Positions 1-64,000 of a stretch of 64,000 nt of DNA are shown here, piece by piece (the first letter of the stretch is position 1; every line of letters begins with the position of its first letter). Made by a program: the position numbers and the translations under genes. The DNA is taken from positions 261,982,077-262,046,076 of the forward strand of contig CP136061.1 of the NCBI GenBank assembly GCA_032622095.1, given 5' to 3'. This stretch comes from Siphonodentalium dalli (taxonomy: Eukaryota; Mollusca; Scaphopoda; Gadilida; Siphonodentaliidae). A model generated the notes under the pieces. That model was not told the DNA's origin. It saw only the letters and a program-made list of their open reading frames with translations, and ran no database searches.

Positions 1-99
1 ATTGCTAGACTCTCCACCAGTATATTTAACATCTACTCATACCACCAACAGGTTCTATTTTCAAACATATTATGCCACAACAGGACATGAGTCACATAA

Positions 100-491
100 C
101 CCTTTACCCAATAGAACGGCCCTGTGCCAATGCATTCTCTTATATATGCGAGTCGACCATAGGTCGCCTCGCATATATAAGAGAATGCATTGGCTTAACA
201 CATTAAAAATTATAAAATTGTTAAAGAATGTAAGAAAAAATGGTAAAAAGTGTTAAAAAAAGATTTTTTTTAGGCCAATGCATTCTCTTATATATGCGAG
301 GCGACCTATGGTCGACTCGCATATATAAGAGAATGCATTGGCACAGGGTATAACTGTAACCATCACAATGTGGTCAATGAGCCGGTTCCAATGATACCCA
401 TATTTGTATGGTTCTATTGAGACAGACCGAAGATATTTTAGGCTGTTGAAGCTTTATTTGGCCGGTTTTGGCCGGTTTGTTGGGTAAAGGG
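100..491 (+). mobile_element. MITE family A, copy 1 (piggyBac-like, TTAA)
   Basis: This is a non-autonomous element with terminal inverted repeats CCCTTTACCCAA(C/T)A at the left and TGTTGGGTAAAGGG at the right. It is flanked by ATAA (96-99, a mutated TTAA) and TTAA (492-495). TTAA targets and CCC-starting ends are typical of piggyBac-type elements. Inside are two 69-bp hairpin cassettes in inverted orientation, at 126-194 and 274-342. Each has 27-bp perfect arms (GCCAATGCATTCTC...), one mismatch, a 5-bp inner stem and a 3-nt loop. An AT-rich spacer of about 80 bp separates them. Right of the cassettes is an asymmetric tail of about 140 bp containing AATGTGGTCAA and GAGACAGACC. No coding capacity is seen, so movement would need a transposase supplied in trans. 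Confidence 0.9.
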
Positions 492-608
492 TTAACACAC
501 GAGGTGAAATTATAAATATATAAATGAATATGAAATTGAGTAATTTTTACTAAAAAAAATGCTGAGACATTTCTCGCAACCCCATGAATCTTAAAAACTG
601 GGAGTTAA

Positions 609-722
609 CCCTTTCATGCCAGAGCTGGCTGGCGCAGCATTAAAGACCCTGTGCCAATGCATTCTCTTATATACATGTATGCGAGTCGGCCAAGAATATA
701 TAAGAGAATGAAATGGCCTAAC
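609..722 (+). mobile_element. MITE family G, truncated copy 1
   Basis: It begins after TTAA (605-608) with CCCTTTCATG and the G-specific GCTGG(C/T)GCAGCATTAAAGA. It then runs into the shared cassette arm (CCAATGCATTCTCTTATAT) and stops after a degraded second arm. The right end is missing. Confidence 0.7.
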
Positions 723-762
723 AACTGTAGAATGTATGTCCATTACTACATAGATGCTACCC

Positions 763-908
763 ACATTGTAGGCTAGCATCACCAAACTCACCCTCTGGGT
801 ACCTCATTCTGCTTAGGCTTCATCTTCTGGGAATTATCTAGTCTCAAATTAACATTGGTTTTAGTTACTTTTTAGATTCTGTTCAGTTTCTATATATCCT
901 GAGGTTAA
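763..908. repeat. Family C foldback repeat, partial copy 1
   Basis: It contains GCTAGCATCACCAAACTCAC, CTCTGGGTACCTCATTCTGC and the C-specific middle (CATCTTCTGGGAA, AACATTGGTTTTAGTTAC, TTCTGTTCAGTTTCTATAT). Only one side of the element is present. Confidence 0.7.
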
Positions 909-1262
909 TGTTGACACAGATCAGATCTACAGGTACCATTAACAGAAAAACACAATGATTTTCCTCCTTAAGGCACCATTGTGAATGAAACTTTGTTTTT
1001 ATAACCAATTAAGCCTTTGATTAAGCCATTACTTTATTTAGTTTCTAAGGACACTGGTTTTGCATTATAAGAATTGTCTACATTCTGTCTATTTATTGAA
1101 TTGACAAACGATGCAGCCTACAGGTGAATACTGATAAATGAATAATTCATGAGTGAATGCAACAGATTATGAATATTAATTAGGTGACAAATTACTGGTG
1201 TTTGTATCACATTACGCAGGGATGTGTTAACAGCTGTTGCATAACAAAGAAACAGTTGGCAC
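909..1262. other. Unassigned AT-rich spacer
   Basis: I see no gene, no tandem repeat and no match to the other families here. Confidence 0.4.
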
Positions 1263-1748
1263 AATGTTGCATGGAATGACTGACAGCATAAACACCATCT
1301 GGTTAAGAGCTAACCATCTGGTTGGGGAAATATGAATGGTGGATGTCAAAACTAATGTTAAATATTTCTTTGAAGCAGAGGGGATATTAAGGACAGGGGG
1401 TTATCGAAAGGGGTGGGGGTGGCAGAATGTTGCATGGAATAACTGACAGTATAAACAAAATCTGGTTAAGAGCTAACCATCTGGGTTGGGGAAATATGAA
1501 TGGTGGATGTCAAAACTAATGTTAAATATTTCTTTGAAGCAGAGGGGATATTAAGGACAGGGGGTTATCGAAAGGCGTGGGGTTATAGAAAGGGGTGGGG
1601 GTGGCAGAATGTTGCATGGAATAACTGACAGTATAAACAAAATCTGGTTAAGAGCTAACCATCTGGGTTGGGAAATATGAATGGCGGCTGTCAAAACTAA
1701 TGTTAAATATTTCTTTGAAGCCGAGGGGATATTAAGGGCAGGGGTATT
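1263..1748. repeat. Three-copy tandem repeat, about 163-182 bp unit
   Basis: Units start at 1263, 1426 and 1608 with AATGTTGCATGGAAT. Each contains the small hairpin GGTTAAGAGCTAACC, then AATATGAATGG and AGGGGATATTAAGG. The second unit is longer because a G-rich piece (TTATCGAAAGG and TTATAGAAAGG) was itself duplicated. Units 1 and 2 are nearly identical, which suggests recent amplification. A related TGTTGCATGGATTAACT follows near 1777. Confidence 0.9.
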
Positions 1749-2050
1749 TGGAGTGGGGAGGGATGTTGTTTTATGTGTTGCATGGATTAACTATTAAATA
1801 GCATAACACCAAGGGAGGCTTACTCGAAATGTTATCTTTGTCAAAATTAAATGTTACGATATTCAGTGAACAACCTTGAGATAGGAATTGTTTGGGACAG
1901 TGCTGTTGAATATGTTCTTGTTCTGAATTTTTTATTTCTGTACCTACTGACGATTACCATATATATGAGCATCATTATTACTCAATCTTAATGAAAAATC
2001 CACACCAGTCTCATACTATCACCACTACCAATGCCCCCTCTTCTCTTCTA
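1749..2050. other. Unassigned spacer
   Basis: Nothing is recognised apart from a stray TGTTGCATGGATTAAC that resembles the start of the preceding tandem unit. Confidence 0.4.
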
Positions 2051-2382
2051 CCCCATGGGAGAGTCACATATATAAGAGAATCCCCTGGCACATACTATTT
2101 AATGCTGCACCAGTGCAGCTCTAGCCACTGCATTCTCTTATAAATGTGAGGCTCCATATGGGAGACTCACGTAAGGCTCCATATGGGAGACTCACATATA
2201 TAAGAGAATGCACTGGCACATGATCATTAATGCTGCACCAGTGCAGCTCTAGTCATGGAACTTGTAAGCCACTGCATTCTCTTATACATGCAAGGCTCCA
2301 TATGGGAGACTCACGTATATAAGAGAATGCACTGGCACATGATATTTAATGCTGCACCAGCACAGTTCCCATCATGAGAGGG
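2051..2382 (-). mobile_element. MITE family G, rearranged copy 2
   Basis: Three reiterations of a G-type cassette (arms CACTGCATTCTCTTATA / TATAAGAGAATGCACTGGC, loop CTCCATATGGGAG) are separated by TTAATGCTGCACCAG. The right end reads CATGAGAGGG followed by TTAA (2383-2386). The internal repetition suggests slippage or gene conversion between hairpins. Confidence 0.75.
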
Positions 2383-2667
2383 TTAATGGATAAAACCCAT
2401 AAAGACACAAATTGGATACAGCATTAGGACTCCCATCTTCATGGCATTATTTTTGTTTTTCCACATGGATCGTTACTTGTAGTTTCACCGATGACGGAGC
2501 TGCCCCATATGGCACTGATGATGTGCAGTACATGTCATCACTGAGTGTAATATGCACGTGATGAGAGACGTAATTATGTAATATGCACTGATGTTTATTA
2601 TCACTCATGTTAACAATTACCCAAGAACGGCTGAAAACGGTGGCATCAACAAAATCAATGATACCAA

Positions 2668-3045
2668 GCCTGAGTTTAGTGTGTCTGACATTTGCAGAAT
2701 GAGGTCCCCAGAGGGTGAATTTATTGATGTTATCCCGCATAGCGGGCTAGCATCTCCAAATTCACCCTCTGTGGACCTCATTCTGCATGGCCTCATCTAC
2801 ATGTAGAGAAACTAAACTAAAAAAGAAATTTCTACAATAAAATTTGATAATAAAGAAACTTTCCAGATGAGGCCTAAGCAGAATGAGGTCCCCAGAGGGA
2901 TAGCGTCACTAAATTCTCCCTCTGGGGACCTCATTCTGCTTACACCTCAGTAGAATGAGGTCTCCAGTGGGATAGCGTCACTAAATTCTCCCTCTGGGGA
3001 CCTCATTCTGCAAACGACAGGCACACTAAATTCAGACTTGAATGA
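2668..3045. repeat. Family C foldback repeat, copy 2
   Basis: It opens with AAGCCTGAGTTTAGTGTGTC and CAGAATGAGGTCCCCAGAGG and closes with CTCATTCTGCAAACGACAGG and AATTCAGACTTG. The CAGAATGAGGTC...GACCTCATTCTGC palindrome occurs three times (about 2696-2795, 2879-2942 and 2951-3013). This shows that the arms themselves are modular hairpins. Confidence 0.85.
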
Positions 3046-3365
3046 TACATAGTTTCCTCAATGTTAATTTTTTTTTTAAATGGAGGAAATGGAACCTGCG
3101 AACTGCTGATAATGACATTTAATGTGTTGACTTTTACTGGCATTTACATACTCTATATTATCAAGCACCACTAAAGCGCCAGTGTCACTAATTAAATGGT
3201 TACAATATTCTACCCAGGAGGAAGTGCATTGTGCTTTACCCGTCTTGTGTCATACTTCAGACGTACATGATAACTGAAGAGTGTCATTTTATAAATATAG
3301 CCAATTACAGTTAGCTGTTCCTGTTCAAATTAAAGCTAGGTAATTCCAACAAAGGGTCATACATG
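3046..3365. other. Unassigned spacer
   Basis: No gene or recognised repeat is seen. Confidence 0.4.
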
Positions 3366-3552
3366 TAACTGTGGTGAAAATTGGCAGGTGGAACCCAAAT
3401 TCGAACATGATCTGTATATTGTGATAGTAAACCCACATACCCAAATTTCATTCCATTCAATTGAGACTACCTAAAGTTATCATCTGGAAACCAAAAGCAG
3501 ACAGACAGACGTATGGATGGATGCACAGACAGACCGATAGCATAATACATCC
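3366..3552 (+). repeat. Dispersed repeat family L, copy 1
   Basis: It shares with 57310-57478 the blocks GGTGAAAATTGG, CCCAAATT, ATTTCATTCCATTCA, GAGACTA and AAAGTTATCATC. The CAGACAGACAGAC tract at the end resembles the 3' tail found on many invertebrate dispersed repeats. The superfamily is unknown. Confidence 0.65.
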
Positions 3553-3992
3553 TGTTTTAAATAATTTAGAAAACAATTATTTCCCTGTGACGGAAGCTGA
3601 TTGGTCGCTCTGAAAATATCATTTTATACCCCCGATACTACACACATAGTTCCGTGAAGAAATACACCATTTCCAAAGGGTTAATATCTATACATATTTA
3701 GACTGGCTATATTTCTGCTCAATTTGCGGATGAAAACAGAAAATCGTGGGTCATATTTACATTGGTTCACACCTCCCCTCTCACTTTACACGGCTTATCT
3801 CGGAGTATAGGAGAGTTGGGTTTCAATCACCAGGACTATAGGTGCGGCCATCAATGTTATCAGATTGTGGGACCCTTCATTGAAGTGTTAGCAATCAGGC
3901 TAAAACATCTCTATATGCTCAAATCTACAATGGTTAGATTCCCTATCTACATTACCTCAAATTTGTGGTTTATGGCTATAATCTACTAGTCA
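3553..3992. other. Unassigned spacer
   Basis: No convincing gene. A 75-codon frame at 3762-3989 has no recognisable domain. Confidence 0.4.
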
Positions 3993-6222
3993 ACAATACA
4001 TGAAAGCTGAGGAGTAATATAGCTCATAGGGATTCATAAGCAGTGAAATATTAACCCAATGGTCGGCATCTCATAGGCATAAACCCTACATACATGTATA
4101 CATATAGTTCATAGGGATTCATAAGCAGTGAAATATTAACCCAATGGTCGGCATCTCAGAGGCATAAACCCTACATATAGTTCATAGGGATTCATTAGCA
4201 GTGAAATATTAACCCAATGGTCGGCATCTCAGAGGCATAAACCCTACATGTAGCTCATAGGGATTCATTAGCAGTGAAATATTAACCCAATGGTCGGCAT
4301 CTCAGAGGCATAAACCCTACATATAGTTCATAGGGATTCATAAGCAGTGAAATATTAACCCAATGGTCGGCATCTCAGAGGCATAAACCCTACATATAGT
4401 TCATAGGGATTCATTAGCAGTGAAATATTAACCCAATGGTCGGCATCTCAGAGGCATAAACCCTACATATAGTTCATAGGGATTCATGAGCAGTGAAATA
4501 TTAACCCAATGGTCGGCATCTCAGAGGCATAAACCCTACATATAGTTCATAGGGATTCATTAGCAGTGAAATATTAACCCAATGGTCGGCATCTCAGGCA
4601 TAAACCCTACATATAGTTCATAGGGATTCATAAGCAGTGAAATATTAACCCAATGGTCGGCATCTCAGAGGCATAAACCCTACATATACATATAGTTCAT
4701 AGGGATTCATGAGCAGTGAAATATTAACCCAATGGTCGGCATCTCATAGGCATAAACCCTACATATACATGTAGCTCATAGGGATTCATTAGCAGTGAAA
4801 TATTAACCCAATGGTCGGCATCTCATAGGCATAAACCCTACATATACATATAGTTCATAGGGATTCATGAGCAGTGAAATATTAACCCAATGGTCGGCAT
4901 CTCAGAGGCATAAACCCTACATATAGTTCATAGGGATTCATTAGCAGTGAAATATTAACCCAATGGTCCGCATCTCAGAGGCATAAACCCTACATATAGT
5001 TCATAGGGATTCATGAGCAGTGAAATATTAACCCAATGGTCGGCATCTCAGAGGCATAAACCCTACATATAGTTCATAGGGATTCATGAGCAGTGAAATA
5101 TTAACCCAATGGTCGGCATCTCAGAAGCATAAACCCTACATATACATATAGTTCATAGGGATTCATAAGCAGTGAAATATTAACCCAATGGTCCGCATCT
5201 CAGAGGCATAAACCCTACATATACATATAGTTCATAGGGATTCATAAGCAGTGAAATATTAACCCAATGGTCCGCATCTCAGAGGCATAAACCCTACATA
5301 TAGTTCATAGGGATTCATAAGCAGTGAAATATTAACCCAATGGTCCGCATCTCAGAGGCATAAACCCTACATATAGTTCATAGGGATTCATAAGCAGTGA
5401 AATATTAACCCAATGGTCCGCATCTCAGAGGCATAAACCCTACATATAGTTCATAGGGATTCATAAGCAGTGAAATATTAACCCAATGGTCCGCATCTCA
5501 GAGGCATAAACCCTACATATAGTTCATAGGGATTCATTAGCAGTGAAATATTAACCCAATGGTCCGCATCTCAGAGGCATAAACCCTACATGTACATATA
5601 GCTCATAGGGATTCATAAGCAGTGAAATATTAACCCAATGGTCGGCATCTCAGAAGCATAAACCCTACATATACATATAGTTCATAGGGATTCATAAGCA
5701 GTGAAATATTAACCCAATGGTCGGCATCTCAGAGGCATAAACCCTACATGTAGCTCATAGGGATTCATAAGCAGTGAAATATTAACCCAATGGTCGGCAT
5801 CTCAGAGGCATAAACCCTACATATAGTTCATAGGGATTCATAAGCAGTGAAATATTAACCCAATGGTCGGCATCTCAGAGGCATAAACCCTACATATAGT
5901 TCATAGGGATTCATTAGCCTGAAATATTAACCCAATGGTCGGCATCTCAGAGGCATAAACCCTACATATAGTTCATAGGGATTCATAAGCAGTGAAATAT
6001 TAACCCAATGGTCGGCATCTCAGAGGCATAAACCCTACATATAGTTCATAGGGATTCATTAGCCTGAAATATTAACCCAATGGTCGGCATCTCAGAGGCA
6101 TAAACCCTACATATAGTTCATAGGGATTTATTAAGCAGTGAAATTTTAACTCAATACATGAAAGCTGAGGAGTAATATAGCTCATAGGGCTTTATTAAGC
6201 AGTGAAATTTTAACCCAATCAG
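3993..6222. repeat. Satellite array, 73-bp unit, about 28 copies
   Basis: The unit reads AGTTCATAGGGATTCATAAG, CAGTGAAATATTAACCCAAT, GGTCGGCATCTCAGAGGCAT, AAACCCTACATAT. Some units are longer because the ATACAT junction is repeated, and two (near 5910 and 6060) carry a small deletion (TTAGCCTGAAAT). A GGTCCGCATC variant occupies six consecutive units between about 5190 and 5570 and one isolated unit near 4968. Both edges carry the same non-satellite leader ACATGAAAGCTGAGGAGTAA (near 3999 and 6156), so the array expanded inside a directly repeated flank. Confidence 0.95.
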
Positions 6223-6352
6223 GGCTTATATTTCGACATATAGATTCTCGTAAATTACCCCGTTTCTCGTGAAAAAGTATGCATGGATTCTCGCAAAATC
6301 AGATGAAATACCGTATATGCCCTGACAATGGTCGTGGTCTCAGAGGCATTAA

Positions 6353-6734
6353 CCCTTTACCCAACAGAAGGGCCCTGTGCCAATGCATTCTCTTATATAT
6401 GCGAGTCGACCATAGGTCGCCTCGCATATATAAGAGAATGCATTGGCTTAACACATTAAAAATTATAAAATTGTTAAAGAATGTAAGAAAAAATGGTAAA
6501 AAAAGATTTTTTTTAGGCCAATGCATTCTCTTATATATGCGAGGCGACCTATGGTCGACTCGCATATATAAGAGAATGCATTGGCACAGGGCATAACTGT
6601 AACCATCACAATGTGGTCAATGAGCCGGTTCCAATGATATCCATATTTGTATGGTTTTATTGAGACAGACCCAAGATAATTTAGGCTGTTGCAGCTTTAT
6701 TTGGGCGTTTTTGGCCGGTTTGTTGGGTAAAGGG
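6353..6734 (+). mobile_element. MITE family A, copy 2
   Basis: It is flanked by intact TTAA on both sides (6349-6352 and 6735-6738). Both cassettes are intact and the spacer is slightly shorter than in copy 1. The right TTAA is also the left TTAA of the G element that follows. Confidence 0.92.
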
Positions 6735-6738
6735 TTAA

Positions 6739-6965
6739 CCCTAGCTTTCATGACGGTAGCTGCGCTGGTGCAGTATTAAAGATCCTGTGACAGTACATTC
6801 TCTTATATATATGAGTCTCCCATAGGGATTCTAAGTGATTATATAAGAGAGTATACTGACATATACTGGGAATATACTCTCCCTATGGGATACTCGCATA
6901 TATATAAGAGAATGCATTGGCACAGGGTTTTCGCAAAATTTCAGGAAGCTCCAGTCATGGAAGGG
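6739..6965 (+). mobile_element. MITE family G, copy 3
   Basis: It starts directly at the TTAA shared with the preceding A element and ends AGCTCCAGTCATGGAAGGG, followed by TTA(C). The left end reads CCCTAGCTTTCATGACGGTA, a small insertion relative to the family's CCCTTTCATGA. The cassette loop is of the CTCCCATAGGGA type. Internal arms are diverged. Confidence 0.85.
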
Positions 6966-6968
6966 TTA

Positions 6969-7206
6969 CAGTAATGCCCTAAATAATCAACTCCTTAACC
7001 ACAGCATAATTACAATGTATGGGTAATTTTTTAGGATTTAGTCAGAAATATGGCTTGTTGCCATTCATCGGAAAGCTCTCACTGAGAGCTTTCCGATGAA
7101 TGGCAACAAGCCATACCAGTAGTTCCGACTAAATCCACTGCTAAATCCTGAAAAATTACCCATAATTCTGCTGTGGTTAAGGAGTCGATTATTTAGGGCA
7201 TTACTG
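6969..7206. mobile_element. MITE family B, copy 1 (Tc1/mariner-like, TA)
   Basis: This is an almost perfect palindrome of about 220 bp. The left end is TA-CAGTAATGCCCTAAATAAT and the right end is ATTATTTAGGGCATTACTG-TG. The arms contain CCACAGC(A/G)(G/T)AATTA, TTTTCAGGATTTAGTC and ATGGCTTGTTGCCATTCATC, and meet at AGCTCTCACTGAGAGCT. A TA dinucleotide target and CAGT-starting ends fit the Tc1/mariner superfamily. There is no transposase. The whole transcript could fold into one long hairpin, so it is a plausible small-RNA precursor. Confidence 0.88.
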
Positions 7207-8262
7207 TGCAATAATTTTGAAGTTTTAAAGTGAATTATAGCATATGAATCAAGGAAATTAGAAAAGGCACAAGCCAAGATGGTCCAACATGCAGCTCAGA
7301 AGTGTACATGTACTAGTATCTTGTAAGACCATGGTAGAATCATAAATTAAACTCACCAAGAGAAATATCATGATCTCCTTTAATCGAAGACCTAGTAAAT
7401 TCCAGAAATCAAGAATTATAAAATCAAAACAACGTAGAGAAACACCCAAACAATGGGAACAGATGCACTCTGAACAACTCTGAGAGTAAATGAGGACACA
7501 GCCCAGTATTATACGAGTATATATATAAAGTGGGAGGCGGCTTTCTTAAAAGTATGGCTAATGATTATTACAAGCGAAACTGCCTCCAGTGCGTTCTTTG
7601 ATAATAGAAGGGGTCATTTGGTGGAGCAAAATAGTTTGTAGATATCAATAAAGGATACGACCTACTACTAATGTATTGTCTGTATGGAAGTACTACTAAA
7701 GTAGCCATTACCCCCGTACCTCACCTATACAAAACAATGGGACGCTGCCCCAGGGTCCGGTCATTATGAGTCTCACACTGTTGGACACAATGAAATAAGA
7801 TGTTACAATGGGCCGAGGCATAATGGTCAAGCTATTATAATTAGAAGGCCCAAAAGGTATTATAATTAGAAGGCCCAAACGGTATTATTTCTATCAATTA
7901 AATCAACCTAAAGATTTTCTTTTTTTTGGTTTTGTGTTTGTTGTATTATTCCCCAGTGGACAGCTGTGTATTTTTAACAAGAATTACTGGTAATGAATAT
8001 CGCTGATTCTTTGCCTAATTAATTTAATTAAAAGGAAATTCCGGGAGTATTTAACAACTTACTTCTAAAGATATTAATTAGTTATTGGGGCATTTTCTTA
8101 TTACATAATTTTGTGATTGATACTTTAAGTTAAACAAACATGGCTTGTTCCAAAGCCTACAATTATGTAACATACAAATACATACATACATACATACATA
8201 CATACTAATACATACTAATACATACATACATACATACATGTACATACTAATACATGCTAATG
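7207..8262. other. Spacer with small repeats and a CATA microsatellite
   Basis: No gene is supported. A roughly 26-bp duplication (TATTATAATTAGAAGGCCCA) lies at about 7834-7890. A (CATA)n and CATACTAATA microsatellite runs from about 8170 to 8260 and continues beyond the next element (near 8843-8860). The E element therefore inserted into this microsatellite. Confidence 0.6.
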
Positions 8263-8834
8263 TGACCCGCCATATCAAATCCAGTCGTAAGTCGGGATTT
8301 TTTTACCCTGTGCCAATGCATTTTCTTATATACATGTATGAGAGTCGACCATAGGTCGCCTCGCATATATAAGAGAATGCAATTGGTCTAACAATTTTTT
8401 ACAATTTTAATATTTTTTTCTTGTATTCTTTAACAATTTTATAATTTCACCCATACAGAGCCCCAGACAAACATGAGCAGACGACACCCTTCTATAGGCT
8501 TCTATATATTGGCCTAACAATTTTTTAAATAAATGTTTCTTACAATTTTTAGGACATAAAATAAAAAACATCCATTACCCTGCAGGGAGCCCCACACATA
8601 TATAGAAGCATATAGAAGAGTGTTGTCTGCTCATGTTTGCATGGGCTCTGTATGGGTGAAATTGTTAAAGAATACAAGAAAAAATTATTAAAATTGTAAA
8701 ACATTGTTAGGCCAATGCATTCTCTTACCGGTATATATGCGAGGCGGCCTATGGTCGACTCGCATATATAAGAGAATGCATTGGCACAGGGTAAAAAAAT
8801 CCCGACATACGACTGGATTTGATATGGCGGGTCA
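8263..8834. mobile_element. MITE family E, copy 1 (572-bp near-palindrome)
   Basis: The ends are TGACCCGCCATATCAAATCC and GGATTTGATATGGCGGGTCA, a perfect match as inverted repeats. Moving inwards on both sides come AGTCG(T)A, the shared CCCTGTGCCAATGC hairpin cassettes, an AT-rich stretch, then CCCATACAGAGCCC and GAGCAGACGACAC arms. Almost every base pairs with its counterpart around a centre near 8548. A clear target duplication is not visible because the flanks are microsatellite. The superfamily is undetermined. It carries the same internal module as families A, G and H. Confidence 0.88.
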
Positions 8835-9490
8835 ACAAATGTACTAATACATACATACATTGGATATTTTCTGTTTGATGTTCTATTGATGTTCATAACC
8901 AAGTCACTCGACTTCTTTTTGACAGAACTATAATTTTGTGTTATTTTATTTAATTTTTCAATTTTTATAGTGGGTGGGGAAAAAAAATTCAGCAATTTGG
9001 AATTTTTTTCTTTCAATTTTCGAAAAATTTGGTACGCCGGATTTGTAAACCAAAAATATAAATTCTCTCGCCTGATGATGGGTGCACAGCATTTCACAAA
9101 GCAAGGTTCAAACTCACCTTTATTTGGCGATGCTCTCCCGGATATTGATGGTTCAAGATTTAATTCAATTTTTGATGGAACATAGAAAATATCCAGAAAT
9201 TTTGTATTCACAAATGGTCACTTGACATTCCTCTTCGAAACTCGAAACAATGTGGCTTATGTAATTGAGCTCATGAGCCAAACTCGTTAAACCATTTATT
9301 TGGAATTGCAAACATGTAGACAGGTGAATTGTCATATTTTACTTGGCAAAGAGAATATGCTTGAGACATACCCAGCAAATAAGATTGTTTGTTTAAACTT
9401 TCTTGCAGGTTTAAAAGGCTAATCAGAATAAATAGCTTTAGTAGCCAAGTGATAAAGTTCATCTTTAAAGTACTCAGTACATGTACTGAA
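8835..9490. other. Unassigned AT-rich region
   Basis: A long antisense frame crosses this region and the E element, but its codons come from palindromic repeat and AT-rich DNA. No domain is recognised and I do not call a gene. Confidence 0.4.
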
Positions 9491-9492
9491 AC

Positions 9493-9834
9493 GGTATGTC
9501 TGTCATTTGCAGAATGAGGCCCCCAGAGGGTGAATTTAGTGGGCTAGCATCACCAAATCCATCCTATGGGCACCTCATTCTGCTTTAGCCTCATCTTCTG
9601 AGAAGTATATATAGTCTCCAATTAACATTGTTTTTAGTTACTTTTTTTCTTCTGTTCAGTTTCTATATACCCTTATTTTCATATATTAAATTAAATTGCA
9701 TAATTGAGGTGACTAATGGGTGAATATCACCAACTTCAACTGGGCAACTTCATCTGATCCTAGGTCTCCCATAGCAGTTGAGGTTCCCAGAGGGTGAATT
9801 TGGTGATGTTAGCCCTCTGTGTGTAACTTGTAAC
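9493..9834. repeat. Family C foldback repeat, copy 3 (right end lost)
   Basis: It runs from ATGTCTGTCATTTGCAGAAT through the C middle to GGTGAATTTGGTGATGTTAG and stops at the TTAA of the adjoining A element. The C sequence does not resume after that element. Confidence 0.8.
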
Positions 9835-9838
9835 TTAA

Positions 9839-10232
9839 CCCTTTACCCAACAAACCGGCCAAAACCGGCCAAATAAAGCTTCAACAGCCTAAAATATCTT
9901 CGGTCTGTCTCAATAGAACCATACAAATATGGATATCATTGGAACCGGCTCCTTGACCACATTGTGATAGTTACAGTTATGCCCTGTGCCAATGCATTCT
10001 CTTATATATGCGAGTCGACCATAGGTCACCTCGCATATATAAGAGAATGCATTGGCCTAAAAAAATAATCTTTTTTTAACACTTTTTACCATTTTTTCTT
10101 ACATTCTTTAACAATTTTATAATTTTTAATGTGTTAAGCCAATGCATTCTCTTATATATGCGAGGCGACCTATGGTCGACTCGCATATATAAGAGAATGC
10201 ATTGGCACAGGGCCGTTCTGTTGGGTAAAGGG
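9839..10232 (-). mobile_element. MITE family A, copy 3
   Basis: This is the reverse orientation, with the asymmetric tail on the left. TTAA flanks it at 9835-9838 and 10233-10236. Both cassettes are intact. Confidence 0.92.
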
Positions 10233-10236
10233 TTAA

Positions 10237-11987
10237 TGGTATTGCCACAGAGATGAACGTGATGGGAAGTCAGATGATTTTACTGCTCCAAACCAACACG
10301 TTCACATAATAAGATATTGGCCAATGTACAGCGAAACTTGTAAATAAACTAACCCTTCAGGTTGAAACCATAATTGCAGGGTTCTAATGACATCTCATGG
10401 TTCACTGTTCTGCACCCATTGAACATTTTTGAAAAATCTTGTCACATTTTTTTATAATTTAATGTCCATTTAAGCAACATTAGCTGCCCAAGCGTCAAAA
10501 TAAATATTGGAAGGAACACTTAACACCACTCATCAGTGTCAATGTTGCGTGAACTACAACCTGGATAATTCATCACATTCACAGGCCAGCTAAGTGACCA
10601 AATGTTTATGGCAGTTACAAATATTTTTATGGTTTTCACCCCAGAGGCATAACAGAACTTTTATAACTGGTTTTTAAAACATTTAAATATTGTTGGCGAT
10701 AAAATACGAGATTTATGACTTCAACCTCATGTATACCATCTGTTGAATATAATGAGCTTTTTGTTGGAGACCAGGCACATAAATCTATGTATGAATCATA
10801 GATACTGTGGACACTAGATTATAGGTGAAACACTGAGTTCTTATTGTAAGTGGCAATGAAATTTGTTTTTATGAGAGTTTTATGACCAGGCTTACAGCAT
10901 ACCATATACTTTCAATTAAATACAGACCATAGCTATTTTCTCTAATTAATACTCATAATATCTTAAAGCCACATGTCAGTTTGCACTCCAGAATACTCTT
11001 AAAAATATGTACTTTGCTTTTGAATCCCCCCCCCCCACAATATCGAAATCTGTAGATAAATATACTTGGAACTACCTTTCTACATGTATTATATGTCCCA
11101 GAATGATGCATTGAAATCATTAAAAAATACAATTTGAACAAAGTGTTTGTATCCCAGACAAACAACAATCATGTGCATGGCATGAAATAGAAAAGAGTAC
11201 ATTTAATTGTATTCCCTGTTAGTCAGTTCCTGATGTGGTAAAAATAAAGAGTGTTTCACTTCTCTGCGAAAAATTTAATAGAGCTGGAAAATGACTGTGA
11301 CGATGGCAAGTATTTCTCAGATCATATGAAGCGGCTACATCAATATTTCATGTATTTACGTATCTCCTTCCAAATTATGTAGTCAAAATTTGGAAGATCG
11401 AATGAGCCATATCCGTTTAATTCACAATCCAGAAGTATTATATTCTTGTTATTTAAAATGATATAAGATACCATAAAAATGTTACAGTCCCATTGTTACA
11501 ATCGTACATGTAGATGTACATGTATTTGCCAGTTTAGTTATCTAAATTACTCCCATTGTGTCCCCAACAGTAAGTTATAAAATAAAAAATATTGAGTCTT
11601 AAAACGATTTGTGAGCTTTGAAATAATAGTGGAATTGATCGCACCCTAAAATGTGACAAAAGATTAATCTTCTCGGAAATAAGGCTAACCTTAATTGAGT
11701 TTTCTTTCACAAAAGTTTGAAAAAAATATTCATCAGCCAGCAGCTAACGTCATAATGGATTCATCTGCTCGGTCGTGCAAACAATTTCCGTCTCGGCCTG
11801 CGGACATATTTGGGTATAAAAGTCATTGAGTGTAATGATAGCGGACTGTCAACCTTCATTATAGAATTCATCTAATATGCCAGCACAAGAACAAGGCATC
11901 CGGATCATATGATACGCGGGCAGCAACTAACTTTATAAGGTCAAAGAAAACAATATTTCTGGCTGGGGTTTATCTACCGATTCTATT
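10237..11987. other. Unassigned AT-rich region
   Basis: No gene, RNA gene or repeat family is recognised. Short homopolymers (C9 near 11028) and an ACATGTAGATGTACATGTA palindrome near 11504 are the only structure noticed. Confidence 0.4.
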
Positions 11988-11991
11988 TTAA

Positions 11992-12256
11992 CCCTTCCTA
12001 TACTAAATTAATTCTCCCATTCATTTTAAAAAAGTATACATTGTAATAGTCAAATATTCATTTGGAGGCATGTTCATGTAACAAAAAAAGCAGATGACAG
12101 ACATTCAAAAAATATAATAAAGTGTAGAAGGATTCATATTCATTAGTAGGAAATGTTTAAGAGAATACTAGTACATTCAATAAATGACCCCGTTGAACTT
12201 ATTATCTGAACATTCATAAAGGAACTACACATCATTGAGTATTTATCTATAACCTA
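11992..12256 (-). mobile_element. TTAA element family F, copy 2, with one satellite-like monomer
   Basis: It begins after TTAA (11988-11991) with CCCTTCCTATACTAAATTAA, the inverted counterpart of the F right end at about 26490-26506. AGCAGATGACAG and AGAAGGATTCAT match the F3 body in inverse orientation. At its far end GTTGAACTTATTATCTGAAC, AAAGGAACTAC and TGAGTATTTA form one diverged copy of the 66-bp unit that makes the satellite at 59.8-62.4 kb. Confidence 0.65.
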
Positions 12257-12940
12257 TAGATTTTTTTTCGTAGTTTTCAAGAAAATCTATTGAATGCTTT
12301 GTCAAAATTTTTCATAAAAATAAAAAAAAAACATTTGAATGTCTTAGACTCGTTGAATTCTTAGTAAATGTACTGTGTAATATTACAATTTATACAAAGA
12401 CAATCAAAAGCAATCTTATCTCAATCTTGAAGATAAAATAAACACATGAAACGCAAAATTAAAATGTCAAAATAAAAGAAAAGTTAATTTCAAGTCTACC
12501 TACCGACGCTAATGTTTTCTGGCATGTATATTATAAACCCAAACAACAGATTAAATATTTTTGGCCTAATATTCATTTAACTCCCATCCCCAGGACAGAG
12601 TATGCGGCTAAAATGATATGCAGGCAGCATTTAACATTATAATATTCATTTAACTCCCGCCCCCCGGATAGGGTATCTGTATCATGTGATCACAGGGCAG
12701 CTATTAGGACAGGCCAGCGGGATGAGAAATCACCCGATGTCGTCAAACAATGCATTAAGGACAATGGAGAATCACTGGAGACCCGAAATAAATGATGTTC
12801 TCGTATGACATATATCATTTGTACTCTACAAAACGGGATGCAGAGGCCCCGCGGTAATCAGAGACAACAATGTCCCATCTCAACTGATCTCGCATACTAG
12901 TATCACGATTCTCAATAATTAAACTATTATAATGAACAAG
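12257..12940. other. Unassigned region with a small duplication
   Basis: ATATTCATTTAACTCCC occurs at about 12570 and 12641, each followed by a CCCC-GGA-AG-GTAT block, giving an old tandem pair of about 70-80 bp. Nothing else is recognised. Confidence 0.5.
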
Positions 12941-12942
12941 CC

Positions 12943-13545
12943 TCGAAATAGTGGGTCTGACATTTGCAGAATGATGTCCCCCAGTGACGTCTGCTCATGT
13001 TTGTCTGGGGCTCTGTATGGGTGAAATTATAAAATTATTAAAGAATACAAGAACAAATTATTAAAATTGTTAGGCCAATGCATTCTCTTATATATGCGAG
13101 GCGACCTATGGTCGACTCGCATATATAAGAGAATGCATTGGCACAGGGTAAAAAAAATCACATTAATTATTGAAAATAAGCGTGGCTAGCGTCAACAAAT
13201 TCACCCTCTGGGTACCTCATTCTGCTTAGCAGCTGCGGCCTCAATGGCTGTGGGAGACCTTAGTAACCGGTACATGCAGAATCAGATTGAAGTTCCCAAA
13301 GTGAAGTTATTCACCTAAATTATGCGTTTTATCATCTGCAAATTATACCGGTATAATATAGTAATATGGAAACTTCCTAGAAGGGAAAATGTAACTAAAA
13401 ACAATGTTAATTTGAAACTATAGCTACTTCCCAGAAGATGAGGTCAAAGCAGAATGAGGTCCTCAGAGGGTGAATTTGGCGATGCTTTCCCCACCATGTG
13501 GGAACCTCATTCTGCAAATGTCAGACACTATTTCAAGCCTTGTGA
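12943..13545. repeat. Family C foldback repeat, copy 4, interrupted
   Basis: The outer ends are AAGCCTCGAAATAGTGGGTC and GTCAGACACTATTTCAAGCC. Near its left end it is interrupted by an E-family fragment (12988-13159), after which C sequence resumes at GCTAGCGTCAACAAATTCAC. The internal middle is in the opposite orientation to copy 3. Confidence 0.82.
12988..13159. mobile_element. MITE family E, partial copy 2 nested in C
   Basis: It contains GTCTGCTCATGTTTG, GGGCTCTGTATGGGTGAAAT, the AT-rich spacer, one intact 69-bp cassette and CACAGGGTAAAAAAAATC. It corresponds to part of the right half of the E element at 8263-8834. The outer TGACCCGCC end is missing. Confidence 0.8.
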
Positions 13546-13564
13546 GTGAGGCAACATTGTGGTA

Positions 13565-13720
13565 CAGTAATGCCCTAAGTAATCGACTCCTTAACCACAG
13601 CAGAATTATGAGTAACTTTTCAGGATTTAGTCAGAAATATGGCTTGTTACCATTCATCAGAAAGCTAAGTTACCCATAATTCTGCTGTGGTTAAGGAGTC
13701 GATTACTTAGGGCATTACTG
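13565..13720. mobile_element. MITE family B, copy 2 (centre deleted)
   Basis: TA-CAGTAATGCCCTAAGTAATC at the left and GATTACTTAGGGCATTACTG-TA at the right. The central part of the right arm is deleted, leaving 156 bp. Confidence 0.85.
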
Positions 13721-13866
13721 TAACAGCGTTTATGATTTCCACCAACTAAAAAGCTTGCCATTTTCTCTCTAAGTTCTGCTCTTTCCTCATCACCCATGGT
13801 TGCTTCCGGCCTGCCTGTCTGTACATCAAGAATAAACCAATGGTTGCCTGGGTGGAATTACTTTAA
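13721..13866. repeat. Duplicated segment X, copy 1
   Basis: ACAGCGTTTATGATTTCCAC through GGTTGCCTGGGTGGAATTAC to TTTAA is repeated almost identically at about 14390-14536. In copy 1 the final TTAA is filled by an A element. In copy 2 the same site is empty (TTTAATGCAT). Confidence 0.92.
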
Positions 13867-14259
13867 CCCTTTACCCAACAGAAGGGCCCTGTGCCAATGC
13901 ATTCTCTTATATATGCGAGTCGACCATAGGTCGCCTCGCATATATAAGAGAATGCATTGGCTTAACACATTAAAAATGATAAAATTGTTAAAGAATGTAA
14001 GAAAAAATGGTAAAAAAGTGTTAAAAAAAGATTTGTTTTAGGCCAATGCATTCTCTTATATATGCGAGGCGACCTATGGTCGACTCGCATATATAAGAGA
14101 ATGCATTGGCACAGGGCATAACTGTAACTATCACAATGTGGTCAAGGAGCCGGTTCCAATGATATCCATATTTGTATGGTTCTATTGAGACAGACCGAAG
14201 ATATTTTAGGCTGTTGAAGCTTTATTTGGCCGGTTTTGGCCGGTTTGTTGGGTAAAGGG
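13867..14259 (+). mobile_element. MITE family A, copy 4, at a duplication junction
   Basis: TTAA occurs on both sides (13863-13866 and 14260-14263). The left flank belongs to segment X and the right flank begins inside a B element (TTAACCACAGCAGAATTATG). The two TTAA sites therefore come from different ancestral positions. Confidence 0.92.
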
Positions 14260-14389
14260 TTAACCACAGCAGAATTATGGGTAACTTTTCAGGATTTAGT
14301 CGGAAATATGGCTTGTTGCCATTCATCGGAAAGCTAAGTTACCAATAATTCTGCTGTGGTTAAGGAGTCGATTACTTAGGGCATTACTG
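14260..14389. mobile_element. MITE family B, copy 3, left end missing
   Basis: It starts exactly at the right TTAA of the A element, at the internal TTAACCACAGCAG position of B, and runs to GGGCATTACTG. The first 27 or so bases of B are absent. Confidence 0.88.
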
Positions 14390-14536
14390 TAACAGCGTTT
14401 ATGATTTCCACCAACTAAAAAGCTTGCCATTTTCTCTCTAAGTTCTGCTCTTTCCTCATCACCCATGGTTGCTTCCGGCCTGTCTGTCTGTACATCAATA
14501 ATAAACCAATGGTTGCCTGGGTGGAATTACTTTAAT
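14390..14536. repeat. Duplicated segment X, copy 2
   Basis: It matches 13721-13866 with a handful of differences (for example CATCAATAATAAACC versus CATCAAGAATAAACC). It ends in an unoccupied TTAA. Confidence 0.92.
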
Positions 14537-15433
14537 GCATACTGCCATGTTCAAGAGACAAGCAGAAATTTTCTTTATAAAACTCAAGTCATAAATCCTA
14601 GTCGCTGAGTGCACAGATTTTCTAACTGGCAGATTTAAAGCATCAAAACAAGTAACCTGATGCTTTTTTGTATCTAAATTACCCACAATGCACTGGATAT
14701 TGTGATTAGATTTCGTAAACAGTTTGACAGTGGCGGATTAGTCACCGTCAACACACCCATTATCTGCTGTACAACTTGTTGACTCAAATTCAAGGAATAT
14801 ATAGAATGAACCCTAATGGATATTGGGTATTTCAATCCCAAATTTGAAGAAAAAATAACATGCAACAGAACTTCAGACCTCATGCCTGTTTTGTTTGCTA
14901 TGAACGTTAAGGAAATTATATTCTATGAATAATATTAATTGGTTCATAAACTTCACAAAATATGTAAATAATTGAGTGTATGAGCAGAGTTTGATTAAGT
15001 TACCCAAGAATGATAATCAAGTTTGGCAAAATTTTAAGTGATTTTCACTCAGCATGTATTGTGAAGAAAGTTTGACAAACCTAATATTGCTAAGGTTAAA
15101 GCTAGAAAACAAACTGTTGTATCAATGTTTTTGAAATAATCATGCGAATTACTAGTATCAGATTATTTGCAACATGATACTTAAATATCAACTTCTCCAT
15201 TTATTTGATTAATTTGATATTAAATACCATGCAAAGCAATAAGAAACATGAAACCATGACACCCCATGGACAGAAACAAAGATTCCACCACAGTCAATGT
15301 ATAAACATGAAACCATGACACCCCATGGACAGAAACAAAGATTCCACCACAGTCAATGTATTCATGCCGTTAACATATAATACAGGCCTTGTTTAGTATA
15401 AACACAGTTAATATCAGACTGCTATATGATAAC
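14537..15433. other. Spacer with a 59-bp tandem duplication
   Basis: At 15244-15361 a 59-bp unit containing GAAACCATGACACCCCATGG is present twice without visible change. The rest shows no gene or known family. Confidence 0.7.
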
Positions 15434-15437
15434 CTAG

Positions 15438-15794
15438 CCCTTTACCCAACAGAACGGTCTTGTGCCAATGCATTCTCTTATATATGCGAGTCGACCATAG
15501 GTCGCCTCGCATATATAAGAGAATGCATTGGCTTAACACATATTAAAGAAAAAATGGTAAAAAGTGTTAAAAAAAAGTTTTTTTTAGGCCAATGCATTCT
15601 CTTATATATGCGAGGCGACCTATGGTCGACTCGCATATATAAGAGAATGCATTGGCACAGGGCATAACTGTAACTATCACAATGTGCTCAATGAGTCGGT
15701 TCCAATGATACCCATATTTCCATGGTTTTATTGGGACAGACCGAAGATAATTTAGGCTGTTAGGGCGTTTCTGGGCGTTCTGTTGGGTAAAGGG
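15438..15794 (+). mobile_element. MITE family A, copy 5 (shortened spacer)
   Basis: The right flank is TTAA (15795-15798) and the left flank is CTAG (15434-15437), a mutated target. Both cassettes are intact. The spacer lost about 30 bp and the tail is diverged (TTAGGGCGTTTCTGGGCG). Confidence 0.88.
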
Positions 15795-15798
15795 TTAA

Positions 15799-17460
15799 AC
15801 CTAACTGTACTATATCAGACCAATATTTATGAGTACAAATCAGCCATATCTAATTGTATTACACCGGGCTGTTAATTCTATGATTCGATTAATCATAACG
15901 CAATTGATCCCCCACGAGAGAAACATGAGCTGGTTTCTCACAGGACGCATTCATACACAACAAATATGAGACGTAAACAATGCCCACCGGGTGCCTATCC
16001 GACCAATAGACAGCTTGAACAATGGCCACCGACCACTCATCCGAGTCCATTGTTCATCGCTCATATCACCGGCCAAGCAAAACCATCGATTCGATCAAAA
16101 CTGAGCTCTCCATCTAACGATTTCACCTTAATTACAGGTACGCTGTATGCGAGAATGGATAGAGACAGTCATCGGTGTCTTTGATGATATCATTTACGTT
16201 TACTTACAAACAATTGGTAAGATCAACGGCTAAAAGGGCTGATGCGATAACAATCAGATCGTAAGGAAATAGATGCGGGTAGAAATCAAACGGCCGTGTC
16301 ATGACAAGGAGTGAATCCTGTGATCTTCCGCAGCAAAGAAAAGCTTGCATAAATTTAGGAACGATTTTGGCTTTTATCGGGCTCATTCATTCAGAAAATA
16401 TGTACAAATGGGTCTGAATTTCCTTTAATTTTGTGGTGGTTTGTAATATGTACATACAGGTCTGAATTTCCTTTAATTTTGTGGTGATTAAGCAAGGTTC
16501 CCACCCATGTGTAGTGGAATGTGAGGTCCCATCCTTCAATTTAATCATCTCATCATTGATTTGTGTACACAATGTGCTGCAGGCGCTGAGAGAAGATGGC
16601 AAGATTCAAGATTCTTTATTGTTGTTCTAATTACATGTGTAATACACGAACAAATCAAATATAATAGATAGCACTGTGGTGTAAACAAATAAAATAGTAA
16701 GTATAACAATTGAAATTTAATAAAGTCATTGTAACCATTATTTTGCCATCGTCGCATGTATATGTCTAGAGATGGTAAGGTACGGTGGTGCTGCGGTGAT
16801 CCGAATAATATATAGTATACCAGCAGGGGTTACAGCCCTCGACTCAAGTCTGTATAAATGCATAATTCATGCTGAGAAAAGTGCCAAATGAAAAATGAAA
16901 TATAAATGTCATTTATTTTAAAAAGAGACTTTTGCAGTAAATAATCTTGTGTCACCAGTTTTCAAGGCATGCTACTACTTCCCGCTCTATAATTTGAGTA
17001 TCTATAGTCCTTAAATGAACTTGAGCTTAAATTGATTATTAATTATAAGCCAATTTTCAAGGAAACCAATTTCAATTTTAATAGTATAGCATGCCACCCT
17101 TTATCAGATGTAGGATATCAAGTCATTTATAAATTGACACTCATTGTATGACTGCACATTCAGCTGCCAGTACCAGTCAATGCAGAAGATAGGATAGCAG
17201 GCATGGGGTCATCTAAGTTTAACAGAATATTTTGGCTATATGTCTGAGTGAGAGACAATGTTGTTTTCTGTGGTAAATTTCTTAAGACAGTGTACTTCCT
17301 CATAAAGCCAGCATTCTGAACCAAGATAACCTTCTGAGTAGACTAATGTATGGGGGTAAATCCAGCCACGGTGGAACCTTACCCTATATAAGGAGTTGAG
17401 GACAGACTATACTAATTGTTCGAAGAGTGACTCCTACCAATTGTCTCTCTGCTAATACCC
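15799..17460. other. Unassigned region with a 2-copy short repeat
   Basis: A unit of about 57 bp (TCTGAATTTCCTTTAATTTT) occurs twice at about 16390-16490. No gene is supported. The 72-codon frame at 15966-16184 has fairly balanced composition but no recognisable domain. Confidence 0.4.
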
Positions 17461-17462
17461 AC

Positions 17463-17597
17463 ACAATGACTCGCTACATGATGTACTTAAATAACCTCAC
17501 ATTTCTAAATTGATGCACCAAGGCAGGTCCGTGTTCTGTCTAAAGTGAAGACAGACTTTGAAGAAAGTCCTACACATTCCTATGACAATGAACTTAT
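17463..17597. repeat. Diverged direct repeat, copy 1 (partner 18190-18334)
   Basis: The shared blocks are AATGACTCGC, CCTCACATTTCTAAATTG, TGTCTAAAGTGAA and AAAGTCCTACACATTCCTAT. Copy 2 at 18190-18334 follows shortly after a B element. A G11 run lies between the copies near 17729. Confidence 0.8.
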
Positions 17598-17952
17598 CGG
17601 CCTAAGGACAGGAATGCGGTTATGGTCTTACTATAAAGTGCCGTTCACAAATAAAGGATCAATGGAGAATTAGAGGTACCAGTACTAGTACCAGCAGTAT
17701 GCAGAGGAGATGGTGGTTCTTCAGGCAGGGGGGGGGGGGTTGTAATTTAATTTGCAACCATACCCCCCTCCCCAGATATATCTAACTTTTGAGGATGTTT
17801 GTTCAGAGAGGAGGGTGTAAGGCTGGGAGAAATTTACATGTAGTTGCAACGATAATCCCTCCCTCAGATTTTTTCTAACTTTTGGTTTAATATGTTCAAG
17901 ACACTCCCATTACACCTTACATAGTATATGGTTAGAAATTTATCTACTTGTA

Positions 17953-18166
17953 CAGTAATGTCCAAACTAATTGACCACTTTACCACAGCAGAATTATGGG
18001 TAATTTTTCAGGATTTAGTCGGAAATATGGCTTGTTGCCATTCATCGGAAAGCTCTCCCTGAGAGCTTTCCGATGAATGGCAACAAGCCATATTTCCGAC
18101 TAAATCCTGAAAAGTTACCCATAATTCTGCTGTGGTTAAAGGAGTCGATTACTTAGAGCATTACTG
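17953..18166. mobile_element. MITE family B, copy 4
   Basis: Flanked by TA on both sides. The arms are near perfect and meet at GCTCTCCCTGAGAGC. Confidence 0.92.
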
Positions 18167-18189
18167 TACCTCATGGCCATATGAGAATA

Positions 18190-18334
18190 AAATGACTCGC
18201 TTTGTGATGTTCATGTACTTAAATGACCTCACATTTCTAAATTGCTGCACCCAAGTCAGGTCAGTGTTTTCTGTCTAAAGTGAAAACTGAACTGGAAAAA
18301 AGTCCTACACATTCCTATAAACATGAACAATATT
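18190..18334. repeat. Diverged direct repeat, copy 2
   Basis: Partner of 17463-17597. It carries small insertions (TGATGTTCATGTACTTAAAT versus TGATGTACTTAAAT). Confidence 0.8.
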
Positions 18335-20177
18335 GGTGATATATTCAGCTCTTGGTTGCCATTGTTTCTACCAGTTTTTCACAGTATGACAAAGCATATA
18401 TCAAAAAATGTTTTTTTTTAATATTGTTGTGACTGGGCCCCTATTAAATAATCTAATAATAAGTGAATAACATCTGTATCGGCTATCCAGCTATCCAGAT
18501 AGGGAGATTTTGCTCTTGACTATCACTTCCCCACAATATTTTGATGAACAAGCACTTTTCCAGCAATCAAGACCTTTGCACTCAGTAACTTACGTCTCCT
18601 GTCCGAATTCTTAAAGGAAGACATTTTTCATATGTCTAAAGGTGATGGCATCACACGTAGAAATCAAAGAAGTTATAATTGGAAATTAGCCACAGAAAGA
18701 AAAATGTCACTACGAATCCCATCAACTGAACAAGCTTATTAAACTGATGGCCATACAGCGCCAACCCCGTGTCAGAAAATATTATTTCTCAAATTTATTC
18801 TCATCGTGTAATGAATGCTTGGTATACGAGCTGGGCATGGCCAACACCATGTCAGAAAAATTATTTCTCGAATTTATCCACCATGGTCTAATGAGTACTG
18901 GGTGTATATGCTGTCTTGGGTGAAATGGATATTGTGGAATTGTAGAAACAAATTGGTTAATTGCAGGGCTCCCCACTGTTGCCAAGGGAGGGACCCTACT
19001 AGTACACATGTGGAGTACATTATACGCGGAAGGCCTGAACTAGAAACATACTGCACATACCAAGTAAAAGTATTGGAATTTGAGAAGTGAAGTATCTATA
19101 CTGTACTTTTAGATTAGCATGCACTGTAACTGTAGCAATGTACTACTACAGAACAACAGTACTAGAGAACCAAAAAAACTGTTCAAGGCAATATGTAACT
19201 ACCGGTATATTCTACGATTCTGTAGAACTATATTCATGCTAGACTCAATGACGCTTAATACTGGCCTCCTAAAGAACAAGAAGCATGGATAGCCATGTAC
19301 ATGTATAAGTAACTCTTATTGCAGTTTTAGACCTTATATACATGTAATGTCTCTTAATCCCATCCCTATTGTATTATATTGCTAAAATTATTTATGTCAC
19401 TTTTGTAGCAGAAATAATATATTCTATGATTTGCTAATACATATTATCTACGGTATCTAATGACTGTCCAGGATGCAGAATAAAATACATCCACTGAATA
19501 TACAACCAAATAAACTGAGGGTGGGTGATGGAAGGAGATGGGGCAGGTGGTGTGGTAAGGGAGGAGTATTAGGGGTCGGACATTCAGAAACAATCAAGCA
19601 TAGAAAACCTTTTTTATTCCTCATTGTACAAGGTAGTACATGTAAAATTGTAAATGAAATTTCAGTAAAACAGAAGGTAAATGTCCTTTATATTCAAATT
19701 TTCCAACAAGAAAATTATATTGGGTTGCTATTGGATATGAGAAGGATTATTAATCCCGATATAAACTACTGTACCAGTACCTACATGTACCATTTATAGG
19801 TAACACAAGAGCCAAATTCTCATTGTATTGTTCTTAAGCTGTTTATTTTAATCCCCAAAATAATAGTTAATTACCACTCCACATACATGTACCACCCCAT
19901 GGATTCTGTCATGTAGTCAATGATCGTGGATGAGAAATTTTAGGGTCTATTGAAACCACAAAAGTTGGAACTGCAGCATGAAGATTCTAGAATGTCGTAG
20001 GAGTGATACTTAATGTAAAAACAAATTAAGTTTAGTGAAATCTATTTTTCAGTGATTTCCAAATGGGAACAGTTTAGATTGGTCTGATCTTTCTGGCTAA
20101 GGAGACAAGAAGTTGGAATATTGCCTACTCTATGTACATTCCAAATGTTCACTAAAGTTTGATATTAAAGGGCTGAA
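18335..20177. other. Unassigned region with one small duplication
   Basis: About 18755-18905 contains two diverged copies of a unit of about 86 bp (GCCAACCCCGTGTCAGAAAA / GCCAACACCATGTCAGAAAA, then TTATTTCTC and AATTTAT). The overlapping frames there on both strands show no recognisable domain. Confidence 0.5.
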
Positions 20178-20346
20178 GGTCGTTTGTTGAATTGAATATT
20201 TCCCCACAAAATGAATAAGAATCATTCTCATCTATTTTCTGTCTGTCATCCTCTTTTATTAGCTGAACATCCCTCTAATAAATAATAGACCGTTCCAATG
20301 TATACAATTATAACTGAATGGGAGAATCCATTTAGTATAGAAAGTG
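20178..20346 (+). mobile_element. TTAA element family F, copy 1 (left end lost)
   Basis: It shares CGTTTGTTGAA, GAACATCCCTC, AATAATA(A/G)ACC and TGGGAGAATCCATTTAGTAT with F3 at 26184-26506. It lacks the H element nested in F3: here ATTATAACTGAATGGGAG is continuous, giving an empty-site paralogue. Confidence 0.75.
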
Positions 20347-21811
20347 TTAGTATGGTCAGTTTCCCTTAATTGTCCTTCCAAAAGTCAATAGTGACCATGT
20401 GATGAAATAAACAAAACATAGAACCTCCCTCCCTGATCCTCAATCAAACATAACATACACATGTAGAACCTCCCTCCCTGAACCTCAATCAAACAAAACA
20501 GAACCTCCCTCCCTGATCCTCAATCAATCGGCAATCTCTAGACCCGATTAGTGGATGCATGTACCATGGCTGTCAATTCAATGATTTCCCAAGTCAGGTT
20601 CACGGATTATCAATTCAACTGCTGCCGTCTTTGATGACACTGTCTCCATTGTCACTGTTCTATAGAATATTGTAGTGTCTACGATGCTACGCTGCATGTG
20701 ACTTCCATTAATGTATCCTCCTCCAAGATATGCCAGCTCAGCAGACTCGGCTAATTGGTCAGTCAGTCCATAATTACTGTCGCATTCCAGACTAATGAAC
20801 TATGGGTAATTGTTTAAAGGTCACCGGAGTTAGGAATGGGGGAGAGGACACGTGCCTCTATTTAGGAATGCTGTGTGGGCAGTGTTTACCTTTATTCTTT
20901 GCACTAAGATGTAAAATGACGGTTGACACCAAGATATCCTGGTAAGGCCAAAGGAAAATCTATTTTTGGTGGGGTTTCCCTGCCTACCCTAATTTAAACC
21001 CCGTACACTAAACATTTTTCCTATGATACAGTGTGGTACAATTAATATCTCTGGAAAATTTCATTACATTATATAACCCAATAGGCAATAAATAATAAAC
21101 TGGGGAAAAAACACATTCCAATGTCCTAAAATCTGTTGATTTCTTAGTCAACATATTTGGCTTGAACAAAAAGCAATGATAACTTTTCTCAGTTCAATGA
21201 TAACTTTTCTCAGTTCAATGATAACTTTTCTCAGTTCAATGTGACCATTAAATTTCAAGGCAGAATAGAAGCCATAAAAATATCTCAATAAAAATTTATT
21301 AAAAAAAAAAAAAGTTTAAGCCAACATACAGACCCCTAACTTTTCGGACATGTAACCCCTACCACACATTTAATTTGTTTGGCCTAATACCTGTCAAACT
21401 CAGGTGGCTGGATGGATAAAGAATAGAGTTGGGGCCTTGACCGGACCTGGGCTATGAATTACATACAAACTATCTATCTACAGGTTTCTCCTAACCTTCA
21501 TTATGTTGAAGTTTGAAAAGAGGCGCATGAATCATGTAACTATACAATTTTGATGTGCAATATTTTTACTGTATTTTGGATTTTATTTAAAAACATAATA
21601 AAAACTTAGGTACAGGTTTGATTATGAGAGTTTCAAGCGGTCGCTATAGAGCAGTTTGAAGTTGCCCAGGTCTGTGAGGGTACATGTAGCAATAGCAGGG
21701 TCAAGAGAATTCCATGCAAGAATAGTACATGTACGTGTTTAGAATGAGGTGCGGATGTATTTGGTCCAGTGAAAAAAACAGTACTAATTTATGACCTCTG
21801 GATGTTGTGGG

Positions 21812-21846
<35 letters not shown>

Positions 21847-23248
21847 TCTCATATATTAACGATGTTTTTGATTTTGTAAAGAACATGACAAGTGATGAAT
21901 ATATTTATATCATATCATATCACACATTTATATAAATAATCGTGGCTGTTCTAGAGAAGGCCATTGCAGGTGTTTTAGCATGTCAGTAGGTGTTATTGAG
22001 ATGCAGTGTCCGATTTTTGGGCTATCTCAATGTCCCTCTCATACGGTACATGTATCTAATGGCATTCCGTTTTCAATGCATAGGTCATACTGGCTGGAAA
22101 CTTTCTCAGCAATTTTCGTCCGTCATACAAGCTATGATCCAGAGGACAATACTTCTATTTGAGTAATGGTACCCCATCTCCTAGCAATGATGTTATGTAT
22201 GTTCAACAGATATATACAGAAGATTATAAGGAATATTGACTGCCAGTAAAACTCAAGATGAAATCATGGCTATTGAACCAATGGTTCTTGAAAGACGAGG
22301 CGTGGAAATACATTGAAAGCAGCGAGTCAAAGCAGTCAAAATATTTACACGTTATGTAAATTCAAATCCCACATGTGCCAGAAAATACACAGTTGTGTAA
22401 ACTCTATCATAAAGCGTTACACCCTCAGTTGTTTCTAAACTCACCAACCAGGTGGATACAAGAATGATAAATAATCCGCAATTTCTTATCAGAGAAATGG
22501 AAATAAAATCCCACAAGTAACTTATCCACGGACAGGACTCACCAGAAATCTAAGCAGCAAAAAGTCTAACAAACCAAGAGAAAACCATGTGTAAACACCA
22601 CACAATACTGAGTGATTGGGAAGTGAATGCACAGAGCAATATTGAGCTGGAGTTTACACACACAGGAACCCAATAACTGGAGACAATGAATAGAACGATT
22701 GTATTGGCTGTTATGAGAATGATTGACAGCTAAGCTCCACCCATTATCCCCAGGTGACTGCATCTGTGGCACATGTCCAATAAATGCACCATCATTCACA
22801 CTGCACAAGTTGTGGGAGGGATTTTTATATTGGGCTGATCTGTGAATATTCACAAGCTTGATAAAGAGTGTTTATGCATGTTTAGATGATATATTGGGCT
22901 GGTATTGATTTTTGTTGAGAGTGTTTGCAGCCATCTGGACATGAGTATTCTATAGTTTACACTCCTTAGAACATCAGTGTGAATATTAACTGTTATATCT
23001 GTGTGTACTTTTGTATAAGGTGATTGTGGGGATTCCTATATCTTAGAGTGCTCTGATCGATACCATATAGTCACGGTACACAGCTGATCATTGGTGACAT
23101 GTGAAGCTAGGGCAATGTGAATTAAGATGCGGTCTCCCTTCCTCCACAGATAATAATAACTCCATTCCAGACGCCTCTCACACTGGTCCATGACCAAAAA
23201 GGATTTTTATTTGAAATGTTTTTCTACACACTAATACTGTTATTACAG
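20347..23248. other. Sparse region with short tandem repeats and a G29 run
   Basis: Three copies of AGAACCTCCCTCCCTGA lie at 20420-20520. Three copies of the 21-mer AATGATAACTTTTCTCAGTT(C) lie at about 21176-21240. A G29 homopolymer lies at 21813-21841. No gene is supported. Confidence 0.6.
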
Positions 23249-23434
23249 ATTGCTATTTATTCCACACCAATTGACATGAGGCATATTGTATTCAACGGAA
23301 TCCCAGCCATTGAATACATATTAGTAAATACCTCTAGCGGAATACAAGCCAGAACTATTATTGTTGACGTTGTCGCCAAGAAAGATGATGTGCATTACAA
23401 CAATGATCCACTTCGGGTGATGCCCCGAAAATGA
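23249..23434 (+). CDS. Candidate terminal exon, unknown host gene
   Basis: CTGTTATTACAG ends at 23248 and would make a plausible splice acceptor. It is followed by an open frame of 61 codons from ATT GCT ATT, entering in phase 0, to a TGA at 23432. The codon mix (many different codons, balanced third positions) is more gene-like than the surroundings. The peptide contains the stretches VFNGIPAIEYILVN and IIVDVVAKKDD, which I do not recognise. No upstream exon or donor could be paired with it. It may be chance. Confidence 0.22.
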   Translation: MAIYSTPIDMRHIVFNGIPAIEYILVNTSSGIQARTIIVDVVAKKDDVHYNNDPLRVMPRK

Positions 23435-23936
23435 CGGTTATTCAACAGAGTTAAAACAATAAATTTAGCCATAGTATCAATGAAGGTGACAGTACTGGAT
23501 TTAATTTATCTCACACAAAGGTGTAGAATAAATACAGAACATAACTTGCATCATAATCTCGAATCTTTTATCAAACTTGTTGAGGACAGTACATAGTTAT
23601 ATTTTGCTAGAGCAACACATGTATGCTCTAGTGTAATTGTAATATATCCTTGCATCGTCCACAACGAGTTCGATAAAAGATTTCTCAATTAAGATGTGCA
23701 TTATATTATGTCTATTTTTTCAGAGCTTTACACATGTTTGGTTTTGTGTTTATTACACACCCGATCGACATCTGATGATTTCTGAAGAATTATTCCATGG
23801 TATTTCCTGTTATGTGATATTTTATTCTAAATTGCTGGTTTCATTGTCAAGGAGAATGTCATTTACTGGTACATGTATGTCAACGGAAAAGTGTTGTTTC
23901 CTTGGCCTGGATTCATTATAATTAATTTGATTTCAG
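23435..23936. other. Spacer between two candidate exons
   Basis: AT-rich. A 75-codon frame at 23694-23921 after TTTTTTCAG shows no recognisable domain. Confidence 0.35.
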
Positions 23937-24064
23937 TACTCAGATCATTAGTTTATACCTTTAGATATTTCGTCCAAGAGAGTAACGTGACAATTATCGA
24001 TCAGATTGATGAAAAAGATGGCATGGGCTCAGACGAAGAAACGTGGTGTTTTTCAGTTCTATGA
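23937..24064 (+). CDS. Candidate terminal exon, unknown host gene
   Basis: TTTGATTTCAG ends at 23936, a good acceptor context. The frame uses one base from a preceding exon and runs 42 codons to the TGA at 24062. It contains an acidic stretch (IDQIDEKDGMGSDEE) and ends CFSVL. Its phase does not match the exon candidate at 23249-23434, so at most they are alternative last exons. No homologue is recognised. Confidence 0.2.
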
Positions 24065-24156
24065 AAAAATATTAGTTGAACTAGTTCAATAGCTGATTAT
24101 ATTACGATTCTTGAAATTTGATGTGCGACTTAGGTGGACCTAAACCTGGCTATATA

Positions 24157-24260
24157 CAGTAATGCTCTAAGTAATCGACCCCTTAACCACAGAGGAATTA
24201 TGGGTAACTTTTCAGGATTTAGTCGGAAATATGGCTTGTTGCCATTCATTGGAAACTACA
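24157..24260. mobile_element. MITE family B, half copy 5a
   Basis: Left arm only (CAGTAATGCTCTAAGTAATC to TTGCCATTCATTGGAAAC). It is followed after about 8 bp by a complete B in the same orientation, so the left arm was tandemly duplicated. Confidence 0.85.
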
Positions 24261-24268
24261 TGTATATA

Positions 24269-24481
24269 CAGTAATGCTCTAAGTAATCGACCCCTTAACC
24301 ACAGAGGAATTATGGGTAACTTTTCAGGATTTAGTCGGAAATATGGCTTGTTGCCATTCATCAGAAAGCTCTCCCCGAGAGATTTCCGATGAATGGCAAC
24401 AAGCCATATTTCTGACTAAATCCTGAAAAGTTACCCATAATTCTGCTGTGGTTAAGGGGTCGATTACTTAGGGCATTATTG
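24269..24481. mobile_element. MITE family B, copy 5b
   Basis: Complete palindrome, TA on both sides, centre GCTCTCCCCGAGAG. Confidence 0.9.
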
Positions 24482-24999
24482 TATCAACAAAAATCCTACA
24501 AACTTCATGATACATAAAGAATTTCTTGGAATGAGTGATGAAAAAATTTACATCAGATAACCAGACACATATTAACATTACGGGTGGCACTCATGGTCCT
24601 GTTGGATCAGTTCCACACCTTAACGTATGGGAAAATTATCACTAATGTGCATTGTCAAGACTTGTTTGATGTCTCAGATGTATAACAAAGATAATTTGCA
24701 TATCCTGCCAACTTTAGCATATACATATTCCCCGTCTGGGTGATCGTAGGTATTGTAAGAATCACTGTTTTTTTGCCTCTGCTAGAATGATTCATCATCA
24801 CTTCTCCCTAGTAACAAGGATAAAGACGGAGCTGACTTCTCCCTAGTAACAAGGATAAAGACGGAGCTGACAAGACAATTCCTCACCACTCACTCCATGA
24901 ATTAAGATTTCTTTCTAAGATTCCTCGGATTCCTCCATAAGATATATTCAGTCAGGTTAGATAACAGTTCTGGGGACTCATACGTAAATGTTCAAGGTA
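24482..24999. other. Spacer with a 35-bp tandem duplication
   Basis: CTTCTCCCTAGTAACAAGGA followed by TAAAGACGGAGCTGA occurs twice at about 24800-24870. Otherwise nothing is recognised. Confidence 0.6.
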
Positions 25000-25212
25000 C
25001 AGTAATGCCCTAAGTAATCGACTCCTTAACCACAGCAGAATTATGGGTAACTTTTCAGGATTTAGTCGGAAATATGGCTTGTTGCCATTCATTGGAAAGC
25101 TCTCAGTGAGAGCTTTCCGATGAATTTCAACAAGCCATATTTCCGACTAAATCCTGAAAAGTTACCCATAATTCTGCTGTGGTTAAGGAGTCGATTACTT
25201 AGAGCATTACTG
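25000..25212. mobile_element. MITE family B, copy 6
   Basis: Complete palindrome flanked by TA. One arm has GAATTTCAACAAGCC where the other keeps GGCTTGTTGCCATTC. Confidence 0.9.
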
Positions 25213-25345
25213 TACCAGTCTATCTCAAACACAGTGGATTATAATGAAATCTTGGTCTGCGCTTGAACTGTCAAGGTACTAGTCTCATTTTAGACCCTGT
25301 AGGCATCTTAAGTACTCTTCACACATACATGTATATATATATATA

Positions 25346-25890
25346 CAGCTATGCTCTAATTAATCGACCCTCCTTAATGACGCAGACCACAGATATTACT
25401 GCATTACTCGACCGCATCGATGCGTTTTACCGTGATCAGTCCTACCGTGGCCGACCTTGGTACCACCTTGCGTTCGCATTTTCATACAATGTTTATATGA
25501 ATTTTTTGTTGTTTTTTAGTTAGAATTATAATCACCACAGAGAGTGTATATTTCTGTCATCGTGCGACTGTGCATTGATGATGCAAATGTCGGTCAGTGA
25601 CCAAGTTCAAATGTTGAATAAACTGTAAACAAATTATTAATTGAAATATTGTTTTGTGTATAGTTAATGCAGTACATGGCGCTCACGAAAAACTGGACTG
25701 GGTGAAGCAGGTCTTGTTAAAAATTAATGTGGAGTACGGCGGTCGCACAAAATTATCACAAGTACCACAGTAACATTTAATACCTGCAGATGCTGAATGT
25801 CAACCTGTTGACCGTGGTTGAATAACGGTACAACCGCTGTCATTAACACCCGACAACCCTGTTAAAGGGGGTTGATTAATTAGAGCATAG
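25346..25890. mobile_element. Long relative of family B with a different interior
   Basis: The left end TA-CAGCTATGCTCTAATTAATC and right end GGTTGATTAATTAGAGCATAG form inverted repeats of about 29 bp, related to the B end CAGTAATGCTCTAATTAATC. The interior of about 480 bp is not palindromic and is richer in GC and CpG than its surroundings. Part of it is open in the + frame ending at 25523, with a GRPWYHLAFAF-like stretch. It may be closer to an autonomous parent or may have captured host DNA. No DDE motif is recognised. Confidence 0.65.
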
Positions 25891-25894
25891 ATTT

Positions 25895-26100
25895 ATACTA
25901 GACCCAGGTATAACAGTTGGAAAGACCCGACTTAAATAAAGAGAATAGTTGGGCGCGAAGCGTCCGGGATGGTAGAAAAGATCGAGTGATCTTTTCCTTC
26001 GCCCCACGAAGACCCGACTTGGTAAGAATACAACATTTATATATCCAATCAGATGATCCGGTTTCAACAATAACAATAGGTTAGTCAAGAAAAGGAATAC
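25895..26100. other. Short spacer with a hairpin
   Basis: GAAAAGATCGAGTGATCTTTTC forms a short perfect hairpin near 25976-25997, within a locally GC-richer sequence (GGGCGCGAAGCGTCCGGG). Its function is unknown. Confidence 0.5.
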
Positions 26101-26183
26101 TCATGTGGAAACCAATAGGATTTTATCAAAGTGTTGACACATATTTTATTGTTTCATCCCGTGAGGTCTCAATACAAATTTAA

Positions 26184-26506
26184 CCCTTTCTATAGGTCAT
26201 TTGTTGAACTTATTATCTACATTTCCCTCCATAAATAGGGCTCCTTCTGCACTTTTATTTATCTGTCGTCTGCTTTTATCACCTTAACATCCCTCCAAAT
26301 GAATAATAAACCATTTCGATGTAAACTGTTTTAACCCTTTCATTGCCATGTCTGATTTTATCTATAAGAGCTCTTTCCATCAATGTATCACATTATTATA
26401 ATCAATAAATTTGAAAAATGATCAAGGAAATATGGGTTGATACAAAAATCGGACTTGGCACTGAAAGGGTTAACTGACTGGGAGAATCCATTTAGTATAG
26501 AAAGGG
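26184..26506 (+). mobile_element. TTAA element family F, copy 3
   Basis: It is flanked by TTAA at 26180-26183 and 26507-26510. The ends CCCTTTCTATA and TATAGAAAGGG are inverted repeats. The element is split by a nested H element at 26335-26469. Subtracting it gives a body of about 184 bp matching 20178-20346. Confidence 0.85.
26335..26469. mobile_element. TTAA element family H, copy 1, nested in F
   Basis: It is flanked by TTAA at 26331-26334 and 26470-26473. The ends CCCTTTCATTGCCA and TGGCACTGAAAGGG are inverted repeats. It lacks the shared hairpin module. Confidence 0.88.
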
Positions 26507-26617
26507 TTAATATGGATACACATAAAAATGTCAGACCAACTTGCATCCATACTCTATTGAACGCAACAAAATCGACATCCATTACTTATATTTACACTCA
26601 ACTCAGTCAACAATTAA

Positions 26618-26855
26618 CTCTTTGAGTGCCAGGGGCCGATCTCATCGGCCCTAAAACCTACAAAATAAGTCTGTTAAAGAATATAAGAATAAATTATTAA
26701 AATTGTAAAAAATTGTAAAAAAAATAAATAAATTGTTAGGCCAATGCATTCTCTTATATATGCGAGGCGACCTATGGTCGACTCGCATATATAAGAGAAT
26801 GCATTGGCACAGGGTATATGGGTTGATACAAAAATCGGACCTGGCACTGAAAGGG
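26618..26855. mobile_element. TTAA element family H, copy 2, carrying the shared hairpin
   Basis: It is flanked by TTAA at 26614-26617 and 26856-26859. The left end is CTCTTTGAGTGCCAGG and the right end is CCTGGCACTGAAAGGG. The right arm GGGTTGATACAAAAATCGGA matches the 135-bp H element at 26335-26469. Unlike that copy it holds an AT-rich stretch, one intact 69-bp cassette and CACAGGGTA. Confidence 0.88.
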
Positions 26856-27112
26856 TTAAAAGAGCATTAAGCGCCCATTTCCAAAGTTATTCTCTGTAGC
26901 TCATTGCAAGTTGTGGCTACACAAAAATGGAAGCAAGTAGGGGTTAGAGTGACATAATTTTGGCCAACCAACTTCCTGCATTCATGTTCCACAGCGCGAA
27001 TGCATGTGTGAGTGTAAATATTATCTGAAAATTTCCAGAACCACTCATTAATGAGTAATGAGAAAGGATATAATAAAGTTTCATCATGTGATTTTACTTA
27101 CGCTTCATTTGA

Positions 27113-27470
27113 TCATGCCATGAATCTCTACTCTGGCTAACACCCGTAGAGATCATATTCCAGTACAAAATCTGGGAACTTTTTGATGTGCTGACCCGTT
27201 CTGATAGGGAACATTATAACATTGAACAAACAAGGCAGGGAAAATATTTCTTTGTTAATACTTGTTCCTCAATAATCTACTTCACATTAGGGAGTGGTCC
27301 CAGCTTGATATTGCATACTTTTATTCGCCCTTAGAGCCGATATTGCAATAAACAGGAGAAATTCAATAATTGTAAGCAACGCAAAGCAGAATTGCTGACA
27401 AAGTCATTTAAATCGTGCAATTTTGAGTTGGGACCTTCACATACAGTGAAGTACATTATTAGCTCTGTTA
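27113..27470. repeat. Foldback family I, copy 1
   Basis: It shares ATGAATCTCTACTCTGGCTA, AGATCATATTCCA, AGTACAAAA and GGGAACTTTTTGATGT with the element at 30756-31255. An inner inverted segment (CCTCAATAATCTACTTCACA versus GTGAAGTACATTATTAG) also folds back. Confidence 0.65.
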
Positions 27471-28500
27471 TGACCCATCACCCTATTAGAGTCGCCGTTA
27501 ACTGCGACCGGTTTTTCTAATTGCTGTATGCGAATCGTGGCTAGAATTGAACCGCGTGTTCCTTGATTGATTTCATTTCAACGTAGTAATAAAGATATTG
27601 TCTTTCATATCCTTGCATTCCTTAACGTTTCATCTACTGGCGCTGGTGGAACATAACACCATAGAGATTCATGACATGATCTCAGCTTTATCTGACTTGA
27701 CCCATTTTATAAATGACCTAATTCTCTCACAGAATCACATGATAGCATATTAGAAATCCAAACAGTAGTCACCATGTTTATGAACACCCACTACTCTGCC
27801 CTAGTGGGGCCCACATAAGAATACATATCGCCAGCATCTAAAGGTTTCAATCACCCATTACACTGCTTTTTCTCTCCATTATCACCTCATGTGTGTTTTA
27901 TAGGACTAAACCACAGTGAACCTAATGCCTTTTTAATACCCGAATGTCAATTACCAATCCATAAATCAGTTTTATTCCACATGTTCCATAAAACATTGTA
28001 TATCACACATTCAATATACATAGATACCTCTTTGTGAACCTCCCTGCGGGCCAATTCAATTATTCTACAGAAATATTATCTGCGGACTTAATAACCAATC
28101 ATTTTATATTTCTTCGAGTTTGACCTTGTGCCGAGTTCATTAGGTCTCCGTGATTTTGTAGAATACAATGACCGGACTGCACGTTGACCATCATTATTCC
28201 ACAAATCTTCATAACAAATTGGTCCAATCAACTGTCGCTTTGTCTTTTTAATTGCTTGACGATTGTAAGCTAAATTGAGTGTGTCCCCGAAGGACGTGGG
28301 TCACACGACAGATTGAAGGTTGTTTCAGAGGGCAGGTGTTAGTCTGCTTTTAAAGCAGGAATTAAAATAAAAGAAATATGACTCCTACGTGATCAATTCT
28401 CCGGGCCCATTTCTCTCAGGGTCCATCTGGGTGTTTCCTATGTAGCAGAAATATAAGGGATATTCATTCATTTGAAGGCACTCTAAATCTGGTCGTTTAT
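27471..28500. other. Unassigned, apparently single-copy region
   Basis: No match to any repeat in the window and no open gene. It is one of the longest stretches here without recognisable repeats, so a candidate for intron or regulatory DNA. This is inference only. Confidence 0.35.
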
Positions 28501-28501
28501 A

Positions 28502-28712
28502 GGACCATCTCCTTTTATTCTTAACATAATATATGCAACAAATGAACGAATTTGAGCCATGGATCAGTGGAAATTACGCTCATGTGCTCTACGAACGATA
28601 CAAACAACATGGTAATTATAATGAAAATGAGTTTATGGCTTGAGTCATTTTCATTAAAATTACCATGTTGTTCGCATTTTTCATATAGCGCATGAGTGTA
28701 TTTTGCACAATT
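28502..28712. repeat. Foldback family J, copy 1
   Basis: It begins GGACCATCTCCTTTTATTC. The centre GGTAATTATAATGAAAATGA pairs with TCATTTTCATTAAAATTACC, and outer arms ATGTGCTCTACGAACGAT pair with the ATAGCGCATGAG side. The same blocks recur at 48697-49533. Confidence 0.7.
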
Positions 28713-29708
28713 CCCCCATGTAAAAAATAAATAACATTGCTTGATCGCTTGAACATGCACATTCCAACCTTCAATTAAAATTGTAGCTTCTGTGGTCCCA
28801 CTTACCATGCAATTTGTCTTCACGTTCCTAGTGTTTTTGATTAATTTTGGAATATTTAGAGAATTTGTTGAAATTTGTTAGATCTTGCCCACAGATGTTG
28901 GTGATATCGTGATATCTGAGTTTAATATTTAATGTTGTTATGTTGTTTGGGGTGGGGAGTTAATGGTGGTTAAATTTTGCAATATATTCAGAGATATTAA
29001 AAAAAAAAATCTTTTTAACCTTGCTCAATTATCAAGTTGTTTCACTTTAAAATAACTGACCCCCAATTTTTCAGATTTTTATCTCTACAAATCATCAAAG
29101 TAACCTTTCTAATGTCAAAGTAACTATGGTTCTTATGGATTGTAAGTACTCAATTTCCGCGACGTCATTGTAGAGGGGACTTGTCTCCGGCTCTCATCAG
29201 CAGGGTACCTCTCAACATGTGCTCAGACAGACTTGATTCTAAATCTGTCTCTGTGACTTACGCTTCAGTACCAACTCATCAATAGAGGCAACTAAATCAG
29301 TTAAAATTGACGTTCTGTATCTCTCGCCTCGAGCAAAATTGTAGCTAGTTACAAGCTTAGCCATTATTTAAACTTAAACTCCTTTTTTGTCATGAGATTT
29401 CCTCACAGATAATTTCCTTTGCGGTAAAGTTTCCGGAGACCTTAGCAGGTGTTATTGGTTTGACCTTGTCCTGACCTTCCATATGTCAAGACATTTCCTA
29501 AAACAGTAATGTGTAACTGGAGGGGGTGAATACAGGGAACCAATCTCTGTTATTATCAAAGGGTGGCTTCGCCAGTGAGACAGAATATAATCTATATAAA
29601 ATATAATCAAATAGCAGGTAAATGTAGACTTGACATTAAATATAGAGATTGAAATGGGATTGGAATATGATATCCTTAGTAGGCACTGGCCTGAAAATAA
29701 GGTACTGG
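28713..29708. other. Unassigned region
   Basis: No gene or known repeat is seen. AT-rich with A-runs near 29000. Confidence 0.4.
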
Positions 29709-29752
29709 GCATTTACAGAATGAGGTCCCCGGCAGAGATTCACCCTTCTCTG
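29709..29752. repeat. Family C fragment, copy 5
   Basis: GGGCATTTACAGAATGAGGT and GAGATTCACCCTTCTCTG only. It abuts an A element. Confidence 0.6.
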
Positions 29753-29756
29753 TTTA

Positions 29757-30367
29757 CCCTTTACCCAACAAAACGGCCCTGTGCCAATGCATTCTCTTAT
29801 ATATGCGAGTCGACCATAGGTTGCCTCGCATATATAAGAGAATGCATTGGCTTAACACATATTAAAAATGATAAAATTGTCAAAGAATGTAGAAAAATAT
29901 TAGAAAAATTGTTAAAAAATGTAAGATTTTTTTTTTTTTTTGGCCAATGCATTCTCTTATATATGCGAGTCGACCATAGGTCGCCTCGCATATATAAGAG
30001 AATGCATTGGCTTAACACATATTAAAAATGATAGAAATGTAGAAATGTAGAAATATATTATAAAAATTGTTAAAAAATGTAAGAAAAAATTGTTAAAGAA
30101 TGTAAGAAAAAATGGTAAAACGTGTTAAAAAATGAATTTTTTTTAGGCCAATGCATTCTCTTATATATGTGAGGTGCCCTATGGTCGACTCGCATATATA
30201 AGAGAATGCATTGACACAGGGCATAACTGTAACTATCACAATGTGGTCAATGAGCCGGTTCCAATGATATCCATATTAGTATGGTTCTATTGAGACAGAC
30301 CCAAGATAATTTAGGCTGTTGCAGCTTCATTTGGGCTATTTTTCTGGGCGTTTTGTTTGGTAAAGGG
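29757..30367 (+). mobile_element. MITE family A, copy 6, with an extra cassette
   Basis: At 611 bp it is the longest A copy. It has three 69-bp cassettes (29782-29850, 29942-30010 and about 30148-30216) instead of two. The first two share the left orientation (GAGTCGACCATAGG) and are each followed by TTAACACATATTAAAAATGA, so the left cassette plus spacer was duplicated. The left flank is TTTA (a mutated target) and the right flank is TTAA (30368-30371). Confidence 0.9.
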
Positions 30368-30471
30368 TTAACTGTTATTCAGGATGAAGGGTGATATGGG
30401 ATGACACCCTCACTTTTATGTTTGAAAACTGGTGAACTGAATAGATGGATTGAAGAGTTAAATAGGGTTCA

Positions 30472-30656
30472 CCCTTTCACGATGGGAGCTGCGCTGGTGC
30501 AGCATTAACGATCCTGTGCCAGTGCATTCTCATATATATGTGAGCCTCCCATGGGGAGCCTTGCATATATAAGAGAACACACTGGCTGTTAAGGTAAATA
30601 TTGTTAGGCCAATGCATTCTCTTATTTATATTCAGGAAGCTCCTGTTATGAAAGGG
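30472..30656 (+). mobile_element. MITE family G, copy 4
   Basis: CCCTTTCACGATGGGAGCTG at the left and AGCTCCTGTTATGAAAGGG at the right, flanked by TTCA and TTTA (degraded TTAA). One cassette has loop CTCCCATGGGGAG. The second cassette is reduced to its left arm. Confidence 0.85.
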
Positions 30657-30755
30657 TTTAATTAAGTTTTTGGTCTCCTGAATCAGAACGGATCTTCTCA
30701 ATTGATTTACTGCGAACTCACTTTATGTTTATCTCAATTGGGACAGTGTTAGATA

Positions 30756-31255
30756 ATGTCATGAATCTCTACTCTGGCTAACACGACTAGAGATCATATT
30801 CCACCAGTACAAAACCTTGGAACTGTTTCATGTTGTGACAGGGTACCTTATAAAGTAAAAAAATAACGCGGGGAATATATTTCTTAGTTATTATCTGTTT
30901 CTTAATAATGTACTCCACTGTAAGTAAAGGTCCCATCTTTGCACTATATAAGTGACTTTGTGAGCGAATTTGCTCAACCGGACTTACAATTATAGAATTT
31001 CCCCCAGGTAATTATTCAATGATTATTGCGATATCGGCTTACAAAGTCGCAAAAAACTTGTAATCTCAAGCTGGAACCACCACATAATGTGAATTAGATT
31101 ATTGAGGAACAATTATTAACAAAGAAATATATTCCCTGCCTTGTTTGTTCAATGTAATAACAAAGAAATATGTTACCTGCATTGTTTTTTCAATGTTATA
31201 CACTTCCCTGTCAGAACATCAAAAAGTTCCCAGGTTTTGTACTGGTGAAATATGA
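30756..31255. repeat. Foldback family I, copy 2 (both arms)
   Basis: The left arm CCACCAGTACAAAACCTTGG is mirrored at the right by CCCAGGTTTTGTACTGGTGA. Inner arms (CTTAATAATGTACTCCACTG and TAGATTATTGAGGAAC) also pair. The start of a frame at 31170-31427 lies in the right arm and is not a gene. Confidence 0.75.
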
Positions 31256-31767
31256 AGAGCGTCGCTACAGCAGGGACAGTGTAGGCAAGGCTCAAAATAA
31301 GTGGCCGGTCACGGTCATTGTCCGACGAAAAATAGCTTATGTCACTTCTGTATCTGTCGGACATTTAGTCCAATACAATTCTTTAAACAATCTGTATCTG
31401 TCCAAGGAGCCACTTCTGGCCAAATAGGACATTGAAACTAAAAAATAGTTCTTTTTTAATTTCAGATCAATTCATAGTGAATATAATTATGTCGAATTGC
31501 ATGTCTATTTATTAATCAATGTAAAGTTTTTGAACTAGGCTTTTTCCTAGGTGGCAATTGGATCATGATGCTCACTAAAATGTGTGTGCATCATTGACGA
31601 ATAATAAGTCGATTGGAAATTTAAATACTGTCTCATACAGTACATCTGAAAATTTGACAGGCACCATTTTGAAATGACCAACACCATCAATTTGGTGCCT
31701 GTCATTTTGACAGTCGGTAAAAAAATAATTATTTTGAGCCTTGAGTGTAGGCGATCGAGTTTTTTCA
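31256..31767. other. Unassigned spacer
   Basis: A short inverted pair (TTTGACAGGCACCATTTTGA / AATTTGGTGCCTGTCATTTT) lies near 31655-31715. Nothing else is recognised. Confidence 0.5.
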
Positions 31768-31771
31768 TTAA

Positions 31772-32164
31772 CCCTTTACCCAACAGAAGGGCCCTGTGCC
31801 AATGCATTCTCGTATATATGCGAGTCGACCATAGGTCGCCTCACATATATAAGAGAATGCATTGGCTTAACACATTAAAAATTATAAAATTGTTAAAGAA
31901 TGTAAGAAAAAATGGTAAAAAGTGTTAAAAAAAAGAATTTTTTTATGCCAATGCATTCTCTTATATATGCGAGGCGACCTATGGTCGACTCGCATATATA
32001 AGAGAATGCATTGGCACAGGGCATAACTGTAACTATCACAATGTGGTCAAGGAGCCGGTTCCAATGATATCCATATTTGTATGGTTCTATTGAGACAGAC
32101 CGAAGATATTTTAGGCTGTTGAAGCTTTATTTGGCCGGTTTTGACCGGTTTGTTGGGTAAAGGG
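31772..32164 (+). mobile_element. MITE family A, copy 7
   Basis: Intact TTAA on both sides (31768-31771 and 32165-32168), both cassettes present, with single-base changes in the left cassette (CTCGTATATATG and CCTCACATAT). Confidence 0.93.
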
Positions 32165-32345
32165 TTAAAGGTACAGCAAAAATTCTATTCCACTGCATAG
32201 AACATTGGGAAAGAAACACATTGAAGAAGAACAAGTTAAATATGTGACAGACATGAGGTGATAATTATTCATTAGCCGGCTACAAATCATGAGGCACCCC
32301 ATGAGAGGCACCCCATGAGGCACAGGTTACAGCTTTCACAGCCTG

Positions 32346-32756
32346 TGAATAGTGTGGCAGTCATTTACACAATGGGGTCCCCCAGCGGGTGAATGTAGTG
32401 ACGCTATCCAGCACAGCGGGCTAGCATCACCAAATTCACCTTGTGGGGACCTCATTCTGCTTAGGCCTTATCTTCTGGGAAGTTTCTGTAGTCTAAAATT
32501 AACATTGTTTTTACTTATTTTTCCCTTCTGGGAAGTTTCTATATCCCTTAATTAGCAGAAGATAAATTGCATAATCGAGGTGACTATTAATGGGTGAACG
32601 TCACCAACTTCAACTGGGGAAATTCAATCTGATCCTAGGGCTCTTATAGCAGTTGAGGCCTAAATAGAATGAGGTTCCCAGAGGGTGAATTTGGTGACTC
32701 TAGCTCGGGACCTCATTCGTAAAATGACAGACACACTATTTGCAGGCTTGTAGGCA
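32346..32756. repeat. Family C foldback repeat, copy 6
   Basis: GAATAGTGTGGCAGTCATTT at the left, full C middle, and AATGACAGACACACTATTTG at the right. The right-hand hairpin is shortened. It is immediately followed by another C. Confidence 0.85.
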
Positions 32757-33012
32757 AGCCTTGAAATAGGGTGTCTGTCATTTGCAGAATGAGGTCCCCA
32801 GAGGGTGAATTTAGTGATGCTACCCTGCATAGCGGGCTAGCATTACCAAATTCACCCTCTGGGAACCTCATTCTGCTGTGGTGTAAGCAGAATGAGGTCC
32901 CCAGAGGGTGAATTTGGTGATGCTAGCCCGCTGTGCGGGGTAGCATCACTAAATTCACCCTCTGGGGACCTCATTCTGCAAATGACAGACACACTATTTG
33001 AAGGCTTGCTTG
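32757..33012. repeat. Family C foldback repeat, copy 7 (compact)
   Basis: It consists of two back-to-back CAGAATGAGGTCCCC hairpins without the usual middle, with ends GAAATAGGGTGTCTGTCATT and AATGACAGACACACTATTTG. It joins copy 6 at TGTAGGCAAGCC. Confidence 0.88.
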
Positions 33013-33849
33013 TAGGTACCACCTATGTTAATTAGCTTAAGAATCTATTATGGCACAGTGGTTATAATAAACAATCCCAAGAAACCGAAAATTAGCACTT
33101 AAATTCCTCTAACCATCCCACATCAAATCTGTTTTACATATAAAGGGAAAGTAATGACAGTTTTTTTTTGGCCCCTCATTCCCTGTTTATCATCTGGGTC
33201 AGTAATGTAAATTGGTATTAGGTCAACAGTGGCTTATAAATTGCCCAAGATGACATGTGATGAGAATCTATCTATTATCCAATTATGTGTGAATTTACTT
33301 AGAAATAGTGAGATAATGACTCCAGAATGAAGCTAATGTGTTAGACATTCACACATATTAAAGTCATGTGGTACACTCTGTTGATGCGATCATATGGGAA
33401 TCTATATAATAAAAGAGTAAGATCTGTCTGTCCATCCGTGATTTCCCAGGCCCCTGACTCGGGGTACCCTGGCAGATGCTATAACGGCATTAGAATTTAA
33501 AAAATATTTTGATTTAAAAACAATTTAATATAATTTATATAAAAAAATACAGTTTGTTAAATTGAGCAAGGAGTTCAATCTAAAAAAAATCAAATAAAAA
33601 AATATATATACAAACAAAAAGATTTCAATAATTTCAATAAATATCAAAATGTTGAAACAATCAAAATGTGCACAAAGGGGCCGCCGCTGAATTTAGGCTC
33701 TGTCTAAGATCAGGCCCCTGAATAATAGGCTCCCTTTGAGCCTCCCTTTGAGCCTGTTTCAGCTAATGCCGAAAAAAGTAGTTATTTTCATAATTTTTTT
33801 ATCCAAATTGGCAGCACTCAACTTCATTCTTTCGTATAAATTATATGCA
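33013..33849. other. Unassigned AT-rich region
   Basis: ATCTATATAATAAAAGAGTA followed by TCTGTCTGTCC near 33399 resembles a common invertebrate repeat start, but the other end was not found. Confidence 0.35.
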
Positions 33850-34042
33850 GCGAATCTCACTGGAGGAATCATTGCCGTTTGTTTATCGAAAACCAATTCC
33901 AACTAATTTACCACCACCACCACAGACAGAATCATGGAACCGTAACTCTATTAAACAAGCGGAGCAGAACAAACTGGAATCTGAGATTTGTGTTGAGATT
34001 ATTGACTTGGCGTTACATGTTATCCCTTTTATAATCTCCTGA
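33850..34042 (+). CDS. Candidate small exon, unknown
   Basis: AAATTATATGCAG precedes the frame as a possible acceptor. It is open for about 63 codons to the TGA ending at 34042, with a PPPPQTESWNR stretch and charged residues. Nothing is recognised and no partner exon was found. Confidence 0.15.
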
Positions 34043-34790
34043 CTAAATCTCCCCTTGATTGCCTGGCAGGTGTTAGCAATGTTTACTAACCCTAATTATC
34101 GATGTGGAAGGTTTATTTTGGACCTATTCCATTTTGAACTGTCTGGCTCACTGTATATATAGAAAGCACGGACATGGAGCCGAATTCTTACGATGTTTCA
34201 CTAATCTAGTCATATAGGTTTCATGAATAATTACGCGGAACTAATAATATTTGTTTTTCTGTGAGTTACTGCTTACAGAGGAAACATATCGTCAGATCCA
34301 GGTGGGGATACTTTCTCACTCTGGGTAAATTGTACCTGAATGATCTCCCGTCCTAGGATGTACTCTATAAAGTCAGGCCCGAAGCCAGGAGACCCAATGC
34401 CGATCGATATCAGGGGCGAGGGGTGAAATTTTCCAACAAGATTTCAACTAAAAATGAAGACGTCAATAGCTCCAATGGTATAATATAAACTAAAATTTAA
34501 ATAGTTATTATTGTTCAGCTTTTTTTCCTACGGCAAGTGAAGATTTTTGACAGAAACATTCATATATATGGGGCATTCGCTCCCCCTTACCCCCACCAGC
34601 TTCAGCCTTGTATTAAAAGTAGAATTAGGGGGTCCAGAAGCAACCAAAAAACAAGGAACCAGAACTTTTTAAAGTTTACAATGGCTGCAAGAATTGAAGA
34701 TGATCCAAGCAAAATGATGCTACTGGTTTTCTTGCAATAATCACTGCTGGCATTGTTCAGACATTTTCAAATATTATATTCTATAATGTA
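34043..34790. other. Unassigned region
   Basis: No gene or family is recognised. The frame at 34537-34740 has no domain. Confidence 0.35.
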
Positions 34791-34967
34791 CATGTAATGA
34801 CCTAAATAATAGACTCTTTAACCAGCAAAATTATGGGTAACTTTTCAGGATTTAGTCAGAAATATGGCTTGTTGATGAATGGCAACAAGCCTTATTTCCG
34901 ACTAAATCCTGAAAAGTTACCCATAATTCTGCTGTGGTTAAGGAGTCGATTATTTAGGGCATTACTG
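34791..34967. mobile_element. MITE family B, copy 7 (centre deleted)
   Basis: CATGTAATGACCTAAATAAT at the left (degraded) and TTTAGGGCATTACTG-TA at the right. The centre is reduced to GGCTTGTTGATGAATGGC. Confidence 0.88.
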
Positions 34968-35140
34968 TACCTTATGAATAGTAGGCTATGAACAGCAGCT
35001 GTCTCTTTGCCCCAGCCTCGATGTCATGAGTTGGAAATTGGAATATTTTCAAATACCGGTAAATTATGTCCCTGGTACAGTACTTTACATAAAGATAATG
35101 ACTCAAATTTCTTCCAAATTGCTCAGATTTTCCAATGCTG

Positions 35141-35545
35141 CAGTGATGTCGGAAGTCGGTAGCCGAGAGGTAGCGTACTGGTCTCTCGTGCTAGCGGACC
35201 ACCGGGGTTCACAACCTGGTCAGGGTATTCTGACAAAAATCAGAACTCGGTCAGATACCAAGTTTGTCAGGCTGAAAAGTCTCATTCGAGATCACTGAAT
35301 AAAGATCTGAATGTAAAGTGCCGACTTCCCCCCATTACAACACTTGTCCAGGTATGTTGTCATGGGTGCAGTACGCTGTCCGATCGGGCGTGGACATTAA
35401 TGGCTGACCCATGTACACGCCTCGGTGTGTGCACGTTAAAGAATGCTACTCGAGTCACCACAGGGTTATATAGTTACTCGGCCGTGGTAGCACCTGGACC
35501 AGTGCATCTACAACCAGAATTGGTTCCTGCACTGTAATATCTACA
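35141..35545 (+). mobile_element. tRNA-derived SINE 1
   Basis: A box A-like TAGCCGAGAGGTAGCG at about 35160 and a box B-like GGTTCACAACC at 35206-35216 have the spacing of a tRNA-type RNA polymerase III promoter. A body without coding capacity follows (GGGTGCAGTACGCTGTCC, CTCGGCCGTGGTAGCACC). The partner LINE for its tail was not identified. Confidence 0.6.
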
Positions 35546-36395
35546 GATACAGATGTCCAGAAAAAATAGAGATAATTTTTGCAATATTAGTTTGTTTTAC
35601 TAGCATCAGAGGTAAATCAGCGGGATAAATCAACAATTTAGCAATCAGTTGACCAGACTTGCAAAATCATGTTTCTTTTGTATGTACATTGGGTATTTAC
35701 AATACATACTGACCGTTCACTGCATGTTGTAGGAGGTACTAATGGTTGAATGAGTAACCGTAAGTACTCTATTAGATTAACACATTAGGTAACAGGCTTC
35801 TATAGTGGCTGGGGACTATACAAGCTGTATATCTAACAACTGTGTGTCTACATTGTAAGCTGGGGATTAAGAGGAGAGTGATTCAGTAACATGCCTACCT
35901 GTCAATTGAATTCAAATGCAAAAATCATTCATAATGGAGAGAAAATCAATAATCTTTGCCATCACTTACGCAATTCACACCTCCAGGTAATGGCTGAGTA
36001 ATAAGCTAGCCAGGCCACTCTCTCTATTAATGGACACCCCTCTGAAGTCTGTCAGTGTGGGTTGGGGGAGATGATGATATGGATAACCATTAATTGATAT
36101 TTTCTCACCTTGGTCTTCATATCATGGGTGCCCTGGAATGGGAGCCACAGGGGCGCCTGAATCAACTGAGGGCGAGGGGACATGTACAGCTTCCATAAAA
36201 TGGCACTTTACTTTAAATCCTTTGGCACACCTTACAGAGCACTTCCCTCATCCAATCGTCACCAAACTTCATATGGATCGTCTGGGTGACATCTGGATGG
36301 GAGCGGCAGGAGCCATCAATTGTTCCGAATTTCATTGAAAAACATAATTGCCGAAAAGGCAAAATTTTAGTACATGTATTCAAACACCATTTTAA

Positions 36396-36483
36396 CCCTT
36401 TCATGACAGGAGCTGTGCTGGTGCAGTATTAAAAATCTTGTGCCAATGCATTCTCTTATATGAGTCATTATAAATTTTGGCAC
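36396..36483 (+). mobile_element. MITE family G fragment, copy 5a
   Basis: TTAA then CCCTTTCATGACAGGAGCTG, GGTGCAGTATTAAAAATC and one cassette arm. Truncated, with an identical partner in duplicate D2. Confidence 0.75.
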
Positions 36484-37130
36484 ATATTCTTGTCCTTTGA
36501 CACTATAGCGTCTTCCAGACAAGATATATGCTGACAAATTATGATTTTATATATGGCCCGCAATGAGTTCTATAAAATATATACCATACACCTGTCGTAT
36601 AGCGGTATATTCACCCCCTATTCGTCACTTTTATAGCTGAATTTCCACTAAAACTCATGTCCCAATTTCAAAATTTCGAGATTGCTCATCCGTCTATAGA
36701 TATTGTTGAAAATAATTATGGAAACTTTCATGTGTAATTGAACAATGGTCATTACTCTTAATGATAATAAACCTTAGGCCATCAATATCCAAGATTTCCA
36801 CATATTTTTTTGTTCGTTATATCTTGTCCCTCAACTCAATGTCTATTCTGCAACGAAGTGGCATAAGAGCAAAATAATAGGCCCTACCTGTAAATTACAT
36901 CACTTGCCTTATAAAAGTGAGAACACATGGTTACTGTTCAAAAATGTGCGCAGATTTGGAATTTTCAGAAACAGTCGCGAACAAAATATGTATCAGGTAG
37001 GTGGACCCACAACCGTATATTTCAAAAACGTCTGAAATGTAACGTGAATTTAATCGATATAACCAGGGTCCTCAGTATCTCTAAATCATTTTTGAAGAGA
37101 TGTTACTAAGTCATTTTGATTGCCACATTA

Positions 37131-37131
<1 letters not shown>

Positions 37132-37174
<43 letters not shown>
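37132..37174. repeat. C43 homopolymer
   Basis: An uninterrupted run of 43 C at the left edge of the 386 bp missing from duplicate D2. It is a known type of assembly and replication hazard. Confidence 0.9.
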
Positions 37175-37175
<1 letters not shown>

Positions 37176-38249
37176 ATGAAGGGAGAAATCGTTGAGATAT
37201 TTTGTTTTTGATAGCCAATACATATCTCCTATAACGGTCTCCTCCTGTTACGAAAAAACTATTACAGTAATGACCAGTTTTGTTACTGGAAATAAAACAT
37301 ACATTGAGATCAGACTATTTGAAATATAGGCGCCTAAATTTTAAGTGGAATTACGTGTAAACTGTTGGGTATCTTATTAATTTAGAATTTTAGTGTGATT
37401 AAGTTATATTTCTATGAGACACCATTTGCTGGGATGGTGTATCATGTGAAATCTCGTTACGGGAAATACTTGAATTGTTACATGATATAAAAGTGTCACC
37501 TAAAACGGAGTTAGATTTGAATAAAATCGGCTTTTAGTCACTTTGTCGACTTCGTGCTCTTATTCTGACATGAACGAACACATACGAATATATACCATAC
37601 ATCTTCTACATGTGAGACGTATCAAATGGTGCTTTCGTTACATGAAATACTCTGCGAGTAACACGATGGACGAGTGTGTTACATGGATTATACTATTGTA
37701 TATATAGTAATTGCTGGAAATTGTTTGTTATTCTGTTCAGCATTAGTTTACTGTGTGTAGATATTTCATATTTAGATGGGCAGTGTGAAACTGATTTGGA
37801 AATATCGAAGTTAACATGATAGTGATACATTTTCAAGCACAAATTAACGTTACACGAAATATTACGATTAGCTTCACTAATTTAGTATTATAGTGTAAGA
37901 CGGAAAAACCTTCCGCCTTTATACTAATAATAAATTAGTGGCAATGGCTATATTTGGGTGTGATATGGTGGGCAAGCATAGCTGAGTTAGTTATGATGAT
38001 TTACTGTTTACGAATGTGTTATCGCAATAATTTGGAAGTATAGCATCTGTCATGCATGTTGAGGGTGTGGACAGAACATGTAAAGTGCAACTCCAGTAGA
38101 GAGTGTGCACATAGGTCATATATATGTCGTAGAAAGAGAGGAAGTTGTTTTTGTGGATGAGACGACAAGAACTAGAGATTTTGTGCAAGTGAGTGAGACA
38201 GTAAACTGTTGTCAAGGAAAGTGGTATGCAGATGGAGATAGAGAGTATT

Positions 38250-38624
38250 CAGGGGTGCTGGGAGAGGGGGGCCGAGGGGCAGCTGACCCCCCTGCCCTTG
38301 ACCAAGGGGGGCGAGCGGGGGCAGGACTTGCCCTTTTTCTGGAGACAGAAAATGCTTTTTGTGTGTTTAATCTCGTGTTTTTATAGCAAAATGTGACTTT
38401 TTTGGTCCAAATACCACCAATTTCACAAGGAATATTAATTTTTTGTCAATTTTATCACAAAACGGCCATAAAAACCGACAAATACCATTAAAATAGGGAT
38501 TTTTGCCACAATGAGTTTATGGTTATTTTCCTGAGTTTGCGGAGAAAATGCCCTTTTTGCGGAAAAGTGCCCTTTTTGTAGGCTCTGCCCCCCCCCCTGC
38601 CGTTGGATGCTTCCGGCGGCCCTG
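38250..38624 (+). mobile_element. hAT-type MITE, copy 1
   Basis: The ends CAGGGGTGCTGG and CTTCCGGCGGCCCTG are flanked by a perfect 8-bp target duplication AGAGTATT (38242-38249 and 38625-38632). An 8-bp duplication and CAGGGGCG-type ends are characteristic of hAT elements. The interior of about 370 bp contains GGCAGGACTTGCCCTTTTTC and AAAGTGCCCTTTTTGTAGGC and has no coding capacity. Confidence 0.92.
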
Positions 38625-38804
38625 AGAGTATTGATGAGACATGTCCGGAGACTGCAGTATATAGTGAGTATGCTATTAGGACAGTTTCGAGGAAAGTGGT
38701 ATACAGATGGATTATCATATAAATCGAGAGTGCGGAGAGCTATAGATATGTCGCGAGACTGCAGTAGAGAGTGAACAGGCTTGTAAAACGGGTGGTTAAG
38801 ACAG

Positions 38805-41800
38805 TGGTGCAAAGTATCTTGATCCACCAAATGCTTTCCTTTGGCACATGGAACGCGACTGGTATTCTTTCGTCTGCGTGTTATCTCAGTAATTTTCTTG
38901 ACAAACTGAACCTGGATATCTGTGGCATCAGCGAGCATTGGTTATGTGATGCAGATTTACCTTACTTTCGCCACATTAACTCAAATATGACTTTTTTGCT
39001 GTTAGCGATTTTTCTCAACGCCTCCCTTGGAAACGCGGGCGTTACTCTGGTGGCGTATGCCTCATGTGGAATCGCGATAGGCTCGGGAGCAGAGTAACCC
39101 CTCTTGATATAAATGATGATCGCATTATCGGCATACAAGTAAACATGGGAAGGAGATATATTTTCATATTCCAAGTTTATCTTCCGTCTACGAACTATAC
39201 TGTTGCATTTTTCCGGGAGTACATCCAGAAGTTGATTGACCTCCGCGATACATATAGTGTTCTCGGCAAAGTGGTTTTTATGGGCGACTTCCGACTTCAA
39301 TGCAAGCCTTCAGCGTGATGATGCGCGTGCCAAATCATTTAAGAAGTTTTTAGACAATAAGTTTATCTCTGTCAATGTCGTGTCTTTTCCCCTGAATATA
39401 CCTGCAACACACGTTCCTGCCATGGGTTATCCTGGTTCAGTGATCGATCACATTGTCGTCAACAAAGACGACACTGATCTTATTTTTCATTGCGAAATTC
39501 TGGATGATGATGCAATCAATGTGTCCAACCATAGGCCCATTTACGTCATGATGAAGTACGATGACTATACATATACACCTCGAAGTAGTACAATTCCAAG
39601 CCATAGTACATGTAAGTTCAGTTGGAAGAAGTTTAAGCTAGACACTGTAATGCAATTGTCGTATCAGTCAGATTTAGCTACATCGTTACCACGCGATGAC
39701 GTAAATAACAAATCTGAGTTGGATACATTTTATGAAAACATAGTTAACTCTATCACAGTTTCTGCTCAGAATAATATCCCAAAGAAACGTTTTAAGAAGT
39801 TTCTTAAACCTTACTGGTCGAAAGAATTAAGCTTACTTCACAAGAGTATGCGATATCACAGATCTGTTTGGATTTCGGTTGGTAGGCCAATTAATGATGC
39901 AACTGGTTTATATCGCTGTTATAAAGATGCCAAATGCTCTTTCAGGCGCGAATACCGGAGGGCATCAACTAATTTTCTTCGCTCTTTTAACGATGACATA
40001 GATAAAAGCGCTGAGTGTGATCAAGATACTTTCTTCAGACTCTTCAACGCGAAACGCAAATCATTAGGGACACTTGGTAGCACACACTTCTCCTTTCAAA
40101 ATTCGATAGTACGAGAAACCCCAGATATTCTTGAAGCTTGGGCTGAGTACTATTATAACATTTTTTCCACACCGCTAACGGATCCCAAGTTTGACGAATC
40201 ACATTTTAACCATGTCAACCAATTTGTAGAGACCGAATCGATGAAAAATTCAACATGCCCATTAGACGGATTGTTAACTTTTCCAACTAATATGAAGGAA
40301 ATCACATCTCTTTGTCGCACTTTAAACCTCAACAAAGCAGCTGGTACAGATGGTGTAAATTATGAGCATATTATTTTTGGTGGTGAGGCTCTTGCCCGCT
40401 GCATTGCTACCTTGTACAACTATTTCTTCCAATTTGAACATATACCACTTGGTGCTAAGCGTGGTTGTATAATATCTCTATATAAGGGACATCCTAAACC
40501 AAAAGATTCCTTTGATAGCTACAGAGCAATTACTCTGCTACCAGCAATATATAAACTTTTTGAGAAACTTTTATTATCGAGAATGGAGAAGTATACTGCC
40601 TTTGCAATTGAAGTTGATTCCTTGCAGAATGGGTTCCAGCGGGGCATAAGTTGCAACATGTCTTCTTTTCTTGTAACAGAAAGTATAGCGTATACATCCG
40701 AGAGACAGAGCAAACTGTTTGCCTGTTTCTTGGATGTATGGAAAGCTTTCGATAGTGTTTGGATAAACGGTTTATTGTATAAACTGCATAAGAGGCAATT
40801 ACAGGGAAAAATTTGGAGGCTATTTTACCACTTGTTGAACAATATCAGCTGCTGCATTAAATACCAAGGTGGTTGCTCTAGGTGGATCCCAATGCTGCAA
40901 GGAACAAGGCAAGGAGGTACATTATCTCCCCTCTTTTATATTATATATATCAATGATCTTTTGTCAAATCTAAAGTCATCGGGATATGGCCTTTCGATGC
41001 AAGGTGCAAATTGCACATGTCCAACGCATGCCGATGACATGGCACTTTTCTCTTTAACTGCATATGGACTTCAGTCTCTTGTCGATATATGTGTCGAATA
41101 TAGCTTGAAATGGCGTTATAGATACAACACAAACAAAACCCATGTCATTGTTTTCAATGAAAGTGCTAACGCAGCACTTAAACGTCATAAGAACTGGCAC
41201 ATGTCTTCTCATGGCCTAACAGAAACCGACAGTGTTACTCATTTAGGTATTCCGCTTGAGAAATATAATTTTCGCTCAAAACTTGTTGACAATATTTGTA
41301 CAAAAACGAAGAATGCTTTCTTCTCTTTGGCTAATGCTGGCCTGCATGCAGGCGGTATTACCCCAGCGAGCTCTCTCAAGATTTACAAGTCCGTGGTCTT
41401 ACCGCGAGGCTTATACGGTAGTGAATTTTTGTGTGGTCTCTCTCAATCGGACACTGTTCAACTAGAGAAAGCACATCGTATGTGCCTCAAACTTATACAA
41501 GGCCTCAAAACTAGGACTAGCACAGACATGGTCTTGGGTCTGCTTGGTATTCCTCCTTTAATCACATTCATTAATTGTAGAAAAGTGTCCTTGTTTTCGT
41601 CATTTTGTTTACTCGAGTCTAAAAAAACTGTTAAAGATGTATTTATTATCAGATTACTGAGCTTTTCATATGAATCCAACACTGCATCGAAGAATGTGTT
41701 TTTTCAGGACCTATCCAGTATTCTTGATAACTGGAGTTTGTCCTCCTATATGTCTCAATACATATCAACAGCTCTGTTTCCAGAGAAAACAGTTTGGAAA

Positions 41801-42829
41801 ACCCTATCGAAACAGGGCAGTCATGTTTGGAAATCTGAATGGTCTCACAGGGTGCGCACGGAACCCACCTTTGATAGATTTCGTTTGGTTCACAGCAGTC
41901 CAGAATTATCGTTTTTATGGAAAGTCTGCCAAAAGTACCCAGCTGAGAAGGAGTCATTTTTCATCGCGACACAGCTACTGTGTTACCGAAATTTTGCTGG
42001 CGAAACTCAGTGCCTGTTATGTGCGCGAAGTTATATAGACCTACCGCAACACATTATAGCGGTTTGCCCAGAACTTGCAGCGTCGCGTAATCATTTTTGG
42101 TATCACTTTATAGATATGTTGCCTTTAGGGGCATTTCAACTTGTGGAGTCTTTTGATCAGCAGAGACTTATTGCCCTCTTTCTAGGCTATTTGCCTATTG
42201 AACTTTTGGACATTGCATGCATTCCACCTCAAACCATATTGAGATACTTCTTGAAGGCGACTAGGGCGCTGTGGTGCGAATGGAACCATCGTTCGTCATT
42301 GGCGTCATAATTGTTTGTCACTTATATGCATGTAGTCAGTGGGAGAAGAAAGTCACCATTGTTGGCAAATATAAATAATTGGTAGCCCTCTTATATACAA
42401 TGGTGTTGTGTTGGGTCTACTATTTGTTTGTAATGTCCAACAACGGTGTCTGACAACTGTGATGTGAGCGAACATCTGGTCGTGTGGTCGGCTGGGTGCT
42501 ACAGTTCTCCATGAATTTAGGATTAATTAACCCCTCTCTGTTTCTCCCCACTTTTCTCTAACTTAACTCATTTCATTCTATTTTCCCATACTGTCTCTAT
42601 CTGTATCCGGCGCTCTCTCTCTCTCTCTATCTCTCTCTGTCTTGTTCGTGTGCCCGGCCGATCTGTTTCCATCTATATTCGTTTTGCTTTGCACATACAT
42701 AAAGTGTGTACATGTATATATGTTATGTTCTCGTTCCTATGTTCTATTGTTTTTGTATGTTCTTGTATTACATGTGTATATCATATCTTCATTTATATGG
42801 AGGAATTAAAGATATATATATATATATAT
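38805..42829 (+). mobile_element. APE-type non-LTR retrotransposon (LINE)
   Basis: It begins 26 bp before a CCACCAAATGC start context and encodes an endonuclease plus reverse transcriptase. It then has a 3' region rich in CTCTCT and GTGTACATGTATATATG and ends GGAGGAATTAAAG followed by (AT)n. No 5' UTR or ORF1 is visible, so it is probably 5'-truncated close to the ORF2 start. The left junction lies exactly where the D duplication ends. No conventional short target duplication is found. The clade is not assigned; a CR1/L2-like or related APE clade is possible. Confidence 0.85.
38831..42310 (+). pseudogene. LINE ORF2: AP endonuclease plus reverse transcriptase, frameshifted
   Basis: ORF2 proteins nick genomic DNA and reverse-transcribe the element's RNA at the nick. 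The endonuclease part shows FGTWNATG, ISEHWL, GDF, DHIVVN and NHRPIYV. The reverse transcriptase part, in the long frame 39236-42310 numbered from its first Met, shows LNKAAGTDGV, SYRAITLLPAIYKLFEK, a motif A FLDVWKAFD (Asp500), motif B GTRQGGTLSPLF and motif C HADD (Asp600-Asp601). Near the C terminus CLLC-x9-H-x4-C is a zinc-knuckle-like motif. The reading frame shifts near 39020-39040, and shifts back at 39285-39298 through a 7-bp tandem duplication (CGACTTC twice). The endonuclease domain is therefore broken while the reverse transcriptase frame is intact for over 1000 codons. This suggests recent activity followed by small lesions. Confidence 0.9.
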
Positions 42830-43294
42830 AAATAATGCAACGTGTACTCCGAAATCATAAATTGACAGAGGTTGCATTGCCGGGCCGGGAATCTACGTAA
42901 TAATTTGCTCGAAAATGGCAGCAAGATATATCACGCCTGGCAGACATTGCTACATATATATATAACACATTCTCATTTTTTAAAGGATGAATACTCACTC
43001 TCGATGCAAGACATAAGGGGGGGGGGCCATAAAATCCTGGATTTATAAACTAAGATTGAAGTTTTTGGTAATTTAAATTTTGGGACCCATCATCCCGGAA
43101 ACGCGAGTTTTTTCCCCATCCGATCGCGGACGCCCATCCCTTCCAACGCAAGTTTGTTTTCCAAGGGAAATGGGGACCCACCCAAAAGTTTGATGAAAAA
43201 GGCAGACAAATGGTATTAAAGATTTGTAATAACATGCAGGTGGAATGGTCGACAATCATGTATAAGCTTATAATGAACCTGAAATATCATTGAT
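42830..43294. other. Sequence between two LINE tails
   Basis: 465 bp, not repeated elsewhere in the window. It contains a G11 run near 43017 and no gene. It separates the LINE's own (AT)n end from a second copy of the same LINE tail. Confidence 0.6.
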
Positions 43295-43503
43295 GGCGCT
43301 CTCTCTCTCTCTCTATCTCTCTCTGTCTTGTTCGTGTGCCCCGGCCGATCTGTTTCCATCTATATTCGTTTGCTTTGCACATACATAAAGTGTGTACATG
43401 TATATATGTTATGTCTCGTTCCTATGTTCTATTGTTTTTGTATGTTCTTGTATTACATGTGTATATCATATCTTCATTTATATGGAGGAATTAAAGATAT
43501 ATA
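43295..43503 (+). mobile_element. Second, 209-bp copy of the LINE 3' tail
   Basis: GGCGCTCTCTCTC through GGAGGAATTAAAGATATATA matches the tail starting at 42609 with a few indels. It ends exactly where duplicate D2 begins. It is either a severely 5'-truncated LINE or the end of a 3'-extended LINE copy. Confidence 0.88.
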
Positions 43504-44159
43504 TAATGGTTGAATGAGTAACCGTAAGTACTCTATTAGATTAACACATTAGGTAACAGGCTTCTATAGTGGCTGGGGACTATACAAGCTGTATATCTAA
43601 CAACTGTGTGTCTACATTGTAAGCTGGGGATTAAGAGGAGAGTGATTCAGTAACATGCCTACCTGTCAATTGAATTCAAATGCAAAAATCATTCATAATG
43701 GAGAGAAAATCAATAATCTTTGCCATCACTTACGCAATTCACACCTCCAGGTAATGGCTGAGTAATAAGCTAGCCAGGCCACTCTCTCTATTAATGGACA
43801 CCCCTCTGAAGTCTGTCAGTGTGGGTTGGGGGAGATGATGATATGGATAACCATTAATTGATATTTTCTCACCTTGGTCTTCATATCATGGGTGCCCTGG
43901 AATGGGAGCCACAGGGGCGCCTGAATCAACTGAGGGCGAGGGGACATGTACAGCTTCCATAAAATGGCACTTTACTTTAAATCCTTTGGCACACCTTACA
44001 GAGCACTTCCCTCATCCAATCGTCACCAAACTTCATATGGATCGTCTGGGTGACATCTGGATGGGAGCGGCAGGAGCCATCAATTGTTCCGAATTTCATT
44101 GAAAAACATAATTGCCGAAAAGGCAAAATTTTAGTACATGTATTCAAACACCATTTTAA

Positions 44160-44247
44160 CCCTTTCATGACAGGAGCTGTGCTGGTGCAATATTAAAAAT
44201 CTTGTGCCAATGCATTCTCTTATATGAGTCATTATAAATTTTGGCAC
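44160..44247 (+). mobile_element. MITE family G fragment, copy 5b
   Basis: Duplicate of 36396-36483 with one substitution (GCAATATT versus GCAGTATT). Confidence 0.75.
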
Positions 44248-45626
44248 ATATTCTTGTCCTTTGACACTATAGCGTCTTCCAGACAAGATATATGCTGACA
44301 AATTATGATTTTATATATGGCCCGCAATGAGTTCTATAAAATATATACCATACACCTGTCGTATAGCGGTATATTCACCCCCTATTCGTCACTTTTATAG
44401 CTGAATTTCCACTAAAACTCATGTCCCAATTTCAAAATTTCGAGATTGCTCATCCGTCTATAGATATTGTTGAAAATAATTATGGAAACTTTCATGTGTA
44501 ATTGAACAATGGTCATTACTCTTAATGATAATAAACCTTAGGCCATCAATATCCAAGATTTCCACATATTTTTTGTTCGTTATATCTTGTCCCTCAACTC
44601 AATGTCTATTCTGCAACGAAGTGGCATAAGAGCAAAATAATAGGCCCTACCTGTAAATTACATCACTTGCCTTATAAAAGTGAGAACACATGGTTACTGT
44701 TCAAAAATGTGCGCAGATTTGGAATTTTCAGAAACAGTCGCGAACAAAATATGTATCAGGTAGGTGGACCCACAACCGTATATTTCAAAAACGTCTGAAA
44801 TGTAACGTGAATTTAATCGATATAACCAGGGTCCTCAGTATCTCTAAATCATTTTTGAAGAGATGTTACTAAGTCATTTTGATTGCCACATTATTGAATA
44901 AAATCGGCTTTTAGTCACTTTGTCGACTTCGTGCTCTTATTCTGACATGAACGAACACATACGAATATATACCATACATCTTCTACATGTGAGACGTATC
45001 AAATGGTGCTTTCGTTACATGAAATACTCTGCGAGTAACACGATGGACGAGTGTGTTACATGGATTATACTATTGTATATATAGTAATTGCTGGAAATTG
45101 TTTGTTATTCTGTTCAGCATTAGTTTACTGTGTGTAGATATTTCATATTTAGATGGGCAGTGTGAAACTGATTTGGAAATATCGAAGTTAACATGATAGT
45201 GATACATTTTCAAGCACAAATTAACGTTACACGAAATATTACGATTAGCTTCACTAATTTAGTATTATAGTGTAAGACGGAAAAACCTTCCACCTTTATA
45301 CTAATAATAAATTAGTGGCAATGGCTATATTTGGGTGTGATATGGTGGGCAAGCATAGCTGAGTTAGTTATGATGATTTACTGTTTACGAATGTGTTATC
45401 GCAATAATTTGGAAGTATAGCATCTGTCATGCATGTTGAGGGTGTGGACAGAACATGTAAAGTGCAACTCCAGTAGAGAGTGTGCACATAGGTCATATAT
45501 ATGTCGTAGAAAGAGAGGAAGTTGTTTTTGTGGATGAGACGACAAGAACTAGAGATTTTGTGCAAGTGAGTGAGACAGTAAACTGTTGTCAAGGAAAGTG
45601 GTATGCAGATGGAGATAGAGAGTATT

Positions 45627-46002
45627 CAGGGGTGCTGGGAGAGGGGGGCCGAGGGGCAGCTGACCCCCCTGCCCTTGACCAAGGGGGGCGAGCGGGGGCA
45701 GGACTTGCCCTTTTTCTGGAGACAGAAAATGCTTTTTGTGTGTTTAATCTCGTGTTTTTATAGCAAAATGTGACTTTTTTGGTCCAAATACCACCAATTT
45801 CACAAGGAATATTAATTTTTTGTCAATTTTATCACAAAACGGCCATAAAAACCGACAAATACCATTAAAATAGGGATTTTTGCCACAATGAGTTTATGGT
45901 TATTTTCCTGAGTTTGCGGAGAAAATGCCCTTTTTGCGGAAAAGTGCCCTTTTTGTAGGCTCTGCCCCCCCCCCCTGCCGTTGGATGCTTCCGGCGGCCC
46001 TG
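45627..46002 (+). mobile_element. hAT-type MITE, copy 2
   Basis: Duplicate of 38250-38624 inside D2, with the same AGAGTATT flanks (45619-45626 and 46003-46010). One C longer in a homopolymer. Confidence 0.92.
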
Positions 46003-46182
46003 AGAGTATTGATGAGACATGTCCGGAGACTGCAGTATATAGTGAGTATGCTATTAGGACAGTTTCGAGGAAAGTGGTATACAGATGGATTATCATATAA
46101 ATCGAGAGTGCGGAGAGCTATAGATATGTCGCGAGACTGCAGTAGAGAGTGAACAGGCTTGTAAAACGGGTGGTTAAGACAG

Positions 46183-47715
46183 ATGTCATTGGTGATGAAA
46201 GCGCAGAGGAGAAGCAGGTTGATAACATTGTGTAGGCGAGGATTGTTGTGAAACGGAAGTAGGGCATGAAGAGGTGAATATAAGACATATATTTAAATCG
46301 AAGGGAAACACCAGGTTGAGGGTGTGGACGAGACAGTGTGAAACTGCTGTAGAGAGTAAACAGGAGGGTACGACAGATATCATTGACAGCAAATGGGGAG
46401 AAGACGATTTAGGGTGTTTGCGAAGGTGATTATTGACGAATGTGTCATGTCTAGTTGAATTGCAGTTGGCCCACGATTGTAACTCACGTATACATATCTG
46501 ATATATACATGTACATCGTTAGTACATGCTCCACTTTGTGTATGAGGACTGGTGTGTGTGCAGTTACGACAGAGGGCAGCGGAGCGCACTATATATTGTT
46601 TCCACAAACTTCATTCTATATGATGAATTCCTCATTTCAGCCATATATCTTCCTTCTGTTTTGTTGGAAAAATACATGTTCAATATCCCATTTTCATCGT
46701 GTTTTGTGTCGAATAAGACAATTATGAAAAAGTATTTCATTTAACAATAAAAGCCCACATATCGTTTGTGTGACAAGAGAAGGGGTATTTGACAGAAACT
46801 CTTTCACAAGTGAGCTCCCGAATATATTAAACTGCTCTTCCTTCCTCGACATGGAACTGGAAGAGTCCAAATGCACAGGTTACGTATATTGTGTAACACA
46901 TCTGTCTTCAATGTAACATATGACATTTGAAATCCCACAGTAATTTATGAAATAACCATATCCATGTTGCATTATAAACGACAGACTGCGGAATTGTATT
47001 AGTGTTGCGTTATACTCAAAATGCGACATATTGGTCGTGTAGTGTGATATCAGCCGCACCGGTATGCTCAAAGTTTCTATCCTGTAACGACTGTTGTCTG
47101 TAATGTAACTTGGATGTCCTCCCTGTAACACGGGGAATAATGACATTTAAAAATCCTAAGTCATATGATTCCAAGGGAGTTATTTTGAATGGCCAGTGGT
47201 TTGGACCTATCGGTTTCAGATCATTAAACCAATACTCAATGTGATAAAATATTCTCTCTTGATGCAATCTTTAGTATCGGCAAAATGTTATTTTAGAAAA
47301 ATAGTTGATACTACACATGGACAAGGCATGATTTAACACCATAGAATATGAAAAATCCTATTTATAGTTATATAACCCAATTTGACACGTTCAAGTTATA
47401 AAATGAAGTAGTTCCATTATTCTTAATAACAGCCATACAAAGAGTGGTGGTTACAGTATAGACATTATAAATACATAGCCGATATTCACAACCCAACCAA
47501 ATACGAATTATAGGTGGTTAAGCCTGCATTTTAGTATTTTAATAACCAATAATGTCTATTTGTTCCAAGCAATCACCAAATTATGTGTTCTACCAACTTA
47601 TTTTTTTCATTTTTTACCAGACTGAAATATGCGCCAAAATTGATAATGACTCATATATGTCAGTCTCCCAGTCTCTGTTCCATTAACCAATGTCATCGCA
47701 TTTAAAAATTATCCT
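46183..47715. other. Unassigned region right of the duplication
   Basis: The first 260 bp or so contain diverged reiterations of the D tail (GGTGTGGACGAGACAGTG, CTGTAGAGAGTAAACAGG). The rest shows no gene or family. Confidence 0.5.
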
Positions 47716-47719
47716 TTAA

Positions 47720-47858
47720 CCCTTTCATGACAGGAGCTGGGAGTCTCTCATAGGGAGCATCGCATAGATAAGAGAATGCACTAGCTAACAAAATCAAGGT
47801 AAATACTGTTAGGCCAATGTATTCTCTTATATATATGTGAGGCTCCCTATGGGAGACC
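47720..47858 (+). mobile_element. MITE family G, truncated copy 6
   Basis: TTAA then CCCTTTCATGACAGGAGCTG. The part between the end and the first loop is deleted, and the sequence stops after GGCTCCCTATGGGAGACC. The right end is missing. Confidence 0.75.
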
Positions 47859-48240
47859 TTTCAAGGACAAAGCTCATATTTATCTACAAGAACAGATATA
47901 CCTTTCTCTTAAAGGGATGGGAGGCCTTCGTTGTAGGTTATAATTTAGAAATAACATTTATCAAATTATGATAATTTCCTCAAGAATATACTAATATAGC
48001 ATAATGATGATATTGAAAGCGATATTATTCACAAACAAATCAGGTTGATCATTGATTAGTTTCTCAAAAAAAGCGAAGTGAATTTATATGTACATGATAT
48101 TTATGATTGGTATAAGAACAACATCTGTCTATTATATAATATTCTTTCTGTTTATGTCGGTTTTAGCAGCCTTTCCCACAGAGAATGCCGCCCTTTTCTT
48201 TAAAGATGATATAAAAATGCTTTTTTAGCTGATAATTGAG
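47859..48240. other. Unassigned spacer
   Basis: AT-rich; nothing is recognised. Confidence 0.4.
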
Positions 48241-48244
48241 ATTA

Positions 48245-48459
48245 CAGTAATGCTCTAATTAATCGACTCCTTAAACACAGCAGAATTATGGGTAACTTTT
48301 CAGGATTTAGTCGGAAATAAGGCTTGTTGCCATTCATCGGAAAGCTCTCCCCGAGAGCTTTCCGATGAATGGCAACAAGCCATATTTCCGACTAATCCTG
48401 AAAAGTTACCCCATAATTCTGCTGTGGTTAAAAGGAGTCGATTAATTAGGGCATTACTG
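48245..48459. mobile_element. MITE family B, copy 8
   Basis: Complete palindrome with TA flanks, centre GCTCTCCCCGAGAGC. Small indels occur in the right arm (ACCCCATAAT, TTAAAAGGAG). Confidence 0.92.
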
Positions 48460-48696
48460 TATGTCCAACTTATCTAAGAAGAATGAAAAGGCACTTCGTA
48501 CCCCCCCTGTGCCCCCCCCCCCCCCCCCGATGGAATGCAGGAGGGGCAGTGGTCTCCCTCTACCCCACCACCCCCCTGATATGGCACACCTGTAAGGCCA
48601 AAGTTTTCTAAAATTAAAATTAGACAAGTCTTCCTGAGCCATATATAGGTCACCATGACATAATATATAATACTCAACATATTTTCAGCAATCAAA

Positions 48697-49533
48697 GGGG
48701 GGACTGTACCCTAAATCCGGCCATTAAAGGGAGACTGTACCCTAAATCCGGCCATTAAAGGGTGACTGTACCCTAAATCCCGCCATTGATGGGACCATCT
48801 GCTATTATACTTTTATATAATATATGCAACAAATGAATGAATTTGAGCCATGGATGAGTGCTCTATGAACAATGTAAACAACACTGTAATTATAATGAAA
48901 ATTTTAATATGACTGGATCCAGATTTAAGTTCCCAAATGGTGAATATTATGATGTTCACCCATTGGGAACCTCAATTATGAAATGTGTCGTCTGCCAATT
49001 TGGGGATAAGGAGAAACTGAACTAAAAAAGAAACAGAATCTATGTGAAAAAGTTTCTATAGAAATTTGACAGTAAAGAAACTTTCGAGATAAGATGAGGC
49101 CTGAGCAGAATGAGGTCCCCAGAGGGTGATTTAGTGATGCTAGCCCACTATGCTGGATGACATCACTAAATTCGCTCTCTGGGGACCTTATTCTGCAACT
49201 CAGACTTGCTCTCTAAGGTGTGGTGTGTGTGTGGGGGGGGGGGGGGGGGTGTGTGTGTGGGGGGGGGGGGTGTTTCAGACCAATGCAACAATGATCAAAG
49301 CCAACAGCAGGGTAATTATAATGAAAATGAGTTTATAATGACTCAAGTCATAAACTCATTTTCGTTGTAATTACCGTGTTGTTTACATCGTTCATGGAGC
49401 ACAGGAGTGTATTTTGCACTCAGCCATGGCTCAAATTAATTAATTAATTAATATTTATTGCATATGTTCTGTTGAATATAAAAGGAGATGGTCCCATAAA
49501 TGGCCTGATTTAGTGTACAGTACCACTTTATGG
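48697..49533. repeat. Foldback family J, copy 2, interrupted by C
   Basis: The left side has three CTGTACCCTAAATC-GCCATTA repeats and GGGACCATCTGC. The right side ends AGATGGTCCCATAAATGGCC and TTTAGTGTACAGTACC, the inverted counterpart. The inner arms (GAGCCATGGATGAGTG; GCCATGGCTCAAATTAATTA) match J1. A C element and two G-runs separate the arms. Confidence 0.8.
48905..49208. repeat. Family C foldback repeat, copy 8, nested in J
   Basis: AAGTTCCCAAATGGTGAATA and TTCACCCATTGGGAACCTCA form the left hairpin; CAGAATGAGGTCCCCAGAGG and CTGGGGACCTTATTCTGC the right hairpin. The left terminal hairpin is missing. Confidence 0.75.
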
Positions 49534-49969
49534 TCACCCAGGTTTACCCCTGGCTAAAAGGGCGTGCCATTTTCTGGAATATATGCCCCACCCTTGCACT
49601 TGGCTGCTTTAGGCAATCATTCTATTATCTCTACGTGGGTCAGGTGGACATAACTATTCAATATTAAACGTAATACTCGCAAAATATAACACGTGTGCAA
49701 ATTACCCTCTATTCTGCTAATGTACACAACGGAACAGCAAATGTATAGAATGATATGATTAACACGGCAGTGTTAGGTGTATTGCATGCAGCCCTCTGGC
49801 CTTCGAGCTCATTTAGAGCTATTGTCCGGAAATCCAAGTGACAATTTACTCACAATGGCGTTACTCAATAAGCGATCTACACGATCTAACCAAATCGTGT
49901 GTTTTGTGTTGGGTGTGTATGATCAGTTCAGATGGAATGCTGACACAGATCATGTGGGCCCTCTGGCTT
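49534..49969. other. Unassigned spacer
   Basis: No gene is supported; the 76-codon frame at 49777-50007 runs into the neighbouring repeat. Confidence 0.4.
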
Positions 49970-50792
49970 CAAGCCTGCAAATAGTGTGTCTGTCATTTAC
50001 AGAATGAGTTCCCCAGAGGGTGAATTTAGAGATGCTGACCTGCACCACACAGCAGGTTAGCATCACTTAACCCTTTACCCAACAAAACGCCAAAACCGGC
50101 CAAATAAAGCTTCAACACGCTAAAATATCTTCGGTCTGTCTCAATAAAACCATACAAATATGGATATCATTGGAACCGGCTCCTTGACCACATTGTGATA
50201 GTTATAGTTATGCCCTGTGCCAATGCATTCTCTTATATATGCGAGTTGACCATAGGTCGCCTCGTATATATAAGAGAATGCATTGGCCTAAAAAAAATAT
50301 TTTTTAACACTTTTTACCATTTTTTCTTACATTCTTTAACAATTTTATAATTTTTTAATGTGTTAAGCCAAGCATTCTCTTAATATGGGAGGCGACCTAT
50401 GGTCGACTCACATATATAAGAGAATGCATTGGCACAGGGCCGTTCTGTTGGGTAAAGGGTTAATTCACCCTCTGGGGACCTCATTCTGCTTAGGCATCAA
50501 CTTCTATGGAAGACCTTGGATCAGATTGAAGTTCCCCAGTTGAAGTTGTGATGTTCACCCATTAGTCACCTCAATTATGAATTTCATCTTCTGCAAATTA
50601 GGGGATATAGAAACTTTCCAGAAGGGAAACTAACTAAAACTCATCCCAGAAGATGAGGCCTAAGCAGAATGAGGTCCACAGAGGGTGAATTTGGTAATGC
50701 TAGCCGATATGCTTGATAGCATTACTAAATTCACCCTCCGGGGACCTCATTCTGCGAATGACAGACATACTATTTACAGCCTGACCTGGCAT
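49970..50792. repeat. Family C foldback repeat, copy 9, interrupted by A
   Basis: The ends are CAAGCCTGCAAATAGTGTGT and CATACTATTTACAGCCTG, which makes this one of the most complete C copies (about 430 bp after removing the insert). The A element sits in the left hairpin at CATCACTTAA / TTAATTCACCCTCTGG. Confidence 0.88.
50071..50459 (-). mobile_element. MITE family A, copy 8, nested in C
   Basis: Intact TTAA on both sides (50067-50070 and 50460-50463). Reverse orientation. The second cassette has lost bases in both arms (AGCATTCTCTTAATATGGGAG). Confidence 0.92.
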
Positions 50793-52050
50793 TGTACGAT
50801 CTTATAAGAATGGACGTGTTGAGAGCTGTCCGTATACGGGCATAGTACTCTGTTATTAACGGAGTCGAAGATTTTGTAAGTGCTCGCGATGACTATTGAT
50901 TTTCTCGCAAGTAATGACTCTCGTATTTGAATTCAATTGGAGGTTACAGCCTGTTGGGCTGAAGCCCTTATTCTAATCCATGACACAAGTGCTACAGCTA
51001 ATTGTCACCCAAGCCACTAGAAACATATCAAAAGTACTGATCGAATGCAGGGGTATTATAAAGGCATGTGTACATGGGGCACTGGAGATAACAATGTATA
51101 AACCCTGGTTTCCTGTCATTCCAGTTACCTTGAATAAAGTCTAATACTCCACAATATTCTTGTTTTATTCAAGTTTGATATTCCAGTCTGAAATTTTTTT
51201 CCTGGTACTAAACATGAATGAACTGGAATAAACAGGAATTGAGAGAAAACAATGTAAAAAATCAATGAAATTTATTAAATCTTTATCTAAAACATGAATA
51301 AACGAGAATGTTCTGACTTTTCAATAAATTGATTACATTATTCCTGCTTATTCCAGTTTTCATATATTCTACAATGTTCATGTTTATTATATTTGGGGGG
51401 GGGGGGGGGGGGGGGGGGGGTGATTATCTGGGTATATTTTTTTTATGGCCTTATGGATGCTGTTGAGATACAATTATAATGAATTTTAATATTACATGTA
51501 ATTAAGAAAGGCTCACTTTTGAAAATACTGGTTAAACATAATCACACATTCTAGTAAAAGTGTAAAGTAAAACTATAAAATCGGCCGATTGTAGGGATGT
51601 TAAAATTATATCTTCAACAAAAGTTTATACAAATGTCAGAAGTTTAAAAAGATGCAAAAAAGAGCAGTAAATTGTGTAACTCGTGCGGTAAATACCCAGT
51701 AGGTAGTCAACACTCGACAGACCTCACCACAAAGTCAAGGCAAATGTCACACAAGAATAAGTCAACACGCCTGTGGGAATGAACAACACCACAAAACCCC
51801 AGAGTCAACAGAGACCCACTTAGCTAAAACTCCACTCCCACAATGGGGCGAATTGAGGGTCCACTCCTAACGCTGTATATTGTGTAGTAGATCGCTTCTG
51901 TCCGGCTTACACAATGATGTGCACCTTGAGTCCAGTGTGATGGGGTGGGTTACAATAACACCAAGGTGTATTTGCACAAAACGAAACATGGAAATTCATT
52001 GTGGAGAGGTTGGTAAATATTAGTGGTTGTTACTAGTATCCAAACCACGA
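50793..52050. other. Unassigned region with a G26 run
   Basis: A G26 homopolymer lies at 51395-51420, within a stretch of repeated AT-rich words (ATGAATAAACGAGAAT, TTCCTGCTTATTCCAG). No gene is recognised. Confidence 0.5.
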
Positions 52051-52054
52051 TATA

Positions 52055-52190
52055 CAGTAATGCCCAAAGTATATTACCCTTATACACAGCAGAATTAAGG
52101 GAAATTTTTCAGGATTAAGTCAGAACTAAATCCTGAAATATTCCCGTAATCATGCTGTGGTTTTGGGGTCGATTATTTAGGACATTACTG
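52055..52190. mobile_element. MITE family B, copy 9 (old, deleted)
   Basis: CAGTAATGCCCAAAGTATAT at the left and GATTATTTAGGACATTACTG at the right, with a shortened centre. It is the most diverged B copy here. Confidence 0.8.
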
Positions 52191-52195
52191 TGGTA

Positions 52196-52594
52196 TGTCT
52201 GACATTTGAAGAATGAGGTCCCCAGAGAGGTAACTTAGTGAGGCTACCACATAGAGCATACAAGAATCATCAAGTTCATCTTCTACAGAACTTATTCTGC
52301 TTAGGCCTCATCTTCTGGGAAGTATCTATAGTCTCAAATTAACATTGTTTTCAGTTACTTTTTCCCTTCTGTTTAGTTTCTATATCCCCTAATTTTCAGA
52401 ACATAAAATGCATAATCAAGGTTACTAATGGGTGAGACATCACCACCTTCAACATGGGAACTTCAATCTAATCCTAGGTCTCCCATAGCAGTGGGAATTT
52501 TGTGATGCTAGCCCGCCTTGCAGGATAGCATCACTAAATCCCCCGTCTGAGGATCTCATTCTGCAAATCACAGGTACACTAAACTCAGGCTTGT
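52196..52594. repeat. Family C foldback repeat, copy 10
   Basis: ATGTCTGACATTTGAAGAAT to AATCACAGGTACACTAAACT and CAGGCTTG. Diverged, with a full-length middle. Confidence 0.82.
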
Positions 52595-52599
52595 ATATA

Positions 52600-54084
52600 C
52601 ACCCTGTGATTTGATATATTCCCAGCATATTCATGAACACACAGGAAAAGAATTAATCATAAAGTATGCACAAACTACCCATGACATATCCCATTGAGAC
52701 CGATGGTCAAAAGCACAGAGGAGATCGCTATCGGCGAGTTGAAATCACACGCAGTGACGCTCACGAAGCAGGTGCCTCCTATCCACGGCACGTGTATCCC
52801 ACGCTTAACAATCAGGACACAGTCAAACTCATTTCCATCAAAACACAAACCCACGTGCCATAAAAAGACTAATAAATCGAGAACAATGCACAACAAAGGA
52901 GCAGAAAACTCGCCCCACGTAGATAAAAATAGGCTCATCAGGCCTCGTTTTTAATTTGAATGTTATGACAGCATTAATTATTTCATTATGTTGACGATGA
53001 TGGATCTGGGGCCGGCTGTAGTCGAGGTATTAATACAGTGAATTGAAAACCAGAGATAAGGTGATGTGATTGTGTTAGACTATATTAGGGACCATTAATG
53101 TGGTCCAGGACGAGCCTAGAGGGTGACTTGGGAGAGGACCAGCCTAGAGGGTGACTTGGGAGACATCTTCTCCCTAAAATGTGCCACTTCTCCCTATTTT
53201 TGTCCCGGGAGAAGTGACTTCTCTCTCATATCCCAGTATGCATGTGTCCCAACAGCATATTTAAAGTGTATTTATTGATTAAAATGGTGTTTGTACTATA
53301 TACTGGTTTTATAAATGGGCTCTTGTATTGCATAATACTTATTGGATCATAGACGGCTGAAGTTGGGGGTTGTAAATTGAAATTCAGCCATTGTTACTTC
53401 TCCCAGATAACATTCAGTTCACCATAGTAACCAACAGGGAGGTACTCAATAACTTGAATATCCTAAAAATTGTCGTGATTTTGATAACGTTTATTTTCTA
53501 TTGGCATTGTAATTTTAAGAAATGTTCAGGCATTTGTGAATTATGGCCGTTATAAGTGAGGAGGTATCTGAAAAAGTTAATTAATTCCCTTGTTACGTAT
53601 GTACTGTATAGCGAAGCAGTCTTTGAAGTGGCACGCTCGGTTTAAATTAATATATTTGTTAATTTTATATTTTATTCATTTTAACGACATGCTCGTGGTC
53701 AGTGGCTCCATAAATGGGTTGGAACTTCCCAGGTGCCATTGTCTGATTCTTAGGAAAATTATCCCAAGAAGAAACAATTGTTACCAACAAGTGTCATTAG
53801 CAACGGAACTGAAGTCGCTGTATAGAGAAGGACTGGAACAGGAACGGAACTCAAGATGCCATATAAAGAACGACTGGAAGCAGTAAATTCAAGATAATGA
53901 CAACATGCCATTCTTGCACAGGTGAATTCCGAGGCCAAATGGAACCATGGAGGCCTACTTCCTGATAACTGATGGGGGTGTGTTAAGCAGACTCTTGTCA
54001 CCACTCTAACACAGAGGAAATGGAATTCTTCTCACCCCGTGTCTCCATCTTCTAAAGCATAAGAGAAATTCCATTTAGGTGTCA
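52600..54084. other. Unassigned region
   Basis: GAGGGTGACTTGGGAGA is tandemly repeated near 53120-53162. Overlapping frames at 52675-52954 on both strands show no domain. No gene is called. Confidence 0.4.
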
Positions 54085-54650
54085 GATAACTGTCTCTCTT
54101 TGACTTTGTCATCAGACACTTCACCACATGAACTTTTTAGGTTCTCCTTTTAACCCTTTACCCAACAGAACGGCCTGTGCCAATGCATTCTCTTATATTG
54201 CGAGTCGACCATAGGTCGCCTGCTATATAAGAGAATGCATTGGCTTAACACATATTAAAAATGATAAAATTGTCAAAGAATGTAGAAACATATTATAAAA
54301 ATTGTTAAAAAATGTAAGAAAAAATTATAAAATTGTTAAAGAATGTAAGGCCAATGCATTCTCTTATATATACGAGGCGATCTATCGTCGACTCGCATAT
54401 ATAAGAGAATGCATTCGCGCAGGACATAACTGTAACACATCACAATGTGGTCAATGAACCGGTTCCAATGATATCCATATTTGTATGGTGTTATTGAGAC
54501 AGACGGAAGATATTTTAGGCTGTTGAAGCTTTATTTGGGCGGTTTTTGTTGGGTAAAGGGCTAAAGCTCATTTAAAAATGTTTGTCTCTTATTTTCATCA
54601 AATATGGGGTTTTGGAAGCATGTTTTGTTATAACAAGAATTGTCATGCTA
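54085..54650. repeat. Tandem duplicate Y, copy 1 (with A element)
   Basis: CTCTCTTTGACTTTGTCATC, CTTTTTAGGTTCTCCTT, TATTTTCATCAAATATGG and AAGAATTGTCATG recur at 55165-55325. Copy 1 contains an A element; copy 2 has the corresponding short empty site. Confidence 0.85.
54154..54560 (+). mobile_element. MITE family A, copy 9 (diverged)
   Basis: The flanks are TTAA (54150-54153) and CTAA (54561-54564). The left cassette has lost bases symmetrically (TATATTGCGAG, CCTGCTATATAAG) and the right cassette has substitutions. It is the oldest-looking A copy. Confidence 0.88.
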
Positions 54651-54764
54651 AAAGTAATGCCCTAAATACTAGACTCCTTAACCACAGCAGAATTATGGTA
54701 CCGTAACTTTTCAGGATTTAATTGGAAATATGGCTTGTTGCCATTCATCGGAAAGCTCTCACTT
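54651..54764. mobile_element. MITE family B, half copy 10
   Basis: Left arm only (AAAGTAATGCCCTAAATAC to GGAAAGCTCTCACTT), directly at the end of duplicate Y copy 1. Confidence 0.82.
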
Positions 54765-54838
54765 ATAAGTTATAAGTTCACACACAACTTCAAGTTGTTT
54801 ATTATTTGAACATCCCAACAAGTGAATCAATACTAAAC

Positions 54839-54918
54839 GAGCCTTTAAATAGTGTCCAACATTTGCAGAAAGAGGTCCCCAGAGGGTGAATTTAGTGACG
54901 CTACGTGGCACAGCACAT
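54839..54918. repeat. Family C fragment, copy 11
   Basis: GAGCCTTTAAATAGTGTCCA, ATTTGCAGAAAGAGGTCCCC and GTGAATTTAGTGACGCTA only. Confidence 0.75.
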
Positions 54919-54951
54919 AGATAGAGAGACACACATTCACATTTTATATTT

Positions 54952-55160
54952 CACTAATGCCCTAAATAATTGACTCCTTAACCACAGCAGAATTATGGGT
55001 AATATTTCAGGATTTAGTCGGAATATGGCTTGTTGCCATTCATCTGCTGCTCAGTGAGAGCTTTCCGACGAATGGCAAAAAGCCATATTTCCGACTAAAT
55101 CCTGAAAAGTTACCCATAATTCTGCTGTGGTTAAGGAGTTGATTATTTAGGGTATTACTG
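54952..55160. mobile_element. MITE family B, copy 11
   Basis: CACTAATGCCCTAAATAATT at the left and GGGTATTACTG-TA at the right. The centre has partly lost symmetry (CATCTGCTGCTCAGTGAGAG). Confidence 0.88.
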
Positions 55161-55164
55161 TAAG

Positions 55165-55325
55165 TGACTCTCTTTGACTTTGTCATCAGACACTTACATG
55201 TAACAGCATGACCTTTTTAGGTTCTCCTTATATAGCTCAAATAAAAATGGATATCTCTTATTTTCATCAAATATGGGTTTTAGAAGCAATGTGTTTGTTT
55301 TATCAAGAATTGTCATGTTATTTCA
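55165..55325. repeat. Tandem duplicate Y, copy 2 (empty site)
   Basis: It begins immediately after the B element. At the position filled by an A element in copy 1 it reads TTCTCCTTATATAGCTCAAA. Confidence 0.85.
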
Positions 55326-56255
55326 TAGAAAATATCTTAGTTGGATTTCTTTGATTATCGCTAGGCATGGCAAGGTATGCCTGTGGTATATCCAAGATGG
55401 CCAGTGGGCGGCCATGTTATTTCTGCCGAATCACTCTAAAATGACTCGTTCCATCTACACGTTAATGTCAACAGCTATGACAAATTTCATAATGATACGA
55501 CCAAAGGTACGTCTTGTACGCCGTGCTAAAGGAAATTCTTGATGGACGCACACACATGCATGGATGACGGATACAAAGTAATGGCAATAGTTCAAACTTT
55601 ACAGTAAAGTTGAGATAACAAGAGGTGTGCACTCGAGTGCTAGCATACCCCCACCGTGGCAAATTCAACCCGCATTATCCGTAAACCCAACAAAAAAGAT
55701 TTTTAACTTTAAAGAAAAATTTGGATTAATATTGATATGGTGTCGCAAGAAGCTTGTACAGAAAAAAATATTCAAATTGGTTCATATTTGTTCGAATGAT
55801 TGCAGAAAACCCAAAAAAGAGTAGGAAAATGAAACGCAACCTTAACATCTAAGATGCATTTTGTAGAGTGTTTCGTCAGTCAATGGTAGAGAGGGTGTTG
55901 TGAGAAGCATGTTTACCAAAAATTATTGAAATCGGTTCATATTTGTTAAAGTTATTATTAAGTCTGACAGAATTTTCTAAGTCAAAATAAGTCGAAAAGT
56001 AAGGTGTAACTTAAAAAAATAAAGTCGGACCGCACCGCAATTAGCATCATGCGGAGAGGCGGTCCTAAGGAGATTGCATACAAAAAATTATTGAAATCGG
56101 TTCATAGTTGTTCGAGTTATGAGGTCAGACGGACGGTACGACGGACACACGGAGGGAGAAAGTGTGACGGACAGACATAGAAAAGTGTGGGACGGACGGG
56201 CAGACGCAGTCAATCCAGTATACCCCCCATTTTCTTCGAAAGTGGGGGGTATAAA
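55326..56255 (+). repeat. Dispersed repeat family K
   Basis: ATTGAAATCGGTTCATA(G/T)TTGT occurs near 55927 and 56093 (a related form near 55775), followed by GACGGACGGTACGACGGACA and a terminal hairpin ATACCCCCC / GGGGGGTAT at about 56219-56251. GACGGACGG-ended repeats of this style are widespread in marine invertebrates. The upstream 90-codon frame at 55273-55542 has no recognised domain. Confidence 0.55.
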
Positions 56256-57309
56256 AAATAACGGTACTTTATTAACCACATTACTTTGCCCTAACAGCAT
56301 CATAGCAATTTAGCAGGACCACTTGACCAGGGGTGACTATGTCATTCTATATAAAGGAAATAATGTATCCAAAGCCCTTGTTTAGAATTAGAATAGCTGA
56401 TTATGTGTTTGACTCATGTATCCTGTATCTGGTTGATTGCTCCTAGAGGAAATGGAAACCTGAGTTCTGTCCATGATTTCCGGGGAAACCTTAAATGATT
56501 AACAGGGGGAAACAAATGAAATTGGGGATGTCATGCATGTTCAGGGGTCATCAAAAGGACACAAGTTGATTACAGGTGAAATGGTATGGTACCTGATACA
56601 GGTGAACATGTTATACTGTTAACACTTAATAGAGAGGAATGATGAATGTGCAGTTTCTGTGCTATAGGGTAAAAAGACAATGCAATCTTTTACAGTGGCA
56701 TCACAAGCCATCACTGTCTCAAAATTGCATCAAATGAATGTTGTAGCTACCAGCAAATTAAATAAGTTTTCACATAACCATCCAAAAAGAAGAGATACCA
56801 CCCCTGGTTAAGTAGTCCTGCTAATTTTCTATGATGCTGTTAAGAAAAATTACTGTTATCAATGGTAGTAAAAATGTTTCAGAAAGGTATGCCATTTTTT
56901 TTTTAGCATCTGGCATTTTTGGGGACCCAGCACCCCCCAAACCTGTTAAAAAGAATTTTTTAACTGGCACCCCTCCCCCAAATTTCACTAATTTTGGTCC
57001 GAAACTGCCTATGTATATATTTCTCTTACCTCTGTGAACTTAACAACTTTAGTCAAATTTCAGTTTAACCCGTTATTTTTTAATTTTTCAAATACTGACT
57101 GATAGGATTTTGTCTAACACATACATGTTTCCTGAGTCTAAGAGTATGCTAGGTCAGCCTGGGTTGTCAAATTTCACACTGCTAATTGGAAATTCTAATG
57201 CATTGATAATAGTGAACAAATACAGTAACCTGATATCTACTGCACATAATAACAATTGTAGTATAAGGCATATGCATCCAATTTTACAACAAGAGCATCG
57301 CTAGGGCCT
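56256..57309. other. Unassigned region
   Basis: No gene or repeat family is recognised. Confidence 0.4.
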
Positions 57310-57478
57310 AGCAAGTTACTCTGGTGAAAATTGGAGGTCATAACCCAAATTCTAACTTGACCTGTATTTTGTGCTAGGAAACTCATTTACCAACCAAATT
57401 TCATTCCATTCAGTGGAGACTATCAAAAGTTATCATCCGGAGAGCAAAAGTGAATGGAAGGACCAATAACATAATAGT
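57310..57478 (+). repeat. Dispersed repeat family L, copy 2
   Basis: Partner of 3366-3552: GGTGAAAATTGGAGG, ATTTCATTCCATTCAGTGGA and AAAAGTTATCATCCGGAGA. It stops at the TTAA of the A element. Confidence 0.65.
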
Positions 57479-57482
57479 TTAA

Positions 57483-57874
57483 CCCTTTACCCAACAGAAC
57501 GGCCCTGTGCCAATGCATTCTCTTATATATGCGAGTCGACCATAGGTCGCCTCGCATATATAAGAGAATGCATTGGCTTAACACATTAAAAATTATAAAA
57601 TTGTTAAAGAATGTAAGAAAAAATGGTAAAAAGTGTTAAAAAAAGATTTTTTTTAGGCCAATGCATTCTCTTATATATGCGAGGCGACCTATGGTCGACT
57701 CGCATATATAAGAGAATGCATTGGCACAGGGCATAACTGCAACTATCACAATGTGGTCAAGGAGCCGATTCCAATGATATCCATATTTATATGGTTCTAT
57801 TGAGACAGACCGAAGATATTTTAGACTGTTGAAGCTTTATTTGGCCGGTTATGGCCGGTTTGTTGGGTAAAGGG
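57483..57874 (+). mobile_element. MITE family A, copy 10
   Basis: Intact TTAA on both sides (57479-57482 and 57875-57878). Nearly identical to copy 1. The right TTAA runs directly into a B element (TTAATGCCCTAAATAATTG). Confidence 0.93.
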
Positions 57875-57878
57875 TTAA

Positions 57879-58074
57879 TGCCCTAAATAATTGACTCCTT
57901 AACCACAGCAAAATTATGGGTAATTTTTCAGGATTTAGTCGGAAATATGGCTTGTCCCATTCATCGGATGAGAGCTTACCAATGAATGGCAACAAGCCAT
58001 ATTTCCGACTAAATCCTGAAAAATTACCCATAATTCTGCTGTGGTTAAGGAGTCGATTATTTAGGGCATTACTT
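57879..58074. mobile_element. MITE family B, copy 12 (left tip lost)
   Basis: It starts TGCCCTAAATAATTGACTCC next to the A element's TTAA, so the first few bases of B are overwritten. The right end GGGCATTACT-TTA is degraded. The centre is shortened. Confidence 0.88.
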
Positions 58075-58795
58075 TACTTCCCATTATTTTAAAACAGGAA
58101 TATAAAAACCATGAGTAGAGCTCTAGACCTACAGGTGAGTTGTGGCTGATTAAAACAGGCTATCTTCCAGCACCATGCTGAGTTAATATTATGTGCAGGG
58201 AACTGGTGTATCAATAAACCCTACTGACCATAACAATCAGTCAGGTGCTGCTTTTATTATTCAACCTGCTGCAAATCACCCGCCCCCACCAGGAAGCGCA
58301 AACAATTAAACGAACTCAACCACGTGGTTATCAATGCACGAGCTTTCTTCTATTGTCCTACCTGTTTCATTATGTTTCATGGCAAAAGATCAAAGGAATA
58401 AAATTAAAGCAAGGTGTAAAACCAGAAAGCAGGTTTCATTTATTTTTTAACATGCCTGTTCCTTTGCCCCACAGAAAAGATTAAACACTTATGACCACAA
58501 ACCAGGCAGTGTCCATGTGTCCAGAGGTTTTATGGGGCTTGAGATGGGTACACTGCCTGGGGTTCCATGTGTCCAGTGGTTTTATGAGGCTTGAGATGGG
58601 TATACCCTGCCTGCCGGTTCCTGTTTATTGCCCCATTACTGCCCTGAAAAGAGGGGGTTCCATGTTTATTCCAAGTGTGATTTATCACTCCTACAGGTGA
58701 GAGAGACAGGTATGTTCGTTAGAACACAGGTAACACACCTGGTCTTGTTGTGTGCAATATAACACATGAAGCGGTAAATAACACATACTGCTTCC
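58075..58795. other. Spacer with a diverged duplication
   Basis: GGTTTTATGGGGCTTGAGAT and GGTTTTATGAGGCTTGAGAT, each after CATGTGTCCAG, form two copies of a unit of about 54 bp near 58510-58615. No gene. Confidence 0.5.
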
Positions 58796-59170
58796 AAGCC
58801 TGTATATAGTGTGAATGAGGTCCCCAGAGGGTGAATTTAGTGATGCTACCCCATGCAGAGTGCTAGTTTAACCAAATTCACCCTCTGGGGACCTAATTCT
58901 TCTTATGTCTCATCTTCTGGGAAGTATCTATAGTATCAAATTAACATTGTTTTTAGTTACCTTTTCCCTTCTGTTCTGTTCTATATCCCCTAATTTGCAG
59001 AAGATAAAATGCATACATGCAACCGAGGTGACTATAATGGGTGGACATCACCAAATTCAACTGGTGAACTTCAATCTGATCCTAGGTCTCCCATAACAGT
59101 TGAGGCCTAAGCGAATGAGGTTCCCTGAGACTCATTCTTCAAATGTCAGACATACTAAATCCAGACTTGA
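58796..59170. repeat. Family C foldback repeat, copy 12
   Basis: AAGCCTGTATATAGTGTGAA and GAATGAGGTCCCCAGAGGGT at the left, the full middle, and ATGTCAGACATACTAAATCC at the right. The right hairpin is mostly deleted. Confidence 0.83.
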
Positions 59171-59329
59171 TTGCGTCGGGAGAAATCTCAGGAAGTAAGG
59201 TACCGAGGAACTATTCCATAGTCCGACGCTGAAAGGTTCGGCTCTGGGACAAGCTTTAATAGGGGTCTCCTGAAATTGAGCGAAATGACCCCCCCTCCCC
59301 GAGTTAGTCTGGCAATGACAATGATGGTT

Positions 59330-59415
59330 CTAATCTCAATTCAACTATAAAAGTATACATTGAAATGTGACCTATGTTCATTTGTTGAACTTATTACTTG
59401 AACATTTCCTAAGGG
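59330..59415 (+). mobile_element. TTAA element family F, copy 4 (body, cut by hAT)
   Basis: AAAGTATACATTGAAATGTG, TTCATTTGTTGAACTTATTA and CTTGAACATTTCCTAAGGG. The sequence resumes after the hAT element with CTAAGGGAGCTACTCACCAA and passes straight into the satellite. Confidence 0.7.
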
Positions 59416-59809
59416 CAGGGGCGCTGGAAGAGGGGGGGGGGGGGGGGGGGGGGGGCAGAGGGGGCAGCTGACCCCCCTGCCCTTGACCAAGGGGGGGCGA
59501 GCAGGGGGCAGGACTTGCCCTTTTTCTGGAGACAGAAAATGCTTTTTGGGTGTTTAATCTGGTGTTTTTATAGCAAAATGTTACATTTTTGGTCCAAATA
59601 CCACCAATTTCACAAGGAATATTATTTTTTTGTCAATTTTATCACAAAACGGCCATAAAAACCGACAAATACCATTAAAATAGGGATTTTTGCCACAATG
59701 AATTTATGGTTATTTTCCCGAGTTTGCGGAGAAAATACCCTTTTTTTGCGGAAAAGTGCCCTTTTTGTAGGCTCTGCCCCCCTGCCCTTGGATGCTTCCG
59801 GCGCCCCTG
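59416..59809 (+). mobile_element. hAT-type MITE, copy 3
   Basis: CAGGGGCGCTGGAAG at the left and CTTCCGGCGCCCCTG at the right, with a perfect 8-bp target duplication CCTAAGGG (59408-59415 and 59810-59817). It contains a G24 run (59432-59455) where the 38-kb copy has a short G-rich stretch. Confidence 0.95.
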
Positions 59810-62414
59810 CCTAAGGGAGCTACTCACCAATGAGTATTCAGTATAGAAAGGGTTAATAAGATAACTACTCACCAATGAGTATTTAGTATAGAAAGGGTTA
59901 ATAAGATAACTACTCACCAATGAGTATTTAGTATAGAAAGGGTTAATAAGATAACTACTCACCAATGAGTATTCAGTATAGAAAGGGTTAATAAGATAAC
60001 TACTCATCAATGAGTATTTAGTATAGAAAGGGTTAATAAGATAACTACTCGTCAATGAGTATTCAGTATAGAAAGGGTTAATAAGATAACTACTCATCAA
60101 TGAGTATTCAGTATAGAAAGGGTTAATAAGATAACTACTCATCAATGAGTATTTAGTATAGAAAGGGTTTATAAGATAACTACTCATCAATGAGTATTTA
60201 GTATAGAAAGGGTTAATAAGATAACTACTCATCAATGAGTATTTAGTATAGAAAGGGTTAATAAGATAACTACTCATCAATGAGTATTTAGTATAGAAAG
60301 GGTTAATAAGATAACTACTCATCAATGAGTATTTAGTATAGAAAGGGTTAATAAGATAACTACTCATAAATGAGTATTTAGTATCGAAAGGGTTAAACTT
60401 ATTACTTGATCATTTCCTGAGGGAACTACTCATAAATGAGTATTTAGTATAGAAAGGGTTAATAAGATAACTACTCATCAATGAGTATTTAGTATAGAAA
60501 GGGTTCAACTTATTATATGAACATTTCCTAAGGGAACTACTCATAAATGAGTATTTAGTATAGAAAGGGTTAATAAGATAACTACTCATCAATGAGTATT
60601 TAGTATAGAAAGGGTTAATAAGATAACTACTCATAAATGAGTATTTAGTATAGAAAGGGTTTATAAGGTAACTACTCATCAATGAGTATTTAGTATAGAA
60701 AGGGTTAATAAGATAACTATTCATCAATGAGTATTTAGTATAGAAAGGGTTAATAAGATAACTACTCATCAATGAGTATTTAGTATAGAAAGGGTTAATA
60801 AGATAACTACTCATAAATGAGTATTTAGTATCGAAAGGGTTAAACTTATTACTTGATCATTTCCTGAGGGAACTACTCATAAATGAGTATTTAGTATAGA
60901 AAGGGTTAATAAGATAACTACTCATCAATGAGTATTTAGTATAGAAAGGCTTCAACTTATTATATGAACATTTCCTAAGGGAACTACTCATAAATGAGTA
61001 TTTAGTATAGAAAGGGTTAAACTTATTACTTGATCATTTCCTGAGGGAACTACTCATAAATGAGTATTTAGTATAGAAAGGGTTAATAAGATAACTACTC
61101 ATCAATGAGTATTTAGTATCGAAAGGGTTAAACTTATTACTTGAACATTTCCTAAGGGAACTACTCATAAATGAGTATTTAGTATCGAAAGGGTTAAACT
61201 TATTACTTGATCATTTCCTGAGGGAACTACTCATAAATGAGTATTTAGTATAGAAAGGGTTAATAAGATAACTACTCATAAATGAGTATTTAGTATCGAA
61301 AGGGTTAAACTTATTACTTGATCATTTCCTGAGGGAACTACTCATAAATGAGTATTTAGTATAGAAAGGGTTAATAAGATAACTACTCATCAATGAGTAT
61401 TTAGTATAGAAAGGGTTCAACTTATTATATGAACATTTCCTAAGGGAACTACTCATAAATGAGTATTTAGTATAGAAAGGGTTAAACTTATTACTTGATC
61501 ATTTCCTGAGGGGAACTACTCATAAATGAGTATTTAGTATAGAAAGGGTTAATAAGATAACTACTCATCAATGAGTATTTAGTATCGAAAGGGTTAAACT
61601 TATTACTTGAACATTTCCTAAGGGGAACTACTCATAAATGAGTATTTAGTATCGAAAGGGTTAAACTTATTACTTGATCATTTCCTGAGGGAACTACTCA
61701 TAAATGAGTATTTAGTATAGAAAGGGTTAATAAGATAACTACTCATCAATGAGTATTTAGTATAGAAAGGCTTCAACTTATTATATGAACATTTCCTAAG
61801 GGAACTACTCATAAATGAGTATTTAGTATAGAAAGGGTTAAACTTATTACTTGATCATTTCCTGAGGGAACTACTCATAAATGAGTATTTAGTATAGAAA
61901 GGGTTAATAAGATAACTACTCATCAATGAGTATTTAGTATAGAAAGGCTTCAACTTATTATATGAACATTTCCTATGGGAACTACTCATAAATGAGTATT
62001 TAGTATAGAAAGGGTTAAACTTATTACTTGATCATTTCCTGAAGGAACTACTCATAAATGAGTATTTAGTATAGAAAGGGTTAATAAGATAACTACTCAT
62101 CAATGAGTATTTAGTATCGAAAGGGTTAAACTTATTACTTGAACATTTCCTAAGGGAAACTGCTCATAAATGAGTATTTAGTATAGAAAGGGTTAATAAG
62201 ATAACTACTCATCAATGAGTATTTAGTATAGAAAGGGTTAAACTTATTACTTGATCATTTTCCTAAGGGAACTGCTCATAAATGAGTATTTAGTATAGAA
62301 AAGGCTTCAACTTATTATATGAACATTTCCTAAGGGAGCTACTCATCAATGAGTATTTAGTATAGAAAGGGTTAATAAGATAACTACTCACCAATGAGTA
62401 TTTAGTATAGAAAG
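59810..62414 (+). repeat. Satellite array with 45-bp and 66-bp units
   Basis: The short unit is TTAATAAGATAACTACTCAT, CAATGAGTATTTAGTATAGA, AAGGG (45 bp). The long unit replaces the first part with TTAAACTTATTACTTGATCA, TTTCCTGAGGGAACTACTCA (66 bp). The left third is almost purely short units; the rest alternates short and long, giving higher-order units of about 111 bp. Each unit holds a 7-bp stem hairpin TACTCAT-CA/AA-ATGAGTA. Because both lengths are multiples of three, antisense frames of 230 and 134 codons stay open by chance; these are not genes. Confidence 0.95.
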
Positions 62415-62825
62415 ATGAGGGTAACTCAATGTGGAAGTGGTAGCCGGGCAGTGGTTGGAGTATCGAACTTGTAATGGTGTCAATGCACCGGCAAGAGTTC
62501 AGGCCCCGCCGGTGGACTATCGTCTCCACAACAGTGGCTTAGCCGGATTAAGCGGTGAGTGTGCTATATATATAGCCACATGCTGTTTCAAATCTCGCGC
62601 CAGGTTGTGACCCTTGGGCAAGGGTCACTTGTACTGTGCTTGCTTCATCCTACCTAGACAATAAATAGGGACCTGGTTGTTGGGTATGTGTAAGCCGCTC
62701 CTGTGAAGCACTGAATGGCTGCATGCAGAAGACTTGGCATTACTCAACAGCTGGGGTAATAATGTGAAGCACGTAGGGCCCTAGCATGGATAGGTGCTAT
62801 ATAAGTTCCACAATTATTATTTAAT
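62415..62825 (+). mobile_element. tRNA-derived SINE 2
   Basis: A box A-like TAGCCGGGCAGTGG (62441-62454) and a box B-like GAGTTCAGGCCCC (62495-62507). The body contains TTGGGCAAGGGTCACTTGTA and AATAGGGACCTGGTT, and the 3' tail GGTGCTATATAAGTTCCACA ends in ATTATTATTT. This tail style is common in invertebrate SINEs mobilised by LINEs. It follows directly on the last satellite unit. Confidence 0.75.
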
Positions 62826-63490
62826 GTTTTATATTCTTACAATCAATTTCAATGGATGTAAACAACAATTTATTCTGTGACCCTTCAAGTTCATCTCCTT
62901 TAGAATTTTCAACAAGACCCCAGTCATATTTACAGTTCAGTTCAGTTCCTCAGTGCCAGAGGTCTGTAAGACTAGCCGGGGATTAGTGGATGACCTATAT
63001 GAGTTATGTTTATTGTAAGATTATACCTAATATTATTGGCAGATCCCAAACCATAAAGAAGCTTTTTGTGAGAAATAAACGTAATCTAAGTTTAGAATAT
63101 AGGTACCAAATAAACCCTGTAATTAAGCGTAAAGAATTTCACGAACCAATGAACGATTCACGAAAACACAATACTGAATCTATCGGCTGAAAACAGATCC
63201 ATGTTAATTACGGTCTAGAGAGCACAAAGCGAGAAATTACACATGAATACACCTACGATTACCGAGGTAATTGGGGGTGTCAATCTTATATACATGTTAA
63301 CCCATGATCTTTTAGGGCTGTTTCGCCAGATTCGTATATGTTTCCAGTATATTTATGACTGTCGACTAAAGAAACATGATGAGAAAGAAATAGGCAACAC
63401 TTGAAATTTTCAATCTGAACCTCGCAAATATTTTCTGAAAAGTAAATCTTTTTAGAAAAGTGTGTGAATGTTTGGATAGATGGAAGTGTG
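62826..63490. other. Unassigned region
   Basis: No gene is supported; the 66-codon frame at 62990-63190 has no recognised domain. Confidence 0.4.
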
Positions 63491-63494
63491 TTAA

Positions 63495-63737
63495 CCCTTT
63501 CATGATGGGAGCTATGCTAGTGCAGCATAAAAGATCCTGTTCCAGTACATTCTCTTATATAAGCGAGTCTCCCGTAGGAGCAAATATTAGAGTATAAGAG
63601 AATGCAGTGGCTTACAAGGTCAAGGTAAATATTGTTAGGCCAATGTATTCTCTTATATATGGGAGACTCGCATATATAAGAGAACGCATTGGCACAGGGT
63701 TTTCGCAAAATTTCAGGAAGCTCCAGTCATGGAAGGG
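63495..63737 (+). mobile_element. MITE family G, copy 7 (most complete)
   Basis: TTAA occurs on both sides (63491-63494 and 63738-63741). The ends CCCTTTCATGATGGGAGCT and AGCTCCAGTCATGGAAGGG are inverted repeats. It contains GTGCAGCATAAAAGATCCTG, a cassette with loop CTCCCGTAGGAG, the spacer AAGGTCAAGGTAAATATTGT, a second short cassette and CACAGGGTTTTCGCAAAATT. Confidence 0.9.
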
Positions 63738-63741
63738 TTAA

Positions 63742-64000
63742 GAAATTCTATCCATGATCCACTGACAAAATTTTTTAAATTATTTGTAAACAAAATTGAA
63801 ATGTCTTTGTATGAAAAATGGTTACAACATGAGTATCTGATATGTTATAACTAATCGATTAGTCATTTGAGTGTTTCGAATATAACCTTTATGATTCAGT
63901 CAACATGAATAAAGATTAATTAACTCACCTTATAAGAAACAAATAGTATAATCAGTCTCTTATATACACCAAATCTGAAACAAAAGAGATCAATTTATCA
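63742..64000. other. Unassigned right edge
   Basis: AT-rich; nothing is recognised. Confidence 0.4.

Follow-up and report, generated by a model that had tools for sequence, protein, structure and literature searches.

MITEs and hairpin modules in the window

The window, that is, the whole analysed stretch of 64,000 nt of Siphonodentalium dalli contig CP136061.1, carries MITEs of families A, E, G and H. The first family A copy (96-495, + strand) has the ends CCCTTTACCC, with the left TTAA changed to ATAA. Its module (121-347) is bounded by a left hairpin arm (121-198, +; CCCTGTGCC...GGCTTAA) and a right arm (270-347, -) in inverse orientation to the left one. Further family A MITEs lie on the + strand at 6349-6738 (module 6374-6590), 13863-14263 (13888-14115), 31768-32168 (31793-32020), 54150-54564 (54174-54423), and 57479-57878 (57504-57730), and on the - strand at 9835-10236 (9983-10211) and 50067-50463 (50214-50438). 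A family A module is also found at 15461-15661 (+), where the right A end extends to 15798, and the family A MITE at 29753-30371 (+) possesses three hairpins. Inverse hairpin pairs are present in ten family A copies of the window.

Family E is represented by a MITE at 8262-8835 (+), with ends GTGACCCGCC and without a matching 4-bp TSD at this copy. The E module (8307-8790, +) harbors two hairpins, an AT-rich spacer, and an inverted CCCATACAGAGCCCC segment; the spacer is much longer than that of family A and includes an additional inverted segment, CACCCATACAGAGCCCC... A truncated E with a single hairpin (13070-13147, -) shows an E-type continuation (GGGTAAAAAAAATC). The G-type MITE at 63491-63741 (+) has diverged hairpins (63536-63614 and 63635-63698) and a different spacer (AAGGTCAAGGTAAATATTG). 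Other G-type sequences are a partial element with one hairpin and a G end (605-721, +), one or more elements with diverged hairpins of the CTCCATATGGGAG-type core (2052-2386, strand unassigned), and an element at 30468-30660 (+). Two MITEs have H ends: H0 (26331-26473, +) is devoid of the module, and H1 (26614-26859, -) holds one hairpin (26736-26813) and half a spacer, its left side being a different H subterminal sequence.

An earlier note on this DNA had placed the same block in A (126-342), E (8304-8791), G (63525-63698), and H (26618-26855). The hairpin does recur at these places and is near-identical in A and E; the G hairpins are only relatives, ~77% identical to the A hairpin, and the H copy is limited to a single hairpin with half a spacer. 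The H copy without module that the note saw at 26335-26469 is indeed H0.

The common feature of families A, E, and H is a nearly identical 69-bp DNA hairpin. Two A hairpins fold at -35.4 and -37.8 kcal/mol, with z-scores of about -16 against dinucleotide shuffles, and are near-perfect DNA hairpins. Folds are weaker, against the same kind of shuffles, in E (8312-8385, z -6.4) and G (63542-63611, z -5.3). No Rfam match at the gathering score occurs within the window, and the hairpins do not qualify as a structured RNA gene on that basis.

Abundance and conservation of the hairpin

In the whole genome (2.23 Gb, 9 contigs), the 20-base arm word CCCTGTGCCAATGCATTCTC has 152,046 exact occurrences and its reversed control none, which excludes chance recurrence. 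Tiny non-coding transposons with a common hairpin-rich interior behind unrelated ends number in the tens of thousands in this genome. The 78-bp hairpin consensus is equal in the classes A5, A3, E, and H except for one inner base, and differs in G. Distances and a tree were calculated from 161 full-length hairpins belonging to these four classes only. Within families, distances are.0144 (A5),.0266 (E), and.0206 (H), and between families.0206 (A5-E),.0238 (E-H), and.0175 (A5-H). The distance between families thus equals the mean of those within them, and net divergence is about zero among A, E, and H, bearing in mind that exact-word sampling prefers intact hairpins and hence underestimates hairpin divergence. 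A single hairpin sequence accounts for 84 of the 161 and is found in all four classes. On the tree, which has little power because the hairpin is short, family labels show no significant clustering (39 changes, a number as low in 62 of 500 shuffles).

Near-zero net divergence between families is what would be expected if ongoing gene conversion held the hairpin identical everywhere while producing few new combinations of ends and interiors. One E copy (L153) with a ~10-bp H tract at its left hairpin also resembles a short conversion tract. The dominance of one master sequence, however, is also that of simple recent amplification, and new combinations do exist, one of them amplified (see below); we consider this reading rather doubtful.

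Ends and target sites

Definition and dating of MITE families usually rely on the ends, which are taken to have one history with the interior. The alignment of ends covers 218 of 238 ends, the other 20 being classed as "other"; the piggyBac loci, L151-L170, and L171-L210 lie outside this set. In 15 comparisons, the similarity of module-adjacent ends between families is no higher than that of shuffled sequence. The outer ends are those given in the earlier note. That note had also named the finding that would speak against modular exchange, a cassette tree following the ends. What is observed instead are ends no more alike than shuffled sequence, hairpins alike in A, E, and H, and labels unclustered on a low-power tree.

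In most window copies, the A, G, and H ends are flanked by TTAA, in some with one change. Their tips (CCCTTTACCC, CCCTTTCATGA, and CCCTTTGAGTGCC) carry the terminal motif CC[C/T]T, as given in the portion of PMC2872659 drawn upon here, and all have CCCTTT in common. Judged by their sequence, these are piggyBac-type MITE ends. Family E has a different TIR and no TTAA target site of the kind that defines a piggyBac-type MITE. It shows instead a 4-bp AWWT duplication outside GTGACCC in 20 of 24 end pairs, or 17 of 21 distinct ones, as three of the 20 are copies of one insertion. The interior is therefore common to different transposition systems.

These observations bear on the idea that all families descend from a single ancestor, the ends of which diverged while selection preserved the hairpin, for instance as a site for a transposase or host factor. 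The TTAA and CCCTTT common to A, G, and H and the strong conservation of the hairpin fit such a descent. The module-adjacent ends, however, retain no residual similarity although the hairpins are near-identical, the E ends with their own TIR and target duplication largely refute it, and E interiors occur inside A and H ends (see below). A single ancestor is hence very improbable.

The piggyBac transposase profile PF13843 has 128 matches in the genome, many of them open. At the ten of these 128 loci that were read, with ~1.5 kb on each side, neither A, G, or H ends nor the module lie beside the match, nor did an autonomous element with the module turn up.

Solo modules and a possible former transposon

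The earlier note had proposed, as one option, that the module was an independent element, to be recognized by solo copies with their own target duplications. Forty loci in the first 5.2 Mb of contig C1 were picked from 100 listed places with the arm word as the only criterion; 34 are distinct and six are copies of others. The remaining sets were drawn from pattern lists, some loci being picked because a nearby module word was missing or because they were unpaired. Overall, 120 locus pieces, including the 40 word-sampled ones, lie on C1 and 80 come from several contigs. Known family ends surround the module at 38 of the 40 word-sampled loci; the remaining pair duplicate a single truncated E-type element. 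Neither these 40 loci nor 20 loci preceded by TTAA and 20 loci of rare context yielded a solo module flanked by a target duplication of its own. A TTAA stands in front of the module in just 316 of 152,046 cases. Of the 20 such loci read, nine have an ordinary E end altered by a T-to-A change, and not one shows TTAA on both sides. The view that the module is a TTAA MITE in its own right was rejected on these grounds. Independent insertion thus finds no support among the copies read. In the TTAA-preceded set, locus L005 is devoid of the second hairpin.

At least part of the hairpin is kept in 17 of 17 A loci and 10 of 10 E loci (L104-L110 and L128-L130). Another rejected view is that E was a palindrome that received the module in its middle: a search for exact arms with a loop of up to 30 bp returned no empty palindrome except one deletion derivative. 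Family H exists with (16 of 20) and without (4 of 20) the module, several of these being local copies. H likely gained its module by nested insertion followed by deletion.

The module may nevertheless be what is left of a transposon with ends CCCTGTGCC...GGCACAGGG, inserted separately into the ancestors of A, E, G, and H and then extinct, its hosts amplifying the composite. In all families the homology ends at the identical base, directly after CCCTG, which suggests that the module formerly had a physical end there and is compatible with an insertion long ago. The H elements without module agree with this, as does the nesting of MITEs seen in a CCCATACAG segment within E spacers, in L127, and in an H end within the spacer of L145. 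In contrast, the samples lack solo copies with a target duplication, the inner junctions of A, E, G, and H show no common duplication by eye, the short empty E palindrome is absent with exact arms save for the one derivative, and the hybrids described next are left unexplained. This history is conceivable, if somewhat less than even in our judgement.

Hybrid copies

Exact junctions of foreign ends with the E interior occur in the genome 69 times for H x E, 170 times for A5 x E, and 31 times for A3 x E, and never with reversed controls. Hybrids are rare overall, with these 270 junctions beside 152,046 arm words. Sixty were read (28 H x E, 20 A5 x E, and 12 A3 x E). An E core is enclosed by H ends on both sides in four of them, by A ends in 16, and by A3 and A ends in seven. 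Ends are mixed in others, with H on the left and E on the right in four and A3 with E in two. Among the 16 A..E core..A copies, 12 share one common junction, or 13 when counting L186, which misses its right tip. TTAA is kept on both sides by 10 of these 13 copies and by 13 of the 20 A5 x E hybrids. The left flanks of the 13 copies are mutually unrelated (best score 12 over 75 bp). As far as sequence can tell, this common-junction A/E hybrid is shown to have been amplified, as a mobile subfamily.

Broken H/E hybrids with repeated flanks are also among the copies read. Flank repeats of ~30-60 bp accompany 8 of 28 H x E hybrids; the corresponding counts are 6 among 756 cross-locus pairs and 1 among 72 ordinary elements. 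A-ended hybrids lack such repeats, with 1 of the 20 A5 x E copies (L183, where the flank is probably repetitive) and none of the 12 A3 x E copies, at a stricter threshold of 35, which weighs somewhat against the repair model given below.

Repeats this abundant may be misjoined, and assembly errors may account for single-copy hybrids. Others could be nested insertions with a deletion, as L166 and, for H1, L145 appear to be. The H x E search word is loose: the end match amounts to only 6-7 bp to H in L158 and L168, and to 7 bp to A3 in L198, and these three of the 60 may not be true hybrids. That artefacts or chance nesting explain the hybrids as a whole is very unlikely, however: one A/E junction recurs at 13 of 20 loci whose flanks are unrelated, 10 of these loci having TTAA at either side, and H x E hybrids have flank repeats more often than ordinary elements do. 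The hybrid copies speak for the other option of the earlier note, in which families swap interiors through template switching or conversion at palindromes.

Probable exchange at shared hairpins

The module is probably a non-coding passenger interior, traded by template switching during repair, with occasional hybrids being amplified. We infer the switching mechanism from what is observed, namely the common hairpins, the unrelated ends, the samples free of solo copies, the hybrids, and the one amplified hybrid. Several short non-autonomous DNA transposons would carry the module between their ends, namely A, G, and H, which use TTAA sites, and E, moved by another transposase that leaves the AWWT duplication. 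Break repair would be triggered after excision, or when the palindrome stalls replication. Synthesis inside one element may then switch, at the common hairpin or spacer, to the copy of another family and run on into the interior or end of the latter. Many products would be dead, being truncated or left with mixed ends or a repeated flank. Products whose two ends are compatible could be mobilised and give rise to subfamilies. By switching and mobilisation of its products, one interior would thus pass between transposase systems.

More tentatively, the hairpin pair might act as an exchange port for MITEs, a bolder proposal to which we give limited credence. Palindromes would break or stall replication and offer the same homologous entry to every family. 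The interior would then repeatedly receive new ends, outlive its transposases, and cross between TTAA-type and AWWT-type systems.

Comparison with known systems

The nearest precedent, from the portions of the literature drawn upon, is that of the coral CMITEs (Wang et al. 2010, PMC2872659), described there as MITE families with different TIRs and one common 75-bp internal region more conserved than the ends. They have TTAA and CC[C/T]T ends (piggyBac-type), form tandem arrays, and are estimated at ~1,600 copies in A. millepora; in the sections cited, the authors left open how the interior came to be shared. Set beside this description, the S. dalli elements likewise have an interior more conserved between families than the ends. 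Unlike in the coral as described, one family (E) shows a non-TTAA, 4-bp duplication, so that the families are not of one transposition type. The interior here consists of two near-perfect hairpins, a mechanism is suggested by hybrid copies, and the copy number is far higher.

Exchange within an element is documented for Galileo of Drosophila mojavensis (PMC3573991, as excerpted). Some copies have the TIRs of two subfamilies without a matching target duplication, others carry the interior of another subfamily, and one subfamily is possibly chimeric in origin; the exchange is attributed to ectopic recombination or conversion. The partners there are subfamilies of a single P-superfamily element whose long TIRs are homologous, whereas here families with unrelated ends are connected via a common interior. 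In the gap-filling and FoSTeST models for Pack-TIRs, as outlined in PMC8277862, template switching in repair or replication puts foreign sequence into a TIR element, and some products transpose. In the present case, the filler is the interior of another MITE and the putative switch point is the common hairpin or spacer instead of microhomology. A conserved domain riding in a DNA transposon of other origin is also seen in MER6 (PMC6887750), a mariner MITE with a SINE V domain. Its V domain, however, is retroposon-derived, and the part of its description considered here mentions neither hairpin pairs nor an exchange of ends.

The S. dalli families thus present one interior behind the ends of two transposition systems, with intermediate hybrids still visible and one of them now a mobile subfamily. 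Why unrelated MITE families share an interior, unexplained for the coral CMITEs, becomes testable by sequence and by a break-repair assay. TE classifiers relying on interiors may merge unrelated families.

Hairpin-bearing elements and their ends

The assembly comprises 2.23 Gb in nine contigs. The window is rich in short non-coding elements whose ends consist of TTAA and CCCTTT. Family A accounts for ten of them, of ~390-620 bp each, in which a 69-bp palindrome (GCCAATGCATTCTCTTATATATGCGAGTCGACCATAGGTCGCCTCGCATATATAAGAGAATGCATTGGC) occurs two or three times, arranged in inverse pairs with CCCTGT as outer arms and an AT-rich spacer; this interior is called the module below. DNA folding yields -35 and -38 kcal/mol for two A hairpins (z ~ -16), and weaker values for one E hairpin (z -6.4) and one G hairpin (z -5.3). 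The hairpin is also found in an E element (8262-8835), a truncated E piece (13070-13147) and, singly, an H element (26614-26859), a second H element (26331-26473) being hairpin-free. G elements display a diverged form of ~77% identity. Two other families of palindromic repeats, GGATTTAGTCGGAAATATGGCTTGTTGCCATTCATCGG.. and CAGAATGAGGTCCCCAGAGGGTGAATTTAGTGATGCTA.. (7018-7115, 17995-18092, 24199-25217, 48287-48384 and others; 2665-3040, 32339-33009), have no evident likeness to the module. The window also harbors a non-LTR-like element (39236-42310; 1,024-aa open frame, reverse transcriptase domain PF00078, E 6.8e-26), a tandem array of 73-bp period (3953-6189) and an array of 45- and 66-bp units (59703-62279), many of which end with AAAGGGTTAA, indicating that a TTAACCCTTTCTATA-type transposon end gave rise to the array.

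Genome-wide, the arm word CCCTGTGCCAATGCATTCTC has 152,046 exact matches (reversed control: 0), and the A-, E- and H-end words have 91,648, 19,404 and 22,269, respectively, all lower bounds since only exact matches are counted. The module is also carried by long tandem repeats on two contigs: C1 at 0.736-0.92 Mb (units of roughly 11-15 kb) and 94.237-94.292 Mb (7.9 kb), and C3 at 220.54-220.58 Mb (6-8 kb).

A, G and H elements terminate in TTAA, as piggyBac-type families do. E elements possess the terminal inverted repeat GTGACCCGCC.. and a 4-bp duplication (ATAT, ATTT, AAAT) in 20 of 24 end pairs, or 17 of 21 distinct ones, as L038/L049, L042/L045 and L109/L110 are copies of one insertion each; the window's E copy has no matching 4-bp duplication. 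The nine contigs contain at least 128 matches to the piggyBac transposase profile PF13843 (649 first-look candidates, of which 116 were scored). Many of the matches have open frames of 500-700 aa, which possibly encode active transposases. Neither the module nor A, G or H ends were seen at the ten piggyBac loci read.

Search for solo modules

Forty loci were sampled by the arm word alone, 34 of them distinct and six being copies of others in the set. In 38, a known family end stands directly before CCCTG: ..ACCCAACAGAACGG or ..GTTACAGTTATG for the two A ends (A5 and A3), ..GTCGGGATTTTTTTA for E, ..CAACCCATATA for H, and ..GCAGCATTAAAGA or ..TTTTGCGAAAA for the two G-type ends (G1 and G2). The remaining two, L035 and L051, are copies of a single E-type interior whose ends are truncated. 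Few loci have C or T before CCCTG (1,027 with a 35-base word), and 18 of 20 such loci examined differ from known ends by point changes. TTAA directly precedes CCCTG at 316 of the 152,046 matches; of 20 examined, none has a TTAA at each end of the module, and one (L005) is devoid of the second hairpin. All 17 A loci examined, themselves picked partly for absence of a nearby exact arm word, retain one or more hairpins or a portion of a hairpin, as do all ten E loci. The known ends at the sampled loci show that the junction of every family is fixed at one and the same base and that the module travels together with its ends. No solo module was seen among the arm-word, rare-context and TTAA-preceded loci read, and present copies thus lend no support to the proposal of the earlier note that the module is an independent cassette. 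The sharp boundary at CCCTG common to the families would nevertheless be compatible with insertion of the module into each of them at an early stage, which may have come first.

Family H exists with and without the module. The module-free state, a palindrome in which TTAACCCTTTCAGTGCCAAGTCCGATTTTTGTATCAACCCATAT directly joins TTCCTTGATC.., is found in 11 of 13 loci of a set partly chosen for module absence. In a second set of 20, which includes local copies (L132/L138, L133/L139, L136/L142, L137/L143), 16 have the module and four do not. The former are built as ..CAACCCATAT, a single A and CCCTGTGCC, with one hairpin. At locus L145 (..TTCTTTAA joined to TTAACTCTTTCAGTGCCAGACTT..), a second H end is located at a TTAA within the module spacer; deletion of most of this inner end is what would leave the common remnant (..TTCTTTAACAGACTT..). 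Nested insertion and deletion therefore probably had a part in the origin of module-bearing H elements.

Divergence of hairpins and ends

The 78-bp hairpin consensus is identical in A5, A3, E and H but for one inner base. Among 161 full-length hairpins, mean distances within families (A5.0144, A3.0186, E.0266, H.0206) resemble those between them (A5-E.0206, A5-H.0175, A3-E.0229, E-H.0238), net divergence between families being about zero; one sequence accounts for 84 of the 161 and is present in all four classes. The hairpin tree requires 39 changes of family label, versus a mean of 42.5 for shuffled labels (39 or fewer in 62 of 500 shuffles). Likeness between families in the adjoining 24 bp of the ends does not exceed that of shuffled sequence in any of 15 comparisons (lowest fraction.234, A3-H). 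Divergence of one ancestor, which would derive all families from a single element, fails, as neither the E ends nor the hybrids described below fit it. Within-family end distances from 218 aligned ends, inflated by partly deleted hairpins, rank G (.20-.24) > E (.116) > A3 (.063) > H (.029) > A5 (.024), from which we infer that G is the oldest family and A5 and H the youngest. Selection of loci by exact words depresses all hairpin and end distances.

Hybrid copies

The other proposal of the earlier note, exchange of interiors between families, finds support in hybrid copies. In these, an H, A5 or A3 end adjoins an E interior (hairpin, spacer, CACCCATACAGAG). Exact junctions number 69 for H x E, 170 for A5 x E and 31 for A3 x E, seven of the latter within one tandem array on C3; reversed controls give 0. 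Of these, 28, 20 and 12 were read, respectively.

Among the 28 H x E copies, four are bounded by H ends at left and right (L160, L169, L170, L207), four combine a complete H left end with an E right end (L163, L165, L166, L167), and eight are broken with repeated flanks; in 11, no recognized right end occurs in the piece read. The remaining one is the E element L153, which has E ends flanked by ATAT and a left arm containing 10 bp of H beside the hairpin. The exact H stretch outward from CCCTG spans 6 to 45 bp, and the shortest matches (L158, 7 bp; L168, 6 bp) may be due to chance. In L166, the H end is situated within an E end. L165 and L167 have mixed ends, and the E-type flank on their right side has no second copy on the left, as PMC3573991 reports for chimeric Galileo copies.

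A ends flank 16 of the 20 A5 x E copies. Thirteen share the junction of GGG with TATTTTAGGCTG, one of which (L186) is devoid of the right tip; TTAA stands on either side of ten of the 13, and the left flanks of the 13 are unrelated to one another (best pair score 12 over 75 bp), indicating that this hybrid has been mobilized as an A element. Copies of the A3 x E class display A right ends of differing lengths (7/12), E right ends (2/12; L193, in the C3 tandem array, and L199) or no right end within the piece read (3/12); the A3 match of L198 spans 7 bp only.

Proposed template switching during repair

In the eight broken H x E copies, ~30-60 bp beside the left end recurs after the broken right end; a score as high is reached in 6 of 756 cross-locus pairs. 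Ordinary elements show such repeats in 0/14 (H), 1/33 (A) and 0/25 (E). The low counts in A5 x E (1/20, L183, whose own flank looks repetitive, versus 3/380 cross pairs) and A3 x E (0/12, threshold 35) speak against generality. L151, L157, L159, L164 and L210 have an H end at a TTAA-like site as their left junction; on the right, the junction lies in the E core or end, joined to flank just upstream of the TTAA-like site. We would expect such junctions if repair synthesis, on leaving a gapped H element, changed template to an E copy at the hairpin and its product then rejoined on the sister or homologue. We prefer template switching in repair between copies sharing hairpin and spacer, of which products with two compatible ends would then survive. 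Five E interiors (L004, L008, L013, L035, L073) have the left E end cut at about one place, just outside ATTTTTTTA by the hairpin; in some, repeated flanks are visible by eye (uncounted). They fit broken repair.

Known systems and cargo

In coral CMITEs (PMC2872659), MITE families that differ in their piggyBac-type TIRs share a single conserved interior of unexplained origin, a basic arrangement like the present one. The Galileo chimeras (PMC3573991) and Pack-TIR models (PMC8277862) supply the mechanism class. An interior common to MITE families of TTAA and non-TTAA type, together with intermediate hybrids, was not found in the open-access literature searched.

Some elements carry additional DNA. 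L106 (C1:4495900-4497800) and L107 (C1:4549470-4551400) are E elements of ~1.4 kb at the center of an inverted flank, and look like copies of one segment. An intronless 177-aa frame of L107 (ORF 618-1151; Bcl-2, Pfam PF00452, E 1.7e-13), located between E ends and hairpin remnants, looks like a captured host gene. L111 (C1:6269550-6272100) is a 2.4-kb A element with ~1.9 kb of other DNA in the module spacer.
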